From: a virus
Strand: one strand, 5' to 3'
Virus record (IMG/VR): IMGVR_UViG_3300032246_001967
Coordinates: 1-64,000 of that record
DNA length: 64,000 nucleotides
Below, one piece after another: positions 1 to 64,000 of the stretch; position 1 is the stretch's first letter; every line of letters begins with the position of its first letter. A program made the translations under genes and the position numbers. Under the pieces are notes generated by a model. The model did not search any database, had not been told where the DNA came from, and saw only the letters and a program-made list of their open reading frames with translations.

Positions 1-245
1 ATAATTATAAAGCATTTGATGCTTTTGTTCCTGAGGAGATTTTAGCTAATCCAGATTTAGTATCAACTAAATATCCTTTAATGTCTGCTGCTTGGTTCTT
101 TAATAAAAATGGTCTTTGGGCTATTTGTGATAAAGGAGCAGATCAAGGAACTGTAACTGCTGTTACTAAAAGAGTAAACGGTGGAACTATTGGATTACCA
201 GATCGTATTAAACACTTTAACGAATATTATAATTTATTAAAATAA
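1..245 (+). CDS. GH19 chitinase-like endolysin, C-terminal part (5' end outside window)
   Basis: An open frame runs in from the left edge and stops at 243-245, giving about 80 C-terminal residues that include AAWFFNKNGLW, a VTKRVNGG stretch and GLPDRIKHF. The aromatic WFW-like patch, the VT-x-RVNGG motif and the following DR are typical of the C-terminal half of glycoside hydrolase family 19 (chitinase / lysozyme-like) domains, which phages use to degrade cell-wall glycan during lysis. The catalytic glutamates would lie upstream and cannot be seen. The stop overlaps the next ATG (TAATG), so the two genes are probably cotranslated. A virion-associated wall hydrolase is an alternative to a soluble endolysin. 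Confidence 0.65.
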   Translation, partial: NYKAFDAFVPEEILANPDLVSTKYPLMSAAWFFNKNGLWAICDKGADQGTVTAVTKRVNGGTIGLPDRIKHFNEYYNLLK

Positions 246-622
246 TGAGTGAATTTCAATTAAAAGAAGGACAAGGGTATATCTACATTGGAGAATATTT
301 CCATAAATACAATAAACCAATTCCTACAGAAAAAAAAGTAGCTAAAGTAGATTCTTTATTAAATATTCCTCAAATCGATGATTATGCTTTTAGTTTAGAC
401 TTTACAGTAGCAGATATCTATTTGGTTGATGATTATGAAAAAATGTATGAAGCAGTTATTGCTTTATTAGCTAATGATCAATTAAAAGATGATTGGTATG
501 AAGATACTGATGGAGATTTGAAAGATAGAGTAGCTAAATTTATGGCTGCTTTTGGATATAAAGAAATTGCAGATGTAGATGGGGATGGTATTCCTGACCA
601 TTTAGATCCAACCATAGGTTAA
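245..622 (+). CDS. Hypothetical protein with C-terminal acidic Asp-rich loop
   Basis: This is a 125-aa acidic protein of unknown function. The last 16 residues contain DVDGDGIPDHLDP, which looks like a calcium-binding thrombospondin type-3 / EF-hand-like loop (regular Asp at 1, 3, 5 followed by a hydrophobic residue). There is no signal peptide or membrane segment. The start overlaps the stop of the GH19-like gene, and two stem-loops follow, so it appears to be the last gene of the lysis-end transcription unit. A role linked to the endolysin is suggested only by position. Confidence 0.6.
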   Translation: MSEFQLKEGQGYIYIGEYFHKYNKPIPTEKKVAKVDSLLNIPQIDDYAFSLDFTVADIYLVDDYEKMYEAVIALLANDQLKDDWYEDTDGDLKDRVAKFMAAFGYKEIADVDGDGIPDHLDPTIG

Positions 623-638
623 TATCAACAATTTTCAT

Positions 639-693
639 GACCTGAATAAGGTCTTAGTTTATAGGCGTTATATTAAAAGTATATAGCGCCTAT
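639..693 (+). terminator. Two successive stem-loops after the endolysin unit
   Basis: Stem 1 pairs GACC (639-642) with GGTC (650-653) and is followed by TTAGTTT. Stem 2 pairs 661-673 with 681-693 (13 bp with one G-U wobble, 7-nt loop) but is followed only by ATTTATT rather than a clean T-run. The second stem abuts the late-type nonamer. It may be a terminator, or a structured 5' leader of the next gene. Confidence 0.45.
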
Positions 694-701
694 ATTTATT
701 G
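693..701 (+). promoter_or_regulatory. Late-type nonamer TATTTATTG
   Basis: One-end variant of the recurrent TATTTATAA element. It ends 4 nt before the ATG at 706, and its first base is the last base of the 661-693 stem-loop. Confidence 0.35.
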
Positions 702-705
702 ATGT

Positions 706-1131
706 ATGGACGTTAATAAGATATTTGGCTTATTCGATTCTGGTTCTGAAGGAAAGGTTGAAAAAGAGGCTTTTGTAGATTTTACAGAAAGCCCGGTTTA
801 TTATTTAGGTATGTTTAAAAAACTTATTTTAAATAATGATATTTTTAAAACAAAAGTAAAATTTTTTCTTGAGCAATTTTATCCTGAGATAGATAATGAA
901 GAATCTGAAGAGCAGGGAGAGAATATAACTTATGAGAGAGCTTGGGAGTATGTAAAAAAATTTAACATAAACGAGGAGTCTCATAGAGAATCAATTACAT
1001 TAATTTTAGATAAAGACCTTTTGAAAGCCCTAGATAAAGCTATTTTCCACTTCCAGGAAATTGAATATTATGAAAGATGTGCTTATCTTAAAAAAATTTC
1101 AGATGAGGTAAAAAAACTCCTTTCCACCTAA
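706..1131 (+). CDS. Hypothetical protein with UVR-like C-terminal helix pair
   Basis: A 141-aa acidic, soluble protein. The C-terminal stretch (about 110-138) reads as an amphipathic helical hairpin with the pattern FQEIEYYERCAYLKKISDEV. This resembles the UVR motif of UvrB/UvrC (EFE-x-A-A-x-LRD-x-I), which mediates protein-protein contact in excision repair. The rest is unrecognised. A similar helical hairpin could arise by chance, so the UVR reading is tentative. It has its own late-type nonamer, and an early-type promoter begins immediately after its stop. Confidence 0.6.
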   Translation: MDVNKIFGLFDSGSEGKVEKEAFVDFTESPVYYLGMFKKLILNNDIFKTKVKFFLEQFYPEIDNEESEEQGENITYERAWEYVKKFNINEESHRESITLILDKDLLKALDKAIFHFQEIEYYERCAYLKKISDEVKKLLST

Positions 1132-1132
1132 G

Positions 1133-1163
1133 TTTGGCCTTTGTTTTTTTCCATGTTATATTA
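1133..1163 (+). promoter_or_regulatory. Early-type promoter (TTTG-N19-TTATATTA)
   Basis: TTTG at 1133-1136 is followed by exactly 19 nt and TTATATTA at 1156-1163. Spacing and boxes are the same at 34969 and 36365, and nearly so at 20308. They fit the Bacteroidota housekeeping layout (TTTG, then TAnnTTTG). The likely unit is 1207-3164, which includes the sigma-like gene. Confidence 0.55.
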
Positions 1164-1206
1164 TAATTACGGGTTTAAAAAAAAGCTTGTAACTAAAAGA
1201 TAGAAT

Positions 1207-1404
1207 ATGAAAAACAGAGAGATTATAATGAGACGGTTGGATAAAATGGAGGGTAATATTGAGAAAATGTACTTCGTTTTACAACGTCAAGGTACTAGAG
1301 AACAGTTTGAAGAGAATCTTCAACAACTTAGAGAATTAGTATCGGAAACTAAAATGTTTGTAGATCAAGAACCACTTGGTCCTAATGAAATGAACAATAT
1401 TTAA
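1207..1404 (+). CDS. Small coiled-coil hypothetical protein
   Basis: A 65-aa protein that is almost entirely predicted helix with regular heptad-like hydrophobic spacing (MRRLDKMEGNIEKM ... FEENLQQLRELV). There are no cysteines, signal peptide or membrane segment. Two in-frame ATG codons (1207 and 1228) are possible starts; the first gives the longer protein. It opens the early-type operon that continues into the HD-domain and late-sigma-like genes. Function unknown; a small adaptor or regulator would fit the context. Confidence 0.55.
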   Translation: MKNREIIMRRLDKMEGNIEKMYFVLQRQGTREQFEENLQQLRELVSETKMFVDQEPLGPNEMNNI

Positions 1405-1405
1405 T

Positions 1406-2188
1406 ATGAATTTAACAGCAGAACAAATCCAACAGAATTGGATGAGGTTAATGGGTTTTATTGAAGATCACATTTCTGAACCTCGTAAATCTAAATTATT
1501 TGATTTTTATGAGAAATACTCTGAGCGTCTAATATTGATGCCTGCTGCTCATAAGAAAGAATACCATAACGCTTTTCCTGGAGGGTATGTAGAGCATGTT
1601 AATAGAGTTATTACTTGTGCTCTTCATCTTCATGAATTATGGGCTATGATGGGAGTTGATACTACTACTTACACTAAAGAAGAATTAGTATTTTCTGCAC
1701 TTAATCATGACCTGGGTAAAATGGGATCAGAAGAAGAAGAATCATATATTCCTCAAGATGATAAATGGCGTAAAGAAAAATTAGGAGAAGACTATAAATT
1801 TAACGATAGAATTCCTTTTGCTTCTGTACCTGATAGAGGATTATTTTTACTTCAATCACATGGTATCCAGTATACTTTTAATGAGATGATTACTATCCAA
1901 ACTCATGATGGTTTATACGATGAAGCTAATAAAAAATATTTAGCCACTTATCTTCCAGAACAAAAACCTAGAACTAGCTTACCTTATATTGTTCATCAAG
2001 CTGATTTAATGGCTGCTAGAATTGAGTTTGAAAGAGAATGGTTACCTAAATTAAATGGTAATAAAGAAGATAAAAAAACATTTACTTTAGAAACTAAAAA
2101 ATCAACTCCTACAGTTTCAGATAAGAAAGCAAGAGCTTTAAATAGTGTTAAAAGTGAGGGACTTAAAAATTTATTAGATAATTTATGA
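1406..2188 (+). CDS. HD-domain phosphohydrolase-like protein
   Basis: A 260-aa protein with the metal-binding pattern of the HD superfamily: an N-terminal His in GYVEHVNRV (H64), the HD pair in NHDLGKMG (H101-D102), another His in QTHDG, and a late Asp in HQADLMAARIE. HD proteins hydrolyse phosphate esters of nucleotides or (p)ppGpp and cyclic nucleotides; the substrate cannot be read here. The C-terminal ~45 residues are Lys/Thr-rich and probably flexible. The gene sits 1 nt after the coiled-coil gene and overlaps the next by 4 nt, in the early-type operon, which fits host nucleotide-signal or dNTP-pool control. Confidence 0.75.
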   Translation: MNLTAEQIQQNWMRLMGFIEDHISEPRKSKLFDFYEKYSERLILMPAAHKKEYHNAFPGGYVEHVNRVITCALHLHELWAMMGVDTTTYTKEELVFSALNHDLGKMGSEEEESYIPQDDKWRKEKLGEDYKFNDRIPFASVPDRGLFLLQSHGIQYTFNEMITIQTHDGLYDEANKKYLATYLPEQKPRTSLPYIVHQADLMAARIEFEREWLPKLNGNKEDKKTFTLETKKSTPTVSDKKARALNSVKSEGLKNLLDNL

Positions 2189-2460
2189 TAACCATAGTTA
2201 TAATGCTCTTTTTATTGGTCGTAATCTTAGGATTTACGACCTTTAACCTTCTTAAAAAGAATGAAAAACAAGAAGATATCCTTGCTTCATACATGACTTA
2301 CCTTAATAAAATTTCAGATATTATTGAAGAATCAGATAGAAAAATTCATGAAGTTGATATGAAAGGTTCCTTTGAAAGTGATGATGAGGTAGGTTTTTTC
2401 TTCACACATATCAAAATGATTCAAGATGTTTTGAATCAATTTAAAATTAAAAATCTATGA
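2185..2460 (+). CDS. Small single-pass membrane protein, conserved-phage type
   Basis: A 91-aa protein. Residues 1-23 form one strongly hydrophobic segment (ITIVIMLFLLVVILGFT) followed by Lys, so an N-out/C-in or signal-anchor topology is likely. The remainder is helical and acidic, with FESDDEVGFFFTHIK near the C-terminus. I associate that pattern with small proteins found in T4-like marine phages, but no function is known to me. It overlaps both neighbours by 4 nt, so coexpression with the HD protein and the sigma-like factor is near certain. Confidence 0.6.
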   Translation: MITIVIMLFLLVVILGFTTFNLLKKNEKQEDILASYMTYLNKISDIIEESDRKIHEVDMKGSFESDDEVGFFFTHIKMIQDVLNQFKIKNL

Positions 2461-3164
2461 GTGAAGTAGTAGTGAAAAAGAAAAAAGGAGTACAATATTT
2501 TACTCAAGCAACAGAAGATGCTATTGTTGAGTATAATAATGCTACTACCTTTGAGGAAAAAAATAAAATTTATCATGACCGTATCCATTATGCTTTCTTT
2601 AAATTAACAGAAAATATTATTCATACTTTTAAATTTTATTATACTGAAGTAGATAATATTGAAGATTTACAATTTGAAGTTATTTCATTTTTAATCTCTA
2701 AAATGCATTTATTTAATCCAGAAAAAGGAGCTAAAGCATACTCTTATTTTGGTACAATTGCTAAACGTTATCTGATTTTATCTAATCAAAAAAATTATAA
2801 AAAACGTATTGATACGTCCCCGGTTTCAATTATTGAAGAAGATGAAAACCATTCTTATGAATTAGAAGATGATCAACCAATTGAAAGATTATCTTTTTAT
2901 ATTGATGAGTTTACGGAGCATTGCACTGAAAATATTTTTGAATTATTTCCTAAAGAAGAAGATGCTAAAATAGCTGATGCAATTCTAGAATTATTTCGTA
3001 AAAGAGAAAATCTAGATGTTTTTAATAAAAAAGCACTTTACATTTATATTAGAGAAATTATTGATGTAAAAACTCCTAAAATTACTAAAATAGCAAATCG
3101 TTTATATGATATCTTTAAAGAAGGGTATGTATTCTATCTAGAACATGGATATACAAGGTTTTGA
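2457..3164 (+). CDS. 55: Late-transcription sigma factor, gp55-like
   Basis: A 235-aa basic/acidic protein with a segment at about 86-107 (FNPEKGAKAYSYFGTIAKRY) that matches the signature of sigma region 2 in T4 gp55-type factors (a phrase like FDP/DxxKxxNPxAYFT followed by a basic helix), preceded by an acidic helical region. gp55 is a minimal sigma that binds host core RNA polymerase and recognises a -10-only late promoter with the clamp and gp33. No region-4-like domain is evident, as expected for gp55. It is the last gene of the early-type operon, and the first late-type nonamer in the baseplate unit follows 7 nt after its stop. Homology beyond the region-2-like block is not visible to me. 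Confidence 0.7.
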   Translation: MSEVVVKKKKGVQYFTQATEDAIVEYNNATTFEEKNKIYHDRIHYAFFKLTENIIHTFKFYYTEVDNIEDLQFEVISFLISKMHLFNPEKGAKAYSYFGTIAKRYLILSNQKNYKKRIDTSPVSIIEEDENHSYELEDDQPIERLSFYIDEFTEHCTENIFELFPKEEDAKIADAILELFRKRENLDVFNKKALYIYIREIIDVKTPKITKIANRLYDIFKEGYVFYLEHGYTRF

Positions 3165-3170
3165 TTTAAA

Positions 3171-3179
3171 TATTTATAA
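3171..3179 (+). promoter_or_regulatory. Late-type nonamer TATTTATAA
   Basis: Exact match to the recurrent element, 11 nt upstream of the ATG at 3191. It heads the baseplate unit. Confidence 0.5.
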
Positions 3180-3190
3180 TCAAAAGCCTT

Positions 3191-3529
3191 ATGAGTTTAG
3201 ATGCTGTAGTATTCAAAAAGAAAAAATTCTCTGATATATTAGAAGAAATTTACGAAAATCAAAAGAAAAAAGAGGCTCAAATTTCTGCTTTAATTGGAGA
3301 ATTAAAACCACTTATTAATGATATAGGTGATGCTACTCTTGTAGTTCCATTAATTAAAGAATATATGGAAATTGGAGTAAAAAATGATGAACAATTAATT
3401 AAAATGGCTACAATTGTTCAACGTGCTTTACAAGTACAAGCCCAAACTGGAGCTAATGATTTAGCTTTCTCAGAAGAAGAAAAAGCTCAATTATTTGATT
3501 TAGCAAAAAACGTTGGTGAAAAGAAATAA
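3191..3529 (+). CDS. Helical hypothetical protein ahead of the baseplate hub gene
   Basis: A 112-aa protein with a basic N-terminus (VVFKKKKF) and then an almost continuous helix-forming sequence. Its stop overlaps the start of the hub/spike gene by 1 nt. It also lies directly after the gp55-like gene, and its length equals that of T4 gp33 (112 aa), the late-transcription coactivator, but I see no sequence signature that supports that identity. A baseplate assembly partner is equally plausible. Confidence 0.55.
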   Translation: MSLDAVVFKKKKFSDILEEIYENQKKKEAQISALIGELKPLINDIGDATLVVPLIKEYMEIGVKNDEQLIKMATIVQRALQVQAQTGANDLAFSEEEKAQLFDLAKNVGEKK

Positions 3530-4740
3530 TGGTTGATGGTTTTTTAAATATTATAAATAAATCTTCACCTCAAGGTAGTAATAAAAAATCTTCTATTGGT
3601 TCTACTATTTTTATTGGTAGAGTAAATAATGTAATTTTATCTGACCAAGATGAAGGATGGGAAGAAAATGGTGAATACGCTAGCGTAGGATATATTTATT
3701 TTAGTAATCCTACAGTAAATAATCCAACAGCAAAAAATGTTGCTCGTCCTTTATTTTCTAATCAAAAATTATATCCTATTTTAAATGAATTAATTTATAT
3801 AATAGGTTTACCTTCTACTGATATTAATAGAGATCCTTCTCAATTAACTTTTTATTACTTCCAACCTATTAATATTTGGAATAGTAATCACCATAATGCT
3901 ATTCCTGATGAAATCTTTAACCAACAATTACCAGATTCTCAAAAACAAGATTATCCTACAGTTGGTTTAGGTGCTGTTAGAAGAGTAACAGATGAAAGTA
4001 CTGAAATTGATTTAGGTGCTACTTTTAAAGAAAAATCAAATATTAAAACATTACAACCTTATGAAGGTGATTATATATTAGAAGGTAGATGGGGCAATAG
4101 TATTCGATTTGGTTCTACTGTTATTAATAGTTATCCTTCTAATACTTGGTCATCAACAGGTAATAATGGTGATCCTCTTATTATTATAAGAAATGGCCAA
4201 TATAATGATGAAAAAGATGCTTGGGTACCAACAGTTGAAGACATTAACCAAGATTCAGGTTCAATTTATTTAACTACAACTCAAAAAATAAACCTAACTC
4301 CTGCTTCTCAAAATTATAATAGTTATTCAACTCAACCAACATCTATTAATCAATATATAAATCCTCAAATAATTTTAAATTCGGGACGACTAGTATTTAA
4401 TTCTTCGCAAGATAACATACTATTAACGTCTAAAAAAACCGTAGGATTAAATGCCGTGGAAAGCGTTAATATTGATACTAAACAAACTATAATAAATTCT
4501 AGTCAAATCTTTTTAGGTGGTAAAGATGCTACTGAATCTGTTTTAAAAGGAGATACTACAGTACAAATTTTATCTGATTTATTAACAGAATTAATTAATT
4601 TAACAACAGCTTTAGTAAGTGTTACTCCTCAAGGAGGACCTTTAGTAAATCCTGCTGCTACTCAATTATTACCTGAATTAGTTAGTATTAAAACTAGATT
4701 AGAAACACAAACAAAATCTAACATAAGTAAAACTTTATAA
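3529..4740 (+). CDS. Baseplate central spike / hub protein, gp5-like
   Basis: A 403-aa virion protein. Residues about 20-125 look like an OB-fold-type barrel; 170-260 contain the phrase GDYILEGRWGNSIRFG and then DPLIIIRNGQ and DSGSIYLTTTQKI; 270-345 is rich in short beta repeats (INSSQIFLGG). This order, barrel then repetitive beta-helix, is that of T4 gp5 / VgrG-type central spikes that puncture the outer membrane. No lysozyme domain (Glu-x8-Asp-x5-Thr) is visible, so the wall-degrading activity would be supplied elsewhere. It is followed by baseplate genes with 1-nt overlaps. Confidence 0.6.
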   Translation: MVDGFLNIINKSSPQGSNKKSSIGSTIFIGRVNNVILSDQDEGWEENGEYASVGYIYFSNPTVNNPTAKNVARPLFSNQKLYPILNELIYIIGLPSTDINRDPSQLTFYYFQPINIWNSNHHNAIPDEIFNQQLPDSQKQDYPTVGLGAVRRVTDESTEIDLGATFKEKSNIKTLQPYEGDYILEGRWGNSIRFGSTVINSYPSNTWSSTGNNGDPLIIIRNGQYNDEKDAWVPTVEDINQDSGSIYLTTTQKINLTPASQNYNSYSTQPTSINQYINPQIILNSGRLVFNSSQDNILLTSKKTVGLNAVESVNIDTKQTIINSSQIFLGGKDATESVLKGDTTVQILSDLLTELINLTTALVSVTPQGGPLVNPAATQLLPELVSIKTRLETQTKSNISKTL

Positions 4741-5609
4741 TGGCTGGAATTGATATTAAAACTTTACAAAGTGCTTTGCCTGATTCTTTAAAACAAAAAG
4801 GAGTCGCTAAGGTGAAAGACTTAATTATGAATAAAGGTCAAGAAGTTAAAACTAAATTACAACCTGCTTTAGATAATATAGTCTCCAAACTACCTAATCC
4901 TAATGAAGCTTGTTTAAATGATAATCAAATTCAACAAGTATTAATTACAAGAAATAATATAGTGAATGAATTAAACAAAGTTCAAATTGTTTTAAATGTT
5001 TTATCTACTTCAATAGGATTAAGTTCTGGTTTTTTAGAAGCATTAATAGTGACTGCTACTACTCTTAGAACTTTAAGAACATCATTAACAGCCACAACAA
5101 CAGCTTTAGGTCCATTACCTGTTCCTGGAGAAATAATAAGTGGGATAAATATTGCTAATGAAATTTTAGATAGACTAAAATATGATGATTTAGGAAATCC
5201 TAAACTAGAAAAATTAAAAACTAATATAGATGCTACGGCTATTCCAGTAGCTGTAACTGCTGTTTCTTTAAAAACATTTATTTCATCACTTAATACTATA
5301 GATGATTTTTTAACTAAATGCGCCCCTAATGCTATTTTAGAAAAAGTAAATGAAGATACTTTAAAAACAGTTGCTATTCAAAGTTTGATAGATACCTCAT
5401 CTCAAACAAATAATGCTTTATACCAAGGTTTTGCTATCACATTAGAAGAAAAAAATTATTCTCCTACTGTTAAACAATATAGAGCTGTAGGTAAGAATAA
5501 CCAAGGAATTATTTTAATATCTACTCCTTATTCTTTTACTACATCACCACAAGTATTAATTGATGAATTAAAATTCATTATTGATAGAGATAATTTAAAA
5601 GCTTATTAA
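4740..5609 (+). CDS. Baseplate-associated structural protein
   Basis: A 289-aa protein, predominantly helical in its first 200 residues, with Thr/Leu-rich stretches around 95-125 (low-complexity LTATTTALGPLPVPG). The C-terminal 60 residues (QGFAITLEEK, RAVGKNNQGIILIST, DELKFIIDRDNLKAY) look like a compact beta-alpha domain. I do not recognise a T4 counterpart. It overlaps the spike gene by 1 nt and precedes the gp25- and gp6-like genes, so a baseplate hub role is likely by context. Confidence 0.6.
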   Translation: MAGIDIKTLQSALPDSLKQKGVAKVKDLIMNKGQEVKTKLQPALDNIVSKLPNPNEACLNDNQIQQVLITRNNIVNELNKVQIVLNVLSTSIGLSSGFLEALIVTATTLRTLRTSLTATTTALGPLPVPGEIISGINIANEILDRLKYDDLGNPKLEKLKTNIDATAIPVAVTAVSLKTFISSLNTIDDFLTKCAPNAILEKVNEDTLKTVAIQSLIDTSSQTNNALYQGFAITLEEKNYSPTVKQYRAVGKNNQGIILISTPYSFTTSPQVLIDELKFIIDRDNLKAY

Positions 5610-5615
5610 TTTTAA

Positions 5616-5624
5616 TATTTATAA
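5616..5624 (+). promoter_or_regulatory. Late-type nonamer TATTTATAA
   Basis: Exact match, only 3 nt before the ATG at 5628. That is too close for a conventional -10 box with a 5' leader. Confidence 0.5.
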
Positions 5625-5627
5625 AAA

Positions 5628-5999
5628 ATGAAACCATCCGAATTTAAAACTTTAATCAAGGAAGCTGTAAGAGAAGCTTTTCAAGAAGAATTAAAAGAAA
5701 TTCTTTTAGAAGCAGTTCGTGCTCCTAAAAGTGCAACTGTTGGGAATGGAGGTTATGGTACTGTAACTGAATCAAAAGGTACTTATGCTCAACCTCATAT
5801 AGAACAACCAAAACAATTATCACCCGCAGAACGTAGAAATATGTTTGCTGGAATGATAGAAGAAATGCAAACAGGAGGAGTAGCAAATACTGCTTATCAA
5901 GGTACAATTAATCCAAACCAACCAGTAGACACTATTAATGGTGCTTTACCTGAAGGACAAGTTGGATTAGATATGATAATGAATTTAATGAATAAATAA
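5628..5999 (+). CDS. Small virion protein with (L/I)-x-E leader
   Basis: A 123-aa protein. The first 28 residues form an amphipathic, highly charged helix (MKPSEFKTLIKEAVREAFQE, continuing to ILLEA) and match the leader type seen on many proteins of this window; ILLE/A would be a prohead-protease-type site. After it come a Gly-rich stretch and NMFAGMIEEM near residue 75. The function is unknown. The stop overlaps the gp25-like start by 1 nt (TAATG). Being in the baseplate unit, it may be structural rather than packaged cargo. Confidence 0.55.
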   Translation: MKPSEFKTLIKEAVREAFQEELKEILLEAVRAPKSATVGNGGYGTVTESKGTYAQPHIEQPKQLSPAERRNMFAGMIEEMQTGGVANTAYQGTINPNQPVDTINGALPEGQVGLDMIMNLMNK

Positions 6000-6415
6000 T
6001 GGCGTTTGGAGCAATACGTAAATTCCCTATAGAAGTAACTAGTTCTTTAAGACCTCAAAGAGCTATAGGGGTGAGTATTCCTTTTAACGCTCCAGGTGTA
6101 TTTTATTCAACTTATACTACTAAAGATCAATTAAAATCAAATATTTTAAATTATTTTTTAACCAATAGAGGAGAAAGAGTATTTAATCCTACTTTTGGTT
6201 CTAATGTTAGAAACTATATTTTTGAGCAATTAACCATTCAAAATTATGATGGTTTAGAATTTATGATTCAAGAAGATATGAAAAAATATTTTCCCAATGT
6301 TAATGTAAATAGCTTAGAAATATTTGGTTTTGAAGATAGTAATACTTTACAAGTAAAAATATCTTACTCTATAAAAGATTTTGGAATTAATGATCAAATA
6401 ACTTTAACTATATAA
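5999..6415 (+). CDS. 25: Baseplate wedge protein, gp25-like
   Basis: A 138-aa protein of the GPW/gp25 family. The core phrase RGERVFNPTFGSNVRNYIFE (about 57-76) is the family hallmark (RGER-x-F-x-P-x-FG...LFE). gp25 sits next to the sheath in the inner wedge and links baseplate opening to sheath contraction in all contractile systems. Length is typical (T4 gp25 is 132 aa). The stop overlaps the gp6-like start by 1 nt, the same gene order as in T4 (25 then 6). Confidence 0.88.
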   Translation: MAFGAIRKFPIEVTSSLRPQRAIGVSIPFNAPGVFYSTYTTKDQLKSNILNYFLTNRGERVFNPTFGSNVRNYIFEQLTIQNYDGLEFMIQEDMKKYFPNVNVNSLEIFGFEDSNTLQVKISYSIKDFGINDQITLTI

Positions 6416-8262
6416 TGGCCAACATAACAAGAAATATTAATTATTTAAATAGGGATTTTCCAAATTTAAGAAATGCTCTTATTGAGTATTCTAAAACATA
6501 CTTCCCAACAACATATAATGATTTTAGTCCAGCATCACCAGGAATGATGTTTATGGAAATGGCTGCTTATGTTGGAGATATCATGTCATTTTATTTGGAT
6601 AATCAAATCCAAGAAACATTTATTCAATATGCTAGACAAGTAACTAATATTTATGATTTAGCTTATATGTTAGGTTATAAACCTAAAGCTACTAATGTAT
6701 CTGTTGTAAATGTAGATTTTTATCAACAAGTACCAGCTTCAGGTTCAGGTGTAAATAATGTTCCTGATTATTCTTATAGTTTAACTTATCCATCAAATAC
6801 TCAAATTTCAAATGGTAGTGTTAATTTTATAGTAGAAGAACCAATTAATTTTTCTTATAGTAGTTCTTTAGATCCTACCGAAGTTTCTATATATGAAATA
6901 TCAGGTGGAGAGCCTATTTTTTATCTATTAAAAAAGACTAGAAAAGCATACTCAGCTACTATTAATACAACTTCATTTTCTTTTGGTAATTATCAACCAT
7001 ATCCTACTGTTGAAATAAACACATCTAATTTTATAGGAATTTTAGATATTACAGATTCAGATGGAAATGTTTGGTATGAAGTAGATTATTTAGGACAAGA
7101 AATGGTTTTAAACTCAGTTAAAAATTCAAATCCTAATAATCCTAATTATTCTTCTAATGATAATACTCCTTATTTATTAAAACTTAAAAAAGTACAAAGA
7201 AGATTTGCTACTCGTTTATTAGATGCTACTACAGTTCAAATCCAATTTGGATCAGGTAACCCTAATGATACAGATGAAGAATTAGTACCTAATAACAATA
7301 ATGTAGGTATTGGTTTACCTTATGGTAAAGATAAGTTAACAACAGCTTATTCACCTACAAACTTTATGTTTACTAATACTTATGGAACCGCACCTGTTAA
7401 TACAACTTTAACTGTTAGATATTTAACTGGAGGTGGAGTAAATAGTAATGTAGGAGCTAATCAAATTTCTAGTATTATAACTTTACCATCATTTATTAAT
7501 AATAATTTAAATGCTACTACAGCTAATACTATTTTCTCTACAAGAACAATTAATAATGCTGAAGCAGCTTCAGGTGGAAAATCAGGAGATACTATTCAAG
7601 AAATTAGACAAAATACTTTAGCTAATTATCAATCCCAATTACGTAACGTAACTCAAGATGATTATTTAGTAAGAGCCTTAGCTATGCCTTCTAAATATGG
7701 AACTATAGCAAAAGCATATATTGAACCAACAAAACGTTCAAATTTAAATCCTGGTGAATTACCTAATAATTTAGATTTATATGTTTTAGGATTTAATAAT
7801 AATGGAAATTTAATTACTACATCTAATTTAGTAAAACAAAATTTAATTACTTATTTATCACAATATAGATTATTAAATGATTCCGTGAGAATAAAAGATG
7901 CTTTTATTGTTAATATAGGAATTAATTTTGATATTATTGTTTTACCTAATTATAATAATAATGATATTTTACTTCAATGTATTTCTACATTACAGAATTA
8001 TTTTAGTATAAACAACTGGTCAATAAATCAACCTATTATTTTAAGAGACTTATATATTTTATTAGATAGAATCCAAGGAGTTCAAACTGTTAAAAATATA
8101 GAGATTACAAATAAAGTAGGTGAAAGTTTAGGATATAGTAATAACTCTTATGATATTAAAGGAGCAACTATATCTAACATAATTTATCCTTCAATTGATC
8201 CTATGATTTTTGAAGTTAAATATCCGTTAACAGACATTCAAGGAAGAGTAGTACCTTTATAA
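6415..8262 (+). CDS. 6: Baseplate wedge protein, gp6-like (baseplate J family)
   Basis: A 615-aa protein beginning with NYLNRDFPNLRNALIEY and SPGMMFMEMAAYVGDIMSFY, which correspond to the N-terminal helical part of T4 gp6. A further family-type region (VTQDDYLVRALAMPSKYG with downstream ...IAKAY) sits near 415-440. gp6 dimers build the inner ring of the wedge and couple to gp25 and gp7. The length is close to T4 gp6 (660 aa). Linked to the preceding gp25-like gene by a TAATG overlap. Confidence 0.85.
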   Translation: MANITRNINYLNRDFPNLRNALIEYSKTYFPTTYNDFSPASPGMMFMEMAAYVGDIMSFYLDNQIQETFIQYARQVTNIYDLAYMLGYKPKATNVSVVNVDFYQQVPASGSGVNNVPDYSYSLTYPSNTQISNGSVNFIVEEPINFSYSSSLDPTEVSIYEISGGEPIFYLLKKTRKAYSATINTTSFSFGNYQPYPTVEINTSNFIGILDITDSDGNVWYEVDYLGQEMVLNSVKNSNPNNPNYSSNDNTPYLLKLKKVQRRFATRLLDATTVQIQFGSGNPNDTDEELVPNNNNVGIGLPYGKDKLTTAYSPTNFMFTNTYGTAPVNTTLTVRYLTGGGVNSNVGANQISSIITLPSFINNNLNATTANTIFSTRTINNAEAASGGKSGDTIQEIRQNTLANYQSQLRNVTQDDYLVRALAMPSKYGTIAKAYIEPTKRSNLNPGELPNNLDLYVLGFNNNGNLITTSNLVKQNLITYLSQYRLLNDSVRIKDAFIVNIGINFDIIVLPNYNNNDILLQCISTLQNYFSINNWSINQPIILRDLYILLDRIQGVQTVKNIEITNKVGESLGYSNNSYDIKGATISNIIYPSIDPMIFEVKYPLTDIQGRVVPL

Positions 8263-8263
8263 A

Positions 8264-9391
8264 ATGGCAGTATATAAAATTTTTCCAATAGCAGATACAA
8301 CCTTATATTCAGGATACCCTTCTATGAATACAGGGTTAGATGAAATAATAGAATCATCTACTAATTTTGAAACAGGTGTTCTTCAAACTCCTGGTTTATA
8401 CCCTCAAACATCAAGATATTTAGTTAAATTTGATCCTACAGAAATAAATGATATTATTAATAATAAAATATCTGGTTCTAATTGGCAATCAAATTTAAGA
8501 GTATTTATTGCTAAAGCTGAAGGTTTAAGTAATACTTCTTCTATAGCAATTAATGCTATAGCTGAAGATTGGGCAATGGGAACAGGTCATTTTTTAAGTT
8601 CACCAGAAATTAATAATGGTGCTTCTTGGATATGGAAAGATTATTCTGGAAGTGCTAAATGGACAACCTCAAGTTTTACTTCAGGCATTACAGGATCTTA
8701 TAATATAACTAATAATCCATCATCTCAAGGAGGTGGAGTTTGGTATACTAGTTCTCAACAATCACAAATTTTTAGTTTTTATTCTGATTTAGATTTAAAT
8801 TCAAATGTAACTTCTATTGTATCAAAATGGTATAGTGGTTCTTTTAATAATTATGGATTCATTGTTAGACAAACTGAGTCTCAAGAATTTATAAATAATA
8901 CTAATGCTCAAGTTACTTTAAAATATTTTTCAAGAGATACTCATACTATTTATCCTCCTCAATTAGAGTTTAAATGGAATGATTATACTTATTCAACAGG
9001 TAACCTTTCAGTTTTAAATACAACTCCAGTAACATTAGCTTTAGACCAAAATCCAGGTATATTTTATTCTAGTAGTGTTAATATTTTTAGAGTAAACGCT
9101 CGTCCTGAATACCCTGTAAAAGTATGGCAAACATCTTCAGTTTATACTCAAAATTATGCTTTACCTACTGCCTCATATTATGCAATAAAAGATTTAGATA
9201 CTGATGAGTATGTGATTGATTTTGATACTACTTATACTAAACTAAGTTGCGACTCTAATGGAAGTTATTTTACTTTGTATATGAATGGATTAGAACCAGA
9301 AAGATATTATAAAATTTTAATCCAATCAACAATTAATAACAACACAATAGTGTTTGATGAAAATTATATTTTTAAAGTAGTAAATGGCTAA
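8264..9391 (+). CDS. Tail/baseplate protein with DNRLRE-like N-terminus
   Basis: A 375-aa protein, beta-rich with many Ser/Gly/Asn. It opens with FPIADTTLYSGYPSMNTG, then SRYLVKFDPTEI, the layout of DNRLRE-type beta-sandwich domains (ADTYI ... N.G....L.V ... LLRFD). The C-terminal ~100 residues (SVNIFRVNARPEYPVKVWQT onward) look like an Ig-like fold. It lies between gp6-like and a very large wedge-like gene, and overlaps the next gene by 8 nt. Role inferred as an outer baseplate component. Confidence 0.55.
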   Translation: MAVYKIFPIADTTLYSGYPSMNTGLDEIIESSTNFETGVLQTPGLYPQTSRYLVKFDPTEINDIINNKISGSNWQSNLRVFIAKAEGLSNTSSIAINAIAEDWAMGTGHFLSSPEINNGASWIWKDYSGSAKWTTSSFTSGITGSYNITNNPSSQGGGVWYTSSQQSQIFSFYSDLDLNSNVTSIVSKWYSGSFNNYGFIVRQTESQEFINNTNAQVTLKYFSRDTHTIYPPQLEFKWNDYTYSTGNLSVLNTTPVTLALDQNPGIFYSSSVNIFRVNARPEYPVKVWQTSSVYTQNYALPTASYYAIKDLDTDEYVIDFDTTYTKLSCDSNGSYFTLYMNGLEPERYYKILIQSTINNNTIVFDENYIFKVVNG

Positions 9392-9737
9392 TATTTCTTT
9401 AAATAAAGAAACTTATAATAAATCCCAATTTCAAAGGGTAGTTAACACTAGTTTTACTCAATTAGTGAATACAACTCCTACTGCTTCAACAGCTTTACCT
9501 TTTGAAGATACAAATCAAAAAATAACAGAATTTTTTAATTCTTACAATTCTTTATTTTATGATATACCTAAATTTGGAGATACAAATTCTCATGAGTATC
9601 TTGTAAAAACAAGTGGAGAATATATTGGAAATATTTCTACTTCTGATGACACTGTTCAAGCATTAATTGAAGAAATAACCCAATTAAGACAAGAAAATTT
9701 AACTTTACAACAACAATTAATTTCAGGAAGTATATAA
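9384..9737 (+). CDS. Small baseplate protein with C-terminal coiled coil
   Basis: A 117-aa protein. The last ~28 residues (VQALIEEITQLRQENLTLQQ...) form a clear Leu/Ile heptad coiled coil, a typical trimerisation element. The N-terminal part is polar and unrecognised (FTQLVNTTPTASTALPFED). Sandwiched with overlap on the left and 1 nt on the right between structural genes, it is probably a connector or fibre-attachment subunit. Confidence 0.55.
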   Translation: MANISLNKETYNKSQFQRVVNTSFTQLVNTTPTASTALPFEDTNQKITEFFNSYNSLFYDIPKFGDTNSHEYLVKTSGEYIGNISTSDDTVQALIEEITQLRQENLTLQQQLISGSI

Positions 9738-9738
9738 A

Positions 9739-12700
9739 ATGGCAGAAAACTATACAATATCAGAAGTATTAGCCAACGAATTTGAACTACAAACTATCTC
9801 TTCTCAGGATAGTAATTTATTATCTGAAGTACCTGTTGAAGGACTATTTTCTCCTACTCTTAGCTCAGTTGAATTTTCATTATATGATTTTAATAAAAAT
9901 CTATTATATTTTGATTCTGATTTAAAAAGTTGGTCAACTAACTTTGATTCATTTGTTAATAATGAAAATAAAAAAATAACTTCTCTTAATATTGATCCTA
10001 GTAAAGATATAGAAACTTTAGGTTATAATTATGGAAAAGTTTATGGATTTTATAACTTTATTCAAAATGAATTAGGGTCTTCTATCAATAATCAATTTTT
10101 TATTAGTGAAATATCTTCTGATAGAACAGAAATTAGAATAGATAACACTAACATTTCTTCAGAAAGTTTAGAAATTTTATATAATATTTTTTATTCTAAA
10201 TTTAATTCTCCTGATACTTATGATTATTTCTATTTAAATTTTGGAGACAATCAGTTATTAATTGCTACTAACATTTATTTAGATAAAAGTTCATCTGATT
10301 ATAGTATTTTAATTAAATTATATGAACCTTTACTTCCTCAATTTGATGTAAAATCTCAATGTTATGTTAGTTCTAAAATAGCAGACCCTGTAGCTTATTT
10401 AGTTGAATTTACAATTGATTTAGGACAAATTGATAATATTGTTCAAATTCAAGGTCCAAATATTAATTTAAATTTAAATGGACAAGTAAATAATTCTACA
10501 ACTTATCAATCATTTGATACTTTAACTTCAACAGTTAATACAAGTTCTTTTAATCAATTAAGTAGTTTATTAGAAGAAAAAGGTGTTGAAATTAATATTG
10601 ATTATACTGATTATTCAAACTTTGTATTTTATTCATCTGCTGTTTCTAGATTAGAAAATTTCTATACTAAAGCTAAACAAATTGAAGATTACAATAATGA
10701 TATAAATATTTTAACTTCATTACCTACTACTGCTGGTTCAAGTGGAAGTATTTCATTATTAGAACAATATATTTCAAATATTATTACTAATTTTGATGGT
10801 TATGAATATTATTTATATTTTGAATCTGGTTCTAAAGCTTGGCCTAAAACAAATTCTACACCCCCTTATTTATTAGCATCAACTGGTTCTACTGATGTTT
10901 TAAATTGGTATGGAAGTAATATTTATGGTTCTCCTTATTTTGGAGGCCAATTAGAAACAGCATCTTTATATGATTCAAACAATCAAGACCTTTTAATCAA
11001 TACTATTCCAGATTATTTAAATGATTATGATAGTGATGATTATTTAACCTTTGTTAAAATGGTTGGTCAATCTTTTGATAATATTTGGGTTTATATTAAA
11101 AGTGTAGTTGATAAAACAAATACTGATAACCGTTTAGATTTTGGCGCTCCGTCAGGAATTATAGCTGATATTTTAAGAAGTTTAGGAGTTAAAATCTATT
11201 CTAATAATTTTTCAGTAGATAATACTTATGAATCTTTATTAGGTATAGGGGCTAACGGAATGTTATATCCAACTGGTAGTGAATTAATTAATACTATTAT
11301 CACTGCTTCAGCTATTCCTTATGCTTTAAGTGATGTTAATAATTTAACATATAAAAGATTATATCATAACTTACCTTATATTTTAAAGAAAAAAGGTACG
11401 CCTGAGGGTTTAAAAGCTATTTTAAATGCTTATGGTGTTCCTGATACTATTTTAAGAATTAATGAATTTGGAGGTAAAGATAAAAATTCAAACACTTGGG
11501 ACCAATGGCAGGATGAATATAATTATGCTTTTGTAACAACAGGTTCAAGTAAAATATCAATACCTTTTACAACATCATCAGTAAATTATGGAACTGTTTA
11601 TCCTAAAGCTGTAGAATTTAGATTTAAAACTTTTGGTTTACCAATTGATTCTATTCCTTATTCACAATCTCTTTTAATAGATAGTAATAATAGTTTTGGA
11701 GTAGTTCTAGAATATACAGGTTCAGGATATTCAAGTGGTTCATATAATGGATCAATTATAGATCCTAATTACCAATATGCTACTTTAAAATTTATTTCAG
11801 GTTCATTATCTTCAAGTGTTTATTTACCTTTTTATGATGGTGGTTGGTGGTCAGTATTAGTTAATGCTAATTCAGGTTCAACTACTACTTATACTTTATA
11901 TGCTAAAAATAAAGATTATGAAGGTGAAGATGGAAATACAATAGGTTTTCAAGCATCTTCTAGCTTTGTAGGAGATAAATTCTGGTTAACTTCAGGTCAA
12001 TTATTTTTTGGAACAAGTAGTGTTTTAAACACTAAAACATATTCTGCGTTTAGTGGTTCTTATCAAGAAATAAGATATTATAATGTACCTTTAAGTGAAA
12101 GTGCCTTTGATGCTTATGTAATGAACCCTTATTCAATTGAAGGCAATACAATAAGTGGCTCTCAATCTTCTAAAAATAGTTTATTCTTTAGATTACCTTT
12201 AGGAGGTGAATTATATACAGGTTCAACTTCTGTTCATCCTGGTATAACTGGATCTTTTATAACACAATCATTTACAGGAACTTCATCAACAGGTTCATAT
12301 AGTGGAAGTTACTTTTGGAGTAAAAATAGAGAAGTAATATATTTTGATCAACCTGCTGTAGGTATTCAAAATATTGTTTCTGATAAAATTAAAACAATTA
12401 ATACTTCTTTACCTTATAGTGGTAGTAATGATCCAAATATTCCTAATAATAATATTTTATCTTCTCATACTTCAATTCAACAAAGTTTTGCTATAAGTTC
12501 TTCTTATACAAATGATATTAGTTATACTGAAGTAGCTTTTTCACCTCAAAATGAAATAAATGAGGATATAATGTCAACTTTAGGTTATTTTAACATTGGA
12601 GAATTAATTGGTGATCCAAGACAAATAAGTACTTCTGATGAATCTTATCCTGAATTAGATATTTTAAGAGATTTATATTTTGAAAAATATTCTTCAAATT

Positions 12701-14283
12701 ATGATTGGAATGATTATATCAGATTAGTTAAATATTTTGATAACTCATTATTTAAAATAATAAAAGATTATATACCCGCTAAAACATCTTTAGCTTCAGG
12801 TGTAGTAATTAAACAACATTTATTAGAAAGAAATAAATATCCTGTTCCGCAAATAGAATTTGCTTCTTCAGAATATACAGGATCTATTTCAATGTATGAA
12901 ATTTCTGGTTCTGATGGAGGTTCAATGAATATTACCTCTATTGTAACTCAAAGTTGGACAGGTGCTTATCCTTCAGTAAGTGGTTCAGTTCCTTTTACTC
13001 AAAGTTCTGAGGATGAGTTTTATAACGGTCAATTTAGTGGTTCTGTTATTGAAGTAACAGATGGAGAATTAGGTGATGATAATGATTTGCCTTTATCTAA
13101 TAATATTTCAGAAACTAGATTAAATTCGTTTTATATGGATGTTGATTATACAGATAATATTACAACACCAGTTAATCAACAGCTTATATTATCAGGAAGT
13201 GCTACTCGTTTTGCAATTCCTGATTCAAATTATACAATGGTTCGTAATATAAATCCTAGATATAATGGTAGTAGAACTACATCACCAGGATTTAATCAAC
13301 CTATTTATAAAGATTTAGATACATTATCGACTCAATCTCAAATTCCAAACGCTTCAAAATATGTAAATTATTTTGTTTATTTTGATTGGATTGGAGGGTC
13401 AACTCCTGAGTATCCAGGTGGAGGAAATATGCATTGTACTTATTTAATTTCTACAGAAGGTATAGCATATCCTTTAACTACAGAAAATAAAAATTTATTT
13501 ACAGTAGAAAATATTTTTATTAAAGGACAAAAAGCAAATATATTACCTGCTGTATATTCAGCAGGTAGTAATACAACTCAAGTAGATATTATTGAGGGTG
13601 GAGCTTTATATGATACTATTTTTGCTAATTCAGGCTCAACAACAGGATTATTAACTGGTGGATTTGCAATTTATGTTAAAGATATAGTAAATCCAAATTA
13701 TTTAGATGCTATATCTTATGATGTACCTACTTTATTAACTCAAAGTGCCTTTCCTAATACTTTATTTGATAGTGGAAGTGGATGGTTAAAATATATGTTA
13801 ACAGGAAGTGGAATATTTGGTGGAACAGATGCAATATATGTTCAACCAATAGGAACTAATTTCCAATTATTTAATAAAAGAACAGGACAATATGCTTCAT
13901 TAAATGAATTAGTACCTTATGGTGATACTTATCTTCCTTTAAAATATGGTGATATGATTCGTTTTGGTACTAATATAGCAGGTAATACAGGATCTTTAGA
14001 TTTTAATTTTGAAACATTAGGAATATCAGCTATCGCATCAAGTTCATTAGACACAGGTTCAGTATTTACAACTAGTTCTTTATTTGTAGATAATATTCCT
14101 TCAAGATTTGTTAGTAATTATTCAGTTCAAAATATTAGAGTATTACGTAGAGTACCTAATGAAACCTTTGTATTAGTTAAAAACTCACCAGCTTATACAG
14201 ATCCTGGATTTTTAATTCCTAATAATTTTAATCCAAATTTTGACCCTTATGCTTTAGCAAGAAAAGCAGGAATTATATCATAA
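9739..14283 (+). CDS. Giant baseplate wedge / tail protein, gp7- or gpI-like with lectin-like domain
   Basis: A 1514-aa protein, the largest in the window. The N-terminal third is low-complexity Ser/Asn/Asp-rich. Around 530-570 is YKRLYHNLPYILKKKGTPEG followed by LKAILNAYG, the core phrase of P2 gpI / T4 gp7-type wedge proteins (N-x-P-x-L-x-x-KGT-x-x-x-L). At about 610-760 a concanavalin/LamG-like beta sandwich is likely (VEFRFKTFG ... GSLSSSVYLPFYDGGWWSVLV). The remainder is Ser/Gly-rich beta structure. It may combine a wedge arm with a glycan-binding function. Assignment rests on the KGT segment and gene order; no T4 protein matches the whole. Confidence 0.6.
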   Translation: MAENYTISEVLANEFELQTISSQDSNLLSEVPVEGLFSPTLSSVEFSLYDFNKNLLYFDSDLKSWSTNFDSFVNNENKKITSLNIDPSKDIETLGYNYGKVYGFYNFIQNELGSSINNQFFISEISSDRTEIRIDNTNISSESLEILYNIFYSKFNSPDTYDYFYLNFGDNQLLIATNIYLDKSSSDYSILIKLYEPLLPQFDVKSQCYVSSKIADPVAYLVEFTIDLGQIDNIVQIQGPNINLNLNGQVNNSTTYQSFDTLTSTVNTSSFNQLSSLLEEKGVEINIDYTDYSNFVFYSSAVSRLENFYTKAKQIEDYNNDINILTSLPTTAGSSGSISLLEQYISNIITNFDGYEYYLYFESGSKAWPKTNSTPPYLLASTGSTDVLNWYGSNIYGSPYFGGQLETASLYDSNNQDLLINTIPDYLNDYDSDDYLTFVKMVGQSFDNIWVYIKSVVDKTNTDNRLDFGAPSGIIADILRSLGVKIYSNNFSVDNTYESLLGIGANGMLYPTGSELINTIITASAIPYALSDVNNLTYKRLYHNLPYILKKKGTPEGLKAILNAYGVPDTILRINEFGGKDKNSNTWDQWQDEYNYAFVTTGSSKISIPFTTSSVNYGTVYPKAVEFRFKTFGLPIDSIPYSQSLLIDSNNSFGVVLEYTGSGYSSGSYNGSIIDPNYQYATLKFISGSLSSSVYLPFYDGGWWSVLVNANSGSTTTYTLYAKNKDYEGEDGNTIGFQASSSFVGDKFWLTSGQLFFGTSSVLNTKTYSAFSGSYQEIRYYNVPLSESAFDAYVMNPYSIEGNTISGSQSSKNSLFFRLPLGGELYTGSTSVHPGITGSFITQSFTGTSSTGSYSGSYFWSKNREVIYFDQPAVGIQNIVSDKIKTINTSLPYSGSNDPNIPNNNILSSHTSIQQSFAISSSYTNDISYTEVAFSPQNEINEDIMSTLGYFNIGELIGDPRQISTSDESYPELDILRDLYFEKYSSNYDWNDYIRLVKYFDNSLFKIIKDYIPAKTSLASGVVIKQHLLERNKYPVPQIEFASSEYTGSISMYEISGSDGGSMNITSIVTQSWTGAYPSVSGSVPFTQSSEDEFYNGQFSGSVIEVTDGELGDDNDLPLSNNISETRLNSFYMDVDYTDNITTPVNQQLILSGSATRFAIPDSNYTMVRNINPRYNGSRTTSPGFNQPIYKDLDTLSTQSQIPNASKYVNYFVYFDWIGGSTPEYPGGGNMHCTYLISTEGIAYPLTTENKNLFTVENIFIKGQKANILPAVYSAGSNTTQVDIIEGGALYDTIFANSGSTTGLLTGGFAIYVKDIVNPNYLDAISYDVPTLLTQSAFPNTLFDSGSGWLKYMLTGSGIFGGTDAIYVQPIGTNFQLFNKRTGQYASLNELVPYGDTYLPLKYGDMIRFGTNIAGNTGSLDFNFETLGISAIASSSLDTGSVFTTSSLFVDNIPSRFVSNYSVQNIRVLRRVPNETFVLVKNSPAYTDPGFLIPNNFNPNFDPYALARKAGIIS

Positions 14284-14299
14284 AAACTAAACTTAAATA

Positions 14300-14308
14300 T
14301 ATTTATAA
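14300..14308 (+). promoter_or_regulatory. Late-type nonamer TATTTATAA
   Basis: Exact match, 16 nt before the ATG at 14325, in the 41-nt gap after the giant wedge gene. Confidence 0.5.
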
Positions 14309-14324
14309 TAAACATTAAAAAAAC

Positions 14325-14969
14325 ATGGGATACTTAAATAATAGTGTAGTAACCGTAGACGCAATTTTAACAACTAAAGGTCGTGAATTATTAGCACAAG
14401 GTAATTTTAATATTACTCAATTTGCTTTAGCAGATGATGAAATTGATTATACTCTTTATAATCCAAACCATCCTTCAGGTTCTGCTTATTATGGAGAAGC
14501 AATTGATAATATGCCTTTATTAGAAGCATTTCCTCAAGAAACTCAAATGATGAAATATAAGCTTACCACATTACCTCGTGGAACAGCTAAAATGCCTATC
14601 ATTGCTACTCTTTCTATAGTTAACTTAAAACAAGGTGAAACTTTAGTAATAAAACCTCAAACATTAAATTATTTAGGTGGTAATACAGAAGAAACAAGCG
14701 GTTATACTTATACAATTTCAGATGTTAGATTAATGTCAACTTTTGAAGGAGTAGGTATTAATACACCTCAAGCACAAGCATTAAATCAATCAACTACTAT
14801 AGGAACTAATGTATCTAAAACAGTAGTAGGTACTTCTTTAAGTATGAAAGCTACAACTATCAATACTTTATTTGGTACTAATACTACATTATATGCTACA
14901 TTAACTATTGAAGGTAGAGACAGTGGTGCTAGAGTTACTATTCCTGTTCAAGTAAATAAAGTATCTTAA
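14325..14969 (+). CDS. Conserved phage structural protein (tail/baseplate)
   Basis: A 214-aa protein. The N-terminus carries a phrase typical of a widely distributed myophage protein: TTKGRELLAQGNFNITQFAL followed by ADDEIDYTLYNP. The C-terminal third is Thr-rich beta structure. I recognise the N-terminal pattern as a tail-associated family but no function is known to me. It heads a unit with the two paralogous proteins that follow, so fibre attachment or a baseplate periphery role is likely. Confidence 0.6.
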   Translation: MGYLNNSVVTVDAILTTKGRELLAQGNFNITQFALADDEIDYTLYNPNHPSGSAYYGEAIDNMPLLEAFPQETQMMKYKLTTLPRGTAKMPIIATLSIVNLKQGETLVIKPQTLNYLGGNTEETSGYTYTISDVRLMSTFEGVGINTPQAQALNQSTTIGTNVSKTVVGTSLSMKATTINTLFGTNTTLYATLTIEGRDSGARVTIPVQVNKVS

Positions 14970-14979
14970 TATATAAAAT

Positions 14980-16035
14980 ATGTCATTTAAAAGATTAGAA
15001 GCAGACGATTTTGTAATAAGTGCAGATAGTATTTCCTCTATTTTATGGTCAAATGGAAATCCTGTATTACAAACATTTTTTACATCATCAACTCAAGAAT
15101 TAGGCACTTCTGGAGATTATTATTTAAACGTATATAATACTGGATCCACTTTATCAGGATCAGCAGTTCAGTTTGCTATTGCTTATGGAAATACTTTTGG
15201 AAGTGGTAGTACAAACTATAATCAGTTAGTTGATGGTAAATCACCTTCATCAACCGTTTATGGTCAATGGCAAGATTTAGTAATTGGTGATGAAAATACT
15301 AATTTCCTTTTTGGCCCAGTTACTCAATCTCAATTCTTTGCTATTTCTTTTGATAGAGCTAGATATAAAGAATCTTTATTTCCTGGTTCATTAACTTTAA
15401 AAATATCAGGAAGTGCAGGTGTAATAACTTTAACTGATAATAGTCAATATGTTTCTTCTATTACTTATACAGAAGCCGGAAGAGTATTCCAATTAATTTC
15501 AGGTTCTGCAGGTACTAAATATACTAACGGTGGAACAACATCAGATGGATATTCTGCTAAATCAGGTTCATATGGTTGGTTATTACCAGATATTGGAACT
15601 ATTATTTTAAACCCAGTAGCATTAGCTGAACCTCAAATTAGTGGAGGTATTGCTTTTAATTATAGTGGTTCAGCAACAGTTCCAGGTCCTGGTTCAGCAA
15701 CTCCAACAGTGACTCCTATGGCTTCATTATATAAAGCAATTTCAGGATCAACTGCTGCTTCATTCACAATTAATTCTCAAGAAACAATTACATCAGATTA
15801 TATATTTGTTAGACCTAGAAGTTCAGAATTTAACTATTCAGAAAACCCATCATTTATTTCAGGTTCAACTGGTGAAGTTTTATATTCTAACTTTATTAAT
15901 AATCCTCAAACGTATATTACAACTGTAGGTTTATATAATGATAGTAATGAATTATTAGCAGTAGCAAAACTTTCTAGACCTTTAGTTAAAGATTTTACTA
16001 AAGAAGCATTAGTTAGAGTTAAGTTAGATTTCTAA
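14980..16035 (+). CDS. Structural protein, paralogue of the next gene
   Basis: A 351-aa Ser/Gly/Thr-rich beta protein. Its C-terminal ~70 residues (FNYSENPSFISGS ... YITTVGLYNDSNELLAVAKL) align by eye with those of the next gene (YNYTQNPSALSGS ... YVTTIGLYDENQNLLAIGKL), so the pair probably arose by duplication with divergent N-termini. Such an arrangement suits receptor-facing or decorating components with a shared attachment domain. Confidence 0.6.
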   Translation: MSFKRLEADDFVISADSISSILWSNGNPVLQTFFTSSTQELGTSGDYYLNVYNTGSTLSGSAVQFAIAYGNTFGSGSTNYNQLVDGKSPSSTVYGQWQDLVIGDENTNFLFGPVTQSQFFAISFDRARYKESLFPGSLTLKISGSAGVITLTDNSQYVSSITYTEAGRVFQLISGSAGTKYTNGGTTSDGYSAKSGSYGWLLPDIGTIILNPVALAEPQISGGIAFNYSGSATVPGPGSATPTVTPMASLYKAISGSTAASFTINSQETITSDYIFVRPRSSEFNYSENPSFISGSTGEVLYSNFINNPQTYITTVGLYNDSNELLAVAKLSRPLVKDFTKEALVRVKLDF

Positions 16036-16040
16036 AATGA

Positions 16041-17063
16041 ATGGGTGCTTACAAACAATTTCTATCTTCCGATGTGGTAGTAGTACCATTTGAAGTAAAC
16101 AAAGGGTTTGCTTTTTATGGGGCTTCTGCTTTAACAAGTTCTACAGTTAATATAGATAGATATTTAGGTAAAAATATCCAATCACCTCTTTTTGATCCTT
16201 CAACTGCTCCTACTACAGGTCAAATTACTACTCAATATCAAGAGTTAATATATGAGTCTATAAAACATTTATATTACAGTAATTTTCTTAGTGGTTCTGA
16301 AAACTATGGTTTACCATTAGTAACAGCTAGTTTGATACCAGGAAGAGATACAGCTGGTAATGTTTATGTAGGACCCACAGAATCTACAGGTAGATATGCT
16401 AATTATTCTCCTACAACTTTAACTTTTGAAAAATATTATCCTATTTCATCAAGCGCTGAAATTGGAGTAATATCTATTCCTGCAAATTTATTCGGTAACT
16501 ATATTCAACCAAACTCATTTATTTGGGCTGCTGAAAGTGGATCAATAATTGATGATGGAGAAGGTAATTTAATATTATCTGCTTCTAGAAATATTTGTGG
16601 TAATATATTTTATGAACAAGGATTAGCAATAATTACTAGCGATAGTGATCCTTTTAATGATGGTTATGGTTTTGGAGATTATGGAACTGCAGTTTATGGA
16701 ATGACAGATGTTTCTATAGTTGAAAATTTAGTAACATCTTCAAATGTAACTTGTTCTTTTTCTTCATCAACTATTATTTATGAATCTCAATATAAAGTAA
16801 CTATAAGTGAGAATGAATATAACTACACTCAAAATCCAAGTGCATTATCAGGAAGCAATACAATTTCAAGTTCAGTAGGATTATTTTATTCCCCAGGTCA
16901 ATATTTATTAGATAATATAACTGGTTCAGAATTTGCTCCTTATGTTACAACAATAGGTTTATATGATGAAAATCAAAATTTATTAGCAATAGGAAAATTA
17001 GCTCAACCTTTACAAACAACATCTACAACAGATACAACAATACTTATAAACATAGACAGATAA
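16041..17063 (+). CDS. Structural protein, paralogue of the preceding gene
   Basis: A 340-aa protein with the same C-terminal attachment-type module as its left neighbour. The N-terminus differs (FLSSDVVVVPFEVNKGFAF). Residues about 185-220 are Asp/Gly-rich (SDPFNDGYGFGDYG). The ATG at 16041 is preferred; an ATG 4 nt earlier is in another frame and closes soon. It is the last clear tail gene before an endonuclease gene begins 3 nt downstream of its stop. Confidence 0.6.
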   Translation: MGAYKQFLSSDVVVVPFEVNKGFAFYGASALTSSTVNIDRYLGKNIQSPLFDPSTAPTTGQITTQYQELIYESIKHLYYSNFLSGSENYGLPLVTASLIPGRDTAGNVYVGPTESTGRYANYSPTTLTFEKYYPISSSAEIGVISIPANLFGNYIQPNSFIWAAESGSIIDDGEGNLILSASRNICGNIFYEQGLAIITSDSDPFNDGYGFGDYGTAVYGMTDVSIVENLVTSSNVTCSFSSSTIIYESQYKVTISENEYNYTQNPSALSGSNTISSSVGLFYSPGQYLLDNITGSEFAPYVTTIGLYDENQNLLAIGKLAQPLQTTSTTDTTILINIDR

Positions 17064-17066
17064 TTT

Positions 17067-17543
17067 ATGAATGAATGGTTTTCACAAACAGATAGTGACA
17101 GCGGGTTATTAACTAAAAAAACATATTCCTCAATTGAGGATTTCCCAGAAAATACCTTTGGTTTTATTTATATTGTAAAACATAGACCATCAGGTATGTC
17201 TTATATTGGAAAAAAAGTTCTTTACTATAACGTAAAGAAAAAACTAACAAAAAAGGAAATAGCAGAACAAACAGGACCAGGCAGGAAGTCATCCATAAAA
17301 ATGGTAGTAAAAGAATCAGACTGGAAAACTTATTATGGATCTGCTAAACCAATTTTAGAACTCATTAAGGATGGTAAACAAGAGGAATTTACCCGTGAGA
17401 TATTACAATTGGTTCCTAATAAAAAACTTCTTACTTACTATGAATGTAAGTATTTATTTACATATAATGTATTGGAACAACCTGAAGGTTATTTTAATGA
17501 TAACATTTTAGGCAAGTTCTTTTCAAAAGATTTTTTACTTTAA
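17067..17543 (+). CDS. SegE-like GIY-YIG-family endonuclease
   Basis: A 158-aa protein with a variant GIY-YIG core: FGFIYIVKHRPSGMSYIGKK (about 31-50), a Lys-rich insertion, then ESDWKTYYGSAKPILELI, and a later Glu (YYECKYLF). This pattern, in which WK-x-YYGS follows the YIGKK strand, is characteristic of the SegE-like branch of phage GIY-YIG nucleases. Some are free-standing homing endonucleases that cut competing phage DNA. It is inserted between tail genes and an internal-protein-like gene. Confidence 0.7.
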   Translation: MNEWFSQTDSDSGLLTKKTYSSIEDFPENTFGFIYIVKHRPSGMSYIGKKVLYYNVKKKLTKKEIAEQTGPGRKSSIKMVVKESDWKTYYGSAKPILELIKDGKQEEFTREILQLVPNKKLLTYYECKYLFTYNVLEQPEGYFNDNILGKFFSKDFLL

Positions 17544-17555
17544 TTTTTTTTATTA

Positions 17556-17564
17556 TATTTATAA
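17556..17564 (+). promoter_or_regulatory. Late-type nonamer TATTTATAA
   Basis: Exact match, 13 nt before the ATG at 17578. The upstream context reads TTATATTTATAA, but no TTTG lies 19 nt before it. Confidence 0.5.
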
Positions 17565-17577
17565 CAAATTAACAATT

Positions 17578-17943
17578 ATGAAAAGACAAATACTTTCTGA
17601 AGAATTCCAGCGTATGCAAAAACTAGCTGGTATAATTACTGAGTCTGAAGATTCTTTTGGTCCTAATAGCATTTCTACATTTGCTAATGAACATTTTGAT
17701 GAAATTCAAAATATGTTTGGTAAACTTCGTGGTGGTAAATTTGAAGGTTTTACAAACAATAGAGGTATTGAAGTAGCATTTATTGGTACTGATGAAGATG
17801 ATGGGATGGATATATCTTTTGATCCTAAATTTGAAGAGATGTCAGACATATATAATGATATAGAACCAGTTGAAATAGCTGGTAAAACAGTTTATGTAAA
17901 TGATTATCTTAATCATAATTTAGATAATGAAGATGAAGATTAA
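17578..17943 (+). CDS. Hypothetical protein with capsid-targeting-type leader
   Basis: A 121-aa acidic protein. Residues 1-24 contain FQRMQKLAGIITE, ending in an I-x-E site. RMQKLAGI recurs as RWQKLAGI at the extreme C-terminus of the gp22-like core protein (46.4 kb), which links this protein to the prohead interior. The body (FANEHFDEIQNMFGKL, then FIGTDEDDGMDISFDP) is unrecognised. It forms a single-gene unit between a nonamer and a strong terminator. Confidence 0.6.
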   Translation: MKRQILSEEFQRMQKLAGIITESEDSFGPNSISTFANEHFDEIQNMFGKLRGGKFEGFTNNRGIEVAFIGTDEDDGMDISFDPKFEEMSDIYNDIEPVEIAGKTVYVNDYLNHNLDNEDED

Positions 17944-17966
17944 TAAATAAAAAATATTTTAAAATT

Positions 17967-17995
17967 AAGCTTGGTTCGCCAAGCTTTCTTTTTTA
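17967..17995 (+). terminator. Rho-independent terminator
   Basis: The 8-bp perfect stem AAGCTTGG / CCAAGCTT (17967-17974 with 17979-17986) has a TTCG tetraloop, followed by TCTTTTTT. Confidence 0.85.
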
Positions 17996-18013
17996 TATTA
18001 CGGTTATGTTCAA

Positions 18014-18022
18014 TATTTATGA
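18014..18022 (+). promoter_or_regulatory. Late-type nonamer variant TATTTATGA
   Basis: It ends 3 nt before the ATG at 18026. One base differs from the consensus. Confidence 0.35.
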
Positions 18023-18025
18023 TTG

Positions 18026-18631
18026 ATGGATAAAAAAACTAATATATATTACTTGCATAATGGTGATAATATTCCTTTTTATATAGGAAAAACAGTTCAA
18101 AACCCATCAAAACGATTAAATAATCATAAAAAAGTTTTTGGAAATAATACATTATTAGAAGTTATAGATATAGTTGAAAATAATAATTGGTTATTTTGGG
18201 AAAAACATTATATTTCTTTATTTAAATCTTGGGGTTTTAATCTAGAAAATAAAAATGAAGGTGGAGGAGGATGTATAACTCATGAAGTATCAGAATCTGC
18301 TAGAGAAAAAATAAGTAAAACTCATAAAAATCTTAAAAAACCATTTACTGAGTCTCATAAAATAAACCATCAAAAGTCTTATGAGAACAGAAATGTAACT
18401 TGGGGAAATAAAATATCAGAAGGATTAAAAGGTAGAAAAATAACATGGGAACAAGGAAATGTAGGAAAACCATCTTCACCAATCAACCAATATGATTTAG
18501 AGGGAAATTTTATTAAAAAATGGGATAATATAAAAGATCCTTCTTTAATTTATAAATGTTATATAAGTGGTTGTCTTAAAGGAAGGCAAAAAACAGCCGG
18601 AGGTTATATTTGGAAATATGCAAATAAATGA
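18026..18631 (+). CDS. GIY-YIG homing endonuclease with NUMOD-type DNA-binding motifs
   Basis: A 201-aa protein. The catalytic domain is at the N-terminus: NIYYLHNGDNIPFYIGKT with Arg in NPSKRLNNHK and a later Glu in FWEKHYI. The C-terminal half has a NUMOD3-like segment (KISEGLKGRK) and a NUMOD1-like segment (INQYDLEGNFIKKWDNI), the DNA-recognition modules of free-standing homing endonucleases. The ATG at 18026 is preferred over an in-frame TTG at 18023. The 3' end overlaps the primase gene by 14 nt, so it looks inserted right at the primase start. Confidence 0.8.
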   Translation: MDKKTNIYYLHNGDNIPFYIGKTVQNPSKRLNNHKKVFGNNTLLEVIDIVENNNWLFWEKHYISLFKSWGFNLENKNEGGGGCITHEVSESAREKISKTHKNLKKPFTESHKINHQKSYENRNVTWGNKISEGLKGRKITWEQGNVGKPSSPINQYDLEGNFIKKWDNIKDPSLIYKCYISGCLKGRQKTAGGYIWKYANK

Positions 18632-19550
18632 ATCATTAGTAGCATTAGTTAATTCAATTTTAGGAACAGGTAAATCTACTGCTAAAGGAAATAAATCATA
18701 TACCTGCCCAAAATGTAATCATCATAAACCTAAATTAGAAATTAATTTTGATATTACATCTCCCCATTATCAAAAATTTGCTTGTTGGGCTTGTGGTTTT
18801 AAAGGTAAAAAAATTATTCAATTATTTAAACAAGTTAAAGCATCACCAAATGCTCTTTTAGAATTAAGATCTATTGTTAAAACTGAAACTGCTGAAAAAA
18901 AAGAAATAACAACAGAAAAAGTTGAGTTACCAAAAGAATTTCAACCATTAATTAATATATCTAAATCAAATATTATAGGAAGACACGCTTTAGCATATTT
19001 AAAATCCAGAAATATTACTGAAGAAGATATTTTAAAATATAATATCGGTTATTGTGAATCAGGACCTTATAGAAATATGGTTGTTATTCCTTCATATGAT
19101 GCTGATGGTAGATTAAATTATTTTACAGGTCGTTCATTTGAAAAAGAAGCTAAAGTAAAATATAAAAACCCAACTGTATCACGTGATATTATACCATTTG
19201 AGTTGTTTATAAATTGGGATATACCGTTTATATTATGCGAAGGACCATTTGACGCCATTGCTATTAAAAGGAATGTTATCCCGTTACTAGGCAAAAATAT
19301 ACAAACAAAACTAATGAAGAAGATAGTAATGTCTTCTGTTGATAAAATATATATAGCCCTTGACCGGGATGCTCAAAAACAAGCTTTATCCTTCTGTGAG
19401 CAATTAATGAATGAAGGTAAAGAAGTATATTTAGTAGATATGCAAGATAAAGACCCAAGTGAAATGGGCTTTAAAAATTTTATTAATTCAATTTCAGAGA
19501 CTTACCCCTTAACACTCTCAGGCTTACTTGAGAAAAAATTATTTTTATGA
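18618..19550 (+). CDS. DNA primase (gp61 / DnaG type, zinc finger plus Toprim)
   Basis: A 310-aa primase starting at the ATG at 18618 (a longer frame to 18567 would add a non-conserved leader). A zinc ribbon has Cys at 30, 33, 56 and 59 (CPKC ... CWAC). The Toprim domain shows CEGPFDAIAI (207-216), ALDRDA (247-252) and DKDPSEMG (277-284), supplying the acidic metal ligands. It synthesises RNA primers for lagging-strand replication. No helicase is in the window. It overlaps the nuclease gene that follows by 4 nt. Confidence 0.85.
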   Translation: MQINESLVALVNSILGTGKSTAKGNKSYTCPKCNHHKPKLEINFDITSPHYQKFACWACGFKGKKIIQLFKQVKASPNALLELRSIVKTETAEKKEITTEKVELPKEFQPLINISKSNIIGRHALAYLKSRNITEEDILKYNIGYCESGPYRNMVVIPSYDADGRLNYFTGRSFEKEAKVKYKNPTVSRDIIPFELFINWDIPFILCEGPFDAIAIKRNVIPLLGKNIQTKLMKKIVMSSVDKIYIALDRDAQKQALSFCEQLMNEGKEVYLVDMQDKDPSEMGFKNFINSISETYPLTLSGLLEKKLFL

Positions 19551-20320
19551 GTAAAATTAAACACACTTATAACAGAATCCTAGAAATCTCGGATGATCAT
19601 AAACAAATAACTTTACCTGATGCTAGATATTATAGACGAAATGGTCAATATTATCCTTCAATTACTTATGTTTTAGGTTATTACCCTAAAGGAAAACAGT
19701 TTGAAGACTGGCTTAAAAACATGGGTCGTTCTGCTGATTATATAGTTAAAAAAGCAGCTGAAGATGGAACCAAAGTCCATAATTTAGTTGAAAGTTATTT
19801 AAATGGAGAAGAAATAAAATTCTTAGATAAATTTGATAACCCAAGATATGATGTTGATATCTGGCAGATGTTTTTACGTTTTGTTGAGTTTTGGGAAACT
19901 TATAAACCTAAATTAATTGAAACCGAAGTACATTTATTTTCAGATGAATTAAAAGTAGCAGGTACGTGTGATTTGATTTGTGAGATAGATGGTAAAATTT
20001 GGTTATTAGATGTTAAAACTTCTAACATGATGCATAACACTTATCCATTACAAACAGCAATTTACGGGCATTGTTATAAAGAATGTTATGGAGTTGATGT
20101 AGACAACTATGGTATTTTATGGTTGAAATCAACTAAACGTAGACTTAATAAAGAAAAAATGAGTGGTAAAGGATGGGAAGTAGTATTACCTGAACGTACT
20201 CAAGAGGAAAATATTGAAATATTCAGAATGGTTAAACGTTTATTTGATATTGAAAATCCTCAAGAAGCACCTACATTCACTGAATTTAAGACCACAGTAA
20301 AAAGGGATTTGGAATCCTAA
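19547..20320 (+). CDS. PD-(D/E)XK nuclease, RecB/Cas4-like
   Basis: A 257-aa protein with the RecB-family nuclease order: an early His in GTKVHNLVE (H78), acidic residues in ETEVHLF, AGTCDLICEIDGK (D142), and the LDVKTS core (D155, K157), followed by YPLQTAIYGHCYKE, equivalent to the QxxxY helix. Such enzymes are Mg-dependent exonucleases or nickases in phage recombination or host DNA degradation. No Fe-S cysteine cluster is evident, so it is nearer RecB/lambda-exo than true Cas4. It overlaps the primase gene by 4 nt, which points to replication or recombination. Confidence 0.75.
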   Translation: MSKIKHTYNRILEISDDHKQITLPDARYYRRNGQYYPSITYVLGYYPKGKQFEDWLKNMGRSADYIVKKAAEDGTKVHNLVESYLNGEEIKFLDKFDNPRYDVDIWQMFLRFVEFWETYKPKLIETEVHLFSDELKVAGTCDLICEIDGKIWLLDVKTSNMMHNTYPLQTAIYGHCYKECYGVDVDNYGILWLKSTKRRLNKEKMSGKGWEVVLPERTQEENIEIFRMVKRLFDIENPQEAPTFTEFKTTVKRDLES

Positions 20321-20342
20321 CTTATTTTTGTTATATTTATGA
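20308..20342 (+). promoter_or_regulatory. Early-type promoter fused with a late-type nonamer variant
   Basis: TTTG at 20308-20311, then exactly 19 nt, then TTATATTT at 20331-20338; the same bases continue as TATTTATGA (20334-20342). It is the only site where both signals coincide. It ends 12 nt before the ATG at 20355 and begins inside the nuclease gene. Confidence 0.5.
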
Positions 20343-20354
20343 CAAAATATTTCC

Positions 20355-21113
20355 ATGATTGGACTGGTCTCTTTATTAAAAGAAATACAAGGTAAACCTA
20401 AAGCTATTTTTATGGCAGGTCCAGCAGGATCAGGGAAATCATTTATTGCTTCTAAATTAATTCCTTCAAATTTTAATATTATTAATAGTGATGACACTTA
20501 TGAGGAATTACTTAAAGCAACTGGTTTAGGATTAAAACAAAAAGATTTTACTCCAGACCAATTATCTCAGGCCGCTAAATTACAAACTGTAGCTAGAAAA
20601 GAAACAGATAAAAAGTATCAGGAACTTACTAAAAATTTACAAAATGTAGTTATTGATGGTACAGGTGCTGCTACTAAACCTTTATTAAAGAAAAAAGAAG
20701 AGTTAGAATCATTAGGTTATGATACGTTTATGGTTATGGCTTACGTTCCTGTATTAGTTTCATTAGAACGTAATATGCAGCGAGAAAGAAGCTTAATGCC
20801 AGGTATTGTGCTTCGAACTTGGCGTGATGTAAATAAAAATATAGACACATATAAACAAGCTTTTGATGATAGTATCGTAATTGTGAATACAAGCGATAAT
20901 AAAGATTTAAATGTATTTTCAAAAGATAAATTACAAAAATATTTTGAACAATCCAAAGCAGTTGGTAAACCAAAAACACCTGAAGAACAACAAAAAGCAC
21001 AAGCAGAAAGAGACCAATTGATATCTGATATTGAAAAAATGTCGGTTAAGTTTCCTACTACTGATACATTAGAACAAGCAAAAACAAAAATAACTAACTT
21101 TATAAACAAATGA
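20355..21113 (+). CDS. P-loop kinase, zeta-toxin/polynucleotide-kinase-like
   Basis: A 252-aa protein with Walker A GPAGSGKS (22-29), INSDDTYE (about 44), VVIDGTGA (Walker B-like, near 98) and Arg-rich lid helices around 135-155 (RNMQRERSLMPG). This is the fold of zeta-toxin/ATP-dependent small-molecule or polynucleotide kinases. The substrate is not readable. The first 11 residues (MIGLVSLLKEI) fit the leader type seen in this block. The C-terminal 60 residues are Lys/Gln-rich helix. It overlaps the next gene by 4 nt. Confidence 0.7.
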   Translation: MIGLVSLLKEIQGKPKAIFMAGPAGSGKSFIASKLIPSNFNIINSDDTYEELLKATGLGLKQKDFTPDQLSQAAKLQTVARKETDKKYQELTKNLQNVVIDGTGAATKPLLKKKEELESLGYDTFMVMAYVPVLVSLERNMQRERSLMPGIVLRTWRDVNKNIDTYKQAFDDSIVIVNTSDNKDLNVFSKDKLQKYFEQSKAVGKPKTPEEQQKAQAERDQLISDIEKMSVKFPTTDTLEQAKTKITNFINK

Positions 21114-21475
21114 AATTATTAGATTTATTAAACGAAATAGAAGAAGCAGAAAAAACTCATCTTGAACCAGTTGAAGAAGTTTACAAACCAATAGATGAAA
21201 TTGGTAAATTCTTTGTAGTTAAAAAACCTAAAAAAGGTATGACTAAAGAAGACCTTATGTATGAAGCAACTATCTTTGATAATATTATCCCTGAAGAAAC
21301 TCAAGGTGTATATAAACAAAAATCTGATGCTTCTAGAATAGCAACTGAAGCTTTTAAAGCGTATGAAGCTCAATTAGAAGAAATGGAATCAGCAATGAAT
21401 GATTTCCGTTCTGCTAAAAAAGATATTGAGGAAAAGAAAAAGGTTGCTAAAGAAAAAATAATGAAATTAAGATAA
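21110..21475 (+). CDS. Small coiled-coil protein with capsid-targeting-type leader
   Basis: A 121-aa, highly charged protein. The first ten residues (MKLLDLLNEI) end in an L-x-E site. The C-terminal half is a long charged coiled coil (EAQLEEMESAMNDFRSAKKD ...). There is no enzymatic motif. It overlaps the kinase by 4 nt and the 865-aa multidomain gene by 1 nt. A packaged DNA- or partner-binding protein would fit, but that is inference. Confidence 0.55.
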   Translation: MKLLDLLNEIEEAEKTHLEPVEEVYKPIDEIGKFFVVKKPKKGMTKEDLMYEATIFDNIIPEETQGVYKQKSDASRIATEAFKAYEAQLEEMESAMNDFRSAKKDIEEKKKVAKEKIMKLR

Positions 21476-24072
21476 TGTCTGAAATAACAGAATCTTTATT
21501 AAAAGAACTGTTAGATGAGCCAATAACAGTAGCCATTTATGGTGGTGGTTTTAAACCTCCTACCAAAGGTCATTTTCTTGTAGTTGAAAAAGCATTACAA
21601 GAATTCCCTGAAATAGATGAATTAAAAATTTTTGTAGGTGGAGGAGTTAGAGATGGTATTACTCAAGATGAATCTATTAAAGTATGGGAAATTTATAAAC
21701 CCTACCTTTCAGATAAAATAGATATTGAAGCTTCTGTAGCCCCTGTTAAATCAGTTTTAGGATATGCTAAAGACCATCCTGAAGAAAAAGTTTATTGGAT
21801 TTTAGGCGCTCGTGAAGGTGATGAAGAAGATTTAAAAGATATTGAAAATAGAACTAAATCTTTATCTAAATACCCAAATATTGAAGTAAAAATTATCACT
21901 ACAGCTGGTGGTGTAAGTGGAACTAAAACCAGAGCCGCTATTAAATCAGGAAATAAAGAACAATTTTTCCATTTAATTCCAGACGTAAAAGAAAAAGAAG
22001 AAATCTGGAACATATTATCACCAGTAGTTAAAGAAGAATTAACTGAAGGTCGTTATGATTCATTAACTAGAACAGTTGTAAATGATATCTTAAACGATTG
22101 GAAATTACAATTTGATGGTGAAAATAGCGATTTAGAATTTGAAGAAGATTATGAAATGACAAATTCTAAAGGCGAACCTATTAATTTTGAACTTTATGCT
22201 GTTTTAAGAGTTAAAGAGACAAGTAATCATATTTACAAAGTAGATGGTGGTGCTGATCCTTTAAGAGATCCTGCTTATTTAGAAGTAAAATTTCAAGTAG
22301 ATCCTAGAGACTTACCTCAAAAATGGGAAGACATTTATATGGATTTAACTGATGTAGTTAGACATGAGATAGAACATATGACTCAACAGGGTACTAATGT
22401 TATTCCTTCTAAAAAAATGGAAGATGATGAGATACTAAGAAATCTTATTAATTTAAAATTATTACCTAAATCAGATTACTTCAGATTAGAACAAGAAATA
22501 GATGCTATGCTTCAAGGTATGTATTTGAAAGCTAAAAAATCTAAAACACCGTTTAAAGATGTAATCAATGATTATTTTGATAAAGTAAAATTATCAAAAA
22601 AAGATAGACAAGATATTTTATCTATTTGGAAAAATAGAGCTAAAGCTTTATCTTTACCTTTAAATGAAATTGGTGATGCAAGTGCTAAAGTATATCCTTT
22701 TACATCTAATAAATCACTTAAACAAATAATGGATAAGGCTATTGATTTTAAAAACCACGATCATATTTATCCATATTATTCTGATAATATTTTATATACA
22801 TTTGATACAGAAAAAGCCAGGTATCTTGTAGAAATATTAATCGACATGGAGATAATATCAAATACAAACTCAGCAAATAATCCTAACGAAAAATCAGAGC
22901 CATTATTTAATACAACATCCCAAGTTATTTTTACTACTGAAGGAAACCCAGGAGATGAAATTACTAATCTAAATGAACAGTACTCAGTTTTATCTACTAT
23001 TACTAAAATTATTTTAGAATTTGTTGAAGAATTTAATAAAAAAGGAGGAAATATAACCGCCGTTCAGATTGCTCCTAAAAGCGATAATGATAATTTATCT
23101 AAAATTGATTCAAAACGAGGAAAATTTTATACTGCTTATATTAAGAAGAATCTTTCAAAAGTTCCAGGATATAGTATTCGAGAAAAAACAAATTATGAGG
23201 GTCATGAATATATTGAAATCTATAAAACTAATAGTATAAATGAATTAGACAAGTCAAATCTCAAATCAATTAGTCAAAAAATTGATAGTTTACCTCAAGG
23301 TAAATTATTTGATGATGCTAAAAATATAGAAAGTATTTTTAATAAAAGTAAACATAGTTGGAACGAAACAATTGAATCTTTTGAAAAAAATAAAGATAAA
23401 GGTAAAGAACAATATGTTAATATAAACGATATTCATATTACTCAACCTAATATTCAGAGTAATAAGGTAAAAAATATGATTAAAAATATTGATAAATTAC
23501 CTGTTATTAATGTTGTTGAATTTCCTGATGGTGAAAAAGTGATTTATGATGGACACCATAGACTTATAGCTAATTGGGCTTTAGGGAATGAAAAAATCAA
23601 AGCAAACTTAGTTAAAATTGACAAATTAAAAGAAAATGATCCTTTTGGTATTAAGGCTTATGCTCGTGAATTAGTAAAAGAAACTTTTAAAAAAGATTGG
23701 AATCTTAAAGAAGGGATGTTATCTTTATCTAAGTATATGATTGACAATGGAATGAATATCAAACCATTGCCTAAAATAAAGGTTATAGATAACGACGCTG
23801 AAAATGCTTCTAATCTTTTGGGCAAAACAGCTTATTACAATCCTGCTGATAAGTCTATTACTTTATTCACTATGAATAGACACCCAAAAGATATTTTAAG
23901 ATCATTTGCCCACGAAATGGTTCATCATGAACAAAATTTAGATGGTCGATTAAATAATATAGCAACTCAAAATACAAACGAGGATGGTGATTTACCTGAA
24001 ATTGAAAGAGAGGCTTATGAAAAAGGAAATATGATGTTAAGAAATTGGGAGGATAATATAAAAAATGTATAA
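21475..24072 (+). CDS. 865-aa multidomain protein: nucleotidyltransferase, zincin, unknown module, ParB-like, zincin
   Basis: Visible segments, in order: a leader (SLLKELLDE, to 15); a cytidylyl/NMN-adenylyltransferase-like domain (18-185) with FKPPTKGH (HxGH-type, 26-33) and VSGTKTR (147-153); a zinc metallopeptidase with HEIEH (297-301) and a downstream Glu (E341); a module starting NEIGDASAKVYPF (397-409) and reaching about 585; a ParB/sulfiredoxin-like segment with IYDGHHRLIANW (690-701); and a second zincin with HEMVH (813-817). L-x-E sites lie at several junctions (LTE/G 191, LNE/I 398, LKE/G 747). The composition recalls the polyvalent proteins of phages and plasmids. Individual domain calls are motif-based; the module at 397-585 is unassigned. 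Confidence 0.75.
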   Translation: MSEITESLLKELLDEPITVAIYGGGFKPPTKGHFLVVEKALQEFPEIDELKIFVGGGVRDGITQDESIKVWEIYKPYLSDKIDIEASVAPVKSVLGYAKDHPEEKVYWILGAREGDEEDLKDIENRTKSLSKYPNIEVKIITTAGGVSGTKTRAAIKSGNKEQFFHLIPDVKEKEEIWNILSPVVKEELTEGRYDSLTRTVVNDILNDWKLQFDGENSDLEFEEDYEMTNSKGEPINFELYAVLRVKETSNHIYKVDGGADPLRDPAYLEVKFQVDPRDLPQKWEDIYMDLTDVVRHEIEHMTQQGTNVIPSKKMEDDEILRNLINLKLLPKSDYFRLEQEIDAMLQGMYLKAKKSKTPFKDVINDYFDKVKLSKKDRQDILSIWKNRAKALSLPLNEIGDASAKVYPFTSNKSLKQIMDKAIDFKNHDHIYPYYSDNILYTFDTEKARYLVEILIDMEIISNTNSANNPNEKSEPLFNTTSQVIFTTEGNPGDEITNLNEQYSVLSTITKIILEFVEEFNKKGGNITAVQIAPKSDNDNLSKIDSKRGKFYTAYIKKNLSKVPGYSIREKTNYEGHEYIEIYKTNSINELDKSNLKSISQKIDSLPQGKLFDDAKNIESIFNKSKHSWNETIESFEKNKDKGKEQYVNINDIHITQPNIQSNKVKNMIKNIDKLPVINVVEFPDGEKVIYDGHHRLIANWALGNEKIKANLVKIDKLKENDPFGIKAYARELVKETFKKDWNLKEGMLSLSKYMIDNGMNIKPLPKIKVIDNDAENASNLLGKTAYYNPADKSITLFTMNRHPKDILRSFAHEMVHHEQNLDGRLNNIATQNTNEDGDLPEIEREAYEKGNMMLRNWEDNIKNV

Positions 24073-24607
24073 ATTTAAACTTACTAATACTTACAAACAA
24101 TTAAGAGAAGAAGAAACAACTACTCCGGAGCAAAAATATAAAATTTATTGCGATATGGATGGAGTATTATGTGATTTTGATGCTCGTTTTAAAAGTATTA
24201 ACCCAGAAAAATTATCACCATCTCAATATACAAACAAATATGGTGTTGATAAATTTTGGACAACAATTGACGCTGAAGGAGTTAAATTTTGGGTAGGAAT
24301 TAAATGGATGTCTGACGGTAAAGAATTATGGGATTATATTAAACAATATAACCCAACATTATTATCCGCGCCTTCAAGAGCCCCTTCATCACGTTTAGGA
24401 AAAAGATTATGGGTTAAAAACAACCTTCCAGGAACTCCATTAATTTTAGCATCAGCTGAAAAAAAACAGAATTATGCTAAAGGAAGCCATATACTTATAG
24501 ATGACCGACCAGACAATGTTAATCAATGGAAAAACAAAGGTGGGATTGGTATTTTACATATAAACACAGCAGACACAATTAAACAATTACAAAATTTAGG
24601 ATTATAA
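24065..24607 (+). CDS. HAD-family phosphatase, 5'(3')-deoxyribonucleotidase-like
   Basis: A 180-aa protein with HAD motif I DMDGVLCDFD (30-39), a Ser/Arg-rich motif II/III area (LLSAPSRAPSSRLGK), and a late acidic pair in LIDDRPDNV. The size and the DMDGV-x-x-DFD variant match small phage deoxynucleotidases and the swivel-type HAD phosphatases. The likely role is hydrolysis of nucleoside monophosphates or another small phosphoester. The first ~22 residues precede the fold and include QLREEE, possibly a leader. It overlaps the 865-aa gene by 8 nt. Confidence 0.75.
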   Translation: MYKFKLTNTYKQLREEETTTPEQKYKIYCDMDGVLCDFDARFKSINPEKLSPSQYTNKYGVDKFWTTIDAEGVKFWVGIKWMSDGKELWDYIKQYNPTLLSAPSRAPSSRLGKRLWVKNNLPGTPLILASAEKKQNYAKGSHILIDDRPDNVNQWKNKGGIGILHINTADTIKQLQNLGL

Positions 24608-24609
24608 TT

Positions 24610-25605
24610 ATGGCATTTAAAAGAATAGTAGCTAACTCAGAAGAGGATTTAAAAACAATCATGAATGATATCATGAATTGGTTTAAGGAAACTAAAGATT
24701 ACAAAGTTGATTTTAGTAAAGAAAAACGTAAATTCTTAGACGACAATAAAAATATTGTTGAAAAAGATATTGATGTTATTAAAGTAGTAGATGGTGCTAA
24801 TGGTAAAGAAACCTCTATTAAATTTGTTCCTATGAAAGAAAAAGGAGAAATGAAAGTAGAAATAGGTGGAGAAGGTGAAGCGGCTATTGCTGGTAAAATT
24901 TCTAACCAAATGAAAAGTAAAGGAAAATTAAAAAGCTATAGTAAAGATAAAAAAGTTAAATTAGGTGAAGAAGACACTAAAAAACCTGAAATGACTGATG
25001 ATGAATTAATGAAAAAAATTAAATCATCTTTATCATTCCAAGTTTCAGGCGGTAAAAAAGGTAAACCTGGTTTAAAAGAATCTTTAGATAAAAGAATTGC
25101 TACTGTATTTTTTAAATATAAAGGTAAATCATTTCCTATGGATTATAAAACAGGTTCTATGTTTGAAAGATTCATTAATGATTTAACAAAATCAGGTGCT
25201 TTTAATAGTGAAGATGAAGTTTCTGATTTTATGGCGAGTGAAGAATTTGATTCTTATGCTAATAAATTTAATGTAGAAATTGATTGGGCAGAATATGATC
25301 CAACACCATTAGAATTAGCCCCTAAAGAACCAACAAATCCACAAGATTCAATTCCTGGTAGAGCACCTAAAGATTTTGTTAGTGCTGATATGCCTCATAG
25401 AGTATCTGATTTAATGGAAAAATTAAATAAAACAGGTAAATTAACTAAATCAGAATTAAAAGAAATCTTATTATACGAAAATATGGGTAGTAAAGTATCA
25501 AATTGGGATGATTTATATGATGAATGGTATTCTTTAGGTGATAAAAAATCATCATTTATTTCTTGGTTAAAAAATCATTTTAATCCTCCTACATATAAAA
25601 GATAA
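24610..25605 (+). CDS. Hypothetical Lys/Glu-rich protein
   Basis: A 331-aa protein with no family I recognise. Residues 1-100 look like a compact alpha-beta domain, 100-150 is a charged linker, and 150-235 has a second domain (FFKYKGKSFPMDYKTGS ... FINDLTKSGAF). A Pro-rich linker (LAPKEPTNPQDSIPG) leads to a C-terminal helical part (LTKSELKEILLYENMG). The multi-part layout resembles the other modular proteins of this block. The stop overlaps the HNH gene by 1 nt. Confidence 0.55.
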   Translation: MAFKRIVANSEEDLKTIMNDIMNWFKETKDYKVDFSKEKRKFLDDNKNIVEKDIDVIKVVDGANGKETSIKFVPMKEKGEMKVEIGGEGEAAIAGKISNQMKSKGKLKSYSKDKKVKLGEEDTKKPEMTDDELMKKIKSSLSFQVSGGKKGKPGLKESLDKRIATVFFKYKGKSFPMDYKTGSMFERFINDLTKSGAFNSEDEVSDFMASEEFDSYANKFNVEIDWAEYDPTPLELAPKEPTNPQDSIPGRAPKDFVSADMPHRVSDLMEKLNKTGKLTKSELKEILLYENMGSKVSNWDDLYDEWYSLGDKKSSFISWLKNHFNPPTYKR

Positions 25606-26186
25606 TGACTAAGGAAGAACGTAAAGAATATAATAAAAATTATTATTTAAACAATAAAGATTTAATAAAAAAGTCTAGAGATAATAATCAAGAAACTATA
25701 AAAAATTATAATAAAGATTATAGAGAAAAAAATAAAAATAAATTAAATCAATATAATAAACAATATAGAGAAAATAATTTAGAGTATTATAAAAATTACA
25801 ATAAACAATATAGAGAAAATAATCTAGATTATTTTAAACAATGGATAAATAATAATAGAGAATCAGTTAATTTAAAAACTAATCAAAGAAATAAATTAAA
25901 AAGAAAAAATAATCCTGAATATAAAATACAAGAAAGTACTAGAAGTAATATTTATAGAATTATAAAAAATAAAACTAAAAGTACTAACGAATATTTAGGT
26001 TGTAATTTTGAAGATTATAAAATATATTTAGAAAAAATGTTTACACCTGAAATGAATTGGAATAATTATGGAATTTATTGGGAAATAGATCATATTATTC
26101 CTTTAAGTAAAGAAGGAAGTTTTCATTATACTAACACCCGTCCTCTTACAATTACAGAAAATAGAAGTAAATATAATAAGTTATGA
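25605..26186 (+). CDS. HNH homing endonuclease
   Basis: A 193-aa basic protein. The HNH core is at the C-terminus: YWEIDHIIPLS (first His after Asp), then FHYTNTRPLT and ENRSKYNK, matching the His-Asn-Asn/His spacing of phage HNH nucleases. Most of the N-terminal 90 residues consists of 15-residue repeats with YNKQYREN, a DNA-contacting basic array. It starts on the stop of the previous gene and ends on the start of the next, so it was inserted without disturbing the coupled reading. Probably a selfish endonuclease. Confidence 0.75.
   Translation: MTKEERKEYNKNYYLNNKDLIKKSRDNNQETIKNYNKDYREKNKNKLNQYNKQYRENNLEYYKNYNKQYRENNLDYFKQWINNNRESVNLKTNQRNKLKRKNNPEYKIQESTRSNIYRIIKNKTKSTNEYLGCNFEDYKIYLEKMFTPEMNWNNYGIYWEIDHIIPLSKEGSFHYTNTRPLTITENRSKYNKL
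25755..25823 (+). repeat. 45-nt tandem repeat inside the HNH gene
   Basis: The 24-nt core AATAAACAATATAGAGAAAA + TAAT occurs at 25755-25778 and again, identical, at 25800-25823, exactly 45 nt apart. It encodes the NKQYRENN unit. A diverged copy lies just upstream. Confidence 0.8.
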
Positions 26187-26755
26187 GTAAAGAAAATAGT
26201 ATTTTAAAAAAAGAATTTAAATCACGTGATGTTGAGCGTTTACGTAATCTTGTAAAAGGGAAATACGGTGAACGTACATCTGTTGGTATTGGTTATAGTA
26301 AAGCAAAAGAGTTTCATAATGAAGGTGATGTTTGGGAAGAAGATGGTCGAACATGGACTATTAAAAACGGCTTAAAACAAAATATTACTAAATTAGATAA
26401 AGCAAAAGAAGGTATTGTATTGCCTTTGTTTTGTCCTAAATGTTCTAAAACAATGAAACCTCATTTAGATAAACAATGGTTTATAATTAATGGTCATTGT
26501 TTTAATTGCCAAGTAGACCATGAACATAAACTTCGTTTAGAAGGTAAATTTGAAGAAAACCAACAAGAACTTACTAATGATCTTGTTGATGGTGTTACTA
26601 AAGATTTTGAAATTTGGTTTAATGAAATGATTAACCATAAAGATCAATTTGTTACTGAAGCAGGAGATATTGAAAAATGGGATGGTACTGGTAAAGAACA
26701 ACTATTAAAACAAAAAGAAGAAGCACTTAAATATTTACAATCACTTAAAAAATAA
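26183..26755 (+). CDS. Zinc-ribbon conserved phage protein
   Basis: A 190-aa protein. The central part has a four-Cys zinc site: CPKCSKTM then, 26 residues on, HCFNCQVDHE. The N-terminal half contains SRDVERLRNLVKGKYGE and a GDVWEEDGRTWTI beta hairpin; the C-terminal third is helical (LLKQKEEALKYLQSL). Its function is unknown to me. A nucleic-acid-binding or small-adaptor role would suit the zinc ribbon. Overlaps the HNH gene by 4 nt and the next by 1 nt. Confidence 0.6.
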   Translation: MSKENSILKKEFKSRDVERLRNLVKGKYGERTSVGIGYSKAKEFHNEGDVWEEDGRTWTIKNGLKQNITKLDKAKEGIVLPLFCPKCSKTMKPHLDKQWFIINGHCFNCQVDHEHKLRLEGKFEENQQELTNDLVDGVTKDFEIWFNEMINHKDQFVTEAGDIEKWDGTGKEQLLKQKEEALKYLQSLKK

Positions 26756-27375
26756 TGGAACTTTTAGGAATGATAACAACTATAGTAGTAGCTCTAATTA
26801 CAGCAGTAATTGGACCTATAGTTATGGAATGGGTAAAAGCTAAATTAGCTAAAAAAGAAGAAAAAATATCAACTGTAAAAGAAGCAATTGATTTAAATGC
26901 TTTAGTTGATGGACAATTAGATCAAATGATGGATGAATTAGGATGTGATAGAATCTGGATCGCCCAATTCCATAATGGTGGTCATTTTTATCCTACAGGA
27001 AAATCAATCCAAAAATTTTCTTTTTTCTATGAAAAATTAACACCTAACACTCAGGCTATTCAACATGTTTTCCAACAAATTCCTGTTTCCTTATTTCCTA
27101 AAGCATTAGCTAAATTGTATAAAGACGGAGAATTAGCTATTCCAAGTTATAAAGATACTGAAACTTATGATTTAGAAGTATTTGCTCGTGATTACGGTAC
27201 TAAATCTTTTTATATGATTGCAATAGATGATTTGGATGAACATTTCATTGGAGTTATGGGTATATCATTTAATGATAAAGAACATAAATTATCCAAAGAA
27301 GAATGGATATTTATAAGACAGAAAGTGGGTGCTATTGGCTCATTATTAACAGATTATTTATATAAGAAAAAATGA
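26755..27375 (+). CDS. Membrane-anchored GAF-like domain protein
   Basis: A 206-aa protein with one N-terminal membrane helix (LGMITTIVVALITAVIGPIV), a Lys-rich cytoplasmic flank, and a globular domain in which CDRIWIAQFHNGGHFYPTGK and FIGVMGISFN are spaced like the first and last strands of a GAF sensor domain. GAF domains bind small ligands such as cyclic nucleotides. No output domain follows. Holin-like or superinfection-exclusion roles cannot be excluded, but the length of the soluble domain argues against a simple holin. Confidence 0.6.
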   Translation: MELLGMITTIVVALITAVIGPIVMEWVKAKLAKKEEKISTVKEAIDLNALVDGQLDQMMDELGCDRIWIAQFHNGGHFYPTGKSIQKFSFFYEKLTPNTQAIQHVFQQIPVSLFPKALAKLYKDGELAIPSYKDTETYDLEVFARDYGTKSFYMIAIDDLDEHFIGVMGISFNDKEHKLSKEEWIFIRQKVGAIGSLLTDYLYKKK

Positions 27376-28121
27376 AAGACGCTCAAAAAATAAAAGAATT
27401 TTTCTCTAAACCTTTACAAGAAGAATCAAGAAACATTAGTAACATTAAAAAGAAATTAGATGCTTTAGGTGTTAAATATGAAATGTCTACTACTGATAAA
27501 GTTAGACCATTTAAAGTAATATACAAACCAATCAATAAATCAGATGAATTTTATGATAAGTTTAATGATATAGTTGATTTATTTAATTTAAAAGGTGTTG
27601 TAAAATCATCAATGAATGAAGCTAAAGAAGAAGATGCCGTTGATACAATTACAATGGATATTCCTTTATTCCTTCGTATGTTAGAATATTCAAGAGAAGA
27701 TGCTGCTCAAGATGTAGATTTACATGATGTTACTGAAAAAGCAAATACATTAGGTAAAGAAAGAGGTATCTTACAAATGGATGATTATGATGAGATTGTA
27801 GGTGCTGCTGAAGATAAAATTGAAGAAGCAGTTAACTTAAAAGCATCTAAATTATCAACTTCTGAATATCAAAAAGCTAAAAAATTAAAAGATTTTAAAG
27901 CAAGCGATTGGAAGTATGATTCTAAAGAAGATTTATATATTAAATCAGTTAAAGAAGCTACTGACTATATGAAACGTAGAAAAGCTATGGATGATTATGC
28001 CGCTAGTAAAAAAGATAAACCTGCCAAATTATATAATCCAAATCCTTCAGGTAAAACTGATTATATGAAACGTAGACAAAAAGATTTAGCTGAGGCAATT
28101 TTATCTAAATTAAAAAAATAA
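27372..28121 (+). CDS. Modular hypothetical protein with duplicated TDYMKRR motif
   Basis: A 249-aa charged protein starting with a leader-type segment (KIKEFFSKPLQEE). Residues 78-82 (SSMNEA) give a second L/M-x-E-like junction. The middle segment (about 92-155: DTITMDIPLFLRMLEYSRED ... LHDVTEKA) is a compact helical module that I associate with a family scattered across phage proteins. TDYMKRRKAMDDYA and TDYMKRRQKDLAEA repeat near the end. Its function is unknown. It overlaps the GAF-like gene by 4 nt. Confidence 0.55.
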   Translation: MKDAQKIKEFFSKPLQEESRNISNIKKKLDALGVKYEMSTTDKVRPFKVIYKPINKSDEFYDKFNDIVDLFNLKGVVKSSMNEAKEEDAVDTITMDIPLFLRMLEYSREDAAQDVDLHDVTEKANTLGKERGILQMDDYDEIVGAAEDKIEEAVNLKASKLSTSEYQKAKKLKDFKASDWKYDSKEDLYIKSVKEATDYMKRRKAMDDYAASKKDKPAKLYNPNPSGKTDYMKRRQKDLAEAILSKLKK

Positions 28122-28123
28122 TA

Positions 28124-28132
28124 TATTTATAC
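28124..28132 (+). promoter_or_regulatory. Late-type nonamer variant TATTTATAC
   Basis: It lies 9 nt before the ATG at 28142 and begins 3 nt after the preceding stop. Confidence 0.4.
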
Positions 28133-28141
28133 ACATATAAT

Positions 28142-28705
28142 ATGAAAAAATTTGACTTAAGAAAGATGATAGCTGAAAATAAGGCTACATTTTTTGCTTC
28201 AATAAACGAAGGTGAAGCTGCTTATGAATACGAAAAAGGTAAAGAAGCAGGTGAAGCCATTGAAAAGAAAAAAATGAAAAAATCAGAATTAAAAGCTAAA
28301 ATCAAAGAAATGATTGTAGCTGAAATGGACGGTCCTGCTGTGGTTGATTCAGAATATGATTTCTTAAAAGAAATTGAAAATATGTTAGAAGCTGATGAAG
28401 AAGCTGATGCTGATATTGAAGCAGCAGATGATACCACAGGTGAAGACACTACAGCTGGTGAAGAAGTAGATACTACAGTAGATGTTTCTACAGATGAAGT
28501 TGATCCTAATATTAAAGCTGTACAAGATGCTTTAACTCAAGCACAAGCAGCAGCACAACAATTAGGTGATCCTAAATTAATGGACCAAATTGGTAACACA
28601 ATCACTTTCTTTACTCGCTCACACGTAGTTGAAAAACCAGGTGCCGCAGTAGCAGAAAATATTAATGAGTCTATGTTCCCAATGTTAAATAAAATTTTAA
28701 AATAA
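28142..28705 (+). CDS. Acidic hypothetical protein with leader-type N-terminus
   Basis: A 187-aa protein. The N-terminus reads MKKFDLRKMIAENKATFFAS then INEGE, with an I-x-E site, and an internal MKKSELKAKIKEMI (residues 49-62) is a second leader-like block. Then comes a highly acidic, Thr-rich low-complexity stretch (about 85-120) and a C-terminal helical domain (NIKAVQDALTQAQAAAQQLG). The acidic stretch may act like the acidic core/scaffold regions. Its function is unknown. Confidence 0.55.
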   Translation: MKKFDLRKMIAENKATFFASINEGEAAYEYEKGKEAGEAIEKKKMKKSELKAKIKEMIVAEMDGPAVVDSEYDFLKEIENMLEADEEADADIEAADDTTGEDTTAGEEVDTTVDVSTDEVDPNIKAVQDALTQAQAAAQQLGDPKLMDQIGNTITFFTRSHVVEKPGAAVAENINESMFPMLNKILK

Positions 28706-28711
28706 AAGTAT

Positions 28712-28882
28712 ATGAACACAACAGAAATTTTTGAAAAAATTGAGATGTTATTTGAAGAATTTAAAGCAGAACATGCTAAAACTACAAAAGCAGCTCACGG
28801 TCGTGCTAGAAAAACTTTAGGTGAAATCAAGAAATTGGTTACCGAGTACAGAAAAGCATCTATCGAGGAAGATAAAAAATAA
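28712..28882 (+). CDS. Hc1-like histone H1-type DNA-binding peptide (56 aa)
   Basis: A short frame encodes 56 residues: an acidic helical N-terminus (FEKIEMLFEEFKAEH) followed by a Lys/Arg/Ala segment, TTKAAHGRARKTLGEIKKL, and a Lys-rich tail. This is the layout of the Hc1-like histone family that is common in Bacteroidota (a helix, then GTRARKAL-EIKKL). It would bind and bend DNA. It overlaps the next start by 1 nt (TAATG). Its position amid the leader-bearing genes suggests a role in packaged or newly injected DNA. It has no leader itself. Confidence 0.75.
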   Translation: MNTTEIFEKIEMLFEEFKAEHAKTTKAAHGRARKTLGEIKKLVTEYRKASIEEDKK

Positions 28883-30324
28883 TGACCAAAAAAGATCTTC
28901 AAAAGGTATTAAAGGAGTTCTTACTGAAAAGTAAGAGCTCTCTTATTACTGAAGAAACTTTAACACAAGCACAATTAGACAAAAGACAGGATTACTTAAA
29001 AGATTTAATGAAACAAAAAAGTAATCTTGTTAAAAGATATAAAGGCGAAGCTGAAAAAGTAGCCTATGGTCGCGCAACAAACATGGCTAAAAAAGCAGTA
29101 TCAGAAATGAATAAACAAAAATTAAAAGAATTAGTTAAATCTTCATTAATGAAGGAAGACAATAATGAATCATCAGCATTATTTAATGATCTTGAACAAA
29201 AACTAAAATCCCACGATTGGTATTACTATATGTCTGATGATAATAGAGCATACTCAAAGGGTTCAGCCCAACAATCTGAAATTCGTAAAATAATTAAAGA
29301 TTTAGAAAGTATGGGTCAAGGTCAAGAAGCTAAAGATTTATATAACAAATATGCTCCTTATAGAGAAGGTGGTCCTGATCTAAGAATGAAAGAAGATAAA
29401 AAATCATTTCCTGATTTAACAGGTGATGGTAAAGTAACTAAAGCAGATATTTTAAAAGGTAGAGGAATTGATTTAGATGAAGATATTGATTTAGGTCATC
29501 AAGATAATGAACCTCATATGGTTAAAGCTGAACTTTACCAAATTGGTAAATACGCTATGGAATTATATAGTTGGTTAGAAGAAATGGAAGAAACAGGTGG
29601 TGAATATGATTTTCCTGCTTGGTGGCAAGCAAAAATAACTACTGCCAAAGAAAACATTTCAGGAGCTAAACATTATTTAGAGTTTGAATTACAAGAACCT
29701 CAAATTGATGCTACTGTAGATGCTATGACTGGTGAAGAACCTCATGAAGGTGAACCAATGATGGAAGATGAAATTGGTAAAGATGAAGAATTAGCTGGAA
29801 GATTATATAAAATGAAAAATTTTGTTCAACCTGCTTTCTTTAAGAAAATCAGAGGTTTAATTAATTCTGGTGATTTAGAAACAGCTGAATTTTTTATTAA
29901 AAGAATGGAACCAGCAGCCGCTAAAAACGATTTAGAAATGGCTAAATTAAAAGGTGATTTAGAAGATATTGACGCTGTAATTGCTCAACGTAAAAGAGAA
30001 AAACAATTTGCCAATGTGTTCGCTGAAACTATTTCTAAAAAATTAAAAGAAACTTCATACCCTTGGGATAAATGTATTGCTGATAGAAAAGAAGAAGGTA
30101 AATCTGAAGAAGACGCTAAAAAAATATGTGGTTCTATTAAGGCAAAAAATAATGAAGGTATTGAAGAAAAGAAATTAACTACTGCTGAAAAAAATAAAAA
30201 AGAAGAAATAGTTAAATCTTTGAAAAAATCAGGAATGAAAAAAGATCCTAAAATGTATGCTATTGCTACTGCTAAAGCAGAAAAAGTTGCAGAAAATATA
30301 GTTAAAAAATTAAAAAATGACTAA
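28882..30324 (+). CDS. 480-aa modular protein with leader, Ca-loop and Cys motifs
   Basis: The protein looks like a chain of small modules: a leader (MTKKDLQKVLKEFLLK ... SLITEE, to ~25); a coiled coil (25-90); a DLTGDGKVTKADILKGRG loop (about 172-190, EF-hand/dockerin-like); a helical module with YAMELYSWLEEMEETGG and DFPAWWQAKI (about 220-275); a helical repeat; a short Cys module, WDKCIADRKEEG ... AKKICG; and a Lys-rich end. I believe each module recurs in other phage proteins in other orders. L-x-E sites fall between several of them. No enzymatic motif. Overlaps the next gene by 8 nt. Confidence 0.6.
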   Translation: MTKKDLQKVLKEFLLKSKSSLITEETLTQAQLDKRQDYLKDLMKQKSNLVKRYKGEAEKVAYGRATNMAKKAVSEMNKQKLKELVKSSLMKEDNNESSALFNDLEQKLKSHDWYYYMSDDNRAYSKGSAQQSEIRKIIKDLESMGQGQEAKDLYNKYAPYREGGPDLRMKEDKKSFPDLTGDGKVTKADILKGRGIDLDEDIDLGHQDNEPHMVKAELYQIGKYAMELYSWLEEMEETGGEYDFPAWWQAKITTAKENISGAKHYLEFELQEPQIDATVDAMTGEEPHEGEPMMEDEIGKDEELAGRLYKMKNFVQPAFFKKIRGLINSGDLETAEFFIKRMEPAAAKNDLEMAKLKGDLEDIDAVIAQRKREKQFANVFAETISKKLKETSYPWDKCIADRKEEGKSEEDAKKICGSIKAKNNEGIEEKKLTTAEKNKKEEIVKSLKKSGMKKDPKMYAIATAKAEKVAENIVKKLKND

Positions 30325-30811
30325 AAACGAACTAAAAGATAAAATCAAAGCTCTAGTTAAACAGGTGTATACAAAAGATACGCCTGTTGATCTAGACTCT
30401 GATATTCATATTGACCTTGATGCGGATGCATTTCCTGTGTTAGGTAAGTTCCCTGATTTAAAACAGATTATAGTCGATTTATTTACAAAACAATACGAAT
30501 TATTTATATCAGATATTCAGTGGGTTGCACCTAAACCTACTACTTTTAGAATAATATTAGCTAATGGTGAGTCATTTTTCTTACATTACACACCAAGAAG
30601 CTGGGTTGCTACTATTGAAGGTAAAAAATATTATCTTGCCTCTTTAGGTGAAGAAGAGCAAGCAGTTCAAACATTAGCAAGAATTTTATCTTATGGCCAA
30701 AAAACAGAAACCACAGAAGCAGGCACCGAAGAAGCAGGAGCAGAAACCGGCGCCGAAGAAACAGGGCAAGAAGAAGTAGCACCTGAAGAAACACCAGCAG
30801 AAGAAGCATAA
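30317..30811 (+). CDS. Hypothetical protein with leader and acidic Ala/Glu tail
   Basis: A 164-aa protein. The leader is MTKNELKDKIKALVKQVY. Residues 25-125 appear to be one alpha-beta domain (FRIILANGESFFLHYTPR ... KKYYLASLGEEEQAV). The C-terminal ~35 residues are a Glu/Ala/Thr low-complexity tail. No family recognised. It overlaps the preceding gene by 8 nt and is separated by 2 nt from the next. Confidence 0.55.
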   Translation: MTKNELKDKIKALVKQVYTKDTPVDLDSDIHIDLDADAFPVLGKFPDLKQIIVDLFTKQYELFISDIQWVAPKPTTFRIILANGESFFLHYTPRSWVATIEGKKYYLASLGEEEQAVQTLARILSYGQKTETTEAGTEEAGAETGAEETGQEEVAPEETPAEEA

Positions 30812-30813
30812 GT

Positions 30814-32022
30814 ATGAATGAAATAGATTTATTTTTAAAAAAATACAGTTACAAATTCCCTAAAGGATATCCTGATATGAATAATAAACAGGATGTCTTA
30901 TTATTAGAATCCTTATTAAGAGAATTAGGTATTAATTTAAATGAAGGTAATCCTTCATCTAATACTAAAAAAGCAATTGAATTATTAGTTCAAAAATATC
31001 CTGATAAATTTGAAAAACAATCAAATATATATCGTTTGGCTAATAAGGCAAAAATCTCCCCTGAAGAATTTGTTGACATTATTAAAAAAGAATTTAATAA
31101 TGCTAATGTAAAAATCTCACCTCCAGGAACTCCTCCAAATGTTAAACCTTTTGGAAGTAAAAAATTTACTTTATATGAATTTGATACTGAAGATGGTTTA
31201 GTTAGAATATTATTATCTGGAGGTAGAGGTTCTAATTTAGGATTAGAATTTGAAGATAGAATATACAATGGATTAAAAGATGCAGCTGGTGAAGATATAA
31301 ATGATATTGAGGATCCTATTACTGTTAAAATTTTAAAAACATTAAATATTAATCCTAAAAATTTAGATCCTGAAAAAGTAGAATTAACCGGAGGTGAAGA
31401 TACAAAACGCCCTGTTAGTTTTGAAGGTCCAAAAGATAGAGGAAAAACAATTGCTGATATTTCATTAGTTTATAATAATATTCCTTATTATTTGTCTATT
31501 AAAAATGTAGCTGGTAGTGGAATATACAATGGTGGAGTTATACCTGGTATTGTTTATAATAAAGATAAAACAGCTATAGAATTTAATCAATCGGCTTATG
31601 AGTCTGATGAATTTAAAAGTAACTTTTTGAAAGCATTTGGTGTTGATCCTAAAAAAATAGTTGAGGGAATAAATAATTATTTAACTCAAACAGGTAATCC
31701 TACATCATATGAACCTTCAACAGGTAATTTAGATGAAGTTAAAAAATTAATAGGATCTGGTTTAGATTATGGTTATTATTATATTAGACAACTAGGAAAA
31801 GACGATGTTAAAATATACAATATAACATCTGCTGAGGATACCTACAAATTAATAGGAGAACCTACTTCTATAGAAATAAAATACCCAGGTGTTAATACAA
31901 AATCAACCACAGTAAAAGTATCTTTAAAAGATTCAGTATTAGGTTTAAATAGAATTGAAATACAAATCAGAAATGCTAGTGGAGGAGAAGATAGACCTGT
32001 AATTAAAATGACAGTATTTTAA
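30814..32022 (+). CDS. Hypothetical protein, possible restriction-nuclease fold
   Basis: A 402-aa protein. The N-terminal ~110 residues are helical (LLLESLLRELGINLNEGN, with an L-x-E site at the junction). The central part has an order suggestive of a PD-(D/E)XK fold: GLEFEDRIYNGL (early Glu), GKTIADISLVYNN (Asp) and YYLSIKN (Lys, with Ser in place of Glu). The missing canonical Glu makes activity uncertain. The C-terminal portion is beta-rich. The nuclease reading is only a candidate. Confidence 0.45.
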   Translation: MNEIDLFLKKYSYKFPKGYPDMNNKQDVLLLESLLRELGINLNEGNPSSNTKKAIELLVQKYPDKFEKQSNIYRLANKAKISPEEFVDIIKKEFNNANVKISPPGTPPNVKPFGSKKFTLYEFDTEDGLVRILLSGGRGSNLGLEFEDRIYNGLKDAAGEDINDIEDPITVKILKTLNINPKNLDPEKVELTGGEDTKRPVSFEGPKDRGKTIADISLVYNNIPYYLSIKNVAGSGIYNGGVIPGIVYNKDKTAIEFNQSAYESDEFKSNFLKAFGVDPKKIVEGINNYLTQTGNPTSYEPSTGNLDEVKKLIGSGLDYGYYYIRQLGKDDVKIYNITSAEDTYKLIGEPTSIEIKYPGVNTKSTTVKVSLKDSVLGLNRIEIQIRNASGGEDRPVIKMTVF

Positions 32023-32031
32023 TATTTATAA
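32023..32031 (+). promoter_or_regulatory. Late-type nonamer TATTTATAA
   Basis: Exact match, starting directly after the previous stop and only 2 nt before the ATG at 32034. Confidence 0.5.
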
Positions 32032-32033
32032 TT

Positions 32034-32687
32034 ATGGATTTAAAGCAATTAGTTAAGGAAGTATTAGCAGGTAAAGATTGTTGCACAGCATCAAAACCTA
32101 CTAAAGCGCCTATATTAAATGAAAATTTAGCTCCGCGTGAGATATTATCTGAGGGGTTAAAATATCATATAGACAATAAAAAACCGCTTACTGAGCATTT
32201 GTATCGTGCAGGTTCAACAGAATATTTTAATTTATGGTCAGAAGCAAGATCATTATATGTTAGAGGTATCCTGAATTTTTCAGGTGATGATTTAGATATT
32301 TTAACAGAAACCGATTTAGGTGAATTTACTATTATTAATGGTAAAAAAACACCTTTAGATTTTATTTTTGAAGAAATTGATGAAGAATTAGATGAAGCTA
32401 AAAAATCTAAAAAGAAAAATCCTCCATTAAATAAACCTCATCGTGGTGGTTCTAAGAAATTTTATGTTTATGTAAAAGATCCTAAAACTAAACGTATTAA
32501 AAAAGTATCATTTGGTGCTCAAGGTATGTCTGCTAAGATTAATAATCCTAAAGCAAGACAAGCATTTTCTAAACGTCACAACTGCCCTCAGAAAAACGAT
32601 AAAACTAAAGCTTCATATTGGTCTTGTCGCCTCCCCTCTTACGCTAAGCTTCTAGGATTAAAATCCAATTTTACAGGATATTGGTAG
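32034..32687 (+). CDS. Modular protein with leader and conserved basic Cys-containing C-terminal domain
   Basis: A 217-aa protein. The leader (MDLKQLVKEVLAG) is followed by PILNENLAPREILSEGL with two L-x-E sites. The C-terminal ~85 residues form a basic domain (GGSKKFYVYVKDPKTKRIKK ... KRHNC ... SYWSCRLPSYAKLLGL) that I believe is shared by many marine-phage proteins. Conserved Cys and Trp suggest a small folded nucleic-acid- or metal-binding module. Its function is unknown. Confidence 0.6.
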   Translation: MDLKQLVKEVLAGKDCCTASKPTKAPILNENLAPREILSEGLKYHIDNKKPLTEHLYRAGSTEYFNLWSEARSLYVRGILNFSGDDLDILTETDLGEFTIINGKKTPLDFIFEEIDEELDEAKKSKKKNPPLNKPHRGGSKKFYVYVKDPKTKRIKKVSFGAQGMSAKINNPKARQAFSKRHNCPQKNDKTKASYWSCRLPSYAKLLGLKSNFTGYW

Positions 32688-32704
32688 GAAAACTGCCTTT
32701 CCAA

Positions 32705-32713
32705 TATTTATAA
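32705..32713 (+). promoter_or_regulatory. Late-type nonamer TATTTATAA
   Basis: Exact match, 6 nt before the ATG at 32720 and after a small stem-loop (GGAAA 32687-32691 with TTTCC 32698-32702). Confidence 0.45.
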
Positions 32714-32719
32714 TGGAAT

Positions 32720-33346
32720 ATGGCTTATGTTTATCTTATAACTAATAAAATAAATGGAAGAAAATATGTTGGTTCTTCTAGAAAATCTCAAATAGATCCT
32801 AATTATTATGGTAGTGGTAAAGCAATAAAAGATGCTTTAAAAAAATACGGAAAAGAAAATTTTCAAAGAGATATACTATGGGAAGGTGAGGGAAATGCTC
32901 GTGATATGGAAACTTACTTTTTAGAGAAAAAAGATGCTGCTAATAATCCTTTATATTATAATATGACTAATGATGCTAGGGGGAATAATCTTCATAAAGA
33001 AGAAACTAAAAAAACAGTTAGTGAAAAATTAAAAGGTAGTAAACTTTCTAAAGAAACTTGTGAGAAAATCTCAAAAGCAAAAATAGGATCAACAACTTCT
33101 AAAAAAGGTAAATCTGATGGTCCTAAACCTAAAGTATCTGAAGCACATAAAGGTAGAATAAGTCCTAATAAAGGAAAAAGTAAACAAGTAGCTTTATATA
33201 AGACATCAGGTGAATATATTAAAACATACTCTAATTACAATGAATTAGCAATAGATTTAAACATCAATCCAGAAACCGTAAGATGTCAATTAGTAGGTAA
33301 AGCTAAAACTATATGTAACAAACAATATAAAGCACAATATGTATAA
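32720..33346 (+). CDS. GIY-YIG homing endonuclease with NUMOD3-type repeats
   Basis: A 208-aa basic protein. Catalytic motif AYVYLITNKINGRKYVGSSR (2-21) with NYYGSGKAI and a Glu in METYFLEKK. Then two or three NUMOD3-like Gly/Lys/Ser repeats (VSEKLKGSKLSKET, ISKAKIGS, SEAHKGRISPNKGK) and a C-terminal helix-turn-helix NUMOD1-like segment (YNELAIDLNINPETV). It sits between two leader-bearing genes with its own nonamer, so it is probably an insertion into the cargo block. Confidence 0.8.
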   Translation: MAYVYLITNKINGRKYVGSSRKSQIDPNYYGSGKAIKDALKKYGKENFQRDILWEGEGNARDMETYFLEKKDAANNPLYYNMTNDARGNNLHKEETKKTVSEKLKGSKLSKETCEKISKAKIGSTTSKKGKSDGPKPKVSEAHKGRISPNKGKSKQVALYKTSGEYIKTYSNYNELAIDLNINPETVRCQLVGKAKTICNKQYKAQYV

Positions 33347-33355
33347 CAAATTGTA

Positions 33356-33745
33356 ATGGATAAACTTACAGATATATTAAGAGAAATTCTTGAAGAAGAA
33401 AAAAAGAAAGAAGATCGTTGTAAACGTATTGCTGATCGTAGATATGATAAACCATCTGCTTATAAATCTGGTGCTATTGTTAGATGCAGAAAAGGAGATA
33501 TTTGGAAAGATATTAAAGAAGAAGAATTAAATGAAGATGAAACTCTTCATAAATGGTTTAAACGTTCTGGTCCAAAAGGTAAAGAAACAGGTTGGGTAGA
33601 TTGTAATGCTCCTGATGGAAAAGGAGGTTATAAAGCTTGTGGTAGAAAAGAAGGTGAAAAACGTTCTAAATACCCTGCTTGTAGACCAACTCCTTCTCAA
33701 TGTAAATCAAAAGGTAAAGGTAAAAATTGGGGTAAAACAAAATGA
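33356..33745 (+). CDS. Leader plus Cys-module plus DUF5872-like domain protein
   Basis: A 129-aa protein with three parts: a leader (MDKLTDILREILEEE), a Cys module (DRCKRIADRRYDKPSAYKSG ... VRCRKG, to ~52) and, after LNE/D, a DUF5872-like domain (LHKWFKRSG ... GWVDCN ... KACGRKEGEKRSKYPACRPT). All are short, basic, Cys-rich modules. Their function is unknown. The modular order with an L-x-E joint suggests processing in the prohead. It overlaps the next gene by 4 nt. Confidence 0.6.
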   Translation: MDKLTDILREILEEEKKKEDRCKRIADRRYDKPSAYKSGAIVRCRKGDIWKDIKEEELNEDETLHKWFKRSGPKGKETGWVDCNAPDGKGGYKACGRKEGEKRSKYPACRPTPSQCKSKGKGKNWGKTK

Positions 33746-33984
33746 TTAAATTACAGAATATAATCACTGAAAATTATGGTGGTAAGGGTGAAATGGTTTT
33801 ACCCCCAAATCATAAAGCAGGTTTAAAAGTACCTAAAGGAGGTTCTTGTTGTGCTAATTGTAAATGGTGGGATAAAGAAAATCAAGTTTGCACTAGTACT
33901 TATTATGCAGAATGGGCAGGAACTAATAAAATTCCTTATGCCGCAGATGAATATTGTACTAACTGGTGGGAACCTATAAAATGA
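33742..33984 (+). CDS. Small Cys-rich protein with leader
   Basis: An 80-aa protein. The first ten residues (MIKLQNIITE) are nearly the layout of the T4 internal-protein pro-peptide (MKTYQEFIAE). After the I-x-E site comes a small domain with Cys at GGSCCANCKWWD, VCTSTYY and EYCTNWWEP, which could be a metal-binding knuckle. An iron-sulphur or zinc identity cannot be decided by eye. It overlaps neighbours by 4 nt on both sides. Confidence 0.6.
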   Translation: MIKLQNIITENYGGKGEMVLPPNHKAGLKVPKGGSCCANCKWWDKENQVCTSTYYAEWAGTNKIPYAADEYCTNWWEPIK

Positions 33985-34250
33985 GACCCTATAAAGATTT
34001 ACAAGTAACAAAAGAATATATCATCAGAGAATTTGATGAAAACATTGACCCAATAGAGTTAATGTGGCATCGTGATAATGAAGACAGAATAGTTGAAATC
34101 ATAGAACCAGGAAATGGTTGGAAATTTCAATTCGATAATGAGTTACCTTGGGATCTTGAGCCTAAAATGTCAATATGTATATTACGACATGAATGGCATC
34201 GTGTTATTAAAGGAACAGGAAATTTAAAATTAAAAATATATAAATCGTGA
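33981..34250 (+). CDS. Conserved small phage protein, cupin-like beta barrel
   Basis: Start at the ATG at 33981 (ATGA overlap) is preferred over the longer frame from 33966; it gives 89 aa. The sequence has LMWHRDNEDRIVEII, GWKFQFDNELPW and ILRHEWHRVIKGTGNL, in a small all-beta layout resembling a minimal cupin, with His residues in WHRD and EWHR. Its function is unknown. It has no leader. Overlaps on both sides place it in the same cotranslated unit. Confidence 0.6.
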   Translation: MRPYKDLQVTKEYIIREFDENIDPIELMWHRDNEDRIVEIIEPGNGWKFQFDNELPWDLEPKMSICILRHEWHRVIKGTGNLKLKIYKS

Positions 34251-34885
34251 ATAATTTTGACTTAAAAGCATATTTAGCATCCCAAAAATTATTTGAAGCA
34301 GAACAACCTTCAGATGAAATTGAATTAGATCAATTAGATAAAGAAATCAGTTCAGCATTTGCTTCTGGCTTATCAGCTTTACAAGGGCAAACAACAGATA
34401 TTAAAGAACAAATAGAAGAAGCAGATATTCAATTAAATGAAGCTGTTGGTTCATTAATTATATCTTTATTATTATCAGCTCCTAAATTATTAGAAATAAT
34501 TGGAGGAATGGTTAAAAAAGTAGCTACTAAATTTGCTAAAGAAAAAGGAAAAGTAACATCAGGTGATGCTTTTATTCATGCTGGTCATTATTTAGAAGGA
34601 AAATATTTAAGTCTTCTTAAAAAGATTATTAAAGTTACAGGTATTGCTAGAAAAGCAAACATTAAAACAGATGCTGAATTAGAAACAGCAGCTAAAGTAT
34701 TACTTTATTCTGTTTTAGGAATGGCGGCTGTATCTGCTGGTGTTGCTTCCGCGGAATCAATTGGAGGATTTATAGCTGGTAAAGGAGTAGGAACAGCTAT
34801 TTATGGTGTTGCTAAAGGTGGATTAGCAGGTTTAAAAAGTACAGAAATAATTCAAGGTATTAAAGCGTTAGACGCTAAAATATAA
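34247..34885 (+). CDS. Hydrophobic hypothetical protein with leader (GTG start)
   Basis: A 212-aa protein. Start is GTG at 34247 in a GTGA overlap. Leader-type N-terminus (NNFDLKAYLASQKLFEAEQ), an acidic helical region, then hydrophobic stretches near 67-85 (AVGSLIISLLLSAPKLLEII) and 150-190 (VLLYSVLGMAAVSAGVASAE ... AIYGVAKGGLAGL). The last could insert in membranes, as in T4-type ejection proteins that form channels. No family recognised. Followed by a structured RNA segment and a terminator. Confidence 0.55.
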   Translation: MNNFDLKAYLASQKLFEAEQPSDEIELDQLDKEISSAFASGLSALQGQTTDIKEQIEEADIQLNEAVGSLIISLLLSAPKLLEIIGGMVKKVATKFAKEKGKVTSGDAFIHAGHYLEGKYLSLLKKIIKVTGIARKANIKTDAELETAAKVLLYSVLGMAAVSAGVASAESIGGFIAGKGVGTAIYGVAKGGLAGLKSTEIIQGIKALDAKI

Positions 34886-34891
34886 ATTATA

Positions 34892-34921
34892 GACTGATTC
34901 ATAGCCAGTCGCTCGTAAGAG
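34892..34921 (+). other. Structured segment between gene end and terminator
   Basis: GACTG (34892-34896) pairs with CAGTC (34906-34910), and CTC (34912-34914) pairs with GAG (34919-34921). The unpaired AT-rich link leads into the terminator stem. It may be a 3' UTR fold or a small RNA. Confidence 0.35.
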
Positions 34922-34938
34922 ATAAAAATATGGTAGCT

Positions 34939-34970
34939 GTGGCACCCCTAAAAAGGTGCCACTTTTAATT
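34939..34970 (+). terminator. Rho-independent terminator
   Basis: Perfect 8-bp stem GTGGCACC / GGTGCCAC (34939-34946, 34955-34962) with loop CCTAAAAA, then TTTTAATT. The same loop occurs in the terminator at 45217. Confidence 0.85.
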
Positions 34971-34999
34971 TGGAAAATTAGATAAAGTACATTATATTA
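34969..34999 (+). promoter_or_regulatory. Early-type promoter (TTTG-N19-TTATATTA)
   Basis: TTTG at 34969-34972, 19 nt, TTATATTA at 34992-34999. The ATG of the FAD oxidoreductase follows 11 nt later. It begins at the end of the preceding terminator. Confidence 0.6.
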
Positions 35000-35010
35000 A
35001 AACGTTAAAT

Positions 35011-36363
35011 ATGACAAAACAAATTGTAATCGTAGGAGCAGGTGTAGCAGGTGTTAATGCTGCCACTAAATTAGTTGACAATGGTTATCCTGGAAAGAAC
35101 ATTACTATTATTGATATGGGTAATGATCCTTACAAACGTAAACCAGAAGAAGTAATGACTGGATTTTTAGGTGCTGGGGGTTGGTCTGATGGTAAATTAA
35201 CTTATCATACAGCAATTGGAGGTCAGTTATCTAAATATGTTGGTGAAAAGAAAGCAATGGCTTTAATGGATGAGGTTATTAATAACTTTAAACGTTTTCA
35301 CCCTAAACCAGAAGAAATGCAATGTTCAAATCCAGTAGCTGAACCTGAATTTATTAAACCATATTTTGGGTTACGTTTATTTCCTGTATGGCATGTTGGT
35401 ACTGATTATTTGTCTGAAATTGGTAAAAATTGGTATGATTATTTAGTATCTAAAGGTATTAATTTTGTTTGGAATGAACGTGTATTTAAAGTTGATCTTG
35501 AATCTGATTTAGTGTATGCTACTATTAATGGTAAAAAAGGTGAGCATGCTTTTCATTATGATCAATTAATTTTTGCTGTAGGTAAATCAGGTATTGATTT
35601 TGTACAAGAAGTTCAAGATGAATACCAATTAGAAACAGAACCAAAATCAGTACAAATTGGAGTTAGATTTGAAGCCCCTCAAAAACACTTCCAGAAACTA
35701 ATTGATATTTCTTATGATTTTAAATTGTATCGTAAGTTTGAAGATAAAGGTGTATCATTAAGATCATTTTGTACTAATAATAATGCCGCTTATGTTGCTG
35801 TAGAAGAAACTTATGGTGATCATAGTTACAATGGTCATGCTAAAAAAGATCCAAAATATAAAAATGATATGACTAATTTTGGTATTTTAATGGAAATTAA
35901 CGGGATTGAAAATCCATTTGAATGGTCTCGTAAAGTGGTAAACGAATTACAATTTGCTAAAACAGGATTATATTATTCCCCATCACGTAAACCATCATTA
36001 ACTTCTGAAGGTAATAGAGTTAGTGCTATTCAAATTGATAATTTAAGTATTGTAAAACAAGGAATGGGTGAATATTGGAATTATATTGAAGATTTTATTG
36101 AAGATATGAAAAAAGTATTTCCAACATTACAAGATGATTGGGGTATTTATGTTCCTGAAGTAAAATATCTATCACCTGAGCCATTAGTTTACTATACTGA
36201 TTTAGCTTTAGTTGATTATCCAGATGTTCATTTTGTAGGAGACGCTTTATCAGCTCGTGGTATTACTGTATCAGGAGCACAAGGAATTTTATCAGTAGAA
36301 AAATTAATTAAAACAGAATGTCCTTGGGATAATTTACATGGAGATATTATTCATTGGAGATAA
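35011..36363 (+). CDS. FAD-dependent oxidoreductase (COG2509-like)
   Basis: A 450-aa protein with an N-terminal dinucleotide fold IVGAGVAGVNAA (GxGxxG at 9-14), a GGWSDGKLT patch (56-64) typical of the COG2509 FAD-dependent dehydrogenase group, a mid-protein strand LIFAVGKSG, and a C-terminal FVGDALSARG phrase (about 408-417) that holds the FAD ribityl/phosphate. Only one Rossmann motif is evident, so it is not a two-dinucleotide reductase. The substrate is unknown. It stands alone behind its own terminator and early-type promoter. No leader, so action in the infected cell is likely. Confidence 0.75.
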   Translation: MTKQIVIVGAGVAGVNAATKLVDNGYPGKNITIIDMGNDPYKRKPEEVMTGFLGAGGWSDGKLTYHTAIGGQLSKYVGEKKAMALMDEVINNFKRFHPKPEEMQCSNPVAEPEFIKPYFGLRLFPVWHVGTDYLSEIGKNWYDYLVSKGINFVWNERVFKVDLESDLVYATINGKKGEHAFHYDQLIFAVGKSGIDFVQEVQDEYQLETEPKSVQIGVRFEAPQKHFQKLIDISYDFKLYRKFEDKGVSLRSFCTNNNAAYVAVEETYGDHSYNGHAKKDPKYKNDMTNFGILMEINGIENPFEWSRKVVNELQFAKTGLYYSPSRKPSLTSEGNRVSAIQIDNLSIVKQGMGEYWNYIEDFIEDMKKVFPTLQDDWGIYVPEVKYLSPEPLVYYTDLALVDYPDVHFVGDALSARGITVSGAQGILSVEKLIKTECPWDNLHGDIIHWR

Positions 36364-36364
36364 G

Positions 36365-36395
36365 TTTGGCAATTTGGAATAATTTTGTTATATTA
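36365..36395 (+). promoter_or_regulatory. Early-type promoter (TTTG-N19-TTATATTA)
   Basis: TTTG at 36365-36368, 19 nt, TTATATTA at 36388-36395. The ATG at 36401 follows 5 nt later, so a transcript would have essentially no leader. Flanks AAGTTTGGC also match the site at 1133. Confidence 0.6.
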
Positions 36396-36400
36396 ATATC

Positions 36401-36643
36401 ATGAATACGAAGTATCAACCAAGTAAAAAATTAACTAAAGCTGATGGAACAGTTGCTTATGTTTGGGAAGGCAAATTACATAACTGGGAAGGTCCAGCTT
36501 TAATTACTTCTGAAGGTAAAAAAGAATATCACATTCATGGTATTAAGTATACTCATGATGGTTGGAAAGAAGCAAGACGTAATCGTGAAGGTTTACCTTG
36601 GTATAAAACAGCTATGGGTCAAGCAGGTCAAAATAGAAACTAA
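36401..36643 (+). CDS. Small WxGPA-type beta-hairpin protein
   Basis: An 80-aa basic protein with the repeat-like phrase KLHNWEGPALITSEGKKEYH then IHGIKYTHDGW. I associate a similar motif (LH-x-x-GPA-x-x-x-x-DG-x-KEWW-x-NG) with many small phage proteins of unknown function. It is the first gene of an early-type unit with the kinase 2 nt downstream. No enzymatic motif visible. Confidence 0.55.
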   Translation: MNTKYQPSKKLTKADGTVAYVWEGKLHNWEGPALITSEGKKEYHIHGIKYTHDGWKEARRNREGLPWYKTAMGQAGQNRN

Positions 36644-36645
36644 TT

Positions 36646-37176
36646 ATGAAGATAGGTTTATGTGGAACAATGAGTGTAGGTAAAACTACATTAGTTAATG
36701 CATTGAAGGAATTACCTGAATTTGCTGATTATAATTTTGCAACTGAACGTTCAAAATATTTACGTGATTTAGGTATTCCTTTGAATACTGATTCAACATT
36801 AAAAGGTCAATTTGTATTTTTAGCTGAACGTTGTGCTGAATTAATGCATGAAAATATTATTACAGATAGAACTGTAATTGATGTTATGGCATTTACTAAA
36901 TCAGCTAAATCAATTGATTATAATGACGCTGAAGCATTTTGTGATGCTGCTTATAAATTGATTAATGAATATGATTATATATTTTATATATCTCCTAATG
37001 GTATAGAAATGGAAGATAATGGTGTTCGTGAAACTGATTTAAAATATAGAGAATTAATTGATTTTACTATTAAATTATTAGTTTATAGAAGCCATCATAA
37101 AATTAAAAATTATACTGAACTATCAGGTACAACTGAAGAACGTATTAAAAAAATTAAAGAGACAATTTTTGGATAA
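36646..37176 (+). CDS. NadR-kinase-like P-loop protein (AAA_28 type)
   Basis: A 176-aa protein with Walker A GTMSVGKTT (7-15), an acidic turn FATERSKYLRDLGIP (Glu plus Arg), IITDRTVIDVMAF as the Walker B-like strand with Asp, and a lid-like DLKYRELIDF region. This is the small-ATPase layout of the ribosylnicotinamide kinase half of NadR and related AAA_28 proteins. Nucleoside kinase or NAD-precursor kinase activity is possible; the sequence does not fix it. It lacks a leader, and follows the 80-aa gene by 2 nt. Confidence 0.7.
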   Translation: MKIGLCGTMSVGKTTLVNALKELPEFADYNFATERSKYLRDLGIPLNTDSTLKGQFVFLAERCAELMHENIITDRTVIDVMAFTKSAKSIDYNDAEAFCDAAYKLINEYDYIFYISPNGIEMEDNGVRETDLKYRELIDFTIKLLVYRSHHKIKNYTELSGTTEERIKKIKETIFG

Positions 37177-37185
37177 TATTTATAA
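37177..37185 (+). promoter_or_regulatory. Late-type nonamer TATTTATAA
   Basis: Exact match, starting at the end of the kinase stop and 2 nt before the ATG at 37188. Confidence 0.5.
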
Positions 37186-37187
37186 TC

Positions 37188-37679
37188 ATGAAAAAATCTG
37201 ATTTAGAAAAAGAAATTAAAGAATATATCGTTGAAATTTTATCTGAAGAAACTATTCAAGAAGAAGATCCTCAAGTTAAAAAAATAAATGATAAAATTCA
37301 AAAAGATCCTGAATTCTTAAAGAAAACAAAAGAAGCAATGGCTAAAGCTGAAAAAGGTGATACTACAGATTTGGCTATGCTTATGGGTGGATTTGGTAAA
37401 ATGTTTGAATCAGAAGATGAAGATAGAGAACCTACTAAAGCTGAATTAGAAAAAGAAAAAGTAAAAGGTGCTCCATCTAAATTTAAAGTACCAAATGATC
37501 AATTTGAAGACTTTAAAACAAAATTAAAAACTTTAGTTAAAAAAATTAAAGACATGGAAAAAGGAGCAGAACGTGATAAGAAAATGGCTGCCCTTAAACA
37601 ATTTATCAAGAAACCTGAATTAGTTAAAGCGTTTAAAGAAAGAGACGTTGAAATTAATACTGGTGGTTTAGTAGGATAA
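37188..37679 (+). CDS. Helical hypothetical protein with leader
   Basis: A 163-aa highly charged protein with leader MKKSDLEKEIKEYIVEILSE (L-x-E at 19-20). The rest is Lys/Glu-rich helix, with a Met/Gly patch LAMLMGGFGKM near 62-72. No family recognised. It is the last clear leader-bearing gene before the packaging genes. Confidence 0.55.
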   Translation: MKKSDLEKEIKEYIVEILSEETIQEEDPQVKKINDKIQKDPEFLKKTKEAMAKAEKGDTTDLAMLMGGFGKMFESEDEDREPTKAELEKEKVKGAPSKFKVPNDQFEDFKTKLKTLVKKIKDMEKGAERDKKMAALKQFIKKPELVKAFKERDVEINTGGLVG

Positions 37680-37681
37680 TT

Positions 37682-38257
37682 ATGAACAAATCAACCCTTT
37701 GGGCCGTTATTGTAGTTTTGATTACTGTTATCATTTGGATGACCAAATGCAGTAATCATTCTACTATTACTGGTAGAATAGATACAGTAACGGATACTTC
37801 TTATATTCATGATACTTTAAAAATAAAAGGTAAAACAAAAATTAAACCTGTTCCTGTTCCTTTTTATGTTCATGATACTGTAATTGATTCAACAGGTAAT
37901 ATAACTATTGTTGAAGTAAAAAAATATGCTACAAATGATACTTTTATTTACGATACAGATTCAGTAAAAGTAACAGTGTATACTAAAATATATTCTAGCA
38001 GTCCTTTAGATTCTATTAGTAGTGAATTAAAAGCTATCATTAGGCATAAAATTATAGAAAGAGTAATTACCAAAGAAATAATTAGAAAAAATGCTTTCTT
38101 TGCTGGTCCTTCTATTGGGTTAGGTAAAACAAGTTATATATCTTTAGATGGTTTATATGAAAGAAATGGAAAAATCATCTATAAATTAGGAGCAGGGGTA
38201 AATACTAATCTTCAACCTATGTTGAAAGCAGGTATTTATTGGCAGATCTCCAAATAA
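37682..38257 (+). CDS. Membrane-anchored envelope protein, possibly DUF6808/spanin-like
   Basis: A 191-aa protein with one N-terminal membrane helix (LWAVIVVLITVIIWM, 6-20) directly followed by Lys-Cys, then a Thr/Ile/Asp-rich extended periplasmic part with HDT repeats and a C-terminal beta domain (FFAGPSIGLG ... YKLGAGVN). This inner-membrane anchor plus extended stalk plus outer-membrane-like beta end could bridge the envelope, as a lysis spanin does. A Cys right after the membrane segment could be lipidated, though the lipobox is poor. Not certain. Confidence 0.5.
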   Translation: MNKSTLWAVIVVLITVIIWMTKCSNHSTITGRIDTVTDTSYIHDTLKIKGKTKIKPVPVPFYVHDTVIDSTGNITIVEVKKYATNDTFIYDTDSVKVTVYTKIYSSSPLDSISSELKAIIRHKIIERVITKEIIRKNAFFAGPSIGLGKTSYISLDGLYERNGKIIYKLGAGVNTNLQPMLKAGIYWQISK

Positions 38258-38263
38258 AAATTT

Positions 38264-39841
38264 ATGAGTGAAAATGTAAACTTAAAAGATGTTATAAGAC
38301 AAGAGTACATAAAATGCTTGCAGGACCCTGCTCATTTTATGAAAAAATACTGTAACATCCAGCATCCTCAAAGAGGTAGAGTAATATTTAATCTGTATCC
38401 TTTCCAAGATAAAGTATTAAACCTTTGGAAGGATCATCCTTATTCTATTGTATTAAAATCTAGACAGTTAGGTATTTCTACATTAGCAGCAGGTTATTCT
38501 TTATGGTTAATGTTATTCCATAAAGATAAAAACGTACTTTGTATCGCGACTAAACAAGAAACTGCTCGTAACATGGTTACAAAAGTTAAGTTTATGTTCG
38601 ATAATTTACCTACTTGGCTTAAAATAGGAGCTGAGGAAAATAATAAATTATCATTACGATTAAGTAATGGTTCACAAATTAAAGCCACTTCAGCAAGTAG
38701 TGATGCGGGTCGATCAGAAGCCGTATCTTTACTAATTGTCGATGAGGCAGCGTTTATTGAACAAATTGGTGAGATTTGGGCTTCAGCACAACAAACATTA
38801 GCAACGGGTGGTGGAGCAATTGTGTTATCTACTCCTTATGGTACAGGTAACTGGTTTCATCAAACGTGGGTTAGAGCTGAATCAGGTGAAAATGATTTTT
38901 TACCTATTAAATTACCTTGGTATGTACATCCAGAACGAAATGAAGATTGGAGAAAACGTCAAGATGAATTATTAGGTGATCCTAGATTAGCAGCTCAAGA
39001 ATGTGATTGTGACTTTAATACATCAGGTGATGTAGTATTTTATCCTGAATGGACAGATTTTATTAGAGAAACAACACTTCAAGAACCAATAGAAAGAAGA
39101 GGAGCCGACCAAAATTTATGGGTATGGGAACCTGCAGACTATACAAGAGATTATATAGTAGTAGCAGACGTAGCTAGAGGTGATGGTAAGGATTTCTCAA
39201 CTTTTCATGTAATTGATATTGCAACTAATACACAAGTTGCAGAATATAAAGGGCAAATGTCGCCTAAAGAGTTTGGATACTTTTTAGTTGCTATTGCTAC
39301 TGAATATAATATGGCTCTATTAGTAATAGAAAATGCTTCTATTGGTTGGGCGGCTATTGAATCTGTGTTAGAAAGAGGATATCAGAACACCTATTATTCA
39401 CCTAAGAGTGATAATCTAACAGTTGATTCGTATTTTAATAAGTACGAAAATAGCGATAACGTAACGCCTGGTTTTACTATGTCATTAAGAACACGTCCTT
39501 TAGTAATAAATAAGTTTAGAGAATATGTCGGAGATCGCTCTGTGACTATTAAATCTAAACGTTTATTAGAAGAAATGAAAGTATTCGTTTGGAAAAATGG
39601 ACGTCCAGAAGCACAATCTGGTTATAATGATGATTTAGTTATGCCGTTTGGTATTGCTATGTATTTAAGAGACACATCATTAAAATTTAGACAACAAGCA
39701 CACGATTTATCAAGAGCCACTTTAAGTAATTTTTCAAAAGGAAATACTAGTTTTATAGGAGCCTATAATGCTAATAATGTTCCTAATCCTTATTCCATTG
39801 AAACAAACAGCGGAGTAGAGGACATTAAGTGGTTATTGTAA
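38264..39841 (+). CDS. 17: Terminase large subunit, gp17-like
   Basis: A 525-aa packaging motor. The ATPase has a non-canonical Walker A SRQLGIST (66-73), a Walker B LLIVDEAAFIE (156-166) and the coupling motif LSTPYGTGNWF (188-198). The C-terminal nuclease has ADVARGDGKDFS (301-312), with a later Glu/Asp in VIENASIGWA and GYNDDLV. The length is close to T4 gp17. It translocates DNA into the prohead through the portal encoded 19 nt downstream. No gp16-like small subunit was recognised nearby. Confidence 0.92.
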   Translation: MSENVNLKDVIRQEYIKCLQDPAHFMKKYCNIQHPQRGRVIFNLYPFQDKVLNLWKDHPYSIVLKSRQLGISTLAAGYSLWLMLFHKDKNVLCIATKQETARNMVTKVKFMFDNLPTWLKIGAEENNKLSLRLSNGSQIKATSASSDAGRSEAVSLLIVDEAAFIEQIGEIWASAQQTLATGGGAIVLSTPYGTGNWFHQTWVRAESGENDFLPIKLPWYVHPERNEDWRKRQDELLGDPRLAAQECDCDFNTSGDVVFYPEWTDFIRETTLQEPIERRGADQNLWVWEPADYTRDYIVVADVARGDGKDFSTFHVIDIATNTQVAEYKGQMSPKEFGYFLVAIATEYNMALLVIENASIGWAAIESVLERGYQNTYYSPKSDNLTVDSYFNKYENSDNVTPGFTMSLRTRPLVINKFREYVGDRSVTIKSKRLLEEMKVFVWKNGRPEAQSGYNDDLVMPFGIAMYLRDTSLKFRQQAHDLSRATLSNFSKGNTSFIGAYNANNVPNPYSIETNSGVEDIKWLL

Positions 39842-39850
39842 TATTTATAA
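39842..39850 (+). promoter_or_regulatory. Late-type nonamer TATTTATAA
   Basis: Exact match immediately after the terminase stop, 9 nt before the portal ATG. A second, partial copy (TATTTACA) follows. Confidence 0.5.
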
Positions 39851-39859
39851 TATATTTAC

Positions 39860-41737
39860 ATGGCAAACACTAATTTATTCGCTCGTCTACAAAGACTATT
39901 CTCTACTGATGTTATTATCAGAAATCAAGGTGGAAATGAGCTTAAAGTACTAGACGTAGATAGCATCCAAAGATCAGGAGATGTAGCTACAAATTCCTTG
40001 ATGGATAGATATAATAGAATCTATTCACCTGCCGCTTCATCATTATACGGTCAGCAAGTTAATATTAATTATCAATACTTAAGAACCTTCATTTATTCAG
40101 ACTATGATATTATGGATAACGATGCAATTATTGCTTCTGCTCTTGATATCATTTCTGAAGAAGCTACTTTAAGAAATGAAATGGGTGAGGTATTACAAAT
40201 TAGATCTAACGACGAAGATATTCAACAAGTACTTTATAATTTATTTTATGATGTTTTAAATATTGAATTTAATCTATGGTCTTGGATTCGCCAAATGTGT
40301 AAATATGGTGATTTCTTTTTAAAATTAGAAATTGCTGAAAAATATGGTGTTTATAATGTAATTCCTTTTACTGCTTATCATATTGATAGACAGGAAAATT
40401 ATGATAAAGAACATCCAAACGCAGTAAGATTTAAATATTCTCCAGAAGGTATTTATGGTGGTAGTTCAGGTTACTATCCTACACCTAACATGACTGCTCA
40501 AAAAGATGAAAATTTTGTTTATTTTGAAAATTATGAAATGGCTCACTTCCGTTTAATGACGGATGTTAACTATTTACCTTATGGTAGAAGTTATTTAGAA
40601 CCAGCTCGTAGAATTTATAAACAATATGCTTTAATGGAAGATGCTATGTTAATTCATAGAATCTCACGTTCACCTGATAGACGTATTTTTTATATTAATG
40701 TTGGTTCTATTCCTCCTAATGAAGTAGAAAATTTCATGCAGAAAACTATTTCTACAATGAAACGTACTCCATTACAAGATAAACAAACTGGTGAGTATAA
40801 TTTAAAGTATAATATGCAGAACCTTATGGAAGATTTTTATATTCCAATTAGAGGTAATGATCAAACAACTAGAATTGATACTACTCCTGGTTTAGCTTAT
40901 GATGGTATTTCTGACGTTACTTATTTAAGAGATAAACTATTTGCTGCTTTAAAAGTACCTAAAGCGTTTATGGGTTATGATGAAAACTTACAAGGTAAAG
41001 CAACATTAGCAGCAGAAGATATTAGATTTGCTCGCACTATTGATAGATTACAACGTATTGTATTATCAGAATTATATAAAATCGCATTAGTACATTTATA
41101 TACTCAAGGTTACACTGCAGATAATTTAACTAATTTCGAATTATCATTAACTACTCCTTCTATTATTTACGACCAAGAACGTATTGCGTTAATGAAGGAA
41201 AAAATGGATTTAGCAGCCCAAATGATGGAAACCAAATTAATTTCATCAGATTGGATTTACGAAAATATATTCCATTTCAGTCAAGACCAGTATGAAGAAA
41301 TGAGAGATTTAATTGCACAAGACCAAAAACGTACTTTTAGATTTACTCAAATTGCTGAAGAAGGTAATGACCCAGTAGAAACAGGTAAATCTTATGGTAC
41401 ACCACATGATTTAGCTTCATTATATGGTAGAGGTAGATATTCAGCAAATGAATTACCTGATGGATATGATGAAAAAGCTCCTTTAGGTCGCCCTAAAGAA
41501 AAAGTATCAAATATTAATACTCAAGATAATCCATTTGGTAGAGATAGATTAGGTAGAAAAGATATGAAGGTGGATGATCAAGAAGGATATGGCAGACCTA
41601 AAAAAGATGTTTCTCCATTGGCCTTAGAAATAGTAGCTAAAAATAAAACCTTATTAGAATCTTTAGAAAAGAAAATTAATTTTAAAGAAACTGATGATAA
41701 GGAAATACTATTAGATGAATCTAAATTAAAGGAATAA
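39860..41737 (+). CDS. 20: Portal vertex protein, gp20-like
   Basis: A 625-aa protein with family phrases YSDYDIMDNDAIIASALDII, RNEMGEVLQI, WIRQMCKYGDFFLKLEI, YLEPARRIYKQYALMEDAML and RISRSPDRRIFYINVG, all in gp20 order. It forms the 12-mer ring at the head vertex and nucleates prohead assembly. The C-terminal ~110 residues are polar and probably disordered or core-facing (LGRPKEKVSNIN ... KKDVSPLAL). Downstream are the protease, scaffold and major capsid genes, as in T4 (20, 21, 22, 23). Confidence 0.92.
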   Translation: MANTNLFARLQRLFSTDVIIRNQGGNELKVLDVDSIQRSGDVATNSLMDRYNRIYSPAASSLYGQQVNINYQYLRTFIYSDYDIMDNDAIIASALDIISEEATLRNEMGEVLQIRSNDEDIQQVLYNLFYDVLNIEFNLWSWIRQMCKYGDFFLKLEIAEKYGVYNVIPFTAYHIDRQENYDKEHPNAVRFKYSPEGIYGGSSGYYPTPNMTAQKDENFVYFENYEMAHFRLMTDVNYLPYGRSYLEPARRIYKQYALMEDAMLIHRISRSPDRRIFYINVGSIPPNEVENFMQKTISTMKRTPLQDKQTGEYNLKYNMQNLMEDFYIPIRGNDQTTRIDTTPGLAYDGISDVTYLRDKLFAALKVPKAFMGYDENLQGKATLAAEDIRFARTIDRLQRIVLSELYKIALVHLYTQGYTADNLTNFELSLTTPSIIYDQERIALMKEKMDLAAQMMETKLISSDWIYENIFHFSQDQYEEMRDLIAQDQKRTFRFTQIAEEGNDPVETGKSYGTPHDLASLYGRGRYSANELPDGYDEKAPLGRPKEKVSNINTQDNPFGRDRLGRKDMKVDDQEGYGRPKKDVSPLALEIVAKNKTLLESLEKKINFKETDDKEILLDESKLKE

Positions 41738-41748
41738 GAATCTTTATA

Positions 41749-41757
41749 TATTTATAA
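41749..41757 (+). promoter_or_regulatory. Late-type nonamer TATTTATAA
   Basis: Exact match, 13 nt before the ATG at 41771. Confidence 0.5.
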
Positions 41758-41770
41758 CAAAATCTTGATA

Positions 41771-42628
41771 ATGTTAATAAAACATTCCAAATATAAAAAC
41801 ACGGGACTTTTATTTGAACTTTTAGTTAGACAAATTACCTCTGACACATTGTCTGGTAAGGACTCTAAAGCAACTAACCTTTTAAAGAAATATTTTGTTA
41901 AAACAGAATTAAGTAGAGAATACAAGTTATACGAATCTTTATCAAAGTATAAAAATATTACTGAAGCTAAAGCAGAAACTGTAATTAATACATTAATTGA
42001 ATCTTCTAAAGAATTAAACAGAGGTGCTTTAAAAAGACAAAAGTATAATCTAATTAATGAGATTCAAAAGCATTATAACTTAGATGAATTTTTTAAGACT
42101 AAATTACCTAATTATAAAGCTTACGCTTCATTATATACGTTAATAGAAATATATAACAGCGAAAATTTATCCAACCCGGACCAAATTATTTCCAATAAAT
42201 TAAATATATTAGAACATTTATCTTCTAAATCAGTTGAAAAAACTAAAGTTGAGGATAATTTAATTGAAGAATTTAAATCATACGATAAAGATCTTAGAAT
42301 TTTAACTTACAAAGTAATGTTAGAAAAATTCAATGGTAAATATGCTGATTTAAATGATAATCAAAAAATAGTTTTAAAAGAATTTATCAATTCAGTAGAT
42401 TCTACTCCTAAATTAAGAGAATTTTATAATACTAAAATAGGAGAAATTAAATCTGAATTAACAAAATTAAATAAAAAAGTTACAAATAAAGCAATCCAGA
42501 TTAAAATTAACGAAATTCAAAATATTATTACTCCTTTAGGTAAAACATCTAAAATTGGTAATGATGATTTAGTTAATTTATTACAATATTATGAATTAAT
42601 AGATGAATTAGTTAAAATACATGGCTAA
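41771..42628 (+). CDS. Head-region structural or assembly protein
   Basis: Start taken at ATG 41771; an in-frame TTG at 41765 is less likely. It gives 285 aa, almost all helical. The N-terminus HSKYKNTGLLFELLVRQITS is a phrase I associate with a myophage protein encoded next to the portal. There is no enzymatic motif. Being between portal and protease, it is probably a prohead core component. It overlaps the next gene by 8 nt. Confidence 0.6.
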   Translation: MLIKHSKYKNTGLLFELLVRQITSDTLSGKDSKATNLLKKYFVKTELSREYKLYESLSKYKNITEAKAETVINTLIESSKELNRGALKRQKYNLINEIQKHYNLDEFFKTKLPNYKAYASLYTLIEIYNSENLSNPDQIISNKLNILEHLSSKSVEKTKVEDNLIEEFKSYDKDLRILTYKVMLEKFNGKYADLNDNQKIVLKEFINSVDSTPKLREFYNTKIGEIKSELTKLNKKVTNKAIQIKINEIQNIITPLGKTSKIGNDDLVNLLQYYELIDELVKIHG

Positions 42629-43448
42629 TTTTAAATATAAAATAAAAGAAATTCAAGTAGGTGATGTCGAAATCGACAGAGGGACAAAATATACTGTAAA
42701 ATCAGTTGATCCTGAATCTGGAGCTATTGAATGGAGTGTAGAAAAAGTTGCTGATTATGAATCTTCTTTCGAAGAATTAAATAAAGCAAAAAACCTATTA
42801 GATAAACTTATTACAGCTCCAGGAGCAAAAGATGATATTAAAATTAGACAAATAGCTTCTCAAGTTAGAGACACTGTAAATAATTATAGAACTCATCTAA
42901 GAAAAAATTATCCTGAAGAATATAATAAAATCAAATCTTTATCCGAAGAAAGTACTACTGGTGGTGGAGTGGGACAAGCAAATTATACTTCAGGTACTGA
43001 AGGTGAAAATATAGCTACTAAATATGCTTTTAGTAAGAAAAAATTAAAAGAAGGTCCTGGTGCTTCAGTAGGTCCAGGTCCTAAAGCAGGTCCTGAAGGT
43101 GTTAAAGATAATACTTATGTAAAAAATTTTAAATATACTTTAGTTGATAAAAAAGCTTTAAATAAAGCTGCTAAAGGTATTGATGTTAAACCTTTATGGG
43201 AAGCTGAGTTTGATGTTGATGAATTAAATTTACAAAATCCTCAATTAAAAGATTGGATCCAAGAAAGAGTTCAATCTTTTGATGATATTGAAAGACAATT
43301 AAATGTTTTGGTAGGATTATTACAACAAGCAAAACAAGACACTATTCGTAAATATAGCCAAAATCCTAATTTTGCTGTTATTTATGGTACCGATATGGCT
43401 AAAGAATATTTAAACGACTTAATAGAATTATTTAAAAAACAACAATAA
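42621..43448 (+). CDS. Head-region hypothetical protein with Gly/Pro linker
   Basis: A 275-aa protein in two parts. Residues 1-110: beta-rich start (GDVEIDRGTKYTVKSVDPES) then a helical hairpin. Residues 110-160 form a Gly/Pro/Ser-rich linker with an L-x-E site (KKLKEGPGASVGPGPKAGP). The C-terminal part is helical (QLNVLVGLLQQAKQDTIRKY). The site in the linker would release the two halves if prohead-protease-cut. Overlaps the previous gene by 8 nt. Confidence 0.55.
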   Translation: MANFKYKIKEIQVGDVEIDRGTKYTVKSVDPESGAIEWSVEKVADYESSFEELNKAKNLLDKLITAPGAKDDIKIRQIASQVRDTVNNYRTHLRKNYPEEYNKIKSLSEESTTGGGVGQANYTSGTEGENIATKYAFSKKKLKEGPGASVGPGPKAGPEGVKDNTYVKNFKYTLVDKKALNKAAKGIDVKPLWEAEFDVDELNLQNPQLKDWIQERVQSFDDIERQLNVLVGLLQQAKQDTIRKYSQNPNFAVIYGTDMAKEYLNDLIELFKKQQ

Positions 43449-43450
43449 AC

Positions 43451-43684
43451 ATGGCAAATATACCAGTAAACGCAACCGGCATAGTATCAACAACAACAAT
43501 AACAGGTAGTTTTGGAGGATTTTCTGTAGTATCAGGATCAGCTGTATTCACAGGTTTAAAAGATGCTAATGGAAATATATTAGCAACTGTAGCTGCACCT
43601 TTAGTAATTAACTCTGGAGATACAATTCCTATTTATGTAACTAGCGCTTCTTTATCTTCTGGAGCAGTATTATTTTATTATTAA
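43451..43684 (+). CDS. Small beta-structured virion protein
   Basis: A 77-aa protein, Ser/Thr/Gly/Val-rich, with no charged surface to speak of (TTTITGSFGGFSVVSGSAVF ...). It looks like a single small beta domain, as in capsid-decorating or fibre-tip proteins. It lies between prohead-core genes, 2 nt after the previous stop. Function unassigned; a head decoration protein is a guess. Confidence 0.55.
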   Translation: MANIPVNATGIVSTTTITGSFGGFSVVSGSAVFTGLKDANGNILATVAAPLVINSGDTIPIYVTSASLSSGAVLFYY

Positions 43685-43693
43685 TATTTATAA
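43685..43693 (+). promoter_or_regulatory. Late-type nonamer TATTTATAA
   Basis: Exact match directly after the stop, 3 nt before the ATG at 43697. Confidence 0.5.
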
Positions 43694-43696
43694 CAA

Positions 43697-44581
43697 ATGG
43701 AAAAAACATTACAACAACAATATATTCTTATTAAAGAAGGCAAAGGAAACAAAGATGACTTTTTAAAAAGTGCTCGTCGTGTATTTCCTGAGTTTATTAC
43801 TCCATTAACTGACTATAAAACTGCTGTTAATATTCTAAAAAGCAAAAGTATTTTATCTGAATCAGTAAAACCTGTTGAAAAGAAAAACTGGTTTGAAATT
43901 TTTAATAAAAATATAAATGAAGCTGTAGGTGTTAAAAACACTAAAACTTATGGTGACCAAAATGAGTTTGATAAAATTGATTCTGAAGTACAAAAAACTT
44001 TAGATAAAGCTAATTTTAATAATAAAGACTCTAAAAATATTGATAACCTTTATGGTCAATCTTTCTTAATGGGTTATTATACTGAAATGAAAGATCCTAA
44101 AAACGCTGGAAAAACAGTAGATGAGTTAAAAGAAATTGTAGCTAAAAATATGGCTAAAGATATTAACTATTATGCTACAAATGCTTCATTTGGTGTTAAA
44201 GGTATTGGTTATGAAAAATCAAAAGAACAAAAAGACCCTAAAGGTAAATGGAAAGCTAGTGGATATGGTGATTTAAGTGAAGCTAAACGTCCTAATATTT
44301 CTTCAGAAATTAAAGAGATTGAAAAATCAAACGAAACATTAGCATTAGAAGCTAAAATAAAAGCAATTGATGAAGCTATTGAAAAAAGACAATCTAAATT
44401 ATCTATTGCTGAATCAGAAGAATTAGCTGAAATGATTGATCCTAAAATGGTTAAAACTCTTCAAAAAGAAATTAAAGAGTTAGAAAAATATAAAGCTAAA
44501 GCTGCTAAATTATATGAAAAAATAACTGGTAGTAAAAAACAAGAAGTTATAGACGAAGATAACGATTTAACTCAATATTAA
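43697..44581 (+). CDS. Prohead-core-type conserved phage protein
   Basis: A 294-aa charged protein starting EKTLQQQYILIKEGKGNKDD and SARRVFPEFITP. I recognise this phrase from a myophage family encoded upstream of the prohead protease. ILSESVKP and INEAVGV give two L/I-x-E sites within the first 80 residues, after which a domain with YGQSFLMGYYTEM follows. The C-terminal ~90 residues are a coiled coil. Probably an internal or core protein processed in the prohead. Confidence 0.6.
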   Translation: MEKTLQQQYILIKEGKGNKDDFLKSARRVFPEFITPLTDYKTAVNILKSKSILSESVKPVEKKNWFEIFNKNINEAVGVKNTKTYGDQNEFDKIDSEVQKTLDKANFNNKDSKNIDNLYGQSFLMGYYTEMKDPKNAGKTVDELKEIVAKNMAKDINYYATNASFGVKGIGYEKSKEQKDPKGKWKASGYGDLSEAKRPNISSEIKEIEKSNETLALEAKIKAIDEAIEKRQSKLSIAESEELAEMIDPKMVKTLQKEIKELEKYKAKAAKLYEKITGSKKQEVIDEDNDLTQY

Positions 44582-44582
44582 T

Positions 44583-45188
44583 ATGAAACAAGTATTAATT
44601 GAAACCATACCGTTTAATGTATCACGTACACAATTACATGAGGGTTTAAAAGCTCCTTCGGGTAATCCTTTAGTTGAAGGTATTCTAGCTACAGCTGAAG
44701 TAAAAAATGGTAATGGTCGTTATTATCCAAAAGAGTTATGGGAAAGAGAAATTGACAAATACCAACAAATGGTTAGAGAAAATAGAGCAACAGGTGAATT
44801 AGATCATCCTGAGTCTTCTATTATATCTTTAAAAAACGTATCTCATATTATTAGAGAATGTTGGTGGGACGGAGATAAAGTAATGGGTAAAATAGAAATT
44901 TTACCTACTGTATCTGGTAATATTTTAAAAGCACTTATTGATAATAATGTAACAGTAGGTGTATCATCTCGTGGAATGGGTTCATTAAAACAAATTGGTG
45001 AAGGAACATTAGAAGTACAAGATGATTTTGAATTATTATGCTGGGACTTTGTATCAACCCCATCTAATCCAGGTTCATATATGACGTTAGTTAGAGAAGG
45101 TATTGAAAAACCTACAAATGATTATTCTAAAGTTAATTCTTTATTAACAGAAATCCTTTGTGCTAACGGAACCTGTCCAATATTTTGA
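44583..45188 (+). CDS. 21: Prohead core protease, gp21-like
   Basis: A 201-aa serine protease of the T4 gp21 family. Catalytic His in GELDHPE (H75) and Ser in VTVGVSSRGMGS (S128/S129) have the expected spacing; GRYYPKELWEREI and FVSTPSNPGSYM are further family phrases. gp21 assembles in the core, cleaves the scaffold, internal proteins and major capsid after (L/I/F)-x-E, and degrades itself. Its presence supports the idea that L-x-E sites in many proteins of the window are functional. Followed by a terminator. Confidence 0.9.
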   Translation: MKQVLIETIPFNVSRTQLHEGLKAPSGNPLVEGILATAEVKNGNGRYYPKELWEREIDKYQQMVRENRATGELDHPESSIISLKNVSHIIRECWWDGDKVMGKIEILPTVSGNILKALIDNNVTVGVSSRGMGSLKQIGEGTLEVQDDFELLCWDFVSTPSNPGSYMTLVREGIEKPTNDYSKVNSLLTEILCANGTCPIF

Positions 45189-45196
45189 CCTCTCTT

Positions 45197-45246
45197 GGGA
45201 TAGTATCCCTTGACTGACCCTCCCCTAAAAAGGAGGGTTTCTTTTT
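45197..45246 (+). terminator. Stem-loop plus rho-independent terminator
   Basis: A small hairpin GGGAT/ATCCC (45197-45209) precedes a 7-bp stem ACCCTCC / GGAGGGT (45217-45223, 45232-45238) with loop CCTAAAAA, then TTCTTTTT. The loop is identical to that of the terminator at 34939. Confidence 0.85.
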
Positions 45247-45266
45247 GCGTTTTTGAAATATTTTGA

Positions 45267-45353
45267 TATACGTATACCCGACAATATACGATTTTCTATA
45301 TCGTATTAAGATTTAAAATATCTATTACGCTTCGAGTAATCTATAATAAGCGT
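45267..45353 (+). promoter_or_regulatory. Complex leader of the scaffold/major-capsid unit
   Basis: The ~145 nt between the terminator and the ATG at 45393 hold the palindrome TATACGTATA (45267-45276), a 7-bp inverted repeat ATACGAT/ATCGTAT (45286-45306), ATTAC/GTAAT (45324-45340), and ACGCTT/AAGCGT (45327-45353). No TATTTATAA is present. The region presumably carries the promoter for the most abundant virion proteins; which bases matter is unknown. Confidence 0.5.
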
Positions 45354-45392
45354 ACTTCCAACAAAAATTATTTGAGGACAAAAAACAAACAA

Positions 45393-46466
45393 ATGGCAAA
45401 CAGAGACTTATTAAAAGAAGCCATTGCCGATGCTAAAGCTGTTAAGGAAACAGCCATCGCCAATGCAAAAGCTGCTCTTGAAGAAGCTTTTACTCCCATG
45501 CTTCGTGAAAAATTAGCTGCTAAAATAGCTGAAATGGATGAAATGGAAGAAGAAGTTGATTTAAAAGAAGCAGACGAAATGGAAGAAGGTCTTGAAGAAA
45601 CTTACGACAAAACTGATGAAGCTAAAGACATGGATAACATGGAAGAAGCTGAAAAAGTAGATGAAGTAGATCTTGAAGAACTTCTAAGAGAATTAGATGA
45701 ATTAGAAGAAGGTGAAGCGACAGGTGAAGAAGGATTTGGTAAATTTTCTTCAGACGGAACCGAAGGTTTCGATGGTGGAGACGGAGACACACAAGAAAAA
45801 GCATTAGATGAAGCTGAAGGTGAAGAAGATTATGAAGATAAAGATGCAGATGGTGTTGAAGATTCAGAAGATGAAGAAATTGACATCGAAAACATGGACG
45901 AAGATGATCTTAAAAAATTCATTGAAAGTGTAATCGCTGACATGGTTGAATCTGGCGAATTAGAAGCTGGCCATGAAGGTGAAGAAGGTGAAGAGGGAGA
46001 AGAAGGTGAAGAAGATGAAGAAGGTGAAGAAGAAATGAGTATGGATATGATGGCTGAGGTTAAGAAAGCTAAAAAAGATGCTGAAGAATCTAAAAAAGCT
46101 AAAGAAAAAGCTGAAAAAGAGCTTAAAGAAGCTTATGATGCTTTAGAAGCAATTAAAACTGAACTTAACGAAGTTAACTTATTCAACGCTAAATTACTTT
46201 ACACTAACAAAATCTTCAAAGCTAAGAATTTGAACGAATCACAAAAAGTAAAAGTATTAGCTGCTTTTGATAAAGCGGCTAGTGTAAAAGAAGCTAAATT
46301 AGTATTTGAAACTCTATCAGCTGGTTTCAATGAAAAGAAAGCTCCTATGAATGAATCATTAATCCGTGGTGGTGCTTCAAAAGCTGCAGGTGTAGCTACT
46401 AAAAAGCCAATTATGGAAGCTAATGATCAGGTTGCAAGATGGCAAAAATTAGCTGGTATCAAATAA
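45393..46466 (+). CDS. 22: Prohead core scaffold, gp22-like
   Basis: Start taken at ATG 45393 (an upstream in-frame TTG at 45372 adds a basic leader and is unlikely), giving 357 aa. N-terminus NRDLLKEAIADAKAVKETAI, then a very acidic Glu/Asp/Gly region (50-225), a coiled coil, and a conserved end (LFNAKLLYTNKIFKAKNLNE ... KEAKLVFETLSAGF) typical of gp22-type scaffolds. It ends with ARWQKLAGIK, echoed in the leader of the gene at 17578. It forms the inner core and is degraded by the protease. The major capsid gene follows after 28 nt. Confidence 0.85.
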   Translation: MANRDLLKEAIADAKAVKETAIANAKAALEEAFTPMLREKLAAKIAEMDEMEEEVDLKEADEMEEGLEETYDKTDEAKDMDNMEEAEKVDEVDLEELLRELDELEEGEATGEEGFGKFSSDGTEGFDGGDGDTQEKALDEAEGEEDYEDKDADGVEDSEDEEIDIENMDEDDLKKFIESVIADMVESGELEAGHEGEEGEEGEEGEEDEEGEEEMSMDMMAEVKKAKKDAEESKKAKEKAEKELKEAYDALEAIKTELNEVNLFNAKLLYTNKIFKAKNLNESQKVKVLAAFDKAASVKEAKLVFETLSAGFNEKKAPMNESLIRGGASKAAGVATKKPIMEANDQVARWQKLAGIK

Positions 46467-46494
46467 AAAATAAAAACAAAAACAAATAACAAAA

Positions 46495-48174
46495 ATGTCA
46501 CAAGTACAACAACTTTTAGAAAGCGCAGCAGGTTCTTGGAAGAGCATGCAAAGCGACGCAGCCAAATTATCCGGCAAATGGATTAAAACTGGCTTATTAG
46601 AAGGTTTAGGTGAGATTGATAAGAATAACATGTCAATCTTATTAGAAAACCAAGCAAAACAGTTAGTAATGGAATTTAACCAAATCTCTACTAACTCTTA
46701 CTTTACTAGCGGTACTCAAGGTGAAAACTGGGCTGGTATTGCTTTACCATTGGTTCGTAAGGTATTCGGAACTATCGTAGCGAAAGAGTTCGTTTCAGTT
46801 CAACCTATGAACATGCCTTCAGGTCTAGTGTTCTTCTTAGATTTCCAATATGGTAACACTAAGAACCCATTTGCAACTGGTGATTCTTTATATGGTCAAA
46901 GAAACGCTTCTGGTCAGTTCCCATTTGCTACTACTGCCCCTTCAGGTGCTTTATATGGCGCTGGTAAGTTTACTTACTCAACTAACCAAACTTCATCTAC
47001 AGTAGTAACAACTTCAGGTTCTAACATTAGCTCAGCTTCTTTTGCTGATGTTAACTTTGATTCTAATTTCTCAGCTTCTGTAGCTGCTGGTAACATCAAG
47101 AAAATTGCTATCTCTAGTTCAAGAGCTACTAACTTAGTTTCTATGGATTTAGATGCGGTTCGTGGTTTCATCATTACTTCAGGTTCAGTTACTGTTGGTG
47201 CTAACTTACCTCAGTTCTTTACTTATGATTACACTAACGATACTGTAAACTTCTTCGTTTCTGCTTCTACTGCTCAAATCGGTGGTGCTTCTGGTGTTAA
47301 CACTTACACAGTGTTCTACAACAAGTTAACTACTGACCAGTACAGAGGTGACTTTGAAGAATCAAGTTCATACTCAACTCCTAACTCTTTAAGTACTTCA
47401 ACTATCATTATCCCTGAGATCAATGTTAAAATGCAGTCACAAGCTATCACAGCTAAGACTAAGAAGTTAAAAGCTGTTTGGACTCCTGAGTTTGCACAAG
47501 ACTTAGCTGCTTACCAAAACATCGATGCTGAAGCTGAATTAACTAACATCATGAGTGAGTACATTTCAATGGAAATTGATCTTGAAATCTTAGATATGTT
47601 AATTGAAGATGCTGCTGCTGGTACTGAATATTGGTCAGTTGTTAACAACACTGTAATTACTGGTTCTGGTGCTGGAGCTGTTCCTACAACTTTAGCTTCT
47701 GGTTACTACAATACTCAAGGTCAATGGTTCCAAACTTTAGGAACTAAGATCCAAAAGTTAAGTAACAGAATCCACCAGTTAACTTTAAGAGGTGGTGCAA
47801 ACTTCATCGTAACTTCTCCTACAGTTGCTACTGTTCTTGAATCTATCCCAGGATTTGCTTCTACTTCAAACGGTGAAGCTGAACAAATGGAATATGCATT
47901 CGGTGTACAGAAAGTTGGTAGCGTAAACGGTCGTTACAAGGTTTATAAAAACCCTTACTTAACTGAAAACTTAATCTTAATGGGTTACAAAGGATCTCAA
48001 TTCCTTGAGACTGGTGCTGTATTTGCTCCTTATATCCCAATGATTATGACTCCATTAGTGTACGATCCTGATACCTTCACTCCACGTAAAGGTTTATTAA
48101 CTCGTTACGCTAAGAAGATGTTACGTCCTGAATTCTATGCTAAGATCTATGTTAATGGTTTAAACACCATCTAA
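46495..48174 (+). CDS. 23: Major capsid protein, gp23-like
   Basis: A 559-aa HK97-fold capsid protein. Family phrases: ENWAGIALPLVRKVFGTIVA, VSVQPMNMPSGLVFFLDFQYG, KSRALKAVWTPEFAQDL-like (KKLKAVWTPEFAQDLAAYQN), and YGMYNKPFL-like KVYKNPYLTENLILMGY near the end. The first ~60 residues form a pro-region with LLESAAG, LLEGLGE, ILLENQ and LVMEFN as candidate protease sites (T4 gp23 is cut after residue 65). Codon use has noticeably more C-ending codons (AAC, TTC, TAC, ATC) than neighbours, as expected for a very highly expressed gene. Confidence 0.93.
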   Translation: MSQVQQLLESAAGSWKSMQSDAAKLSGKWIKTGLLEGLGEIDKNNMSILLENQAKQLVMEFNQISTNSYFTSGTQGENWAGIALPLVRKVFGTIVAKEFVSVQPMNMPSGLVFFLDFQYGNTKNPFATGDSLYGQRNASGQFPFATTAPSGALYGAGKFTYSTNQTSSTVVTTSGSNISSASFADVNFDSNFSASVAAGNIKKIAISSSRATNLVSMDLDAVRGFIITSGSVTVGANLPQFFTYDYTNDTVNFFVSASTAQIGGASGVNTYTVFYNKLTTDQYRGDFEESSSYSTPNSLSTSTIIIPEINVKMQSQAITAKTKKLKAVWTPEFAQDLAAYQNIDAEAELTNIMSEYISMEIDLEILDMLIEDAAAGTEYWSVVNNTVITGSGAGAVPTTLASGYYNTQGQWFQTLGTKIQKLSNRIHQLTLRGGANFIVTSPTVATVLESIPGFASTSNGEAEQMEYAFGVQKVGSVNGRYKVYKNPYLTENLILMGYKGSQFLETGAVFAPYIPMIMTPLVYDPDTFTPRKGLLTRYAKKMLRPEFYAKIYVNGLNTI

Positions 48175-48206
48175 TATAGCCTAGAAAGGATATAATTAAG
48201 TAAAGA

Positions 48207-48238
48207 AGAGCCTAGAGATTTCTAGGCTCTCTTTATTT
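48207..48238 (+). terminator. Rho-independent terminator
   Basis: Perfect 10-bp stem AGAGCCTAGA / TCTAGGCTCT (48207-48216, 48221-48230) with loop GATT, then CTTTATTT. Closes the scaffold/major-capsid unit. Confidence 0.9.
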
Positions 48239-48254
48239 CTAGGTACTTACTATA

Positions 48255-48263
48255 TATTTATAC
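48255..48263 (+). promoter_or_regulatory. Late-type nonamer variant TATTTATAC
   Basis: It lies 25 nt before the ATG at 48289, the longest distance seen. Heads the enzyme triplet. Confidence 0.45.
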
Positions 48264-48288
48264 TCAACATAGTTATAAAATAAATTTT

Positions 48289-49203
48289 ATGAAAGAAACA
48301 CCAAGTCAGTTACCTATTCAAAGTTATGTGATGAATTTCCCGTTCACCTTATCAACAGAAGATCCAAATAACATTTGGATGCAAGAACTAACTGATGATG
48401 AGTTAAGAGTTAACAAACCAAAAGCTTATAAACAATTTATGGATTTATATCAGTTTATGGCTGGTGGATCTTTAGTTTATTTATTACCTGCTGAAGGCAA
48501 TTTTCAAGATCAAGTTTATGTAGCTAACTTAGGTATTCATTTACCTCATATTAAAAATGAAAATCATATTGTTTTATCTAACTTTACTTCTGATCCTCGT
48601 AAAGGTGAAGAATTAGTAGGTGAAAAATTTTTTAACCAAATGGGTTATAAAACAGCTATTTCTCCTTACAAATGGGAAGGTGAAGCTGATTTAAAATACC
48701 TTTATGGTAACAAATATATTGGTGGTTATGGTATTCGTTCCAATATTAAAACATATGAATGGATGGAAGAACAATACAATATGGATATTATTAAGGTTGC
48801 CATGACCGATGAATATCTTTATCATTTAGATTGTTCTATATTCGCGTTAAACACAGAACAAACATTGATTTGCACCGAGTTATTTGACTCTGAAGAACTC
48901 GCGTTAATAGAAAGAGAAACAGAAATTATTGATATTGATGTTGAAGATGCTTTAGGTGGATTAACTAACTCTGTTAGATATGGTAACATGATTTTATGTG
49001 CTTCTAATATTTCTGAGTTAAAAAAATCTCATGAATATTATGAAGGTGAAAAACATAAAATTGAAACATTAGAAAAAATTTGTTCTAATGCTGGTATGGA
49101 ACCTGTTATCTTCAATTTATCAGAATATATGAAATCAGGTGCTATGCTTTCTTGTATGGTAATGCATTTAAATAGAGTTGATCATAATAGAATTTTACTA
49201 TAA
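48289..49203 (+). CDS. Amidinotransferase-superfamily enzyme (DDAH / arginine-deiminase-like)
   Basis: A 304-aa protein with the ordered motifs of the pentein guanidino-modifying fold: VYVANLGIHLPH, KGEELVGEKFF, KWEGEADLKYL (129-137, the FEGGD equivalent), GGYGIRSNIKTYEW (146-158), YLYHLDCSIFAL with the catalytic His (H179), and KSGAMLSCMVMHLNR with the catalytic Cys (C289). These enzymes hydrolyse or transfer guanidino groups from arginine or methylarginine-type substrates. Which reaction applies is not readable. It stands outside the structural gene set and directly overlaps the decarboxylase-like gene. Confidence 0.75.
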   Translation: MKETPSQLPIQSYVMNFPFTLSTEDPNNIWMQELTDDELRVNKPKAYKQFMDLYQFMAGGSLVYLLPAEGNFQDQVYVANLGIHLPHIKNENHIVLSNFTSDPRKGEELVGEKFFNQMGYKTAISPYKWEGEADLKYLYGNKYIGGYGIRSNIKTYEWMEEQYNMDIIKVAMTDEYLYHLDCSIFALNTEQTLICTELFDSEELALIERETEIIDIDVEDALGGLTNSVRYGNMILCASNISELKKSHEYYEGEKHKIETLEKICSNAGMEPVIFNLSEYMKSGAMLSCMVMHLNRVDHNRILL

Positions 49204-49922
49204 TGGCACAAACATTACAAGAATGGTTAAATACTGAAGTTAAGCAACTTCAAAAAATGCCTGTTGGTGATTTATCTAATACTTTCTTTTTTAGAGATCC
49301 TATTAGACCTAATTTTATAGACCATGAACATTTTTATAGTCCAGCTGATGGAACTATTTTATATCAGAAATTCATTAAAGATCCTACTGAACCTATAGTT
49401 GAGATTAAAGGATTAAATTACACACTACAAGATGTCGTAGGCGATGATGAATACAATACCCCTTCATTAGTTATCGGTATATTCATGTCGTTCTACGATG
49501 TTCATATAAATCGCATACCTTACGGAGGTATTTTAAAATATAAACCACTAGACGCTATACAGTCAACTAATAAACCAATGTTAGCTGTAGAAAAGGATAT
49601 CTTAAATAAAAAGATTAATCCTGCTAATATGGAGTATTTAAAATATAATGAAAGAATGTGGAATCAAATTTACTCACCTTCTTTAGATTACAAATATTAT
49701 CTTATTCAGATTGCTGATGAGGATGTAAACGTAATTGCTCCTTTTACAAATTCACAGAATGATATATTTGCTCAAAATGAAAGATTTTCTTTAATTAGAT
49801 GGGGTTCTCAAGTTGATTTAGTATTACCGTTAGATGAAAGATTTGATTTTGAACTTTGTCTTGATGATGCAATGCATGTGCAAGCAGGAATAGATAAGAT
49901 TATTAAAATAATAAATAAATAA
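49203..49922 (+). CDS. psd: Phosphatidylserine-decarboxylase-like enzyme
   Basis: A 239-aa protein matching the PSD family in order: FFRDPIRPN (29-37), FYSPADGTI (44-52), FMSFYDVHINRIPYGG (94-109) and IRWGSQVDLVLP (198-209). In this short PSD branch the Gly-Ser in (R)(F/W)GS is the self-cleavage site that creates the pyruvoyl cofactor (G201-S202 here). The protein would decarboxylate phosphatidylserine to phosphatidylethanolamine or act on a related phospho-serine compound. No membrane segment is visible. Overlaps the amidinotransferase gene by 1 nt and precedes PhoH by 1 nt. Family call is strong, substrate uncertain. Confidence 0.8.
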   Translation: MAQTLQEWLNTEVKQLQKMPVGDLSNTFFFRDPIRPNFIDHEHFYSPADGTILYQKFIKDPTEPIVEIKGLNYTLQDVVGDDEYNTPSLVIGIFMSFYDVHINRIPYGGILKYKPLDAIQSTNKPMLAVEKDILNKKINPANMEYLKYNERMWNQIYSPSLDYKYYLIQIADEDVNVIAPFTNSQNDIFAQNERFSLIRWGSQVDLVLPLDERFDFELCLDDAMHVQAGIDKIIKIINK

Positions 49923-49923
49923 T

Positions 49924-50613
49924 ATGGCATCAAACCATTACGAGGATGAAGTATTTAAAAATAAAAGAATACCTAAAAATCCAATTAAATTCGGAATTAC
50001 TCTGAATGAAGAACAAAAAAAAGCTAAAGAAGATATTTTAAACAATGACATTGTAGCTTTAAAAGGTAAAGCAGGATCTGGTAAAACAGCAACTGCCTTA
50101 CAAGTAGCTTTAGATCAATTGTTTAAAAGAGAAATAGAAAAAATTATAATTGCTCGTCCTTATGTAACTGCTGGTGAAGATATTGGACATTTACCAGGAG
50201 GAGTTGATGATAAATTAGCTTATTTAACTGCTCCTATATATAATATAATGCATGAGTTAGTAGGTAAAGAAAAATCAGAAAAATTAGTTAATGAAGGACA
50301 AGTTTTAGTAGCTCCTTTTGGATTTTTAAGAGGTAATACATTTTCTAACTGTTATGTTTTGATTGATGAAGCACAAAACGCTTCTATGAAACAAACAGAA
50401 TTAATGATTGGTCGTTTAGGTAGAAACTCTAAAATGATTTTTTGTGGAGACATGTCTCAATGTGATTTAAAAAATAAAAAAGACTCGGGTTTTGATTTCT
50501 TTTTAAAACTAGAAATTGAAGTACCTAAAGTTAAAGTAATTACATTAGAAAAAAACCACAGACATGAAATAGTAGAACCTGTGTTAAAAGTGTTTGCTGC
50601 TTATAGAGATTAA
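49924..50613 (+). CDS. phoH: PhoH-like P-loop ATPase
   Basis: A 229-aa protein with Walker A GKAGSGKT (48-55), the family phrase IIIARPYVTAGEDIGHLPGG (74-93), Walker B VLIDEAQN (145-152), and the sensor KMIFCGDMSQCDLK. PhoH proteins are common in marine phages; the RNA-binding ATPase role is suggested by the helicase-like fold, but its benefit to phages is unresolved. It completes the triplet amidinotransferase / PSD-like / PhoH, all in one unit headed by a late-type nonamer. Confidence 0.88.
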   Translation: MASNHYEDEVFKNKRIPKNPIKFGITLNEEQKKAKEDILNNDIVALKGKAGSGKTATALQVALDQLFKREIEKIIIARPYVTAGEDIGHLPGGVDDKLAYLTAPIYNIMHELVGKEKSEKLVNEGQVLVAPFGFLRGNTFSNCYVLIDEAQNASMKQTELMIGRLGRNSKMIFCGDMSQCDLKNKKDSGFDFFLKLEIEVPKVKVITLEKNHRHEIVEPVLKVFAAYRD

Positions 50614-50634
50614 TATTTTCCCCTGTATCTTTAA

Positions 50635-50643
50635 TATTTATAA
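50635..50643 (+). promoter_or_regulatory. Late-type nonamer TATTTATAA (in palindrome TATTTATAAATA)
   Basis: Exact match extended to a 12-bp palindrome (50635-50646), so both TATTTATA and TATAAATA are present on the + strand. The ATG at 50651 follows the nonamer by 7 nt. Confidence 0.5.
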
Positions 50644-50650
50644 ATAAACT

Positions 50651-51025
50651 ATGGCTGCAGGTAAATATAATATAGTAATAGAACAAGGAGCAACGTACGA
50701 CATTACAATTGCTTATAAAGATTCTAACAACAATCCTATTGACTTAACAGGATTTGGAGGAAGAATGCAAATTAGACCTTCTATAGGATCTACAACCACT
50801 TATCTATGTCTATCTAGTAGTTTACAAGCTGATGGAACAGGTTTAGAGTTTTTATCACCTACTACATCAGGATCTATAAAACTTTATATTTCTGCTATTA
50901 GTTCTTCAATGTTAAATTTTGATCAAGCTGTTTATGATTTAGAAATTGCTTCTGGTTCTTATGTAAGTAGAATACTACAGGGTGGTGTAAAATTATCTAA
51001 AGAAGTAACAACCGGTATTTGCTAA
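50651..51025 (+). CDS. Tail-fibre N-terminal-type protein (BppU-like)
   Basis: A 124-aa beta protein: YNIVIEQGATYDITIAYKDS, NPIDLTGFGGRMQIRPS, AVYDLEIASGSYVSRILQGG. This repeats the known layout of small phage proteins beside collagen-like fibres, related to the receptor-binding-protein adaptor BppU N-terminus. It probably connects the fibre to the tail. TAATG overlap with the collagen-like gene supports the pairing. Confidence 0.65.
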   Translation: MAAGKYNIVIEQGATYDITIAYKDSNNNPIDLTGFGGRMQIRPSIGSTTTYLCLSSSLQADGTGLEFLSPTTSGSIKLYISAISSSMLNFDQAVYDLEIASGSYVSRILQGGVKLSKEVTTGIC

Positions 51026-52182
51026 TGAGTGATAAAATTTACATATCATCACAAGATAACCAAGTTAATTTATCTCAAAACAATAATATAGTAGTAATTA
51101 CCGACAGTGATCAAAACCAAATTACCGTCACTCAACCAGTTACTGCTGTTCTTGAAATAAATACACCAGGCCCCCCAGGCCCTCCAGGTCCACAAGGCCC
51201 TCCGGGTACTGGAAGTTTTGATACAGGATCTTTTGCAACTACAGGATCAAATAATTTTATAGGCACTCAAACAATTAACGGGAATTTAACTATCACCGGA
51301 TCAACAGCAGGAACTTATGGTACTATCAGTAGAATAAATTTTGTTTCTGGAGCTGCTATTGTAGTAGACGGGCCTAACATGGATTTAGTTGCTGGTCCAG
51401 AAGGATGGTCTGAATTAGCTTCTAACAACGGTGAAAATTATGTTTGGGTTGATAATGAAGGAGTAAAATTAGTAACTGGCTGGAATACATCAGCCCACCA
51501 GTGGTTAATAAATCTATCAGGATCTCTAAATGCTGCTGGAGATTTAAATATGAACGGTAATTATATTACCGGATCAATTAGTGGGTCACTTACCGGTTCT
51601 TTACTAGGTACTTCATCATATTCTAATCAATCATTAAGTTCAAGTTATGCTTTAACTGCATCCTATTTAGATAATTATATTGCTCCCTTTCCTTACACAG
51701 GTTCGGCTATAATTACCGGTAGTTTAGTAGTCACAGGTAGTATAAGATCTACTAATGGATTTACCGGCTCTTTACAAGGTACTTCTTCATTTGCAATAAC
51801 TGCTTCTACTTCTATTACTGAATCAAGAACAATTACTTTTAATTTAGGAAGTATCCCAACCCCAATAACAACTGGAAGTAAAACTAATAATATATTCTAC
51901 TCACCATACTCAGGGTCTATAAAAGGATTTATTTTAACATCAAATACAAGTTCAACAACAACCTTAGATATTTGGAAAAGAAATAATACTTTACCTACAT
52001 CTTCAGATACTATTATAACAACAAATAAACCTCAGTTAATAAACAACCAATTTACTAGTTCATATAATGTATCAGGATGGACAACTTTATTTAATCCAAA
52101 TGATGTATTTTTAATAAATGTTGAAACAAATACAAGTGCTTCAAATTTAACTTTACAATTAATAACAGAAATCTATAAATAA
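51025..52182 (+). CDS. Collagen-like tail fibre protein
   Basis: Start taken at ATG 51025 (the frame extends to a TTG at 51019), giving 385 aa. After a ~45-residue beta start comes a collagen-type run PGPPGPPGPQGPPGTGS (about residues 47-63), encoded by an unusually GC-rich stretch, then Ser/Thr/Gly beta-repeats with TGSLLGTSSYSNQ- and SSYALTASY-like elements shared with the fibre at 57857. Trimeric fibre, receptor-facing, is the likely role. The last ~120 residues form an unrecognised beta head domain. Confidence 0.75.
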   Translation: MSDKIYISSQDNQVNLSQNNNIVVITDSDQNQITVTQPVTAVLEINTPGPPGPPGPQGPPGTGSFDTGSFATTGSNNFIGTQTINGNLTITGSTAGTYGTISRINFVSGAAIVVDGPNMDLVAGPEGWSELASNNGENYVWVDNEGVKLVTGWNTSAHQWLINLSGSLNAAGDLNMNGNYITGSISGSLTGSLLGTSSYSNQSLSSSYALTASYLDNYIAPFPYTGSAIITGSLVVTGSIRSTNGFTGSLQGTSSFAITASTSITESRTITFNLGSIPTPITTGSKTNNIFYSPYSGSIKGFILTSNTSSTTTLDIWKRNNTLPTSSDTIITTNKPQLINNQFTSSYNVSGWTTLFNPNDVFLINVETNTSASNLTLQLITEIYK

Positions 52183-54644
52183 TGGCAATAGTTGCAAAAT
52201 CAATAATATATGCTTGGCCTACAGTAACTAGTAGTATTACATTAGCAAACACAGCTAGTTTGACTTATACTACAGCCTCTTTTGGTTCTAAAACTATATA
52301 TTTTCCTGAAACTTCTTCCCGTGTATTTAAATCAGTTTATGCTGAAGTTGCTTTTCATGATGATATTCAAGTATCCACAGACGGTGGATTAGCTTCATTA
52401 AAATTAGATTTAAGTATTAGCGGGTCTTCAACATCATCTTCTATTTTATGGAACCCGGCAATACCTACATCAGGTGAAAATATGTCTTTTGTAGGAGGTC
52501 CATTTGATTTTACTAGTTTTTTTAATACAAACATACCAACAGTATCTTCATCTATTAATTTAATACCTGCTTTATATTATTATCCTTCTGTAGGTACAGC
52601 ATCTTTAATGCAAAATGCTAATTTTAAATTGTATTGTACTTATGAACATGATGATATAAATACCACATATATTAAAACTGCTATTATTCCTTTAGAATCA
52701 CCTATAACTGGTCTATCAAGTGGAACTATACAAGCCAGTATTATAGGTAATAACCAAATTCCTAGGTTAATAACTTCTAGTTCTTTAGATACAAGTCAAG
52801 TAGATAATTCTAGTTTTGGTTTCACACAGAGTGGTTCTGTAAGAGTCTCTAATTTCATTAGTAATTATACTATTACAAATAGTGGAAGTTATAGAGTAAC
52901 ATTAACTACAGGATTAGGTGATATCCCACCTACTTTTGTATCAGCCTCTATCTATAATAGCTCAAGCGGTGAATTATTATACAAAACATCAGGAGGTGAC
53001 CAAATTAATTTTGATCAATATGTATTTATTTCTAGTAGTTCATTACCGACAAAATTACGTTTTCTAGTAACTGGGGATAATGATTATAATGGGGGAAATT
53101 ATCAAATATACCTATCTCAATCTGTGTTATTCCCTGGATTTCTACCAGAATCAAATATAAATATAAGAGATTATTTTATAGAAATTGAAGGTAATGAATC
53201 TGGAGGTGCTACTGTAGATATTCAAATAACTGGATCAATTACATCATCGTTTGCAAATTTAAGCACTAGGTTTACTCCGTTAGAAAGAAGTCAAACATCA
53301 GATACTTATGATAGATTAATTTGGAGTATTCCAACATCAAGTTTACCTAATATATTTCAATCTCATAATTTTGGTTTAAGAACTAATATAGCATCAAATG
53401 CAAGTTTTAGACATGTACCTATAAATTTATATGTTACGTATGAATATGATAAAACAACTACTACCCAAGTAAATAATACTATCGTTTTACCTTGGTCTTT
53501 ACCAACACCTTTAACACCTAACGGAACTGATTTTATATTAAATAGTAGTGTAGCTACAACCGTTTTACCTATTTTTGAAACAAATCCTATACTTCAGCAA
53601 AGTGCTTTAAGAATTAACTGGGATGCTAACAACTCATTAACAACAGCTTATGTAACTATAAATAACCAAAGTATAACTACATCATACACCGATGGTGGAG
53701 CTGCATTATGTGGTATGAATAGCTTACAACACAGATTTGATGTTTCCGCTAGTAACGCTAATGCTAATACAGCCAATGTTGTATTAAGACGTGGATTAAA
53801 TTACTTAACTTCTTCATTTTTTGCAAATAGTGGAGCTACATATGCTACTAATATTAACGGCTACTATATTATAAATTACACATCAAACATACATCCTACA
53901 AAAGGTGTAGATGGTTGTGTTAGAAATTATTATTTTTTAAATGATCCTATAAATGCTAGAACAGCAATAACAACACCTACTTACACATCAAGTTCCTTTT
54001 ATTATAACACAACCAATTCAGGAAGTTTATATGTTATAGATAATAGTTACAGAGTAACAACTTTTGATCAAAACAACGTAACTAGATACGATGCCGGAGT
54101 AGAATACACAGGTTCAGAAGTAGGAGGTATTTTTGGAGTTTATCCAATGGTAAACTTATATAGAAATAACATTTTAACAGATGCTGAATTAGGTGCCCAT
54201 ATTGTAACAATTACCGGAAACCCTTTTGTTAAGAAATATACAAATCAACCTAATCCTTTAGGTTTATATGATACTTTTATTCCTCACCAGTATAGATTCT
54301 ACTGGGAATCACCCGCAGGTACATCAATATCCACAAGATACGGAAGTCAAAATATCTTAGTAGCAAATAGTTATACAGCACCAATTAGTGGTAGAATTTT
54401 TAATTATACAGGATCTGGACAAGGAATAAACATTGATATTTTTAATCAAACAACAGAACAGTTACTTTTACAATTAACTTCAAGTATAGGAGGAACATTC
54501 TCAGGAACAATATTCGATGATGGTTCTCCAATATTTGCATCAGTTACAACTGGAGATACTTATGGGCGTTCAAAAGCATTAAACGTTTCAAGTTCTTTAG
54601 ATGTATATTTAATTCCTTTTGAATATGGCTATTCAAATATTTGA
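52182..54644 (+). CDS. Large Ser/Thr-rich fibre or tail structural protein
   Basis: An 820-aa protein, beta-rich throughout, with IIYAWPTVTSSITLANTASL at the start and several internal repeats of a ~180-residue type (pairs such as FKLYCTYEHDDINTTYIKTA and NLYVTYEYDKTTTTQVNNTI show a duplication). No catalytic motif. The TAATG overlap with the collagen-like gene puts it in the fibre unit. Receptor binding or glycan-adhesion are both possible. Confidence 0.6.
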   Translation: MAIVAKSIIYAWPTVTSSITLANTASLTYTTASFGSKTIYFPETSSRVFKSVYAEVAFHDDIQVSTDGGLASLKLDLSISGSSTSSSILWNPAIPTSGENMSFVGGPFDFTSFFNTNIPTVSSSINLIPALYYYPSVGTASLMQNANFKLYCTYEHDDINTTYIKTAIIPLESPITGLSSGTIQASIIGNNQIPRLITSSSLDTSQVDNSSFGFTQSGSVRVSNFISNYTITNSGSYRVTLTTGLGDIPPTFVSASIYNSSSGELLYKTSGGDQINFDQYVFISSSSLPTKLRFLVTGDNDYNGGNYQIYLSQSVLFPGFLPESNINIRDYFIEIEGNESGGATVDIQITGSITSSFANLSTRFTPLERSQTSDTYDRLIWSIPTSSLPNIFQSHNFGLRTNIASNASFRHVPINLYVTYEYDKTTTTQVNNTIVLPWSLPTPLTPNGTDFILNSSVATTVLPIFETNPILQQSALRINWDANNSLTTAYVTINNQSITTSYTDGGAALCGMNSLQHRFDVSASNANANTANVVLRRGLNYLTSSFFANSGATYATNINGYYIINYTSNIHPTKGVDGCVRNYYFLNDPINARTAITTPTYTSSSFYYNTTNSGSLYVIDNSYRVTTFDQNNVTRYDAGVEYTGSEVGGIFGVYPMVNLYRNNILTDAELGAHIVTITGNPFVKKYTNQPNPLGLYDTFIPHQYRFYWESPAGTSISTRYGSQNILVANSYTAPISGRIFNYTGSGQGINIDIFNQTTEQLLLQLTSSIGGTFSGTIFDDGSPIFASVTTGDTYGRSKALNVSSSLDVYLIPFEYGYSNI

Positions 54645-54653
54645 TATTTATAA
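54645..54653 (+). promoter_or_regulatory. Late-type nonamer TATTTATAA
   Basis: Exact match right after the fibre stop, 3 nt before the ATG at 54657. Confidence 0.5.
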
Positions 54654-54656
54654 TAT

Positions 54657-54983
54657 ATGGCTATTCAAGTAACAGATACTTTTGAGTATAACCACGGAAT
54701 TTATACTCAACCCTATTTTCGTTTAACATTACATTATCCTGTAGCAGGTACTCAAATACCTGTAGATTGTTTTATGTATCCTTCTAAAGATGCATATTTA
54801 GCAGGTGTTAGTTCAATTGCTTGTTGGCCTTTTTATATTGAAACAGCTGAAGCTCCTACAACAGAAGTAGGAAATACAGTAGTAGATAAATATCTTTATT
54901 ATGTTACTATAAAAATAAAAGAACAATTAGAAGTTTTTTATCCTACATCTACTTTTAAGATTACAGGAATCCCAACAGAATAA
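54657..54983 (+). CDS. Small hypothetical virion-type protein
   Basis: A 108-aa beta-rich protein (EYNHGIYTQPYFRLTLHYPV, GNTVVDKYLYYVTIKIKEQL) with no recognisable family. It sits between fibre and neck genes, with a late-type nonamer 3 nt upstream. A small structural or fibre-assembly role is suggested by position only. Confidence 0.55.
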   Translation: MAIQVTDTFEYNHGIYTQPYFRLTLHYPVAGTQIPVDCFMYPSKDAYLAGVSSIACWPFYIETAEAPTTEVGNTVVDKYLYYVTIKIKEQLEVFYPTSTFKITGIPTE

Positions 54984-54998
54984 AATAAATAATGTTAT

Positions 54999-55250
54999 AT
55001 GGAAAATACAAAATTAACTCAAGAAGAGATTCAACAATTACAAGAAATTCAACAACAAAATCAATCATTAGCTTTAGAATTTGGTAATTTAGAAATTTCT
55101 AAAATTCAAATTGAAAATCGTTATGATGAATTAGTTAAAATTTATTCTCAATTAAAAACAAGAGAAAATGAGATTGGTAAAACATTATCTGAAAAATATG
55201 GTAATGGTACTATTGATCTTGATAATGGAGAATTTATTCCTAACGCTTAA
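54999..55250 (+). CDS. Coiled-coil conserved phage protein (prefoldin-like)
   Basis: An 83-aa protein. Residues 5-65 are one continuous helical hairpin (LTQEEIQQLQEIQQQNQSLA ... ELVKIYSQLKTRENEIG), followed by LSEKYGNGTIDLDNGEFIP. I recognise this end phrase from a small protein that accompanies neck genes in marine T4-like phages. It could be a fibre-folding chaperone. Followed by a strong terminator. Confidence 0.65.
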   Translation: MENTKLTQEEIQQLQEIQQQNQSLALEFGNLEISKIQIENRYDELVKIYSQLKTRENEIGKTLSEKYGNGTIDLDNGEFIPNA

Positions 55251-55271
55251 TTAAAAACTAACTTTAAAATT

Positions 55272-55300
55272 AAAAGGACCCCGATGTAGGTCCTTTTCTT
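55272..55300 (+). terminator. Rho-independent terminator
   Basis: 9-bp stem AAAAGGACC / GGTCCTTTT (55272-55280, 55289-55297), loop CCGATGTA, flanked by A- and T-runs that could make it work in both directions. Confidence 0.85.
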
Positions 55301-55308
55301 ATTTTAAA

Positions 55309-55317
55309 TATTTATAA
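55309..55317 (+). promoter_or_regulatory. Late-type nonamer TATTTATAA
   Basis: Exact match, 14 nt before the ATG at 55332. Heads the neck unit. Confidence 0.5.
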
Positions 55318-55331
55318 CCAAATACTATATT

Positions 55332-56483
55332 ATGGCAAACATTCCAATTTGGCCTGGCTCTTCATCATTTTTCCCTGGAGATACTCCTTTCGGGTTTTAC
55401 GACAACGATTATCAGTTCCAAACTGACGCTGATAAAGTTGCTAGATTTTGTTCTTTACGTTTAGGTTATCCTATTGAAAACGTAGAATTACAAGATATAA
55501 ACTTTTATACAGCATTCGAACAAGCTGTAACAGTGTATGGTAATGAAGTATACGCATTCCAATCTAGAGATAATTATTTATCTTTAGAAGGTGCTCCAAC
55601 TTCATCAGTATTAAACAATGCTTTAATCACTCCTTCAATGGCTAATATTGTTAGATTATCTCAACAATATGCTGAAGAAGCAGGTACTGGTGGTAATGTA
55701 AATTGGTACAGTGGATCTGTTACTCTAACGTCTAGTATACAAGACTATGATTTATCAGCATGGGCTGCATCTCAAAATATTACTGGTGGTATAGAAATTA
55801 AAAAAATATTCTATGAGGGTACTCCTGCCATTAGTCAACTATATAGTCCTTGGGCTGGCTTAGGTCCTGGTACTACTGCAGCTGTTGGTTTAATGGGGTT
55901 AGCAGGTTATGGTCCTTCAACTAACTTCGTTTTAATGCCTCTAAGTTATGATATGGCTAATATTCAAGCTATTGAAATGAGTAATCAAGTTAGATATTCT
56001 AACTATACTTTCCAATTAATTAATAATAGATTAAGAATATTCCCAATCCCTGGAGGTGGAGACGATGGGGTTCAATTATGGTTTAATTATATTAAAGTAG
56101 ACGAAAGAACTAATTCTGCCATTTCAAATACTCCGGGTAAAATTACTAATATAAGTAATGTTCCTTATAATTATCCAACTTATTCTCAAATTAACCCAAT
56201 TGGTAGAAGTTGGATTTTTGAATATACTTTAGCTTTATCTAAAGAAATGCTAGGTTATATTAGAGGAAAATACTCATCAATACCAATTCCAGGAGCTGAA
56301 GTAACTTTAAATCAAGGAGATTTAATAGCTGCTGCTACTGCTGAAAAAGAAGCTTTAATTACTAGATTAAGAGAATATTTTGATCAAACATCAAAACAAT
56401 CTTTACTAGAAAGAAGAGCAGCAGAAACAACTGCTCGTCAAACTGAATTGAATCAATCACCAATGACAATTTTTATAGGATAA
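55332..56483 (+). CDS. 13: Neck protein, gp13-like
   Basis: A 383-aa protein. Residues 30-80 (DADKVARFCSLRLGYPIENV, ELQDINFYTAFEQAVTVYGN) match the conserved start of gp13-type neck proteins (a helix, LG-x-P-x-x-VEL-x-D-x-Q/N, then an AFEQA helix). The end carries a helical region (EKEALITRLREYFDQTSKQS). gp13 and gp14 close the head after packaging and join it to the tail. A gp14-like gene follows after 1 nt. Confidence 0.7.
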   Translation: MANIPIWPGSSSFFPGDTPFGFYDNDYQFQTDADKVARFCSLRLGYPIENVELQDINFYTAFEQAVTVYGNEVYAFQSRDNYLSLEGAPTSSVLNNALITPSMANIVRLSQQYAEEAGTGGNVNWYSGSVTLTSSIQDYDLSAWAASQNITGGIEIKKIFYEGTPAISQLYSPWAGLGPGTTAAVGLMGLAGYGPSTNFVLMPLSYDMANIQAIEMSNQVRYSNYTFQLINNRLRIFPIPGGGDDGVQLWFNYIKVDERTNSAISNTPGKITNISNVPYNYPTYSQINPIGRSWIFEYTLALSKEMLGYIRGKYSSIPIPGAEVTLNQGDLIAAATAEKEALITRLREYFDQTSKQSLLERRAAETTARQTELNQSPMTIFIG

Positions 56484-56484
56484 T

Positions 56485-57006
56485 ATGGCACTTTTTGGAC
56501 AGGATCGGGACATATCAATGTTTAGATACATCAACAGAGAGTTGATGCAGAACATTATTTCTCAACAAGTAGTGTTTTACAAAGTTAATGTTCAAGAAAC
56601 TGTAATAAATATGTATGGTGAAGCATCAACTGGTAGATCATTTAATGAACCTCTTTTATTATATGCTTTAGTAGAAGTTGGTGATCAAACTGCACCTATA
56701 CAAGATGATTTAGTAGGATTTAATTGGCCTATGACTTTTAAATTCTTAAGAGATGATTTAGTAGATGCTAATGTTGTTCCTGAAATTGGAGATTATATAA
56801 TGTGGCAAGATGCATATTGGGAAATTGATAATGAAAATGTTGTACAATTCTTTACAGGTAAAGACCCAGATTATCCTTATACTGATGGAAATGGAAATAA
56901 CCCATTAGAAACAGATTTATCTCAATTTGGTTATAACTTATCTGTAGTTTGTACTGCTCATTACGTTCCAAGTGATAGAGTTGGTATTGATAAAATGAGA
57001 TTATAA
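56485..57006 (+). CDS. 14: Neck protein, gp14-like
   Basis: A 173-aa protein: RDISMFRYINRELMQNIISQ, INMYGEASTGRSFNEPLLL (the FGE-like phrase), FKFLRDDLVDANVVPEIGDY and WQDAYWEID. This order (MYGEA, then a short beta domain with GD-x-I and a YEI strand) is that of gp14-type neck proteins, though it is shorter than T4 gp14. Overlaps the next gene by 1 nt. Confidence 0.7.
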   Translation: MALFGQDRDISMFRYINRELMQNIISQQVVFYKVNVQETVINMYGEASTGRSFNEPLLLYALVEVGDQTAPIQDDLVGFNWPMTFKFLRDDLVDANVVPEIGDYIMWQDAYWEIDNENVVQFFTGKDPDYPYTDGNGNNPLETDLSQFGYNLSVVCTAHYVPSDRVGIDKMRL

Positions 57007-57857
57007 TGGCTAAAGTAAGAAAACCAATCCCTAAAACTCAAAAAGAGATAGCTAATTCATTAGTTACTCCTAGTGATATTCAACAAGGTAATCCTAATTT
57101 ATCTCAAAATAATCCTAAAGATAGAGCTTTACAACAATCTTGGAGAGGAGATACAGTTAAACCTTATACTGTTGGTATTCAAGATATTGATGAAGCTGTT
57201 TTTTATTATTTCGAAAATGTAATTAGACCTACTGTAATACAAAATGAGGAAACTATACCTGTTCCTGTATTGTATGGTTCTCCTGAAAAATGGAAATCAT
57301 TTCAAAGAGATGGTTATTTAAGAGATTCAAAAGGAGATTTAATGGCTCCTTTAATTATATTTAAAAGAAATTCAATAGAAAAAAATAGGACATTAGCAAA
57401 TAAAATGGATGCTAATAATCCTAATAATTATGGTATATTTCAAAAATCATATGATTCAAAAAACGCGTATGATCCTTTTAATATATTAAATAATAGAAAA
57501 CCTGAAAAACAATATTATGCTGTAGTTGCTCCTGATTATGTGACAGTAACTTATTCATTTATTGTTTTTACTTATTATGTAGAACAATTAAACAAAATAG
57601 TTGAAGCAATTAACTACGCTTCAGACGCTTATTGGGGTAATCCTGAAAGATTTAAATTCCAAGCCAAAATTAATTCATTTGGATTCCAGACTGAATTAAA
57701 TGAAACAGCTGAAAGAGTAGTTAGAAGTACTTTTGATGTAACATTAAACGGTTATATCATTCCTGATAATATACAAAAAGGTACTAATGCTGTTAATAAA
57801 TTTAATAACAAAACTAAAACAACTATTTTCTTAGAAACAACTGATAATATAGATTAA
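57006..57857 (+). CDS. Tail completion / sheath-stabiliser protein, gp15-like
   Basis: A 283-aa protein. Signature-like parts: IPVPVLYGSPEKWKSFQRDG (about 82-101), DYVTVTYSFIVFTYYVEQLN, ASDAYWGNPERFKFQAKI and ERVVRSTFDVTLNGYIIP. The VPxxYGxxEKW phrase and the beta-rich C-terminus fit gp15-type proteins, which cap the sheath and tube at the neck; gp3-like is an alternative. Gene order (13, 14, then this) supports it. Overlaps neighbours by 1 nt each. Confidence 0.55.
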   Translation: MAKVRKPIPKTQKEIANSLVTPSDIQQGNPNLSQNNPKDRALQQSWRGDTVKPYTVGIQDIDEAVFYYFENVIRPTVIQNEETIPVPVLYGSPEKWKSFQRDGYLRDSKGDLMAPLIIFKRNSIEKNRTLANKMDANNPNNYGIFQKSYDSKNAYDPFNILNNRKPEKQYYAVVAPDYVTVTYSFIVFTYYVEQLNKIVEAINYASDAYWGNPERFKFQAKINSFGFQTELNETAERVVRSTFDVTLNGYIIPDNIQKGTNAVNKFNNKTKTTIFLETTDNID

Positions 57858-60800
57858 TGCCATTATTAAGTAAACCTGGTTTAATACCTGTTAAAATTGA
57901 GGGCCAAGGTAGTCAATTAACTACTCAGGTTAATAAAATTAATTTTACAGGCTCAGGAGTTACAGCTTCTGTAGGACAATTTAATGATGTAACTGTCACA
58001 ATTAATGCTTTAAGTACTACATCCGCTTCTTATGCTTTTTACGCTACAAGTGCCTCCTATACAGCTAATGCTTCTTATGCTACTACAGCTTCTTATTTTT
58101 CAGGAAGTATAACTAATGCACTCACCGCCTCTTATGTAAATCCTTTACGTCAAGTTGTTCAGATTACAGGTTCTCTAAACATTACTGGATCCACTTTTCA
58201 AACAGGAAATAACACATTAGCAGGAAATACAATCCTTTCAGGAAGCATTACAATCTCAGGATCAACAACGGTTCCTGCTACTCCTACTATTAAAGTGTAT
58301 GGAGATATGGAAACAAACGGGGTAATTAAATTTGATCCTGTTGTTAAAAATATAGATAATAGTATATCTGCATCTTATATTTATGTTTCCGGTTCAACAA
58401 ATGATCTATACTTTACTCAAAACGGAGAAGGTTACTCAAATACAACCCGTTTACGTTGGTTAGAAGGTAATTTATATACAGGTTTATTGAATGGAGGTTT
58501 AATAACATCAGCATCTTCTACTACTTTTAATATCAGCTCAGGTAGTGGTATTGTTGTTAATTTAAATGCATCTATAGGTGAAAATCCATATCCTACAGTA
58601 ACGTATGTAAATTGGAATTCATTTACTAATCAAACTTTAACTTATAGAACTTCATCAATTCAAACATTTATCGGTATTGATGCAAGCGGTAGTATAATTC
58701 AACAAACAACACCCTGGTCAGATGGCCAATATAATACATCTATTTCTATAGGAACTGTTTTACATCAAAATAAATCAACTATCAATGGACAAATTACTTA
58801 TCCTAACGTTGCTTATGGTTATAAACAGAGAACATATGATTTTATTAAAGCATTTGGACCACTAAAACTAACAGGTTATGCAATATACACAAGTAGTTCA
58901 TTAGGACTGACAGTAGGAAGTGGAACAGCATTTGCCGATGGTAGAAACTATCAAAATGACCCTAACAACCCATCTTATATTACGGATGCCGGAACTAATG
59001 TATCAAAAATATTTAGATATTATCAATCCGGATCAGATTTTGTACAGGATACAAATGGAGGTTTAGGATATACAGTGATAGATCCTGCTAATTTTAACCC
59101 TAATGGAACTGGTGTTTTAACAGGAGTAAGTCCTTCAAAATACACAATTCAGAGGGTATTTTATTATCCTAACTCTGCAACAAAAGGAATTGTAGTTTAT
59201 TATGGAAATACCGAATATGGAACTTTAGTTGAAGGTGTAGCTGGTATTCCAAATGAAACTTTTTTTGAAGTAGAAAATACAAAACAAAATGCAATTTATT
59301 TAGGAGCTATTGTTATTAAAGGTAATGCAACTTTTTTATCAACCCCTAATGTAGATTACCAAATAATAGCAGGTGGTTTATTTAGAGCAGGAGTAAGTGG
59401 TGGAGGTGGAGGAGGAGCATCACCTTCAGTAGCATTCCCATATACAGGATCAGCAACAATATCTGGTTCTTTAACAGTAGTAGGACCTATAACAGCAACT
59501 TCCTTTACAGGTTCATTGTTTGGAACTAGTTCATGGGCTACATCTGCTTCATTTGCTATATCAAGTTCTTATGTATTAAGTAGTTCATATGCTTTATCAT
59601 CTTCATTTTCTGCTACATCTTCTAATGCTTTAACTTCATCATTTCCTTGGTTCCAAACAGGATCTAATATAATAAACAGTGGAAGTGGTAACGTAGGAAT
59701 AAGTACAACAACTCCTACTCAAAAATTACATGTAGGTGGAGATATACAATTAAGTACTAATCTTTATTTCCAATCTTCAAGTAATAGTATTTTTGTAGAT
59801 CAAAATACAGGCACATATTTTAGGTTTAATTTAAATACTGCTGAAGTTTTACGATTTAACAGAGTTGGAACCGCAGCTGGTAAAATATCTATAGTACAAT
59901 TTTCTGCAGGAGTAACAGCGGCTACACAACCTGCATATTCATTTTCAGGTAGTGTAAACACAGGTTTGTTTTTATTTGGAACAGGAAAGGTAGGTATTTC
60001 AACAGAAGGTACTTCTAAAATGGTAGTAGACCAATCTGGTAGTGTAGGTATAGGAACAAATACACCTCTATATTTACTAGATGTTAATGGTACAGGTCGA
60101 TTTTCACAAAACGTACAAATAACAGGCTCAGGAACTAATAGTTTAATAGTAAAAGGATCAGGAACAACATCAGCAACTACTACCTTATTAATTCAAAATG
60201 CTAACAATACTGCTTCCTTAATAGTAACAGATAATAGTTATATAGGTATTGGCACAACAACACCATCAACACAACTAGATGTTTCAGGTTCTGGCAGATT
60301 TACAAGTAATTTAATTATAACAGGTTCTGTAGTAGCTACATCTTTTACAGGTTCATTGTTTGGAACTAGTTCATGGGCTATATCTGCTTCAAGAGCAATT
60401 ACAAGTTCATATGCTTTTTCAACACCCACTACTCCTAGTACGTTGTTTGTACAAGGATATTTAACTGGAAATCAATCTATTCCAAATAATACAGATACTA
60501 TTATTAATTTTGAAAGACAATATGATCTTAATTCATGGTTAGATATAGGTACTAGAAGATTTAAACCCACAATAGCAGGTTACTATTCAGTATCAATAGG
60601 AGCATGGTTAGAAAATCCAGCATCTCCAACAAACCAAGTTAATATACAAATAAGAAAATCAACAGGAGGAGGTCCTACAAGTACAGTAATGATTTTACAA
60701 CAACCATTAAATAACGGAACAGGTATTAGTTTAGCCGGTACTCGCATATTTTATATGGATGGCTCAACAGATTATTTAGATTTTACTATATTTCAAGGTT

Positions 60801-60883
60801 CTGGGGCTCCAAGAAATTTACTTTATGGAGGAACACCTGATGGGTCAGGAACTTGGTTTTCTGCTCATCTAATAACTATGTAA
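57857..60883 (+). CDS. Long tail fibre with TASY repeats and C1q-like head
   Basis: A 1008-aa protein. Residues ~50-110 and 530-600 are rich in S-x-ASY repeats (SASYAFYATSASYTANASYA); the centre has a beta domain (300-500) and a Gly run (SGGGGGGASPS). A 50-nt segment is duplicated exactly 840 nt apart within the gene. The last ~140 residues (FVQGYLTGNQSIPNNTDTII ... FKPTIAGYYSVSIGAWLENP) look like a C1q/TNF-type jelly roll, a common receptor-binding tip. It resembles fibre stems that recombine by repeats. Confidence 0.7.
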   Translation: MPLLSKPGLIPVKIEGQGSQLTTQVNKINFTGSGVTASVGQFNDVTVTINALSTTSASYAFYATSASYTANASYATTASYFSGSITNALTASYVNPLRQVVQITGSLNITGSTFQTGNNTLAGNTILSGSITISGSTTVPATPTIKVYGDMETNGVIKFDPVVKNIDNSISASYIYVSGSTNDLYFTQNGEGYSNTTRLRWLEGNLYTGLLNGGLITSASSTTFNISSGSGIVVNLNASIGENPYPTVTYVNWNSFTNQTLTYRTSSIQTFIGIDASGSIIQQTTPWSDGQYNTSISIGTVLHQNKSTINGQITYPNVAYGYKQRTYDFIKAFGPLKLTGYAIYTSSSLGLTVGSGTAFADGRNYQNDPNNPSYITDAGTNVSKIFRYYQSGSDFVQDTNGGLGYTVIDPANFNPNGTGVLTGVSPSKYTIQRVFYYPNSATKGIVVYYGNTEYGTLVEGVAGIPNETFFEVENTKQNAIYLGAIVIKGNATFLSTPNVDYQIIAGGLFRAGVSGGGGGGASPSVAFPYTGSATISGSLTVVGPITATSFTGSLFGTSSWATSASFAISSSYVLSSSYALSSSFSATSSNALTSSFPWFQTGSNIINSGSGNVGISTTTPTQKLHVGGDIQLSTNLYFQSSSNSIFVDQNTGTYFRFNLNTAEVLRFNRVGTAAGKISIVQFSAGVTAATQPAYSFSGSVNTGLFLFGTGKVGISTEGTSKMVVDQSGSVGIGTNTPLYLLDVNGTGRFSQNVQITGSGTNSLIVKGSGTTSATTTLLIQNANNTASLIVTDNSYIGIGTTTPSTQLDVSGSGRFTSNLIITGSVVATSFTGSLFGTSSWAISASRAITSSYAFSTPTTPSTLFVQGYLTGNQSIPNNTDTIINFERQYDLNSWLDIGTRRFKPTIAGYYSVSIGAWLENPASPTNQVNIQIRKSTGGGPTSTVMILQQPLNNGTGISLAGTRIFYMDGSTDYLDFTIFQGSGAPRNLLYGGTPDGSGTWFSAHLITM
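59501..59550 (+). repeat. Fibre repeat, copy 1
   Basis: 50 nt identical to 60341-60390 except at two positions (59503 and 59541). Encodes SFTGSLFGTSSWATSAS. Confidence 0.9.
60341..60390 (+). repeat. Fibre repeat, copy 2
   Basis: Second copy, exactly 840 nt (280 codons) after the first, so recombination between them would delete or duplicate 280 residues in frame. Confidence 0.9.
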
Positions 60884-60893
60884 AAAACTATAA

Positions 60894-60902
60894 TATTTAT
60901 AA
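60894..60902 (+). promoter_or_regulatory. Late-type nonamer TATTTATAA
   Basis: Exact match, 3 nt before the ATG at 60906. Confidence 0.5.
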
Positions 60903-60905
60903 CAA

Positions 60906-61478
60906 ATGGCAATATTATCAAAATCAGGTATAACTAACGGAGCAACAGTTCAACCAGGTCATGTTACTCAATCTGTAGACGCTTTTACAGGACTTGTAGC
61001 ATATGACATTACTTTATCAGGTTCATATACTTTAACAGGTAGTTTTAATCAATCAGGAAGCGCTAGAATATCAGGTTCACTTATTGTTAATACTGTTTCT
61101 GCTTCCGCATTAACTGGTTCTTTTACAGGACCATTAGTAGGTACAGCTTCAGGAGCTTCATATATAAACACTAATGTACCTTCTTTTAACCCTAGTGGAA
61201 GTGGAGTAAATTTCCAACCCGGTGGATTAGGAGTTTTAGCAGGTTCAGTTAAATTAGCTTCAGGTGTTAGTGCCGCAATTAATCCAACTGCTTTATCTGG
61301 AAAAAGATTTCAAACACAATATTGGGTTACTGCCACTAAAGCATCAGGTTCAACTTCTCCAAGCAATAATGCTTTAATGGTTCAAGAAACCGCTCCATCA
61401 GCTGGTTCATTTTTTATTAAAGACATTGGAGCTTCTACAAATGATGATGTGAATTTTATTATTGTTTATTTACAATAA
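60906..61478 (+). CDS. Short fibre-type structural protein
   Basis: A 190-aa Ser/Gly/Thr-rich protein that begins like the long fibre (MAILSKSGITNGATVQPG) and has TLSGSYTLTGSFNQSGSARI and ALTGSFTGPLVGTAS, the same fibre repeat vocabulary. The C-terminal ~80 residues (FQTQYWVTATKASGS ... FFIKDIGASTNDDVNFIIVY) form a small beta head. Probably a second, shorter fibre or a fibre tip. Confidence 0.6.
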   Translation: MAILSKSGITNGATVQPGHVTQSVDAFTGLVAYDITLSGSYTLTGSFNQSGSARISGSLIVNTVSASALTGSFTGPLVGTASGASYINTNVPSFNPSGSGVNFQPGGLGVLAGSVKLASGVSAAINPTALSGKRFQTQYWVTATKASGSTSPSNNALMVQETAPSAGSFFIKDIGASTNDDVNFIIVYLQ

Positions 61479-61481
61479 TAA

Positions 61482-61490
61482 TATTTATAT
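61482..61490 (+). promoter_or_regulatory. Late-type nonamer variant TATTTATAT
   Basis: Sits 3 nt after the fibre stop and 87 nt before the sheath ATG; a second copy stands nearer the gene. Confidence 0.3.
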
Positions 61491-61514
61491 TTAAGGGTTT
61501 TTATTTAATTGGTT

Positions 61515-61545
61515 GTAAGTTAATCTTACTTTTGAGATTTTTTAA
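61515..61545 (+). terminator. Weak stem-loop with T-run
   Basis: GTAAG/CTTAC (61515-61529, loop TTAAT) followed by TTTTGAGATTTTTT. A short stem, so termination would be partial. Confidence 0.3.
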
Positions 61546-61547
61546 CA

Positions 61548-61556
61548 TATTTATAA
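61548..61556 (+). promoter_or_regulatory. Late-type nonamer TATTTATAA
   Basis: Exact match, 21 nt before the sheath ATG at 61578. The leader includes AAAAGAAA just before the start. Confidence 0.5.
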
Positions 61557-61577
61557 CAGAATAAAAACTAAAAGAAA

Positions 61578-63281
61578 ATGGCATCAACTTTAATATCACC
61601 TGGCGTATTAGCTCTAGAAAACGACCAGTCATTTATCACCCAACAACCAGTAACTGTTGGAGCTGCGCTTATTGGTCCTACTGTTAAAGGTCCTGTTGAA
61701 GTTCCTACAATTGTTACTTCTTACAGTCAATATCAGAATATTTTTGGTACAACTTTTCAAAGTTCAAGCCAAGTTTACACTTATTTTACTTCAATTGCTG
61801 CTTACAATTACTTCAATAATGGTGGTGAAACATTATTAGTAGCTAGAGTAGTAACAGGATCGTTTACTCCTGCTGAATCAACTCCTATTTCTGCTTCTAA
61901 CTCATCTTCTGCTGCTTTTTCATTAGAAACTTTATCTAAAGGTGTTATTATGAATAGTAGTTCAAGTTTAGCAAGTGATGGTACTTTACCAAGTGGTTCA
62001 TCAGATAATATTAGATGGCAAATTGTTAACTCAAATACTTCATCAGGTACTTTCTCATTATTAATTAGACAAGGTAATGATTTAACAAATACTCCAGTTG
62101 TATTAGAAACATGGACTAACTTATCTATGGATCCATTCTCACCTAACTATATTTCAAAAGTAATTGGTGATTATGCTTTAAACTATAACTCATCTAATAA
62201 CCAAATCCAAGTATCTGGTTCTTATCCTAATAACTCAAAATATGTAAGAGTTAAAGCTGTTAATTTACCAACACCTTATTATTTTAAGAATGATGGTACA
62301 TTTAAAGCTGAATATACTAGTTCAATTCCTTTAAATTCAAGCGGTTCATTCCAAAACGCAACTGGTAACTTATTTAACGGAAAAGCTCAATATTATAATA
62401 CAATCACTGACGGTAACTTCTCACAAGGTATTGGTAGTGCTAGTTATGATAATATGATTAATTTGTTGTCTAACGCAGATGACTACAAATTCAATGTATT
62501 ATTAACTCCTGGTTTATTTAATTCATTACAAACTTCTCAAGTAACAAATATTATTTCAAACACTCAAAACAGAGGTGATAATATTTTTGTATTAGACTTA
62601 GTACCTTACGATTCAACAGTTTCAACAGTAACTACTCAAGCTGCAACTCGTAATACTTCGTACGCCGCTTCATACTGGCCTTGGTTACAAACTATTGATC
62701 CTGATACTGGAGCTAACGTTTGGGTACCTGCTTCAACTATGATTGGTGGTGTTTATGCTTATAATGATTCTGTAAGTGAACCTTGGTTTGCACCTGCGGG
62801 TATTAACAGAGGTGGATTAGGAAATGTAATTAGAGCAGAACAAAAATTATCTCAAGCAAACAGAGATACATTATATCAAGGTAAAGTTAACCCAATTGCT
62901 ACATTCCCAGGAACTGGAGTTGTAGTATATGGTCAGAAAACATTACAAACTCAAGCATCTGCTTTAGACAGAGTAAACGTAAGAAGATTATTAATTGCTT
63001 TAAAATCTTATATTTCTCAAGTAGCAAATAACTTAGTATTTGAACAAAACACTATCGCTACTCGTAATGCATTTTTAGCTCAAGTTAATCCATATTTAGC
63101 TTCTGTTCAACAAAAACAAGGTTTATATGCGTTTAAAGTAGTAATGGATGATTCAAACAATACAGCTGATGTAATTGATAGAAACCAATTAGTAGGTCAA
63201 ATTTATATTCAACCAACTAAGACTGCTGAATTTATTTACTTAGATTTCAACATCTTACCAACAGGAGTAACTTTTGATTAA
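61578..63281 (+). CDS. 18: Tail sheath protein, gp18-like
   Basis: A 567-aa sheath protein: LISPGVLALENDQSFITQQP at the start (family phrase SPGV-x-x-x-E), GAALIGPTVKGPVEVPTIVT, FNNGGETLLVARVV, PWFAPAGINRGGL (the P-W-x-APAG-x-xRG hallmark, about 398-410), and FVVQPTKTAEFIYLDFNILPTG-type end. It polymerises around the tube and contracts. Length is near that of T4 gp18 (659 aa) but without its protruding domain. The tube gene follows. Confidence 0.93.
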   Translation: MASTLISPGVLALENDQSFITQQPVTVGAALIGPTVKGPVEVPTIVTSYSQYQNIFGTTFQSSSQVYTYFTSIAAYNYFNNGGETLLVARVVTGSFTPAESTPISASNSSSAAFSLETLSKGVIMNSSSSLASDGTLPSGSSDNIRWQIVNSNTSSGTFSLLIRQGNDLTNTPVVLETWTNLSMDPFSPNYISKVIGDYALNYNSSNNQIQVSGSYPNNSKYVRVKAVNLPTPYYFKNDGTFKAEYTSSIPLNSSGSFQNATGNLFNGKAQYYNTITDGNFSQGIGSASYDNMINLLSNADDYKFNVLLTPGLFNSLQTSQVTNIISNTQNRGDNIFVLDLVPYDSTVSTVTTQAATRNTSYAASYWPWLQTIDPDTGANVWVPASTMIGGVYAYNDSVSEPWFAPAGINRGGLGNVIRAEQKLSQANRDTLYQGKVNPIATFPGTGVVVYGQKTLQTQASALDRVNVRRLLIALKSYISQVANNLVFEQNTIATRNAFLAQVNPYLASVQQKQGLYAFKVVMDDSNNTADVIDRNQLVGQIYIQPTKTAEFIYLDFNILPTGVTFD

Positions 63282-63297
63282 TTTTTTAAAATTTAAA

Positions 63298-63306
63298 TAT
63301 TTATAA
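63298..63306 (+). promoter_or_regulatory. Late-type nonamer TATTTATAA
   Basis: Exact match, 15 nt before the tube ATG at 63322. Confidence 0.5.
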
Positions 63307-63321
63307 TAAACAATAAATAAA

Positions 63322-63810
63322 ATGGCAGTATTAAATCCGAACGAAATATTTTTCACCGCCTTCGAACCAAAACAGGCGAACCGCTTTATCATGTATATTG
63401 ATGGTATTCCTGCATATGAAATCAAAGGGGTAGGTGCTATAAGTTTAACTCAAGGTACAGTTCCGTTAAACCATATTAACGTACAACGTTACGTTAAAGG
63501 TGTAACCAAATGGAATCCTGTACAATTTACTTTATTCGATCCTATCACTCCTTCAGGTGCACAAGCTGTAATGGAATGGGTTCGTTTACATCACGAATCA
63601 GTAACAGGTAGAGATGGTTATAGTGATTTCTATAAGAAAGACTTAACTTTCGACGTATTAGGTCCTGTAGGTGATATCGTATCTGAATGGGTATTAAAAG
63701 GAGCCTTTATTACTGATGCTAACTTCGGTGATTATAACTGGGATACTGTTGATACTGCTGTTAATATCACTATGACAGTACAACCTGATTATTGTGTGTT
63801 AAACTTCTAA
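63322..63810 (+). CDS. 19: Tail tube protein, gp19-like
   Basis: A 162-aa protein with FTAFEPKQANRFIMYIDGIP at the start and HINVQRYVKGVTKWNPVQFT, VMEWVRLHHESVTGRDGYSD and GDYNWDTVDTAVNITMTVQP, the order of phage T4 gp19-type tube proteins. T4 gp19 has 163 aa. It stacks into the inner tube under the sheath. Like the major capsid gene it shows more C-ending codons than most genes here. Followed by a strong terminator. Confidence 0.92.
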   Translation: MAVLNPNEIFFTAFEPKQANRFIMYIDGIPAYEIKGVGAISLTQGTVPLNHINVQRYVKGVTKWNPVQFTLFDPITPSGAQAVMEWVRLHHESVTGRDGYSDFYKKDLTFDVLGPVGDIVSEWVLKGAFITDANFGDYNWDTVDTAVNITMTVQPDYCVLNF

Positions 63811-63830
63811 TTAATAAAAAGAAAATTAAG

Positions 63831-63859
63831 AAAGCTCGCAAGAAATTGCGGGCTTTTTT
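63831..63859 (+). terminator. Rho-independent terminator
   Basis: 11-bp stem AAAGCTCGCAA / TTGCGGGCTTT (63831-63841, 63846-63856; one G-U pair) with GAAA tetraloop and a T-run. Confidence 0.9.
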
Positions 63860-63869
63860 CATTTCTATA

Positions 63870-63878
63870 TATTTATAT
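63870..63878 (+). promoter_or_regulatory. Late-type nonamer variant TATTTATAT
   Basis: It lies 24 nt before the ATG at 63903. A perfect TATAAATA follows at 63892-63899, only 3 nt before that ATG. Confidence 0.4.
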
Positions 63879-63902
63879 AGGACAATAAAGTTATAAATAA
63901 CA

Positions 63903-64000
63903 TGAGCGAATTTAATTTCCCAACAGAGGTTATAGATTTACCTTCAAAAGGTTTAGTATATCCTGAAACATCTCCATTATCTTCTGGTAAACTTGAAATG
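63903..64000 (+). CDS. Baseplate hub protein, gp26-like, 5' end (continues beyond window)
   Basis: The first 32 residues visible include FPTEVIDLPSKGLVYPETSP and LSSGKLEM. The phrase LPSKG-x-x-YP-x-x-x-PLSSG-x-(I/L)EM is the start of the T4 baseplate (gp26-type) family, where a conserved MTAKEED normally comes next and lies beyond the edge. gp26 belongs to the baseplate hub assembly set. The position after tube and terminator fits a new structural unit. Confidence 0.65.

Follow-up and report, generated by a model that had tools for sequence, protein, structure and literature searches.

Bacteriophage T4 carries a capsid-targeting sequence (CTS) on about four proteins, IPI, IPII, IPIII and Alt, from which it is cut by gp21 (PMC9026906, PMC3012670). 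In phiKZ and SPN3US, N-terminal propeptides of the inner-head ejection proteins are removed by the prohead protease and are thought to target the prohead (PMC5694885). For the T4-like cyanophages S-CREM2, S-SM1 and S-SZBM1, the published reports place NMNAT-like proteins with LxE-ended N-terminal leaders in the virions, and their accessible parts do not point out a packaging signal (PMC10665884, PMC3037559, PMC9146016). A limited open-access search, which does not prove absence, found no papers naming a CTS in cyanophages or dealing with the leaders of the clade studied here.

The window analysed here comprises 64,000 nucleotides of a T4-related virus whose hosts are probably Flavobacterium-like bacteria. 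Its leader proteins resemble the T4 CTS system in having a short N-terminal leader with an (L/I)-x-E end (13 of the 14 genes listed by a first-pass annotation, plus the gene at 30814; 30317 fails), an S77 protease whose gene lies in the head cluster, and the same leader on unrelated bodies (classes C and E, and leader exchange). They differ in the number of carriers (about 14-15 vs 4 in T4), in the presence of at least five leader classes, one of them copying the scaffold tail, and in the resemblance of some carriers to polyproteins with internal sites. The MKTYQEFIAE-type pattern has no match among the genes of this genome; since the leaders belong to other classes, the system would act in the manner of a CTS while differing in sequence from that of T4. 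The cyanophages are alike in having NMNAT/cytidylyltransferase-like and kinase-like proteins with an LxE-ended N-terminal leader, whereas their leaders are of the T4 type (MKxFxxFLxE) and their NMNAT-like domains are only distantly similar to those of the present phage (24% over 123 aa). The likeness to phiKZ and SPN3US lies in protease-removed N-terminal propeptides on inner-head proteins; those propeptides, however, are mostly longer than 100 residues, as against leaders of 9-44 residues here, and their protease is of family S80, with sites such as SQE, ALE and TFE rather than L/I-x-E. We assign a probability of roughly 0.78 to the reading that the present leaders are capsid-targeting sequences, acting through core binding, gp21-like cleavage after (L/I)-x-E, packaging and presumed ejection with the DNA. 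The system is most likely an expanded form of capsid targeting, a new variant of an already known principle.

Protease, scaffold and capsid protein

The gp21-like protease that had been proposed at 44583 was confirmed by a match to Pfam Peptidase_S77 (E=1.5e-30); assignment to family S80 was rejected, with a score of 0.0019, under the cut-off of that family. The head genes are as follows (a slash marks the site).

44583-45188, + strand, gp21-like prohead protease; propeptide sites LIE/T (residue 7) and LHE/G (residue 20)
45393-46466, + strand, gp22-like scaffold; C-terminal tail PIME/ANDQVARWQKLAGIK, tail at about 46419-46463
46495-48174, + strand, gp23-like major capsid protein, homologous to T4-like capsid proteins; N-terminal LLE sites

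The N-terminal LIE/T of the protease matches QLLIE/T of T4 gp21, and its second propeptide site, [LIF]xE[GS], is kept in 46 of 48 relatives. A pattern search found the scaffold tail in 38/42 relatives, each with LxE directly upstream. Two sites of the capsid protein are likewise conserved in relatives, TGLLE/G and (I/L/M)LE/NQ, the latter in 34/36.

Leader proteins and their bodies

About fifteen unrelated proteins had been proposed to share one short amphipathic leader ending in (L/I)-x-E. All 14 listed open reading frames (ORFs) were present in the window with the start positions given for them, and in 13 of them the E of [LI]-x-E lies at residue 9-30, within or ending an amphipathic leader; 30317 has a leader that lacks the site. 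Short amphipathic N-terminal leaders are present, but a single shared motif is not, and at least five classes (A to E) were distinguished. The carriers in the window are listed below; leader sequences are given as far as the E of the site, except at 30317 and 32034.

5628-5711, + strand, class A-like leader MKPSEFKTLIKEAVREAFQEELKEILLE of ORF 5628-5999, outside the block and upstream of a gp25-like gene
17578-17643, + strand, class D leader MKRQILSEEFQRMQKLAGIITE of ORF 17578-17943; sequence type of the scaffold C-terminal tail
20355-20384, + strand, class B-like leader MIGLVSLLKE of ORF 20355-21113, a zeta-toxin/AAA-type kinase
21110-21136, + strand, class B leader MKLLDLLNE of ORF 21110-21475
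21475-24072, + strand, mosaic ORF with leader MSEITESLLKELLDE (21475-21519)
27372-27422, + strand, leader MKDAQKIKEFFSKPLQE of ORF 27372-28121
28142-28210, + strand, class C leader MKKFDLRKMIAENKATFFASINE of ORF 28142-28705
28882-30324, + strand, ORF with class A-like leader MTKKDLQKVLKEFLLKSKSSLITE (28882-28953) and shuffled LxE-delimited modules
30317-30376, + strand, class A leader MTKNELKDKIKALVKQVYTK, no LxE, of ORF 30317-30811
30814-30945, + strand, class E leader (44 aa, ...KFPKGYPDMNN...LGINLNE) of ORF 30814-32022
32034-32153, + strand, leader with tandem sites ...APILNE/NLAPREILSE/GLKYHIDN of ORF 32034-32687; both sites recur in relatives
33356-33397, + strand, leader MDKLTDILREILEE of ORF 33356-33745, DUF5872
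33742-33771, + strand, class B leader MIKLQNIITE of ORF 33742-33984, Cys-rich
34247-34297, + strand, class C leader MNNFDLKAYLASQKLFE of ORF 34247-34885, hydrophobic body, GTG start
37188-37247, + strand, class A leader MKKSDLEKEIKEYIVEILSE of ORF 37188-37679

The first-pass annotation had overlooked the class E gene at 30814, a class C gene at genome position 83964, beyond the window, and a weak leader case at 24065. Its view that most of the 20-kb block (17578-37679) encodes cargo was generous: leaders stand on about 14-15 of 29 genes, or roughly 55% of the bases, and are absent from the primase, exonuclease, homing endonucleases, flavoprotein and others of the block.

Few bodies were named by PHROGs, NCBIfam or Pfam. 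The Zeta_toxin match of 20355 (Pfam) begins at residue 12, directly past the leader. Domain matches in the mosaic 21475 cover an NMNAT-like domain and peptidase-like and ParB-like domains; its modules occur separately elsewhere, and internal sites are found at residues 191 (LTE/GRYD), 398 (LNE/IGDASA) and 746 (LKE/GML). Similar sites occur in 28882 at residues 201 (LDE/DIDLGHQDNEP) and 430 (IEE/KKLT), and such internal modules begin directly after LxE in 12/19 cases for GHQDNEP and 5/5 for KxLTKxEL. The AlphaFold model of 30814, of low confidence (mean pLDDT 58.5), has two leader helices preceding the body, in which E147, D215 and S228xK230 are invariant among nine homologues. A PD-(D/E)xK-like nuclease would be a guess for this body, and stays one because Foldseek returned nothing below E 0.2 against the PDB. 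AlphaFold places a helix over residues 3-19 of 37188, stopping at the site; this model is of low confidence (mean pLDDT 44.7) and was not used for the fold. The protein 30317, starting MTKNELKDKIKALVKQVYTKDT, has no LxE in its first 30 residues, nor do the examined homologues, which counts against the capsid-targeting reading.

It is unlikely, though the strongest of the alternatives, that the leader proteins are mostly structural components of the prohead core which, like T4 gp67 and gp68, help to build the head or set its size, are cut up by gp21 at LxE and are largely expelled instead of delivered. Such a role would fit several proteins (28142, 28882 and 37188) in which LxE sites are numerous and no enzyme domain was recognised, as it would fit the class A-like leaders on core-region genes of relatives (e.g. 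Immuto gp072) and the GHQDNEP module in a 42621-like core protein (L066:14384). Against it, the bodies include a kinase, a nucleotidyltransferase, peptidase-like domains and a nucleotidase, and they differ between close relatives under a constant leader, whereas core parts should be conserved.

The cyanophage virions with their NMNAT-like leader proteins also speak against a core role. In S-CREM2, a strict T4-type leader, a type carried by no gene of the present phage, is found on 5/27 non-structural proteins detected by MS vs 1/164 undetected ones (p=2e-4), in a proteome for which the authors were unable to exclude carry-over (PMC10665884). Proteins reported in virions also include S-SZBM1 gp140 (MRFRQFIIE) and S-SM1 gp190 (MKKFSAFLNE); the T4-type leader proteins 191 and 192 of S-SZBM1 went undetected in a proteome that comprised just 30 proteins. 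These proteomes give presence in the virion only, not leader removal, and no virion proteome of the present phage or its clade was found. Some leader proteins may belong to the core and be destroyed in the prohead instead of being delivered as cargo.

Statistics of the leaders

The E of LxE falls at residues 8-15 in 13/28 block genes vs 23/145 elsewhere (Fisher 7e-4; block shuffle mean 3.5). Genes outside the block also exceed their own shuffles (23 vs 13.7), and LxE alone was rejected as a predictor, being non-specific both in genome shuffles and in the S-CREM2 proteome, where it does not separate virion proteins from others (p=0.13). The excess in the rest of the genome, like the helix that 30317 retains without a site, might be taken to mean that the leaders are amphipathic helices that serve a different purpose (oligomerisation, or binding to membranes or host proteins) and that LxE is a by-product of an AT-rich, Lys/Glu-rich genome. 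We regard this as very improbable, because composition fails to explain the classes, conservation ends exactly at the E, and the same E-type sites are kept in capsid protein, protease and scaffold.

The leader similarity that had been put forward for testing across genes was borne out. Among unrelated block proteins, 29 leader pairs score >=25, compared with a mean of 9 and a maximum of 15 in 30 shuffles, while pair similarity is not above chance for residues 31-55 (16 vs 10.7, maximum 17) or the C-termini (11 vs 8.5). Frozen class patterns match 9/29 block genes and 1/144 others (p=3e-7); they were defined by inspecting first relatives after these genes had been seen, so a held-out test is cleaner. 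In that test a class leader was found in 12 of 34 new families (0.08 expected; 200 shuffles gave at most 2), the 12 representing related phages and not 12 independent origins. The patterns occur in 7/22 vs 2/205 in Flavobacterium phage immuto, a cultured relative (p=1e-6), and in 0/181 in three AT-rich Bacteroidota phages without annotated gp21. Read at the level of sequence, LxE alone is weak evidence and the leader classes are strong evidence.

Leader classes and their exchange

The consensus sequences are MKKSELKxxIKE... (class A), MIKLxxILxE (class B), MxNFDLKKYLAENKL... (class C) and RMQKLAGIITE (class D), and class E is a KGYPDMNN module of about 44 residues. Class D reads as a copy of the scaffold's conserved C-terminal tail. 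In class C, LxE is at the same position in 42/57, and the leader hardly varies until the E is reached, several columns outside the selection pattern being 0.8-1.0 identical; directly after the E, identity drops to 0.09 in pairs with unrelated bodies. Amino acid identity at columns -12 and -8 is 1.00 and 0.90, with codon identity of 0.79 and 0.70; this conservation of the protein where third codon positions have diverged points to selection on the leader peptide.

Leaders are also swapped. The class E module is common to nine body clusters, the body family of 34247 carries a class A, B, C or D leader depending on the phage, and in L056:967 the leader of 27372, there MEDLKKIQEFFSKPINE, precedes another body. 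That shared leaders merely stem from N-terminal coding sequence that was recently duplicated or recombined, and have no present function, is the least credible explanation, for although a constant leader with a changing body at one locus resembles recombination within related phages, four unrelated leader types stand on homologous bodies and amino acid identity persists at columns -12 and -8 despite third-position divergence.

Proposed mechanism

That T4-like leaders cut by gp21 target proteins to the capsid is a well supported prediction, because an S77 protease is combined with conserved LxE in its expected substrates, leaders move between unrelated bodies and end abruptly at the E, and T4-type leaders stand on packaged non-structural proteins in virion proteomes of related phages. 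During head assembly, the amphipathic leader would bind the prohead core (gp22-like scaffold and partners) and so trap the attached protein inside the prohead. The gp21-like protease would cut after (L/I)-x-E and so detach the cargo from the core; the cargo would then remain with the packaged DNA and presumably be ejected with it, acting early in infection. Classes A to E, at least five, would serve the same purpose and be exchanged between cargo genes, class D targeting through its copy of the scaffold's own C-terminal tail, and LxE sites within long proteins may release several modules from one polyprotein.

The chances are about even that the leaders are modular address labels, in which interchangeable leaders, including the scaffold-tail copy, load fast-changing effectors, some as protease-released polyproteins, and bodies are replaced exactly at the future cut site. 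Such diversification of cargo genes by body replacement can be likened to toxin loci with a constant N-terminus and a variable C-terminus.

Many 'hypothetical' genes of aquatic T4-like phages would become predicted virion cargo from sequence alone, giving a test for which phage proteins enter the host ahead of any phage gene expression. The data suggest that entry into the head is specified by leader identity, including scaffold-tail mimicry, and offer an explanation of why kinases and NMNAT-like enzymes, and indeed a Cas9-like protein, are found in cyanophage virion proteomes.

Two further observations concern neighbouring genes and site context. The leader type of 5628 recurs in Immuto gp114, adjoining the Immuto baseplate gene. 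A point against capsid targeting is that the residue after the class C site is often E, where core sites have G, S or N.

Candidate capsid-targeting leaders at the N-termini of block proteins

The first-pass annotation had proposed that about fifteen unrelated proteins share an N-terminal leader ending in (L/I)-x-E as a capsid-targeting tag. The ORF starts listed there were real, and 13 of the 14 listed proteins have LxE inside their leader or at its end, the exception at 30317 being without a site. N-terminal LxE also exceeded the shuffle level in other genes of the window phage's genome, and for this reason LxE near the N-terminus alone is a poor test. The proposed similarity among leaders held, since the N-termini of unrelated block proteins (region 17578-37679) were more alike than in shuffles; residues 31-55 and the C-termini of these proteins revealed no excess similarity over shuffles. 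The unusual feature is the whole leader, not LxE by itself.

A terminase scan of viral contigs yielded 80 relatives with upstream genes, from which classes A-D were read off.

Leader classes
Class A: MKKSELKxxIKE
Class B: MIKLxxILxE
Class C: MxNFDLKKYLAENKL
Class D: RMQKLAGIITE
Class E: module of about 44 residues, KGYPDMNN, with 9 body clusters (protein parts after the leader), including window ORF 30814

Classes A-D were present in 20 of 80 upstream families of the set that defined them, vs 0-1 after shuffling. Because this set had defined the classes, the patterns were frozen and then tested on another 80 loci, collected with the terminase of Flavobacterium phage immuto (Immuto). These loci held 34 upstream families that resembled neither the first set nor the window, and 12 of the 34 carried a class (expected 0.08, maximum 2 in 200 shuffles), Immuto having already been read before the test; the 12 do not represent 12 independent origins, because most are class C in related phages. 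Class matches occurred in 9/29 block genes vs 1/144 elsewhere in the window phage's genome, in 7/22 vs 2/205 in Immuto, and in 0/181 genes from 50-kb stretches of phi38:1, phi14:2 and crAss001, Bacteroidota phages without annotated gp21.

Leader boundary and exchange

In class C, LxE lies at an identical distance from the leader's F in 42 of 57 distinct proteins. When proteins of unrelated body were compared pairwise, identity was 80-100% in several leader columns outside the selection pattern and 9% at the first residue after the E. The class C leader ends at the E; given that the E column and the column two before it were selected, this boundary rests on the remaining columns and the 42/57 spacing.

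Leaders are interchangeable between bodies. The protein at 34247 (class C) has a homologous body in contig L029 with class D (E=6e-7), and its wider body family carries class D (L012, L025), class B (L148, L154, L156) and class A (Immuto gp095). Other bodies show A/C and B/C exchanges. Across all these cases the homology links range from weak (E about 1e-7) to strong (down to 1e-60).

In loci L087-L164, the class C leader of the gene or genes directly upstream of the terminase stays nearly the same over 25 aa (MADNFNLRSFLTENKLTKNAQLLKE), and the bodies vary from phage to phage; the KGYPDMNN locus is similar.

Link to the head genes

The window covers bases 1-64000 of a 128,324-base record, and every gene called within it lies on the + strand, including the head gene run:

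38264, +, terminase, start of the run
39860, +, portal, followed by core genes
44583, +, protease, after the core genes
45393, +, scaffold
46495, +, capsid protein

In T4, a propeptide of 10-19 residues directs each internal protein to the core and is removed by cleavage after L/I-x-E; positions 4 and 7 count for targeting, 8 and 10 for processing (PMC9026906). The window protease is a Peptidase_S77 whose N-terminal LIE|T is the counterpart of T4 QLLIE|T, and its second propeptide site, [LIF]xE[GS], is kept in 46/48 relatives; the capsid protein site (I/L/M)LE|NQ is kept in 34/36. The scaffold has a conserved terminal tail, xRWQKLAGIK, shortly preceded by an LxE site (38/42 by pattern). The Mel-JY01 scaffold closes with a comparable tail (ERMKKLAGIVK), as does an RM378 protein encoded next to the capsid gene (ERIKRLAGL); T4 and cyanophage scaffolds end differently. 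The LAG(I/L) C-terminal tail is common to the scaffold of this clade, Mel-JY01 and the Rhodothermus RM378 protein:

45393-46466 of the window, C-terminus
18875-19975 of compared stretch L168
1863-2711 of compared stretch L170

Class D is of the same sequence type as this tail and in other proteins lies N-terminally, internally or, in L033:6770 and L047:843, at the C-terminus, suggesting that it may bind the same partner as the scaffold tail. The best explanation is a predicted T4-type capsid-targeting system in the window phage's clade, enlarged and with several leader classes. The window leaders are predicted to work like the T4 capsid targeting sequence, but differ from it in sequence.

Virion proteomes of related phages

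The published S-CREM2 virion proteome (PMC10665884) was set against the S-CREM2 genome. A strict T4-type leader was present in 5 of 27 MS-detected non-structural vs 1 of 164 undetected proteins (p=2e-4); the authors of the proteome caution that carry-over may have occurred. The detected carriers were SAM hydrolase gp6, gp13, kinase gp14, gp136 and cytidylyltransferase gp154, and the single undetected one is a 55 aa protein; in the Cas9-like gp12, a T4-type leader lies deeper in the sequence and ends near residue 25. The cytidylyltransferases of S-SM1 (N-terminus MKKFSAFLNE) and S-SZBM1 (MRFRQFIIE) are reported in virions (PMC3037559, PMC9146016). These cyanophage proteomes are evidence for virion presence, not for leader cleavage.

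A block of similar content, including a kinase, a cytidylyltransferase and a nucleotidase, is present in Methylophilales phage Melnitz (L167) and Pelagibacter phage HTVC008M (L169); its genes are mostly annotated as hypothetical, and it has T4-type leaders such as MQGFKTFLSEA.

Possible polyproteins and candidate cargo

ORFs 21475 and 28882 are mosaics whose modules recur elsewhere in other orders. The GHQDNEP module starts directly after LxE in 12 of 19 occurrences, and KxLTKxEL in 5 of 5. Proteins at L014:646, L037:962 and L066:882 open with M-L-N-E, a predicted cleavage site without a leader ahead of it, and continue into a KxLTKxEL-type module. Besides many hypothetical proteins, the candidate cargo includes:

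20355, +, zeta-toxin/AAA-type kinase
21475, +, NMNAT-like, peptidase-like and ParB-like domains (weak matches)
24065, +, nucleotidase-like protein (weak leader)
33356, +, DUF5872 protein

The block also encodes a 56-aa histone H1-like protein (28712-28882; Pfam Hc1, 1.2e-11) without a clear leader, possibly a packaged DNA-binding protein. Likely homing-type endonucleases are scattered through it at 17067 and 18026 (both called by eye), 25605 (weak HNH match) and 32720 (SegE GIY-YIG match).

The nearest annotated phages by capsid protein are Immuto (53.5%), whose host is Flavobacterium sp. LMO8, and Microcystis phage Mel-JY01 (48%); the window phage probably has a host similar to that of Immuto. 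QueC/QueD/QueE look-alike sequences lie at genome positions 88554, 90661 and 91134 (L002), and the Immuto annotation includes QueC/QueD/QueE and DpdA, which suggests 7-deazaguanine DNA modification.
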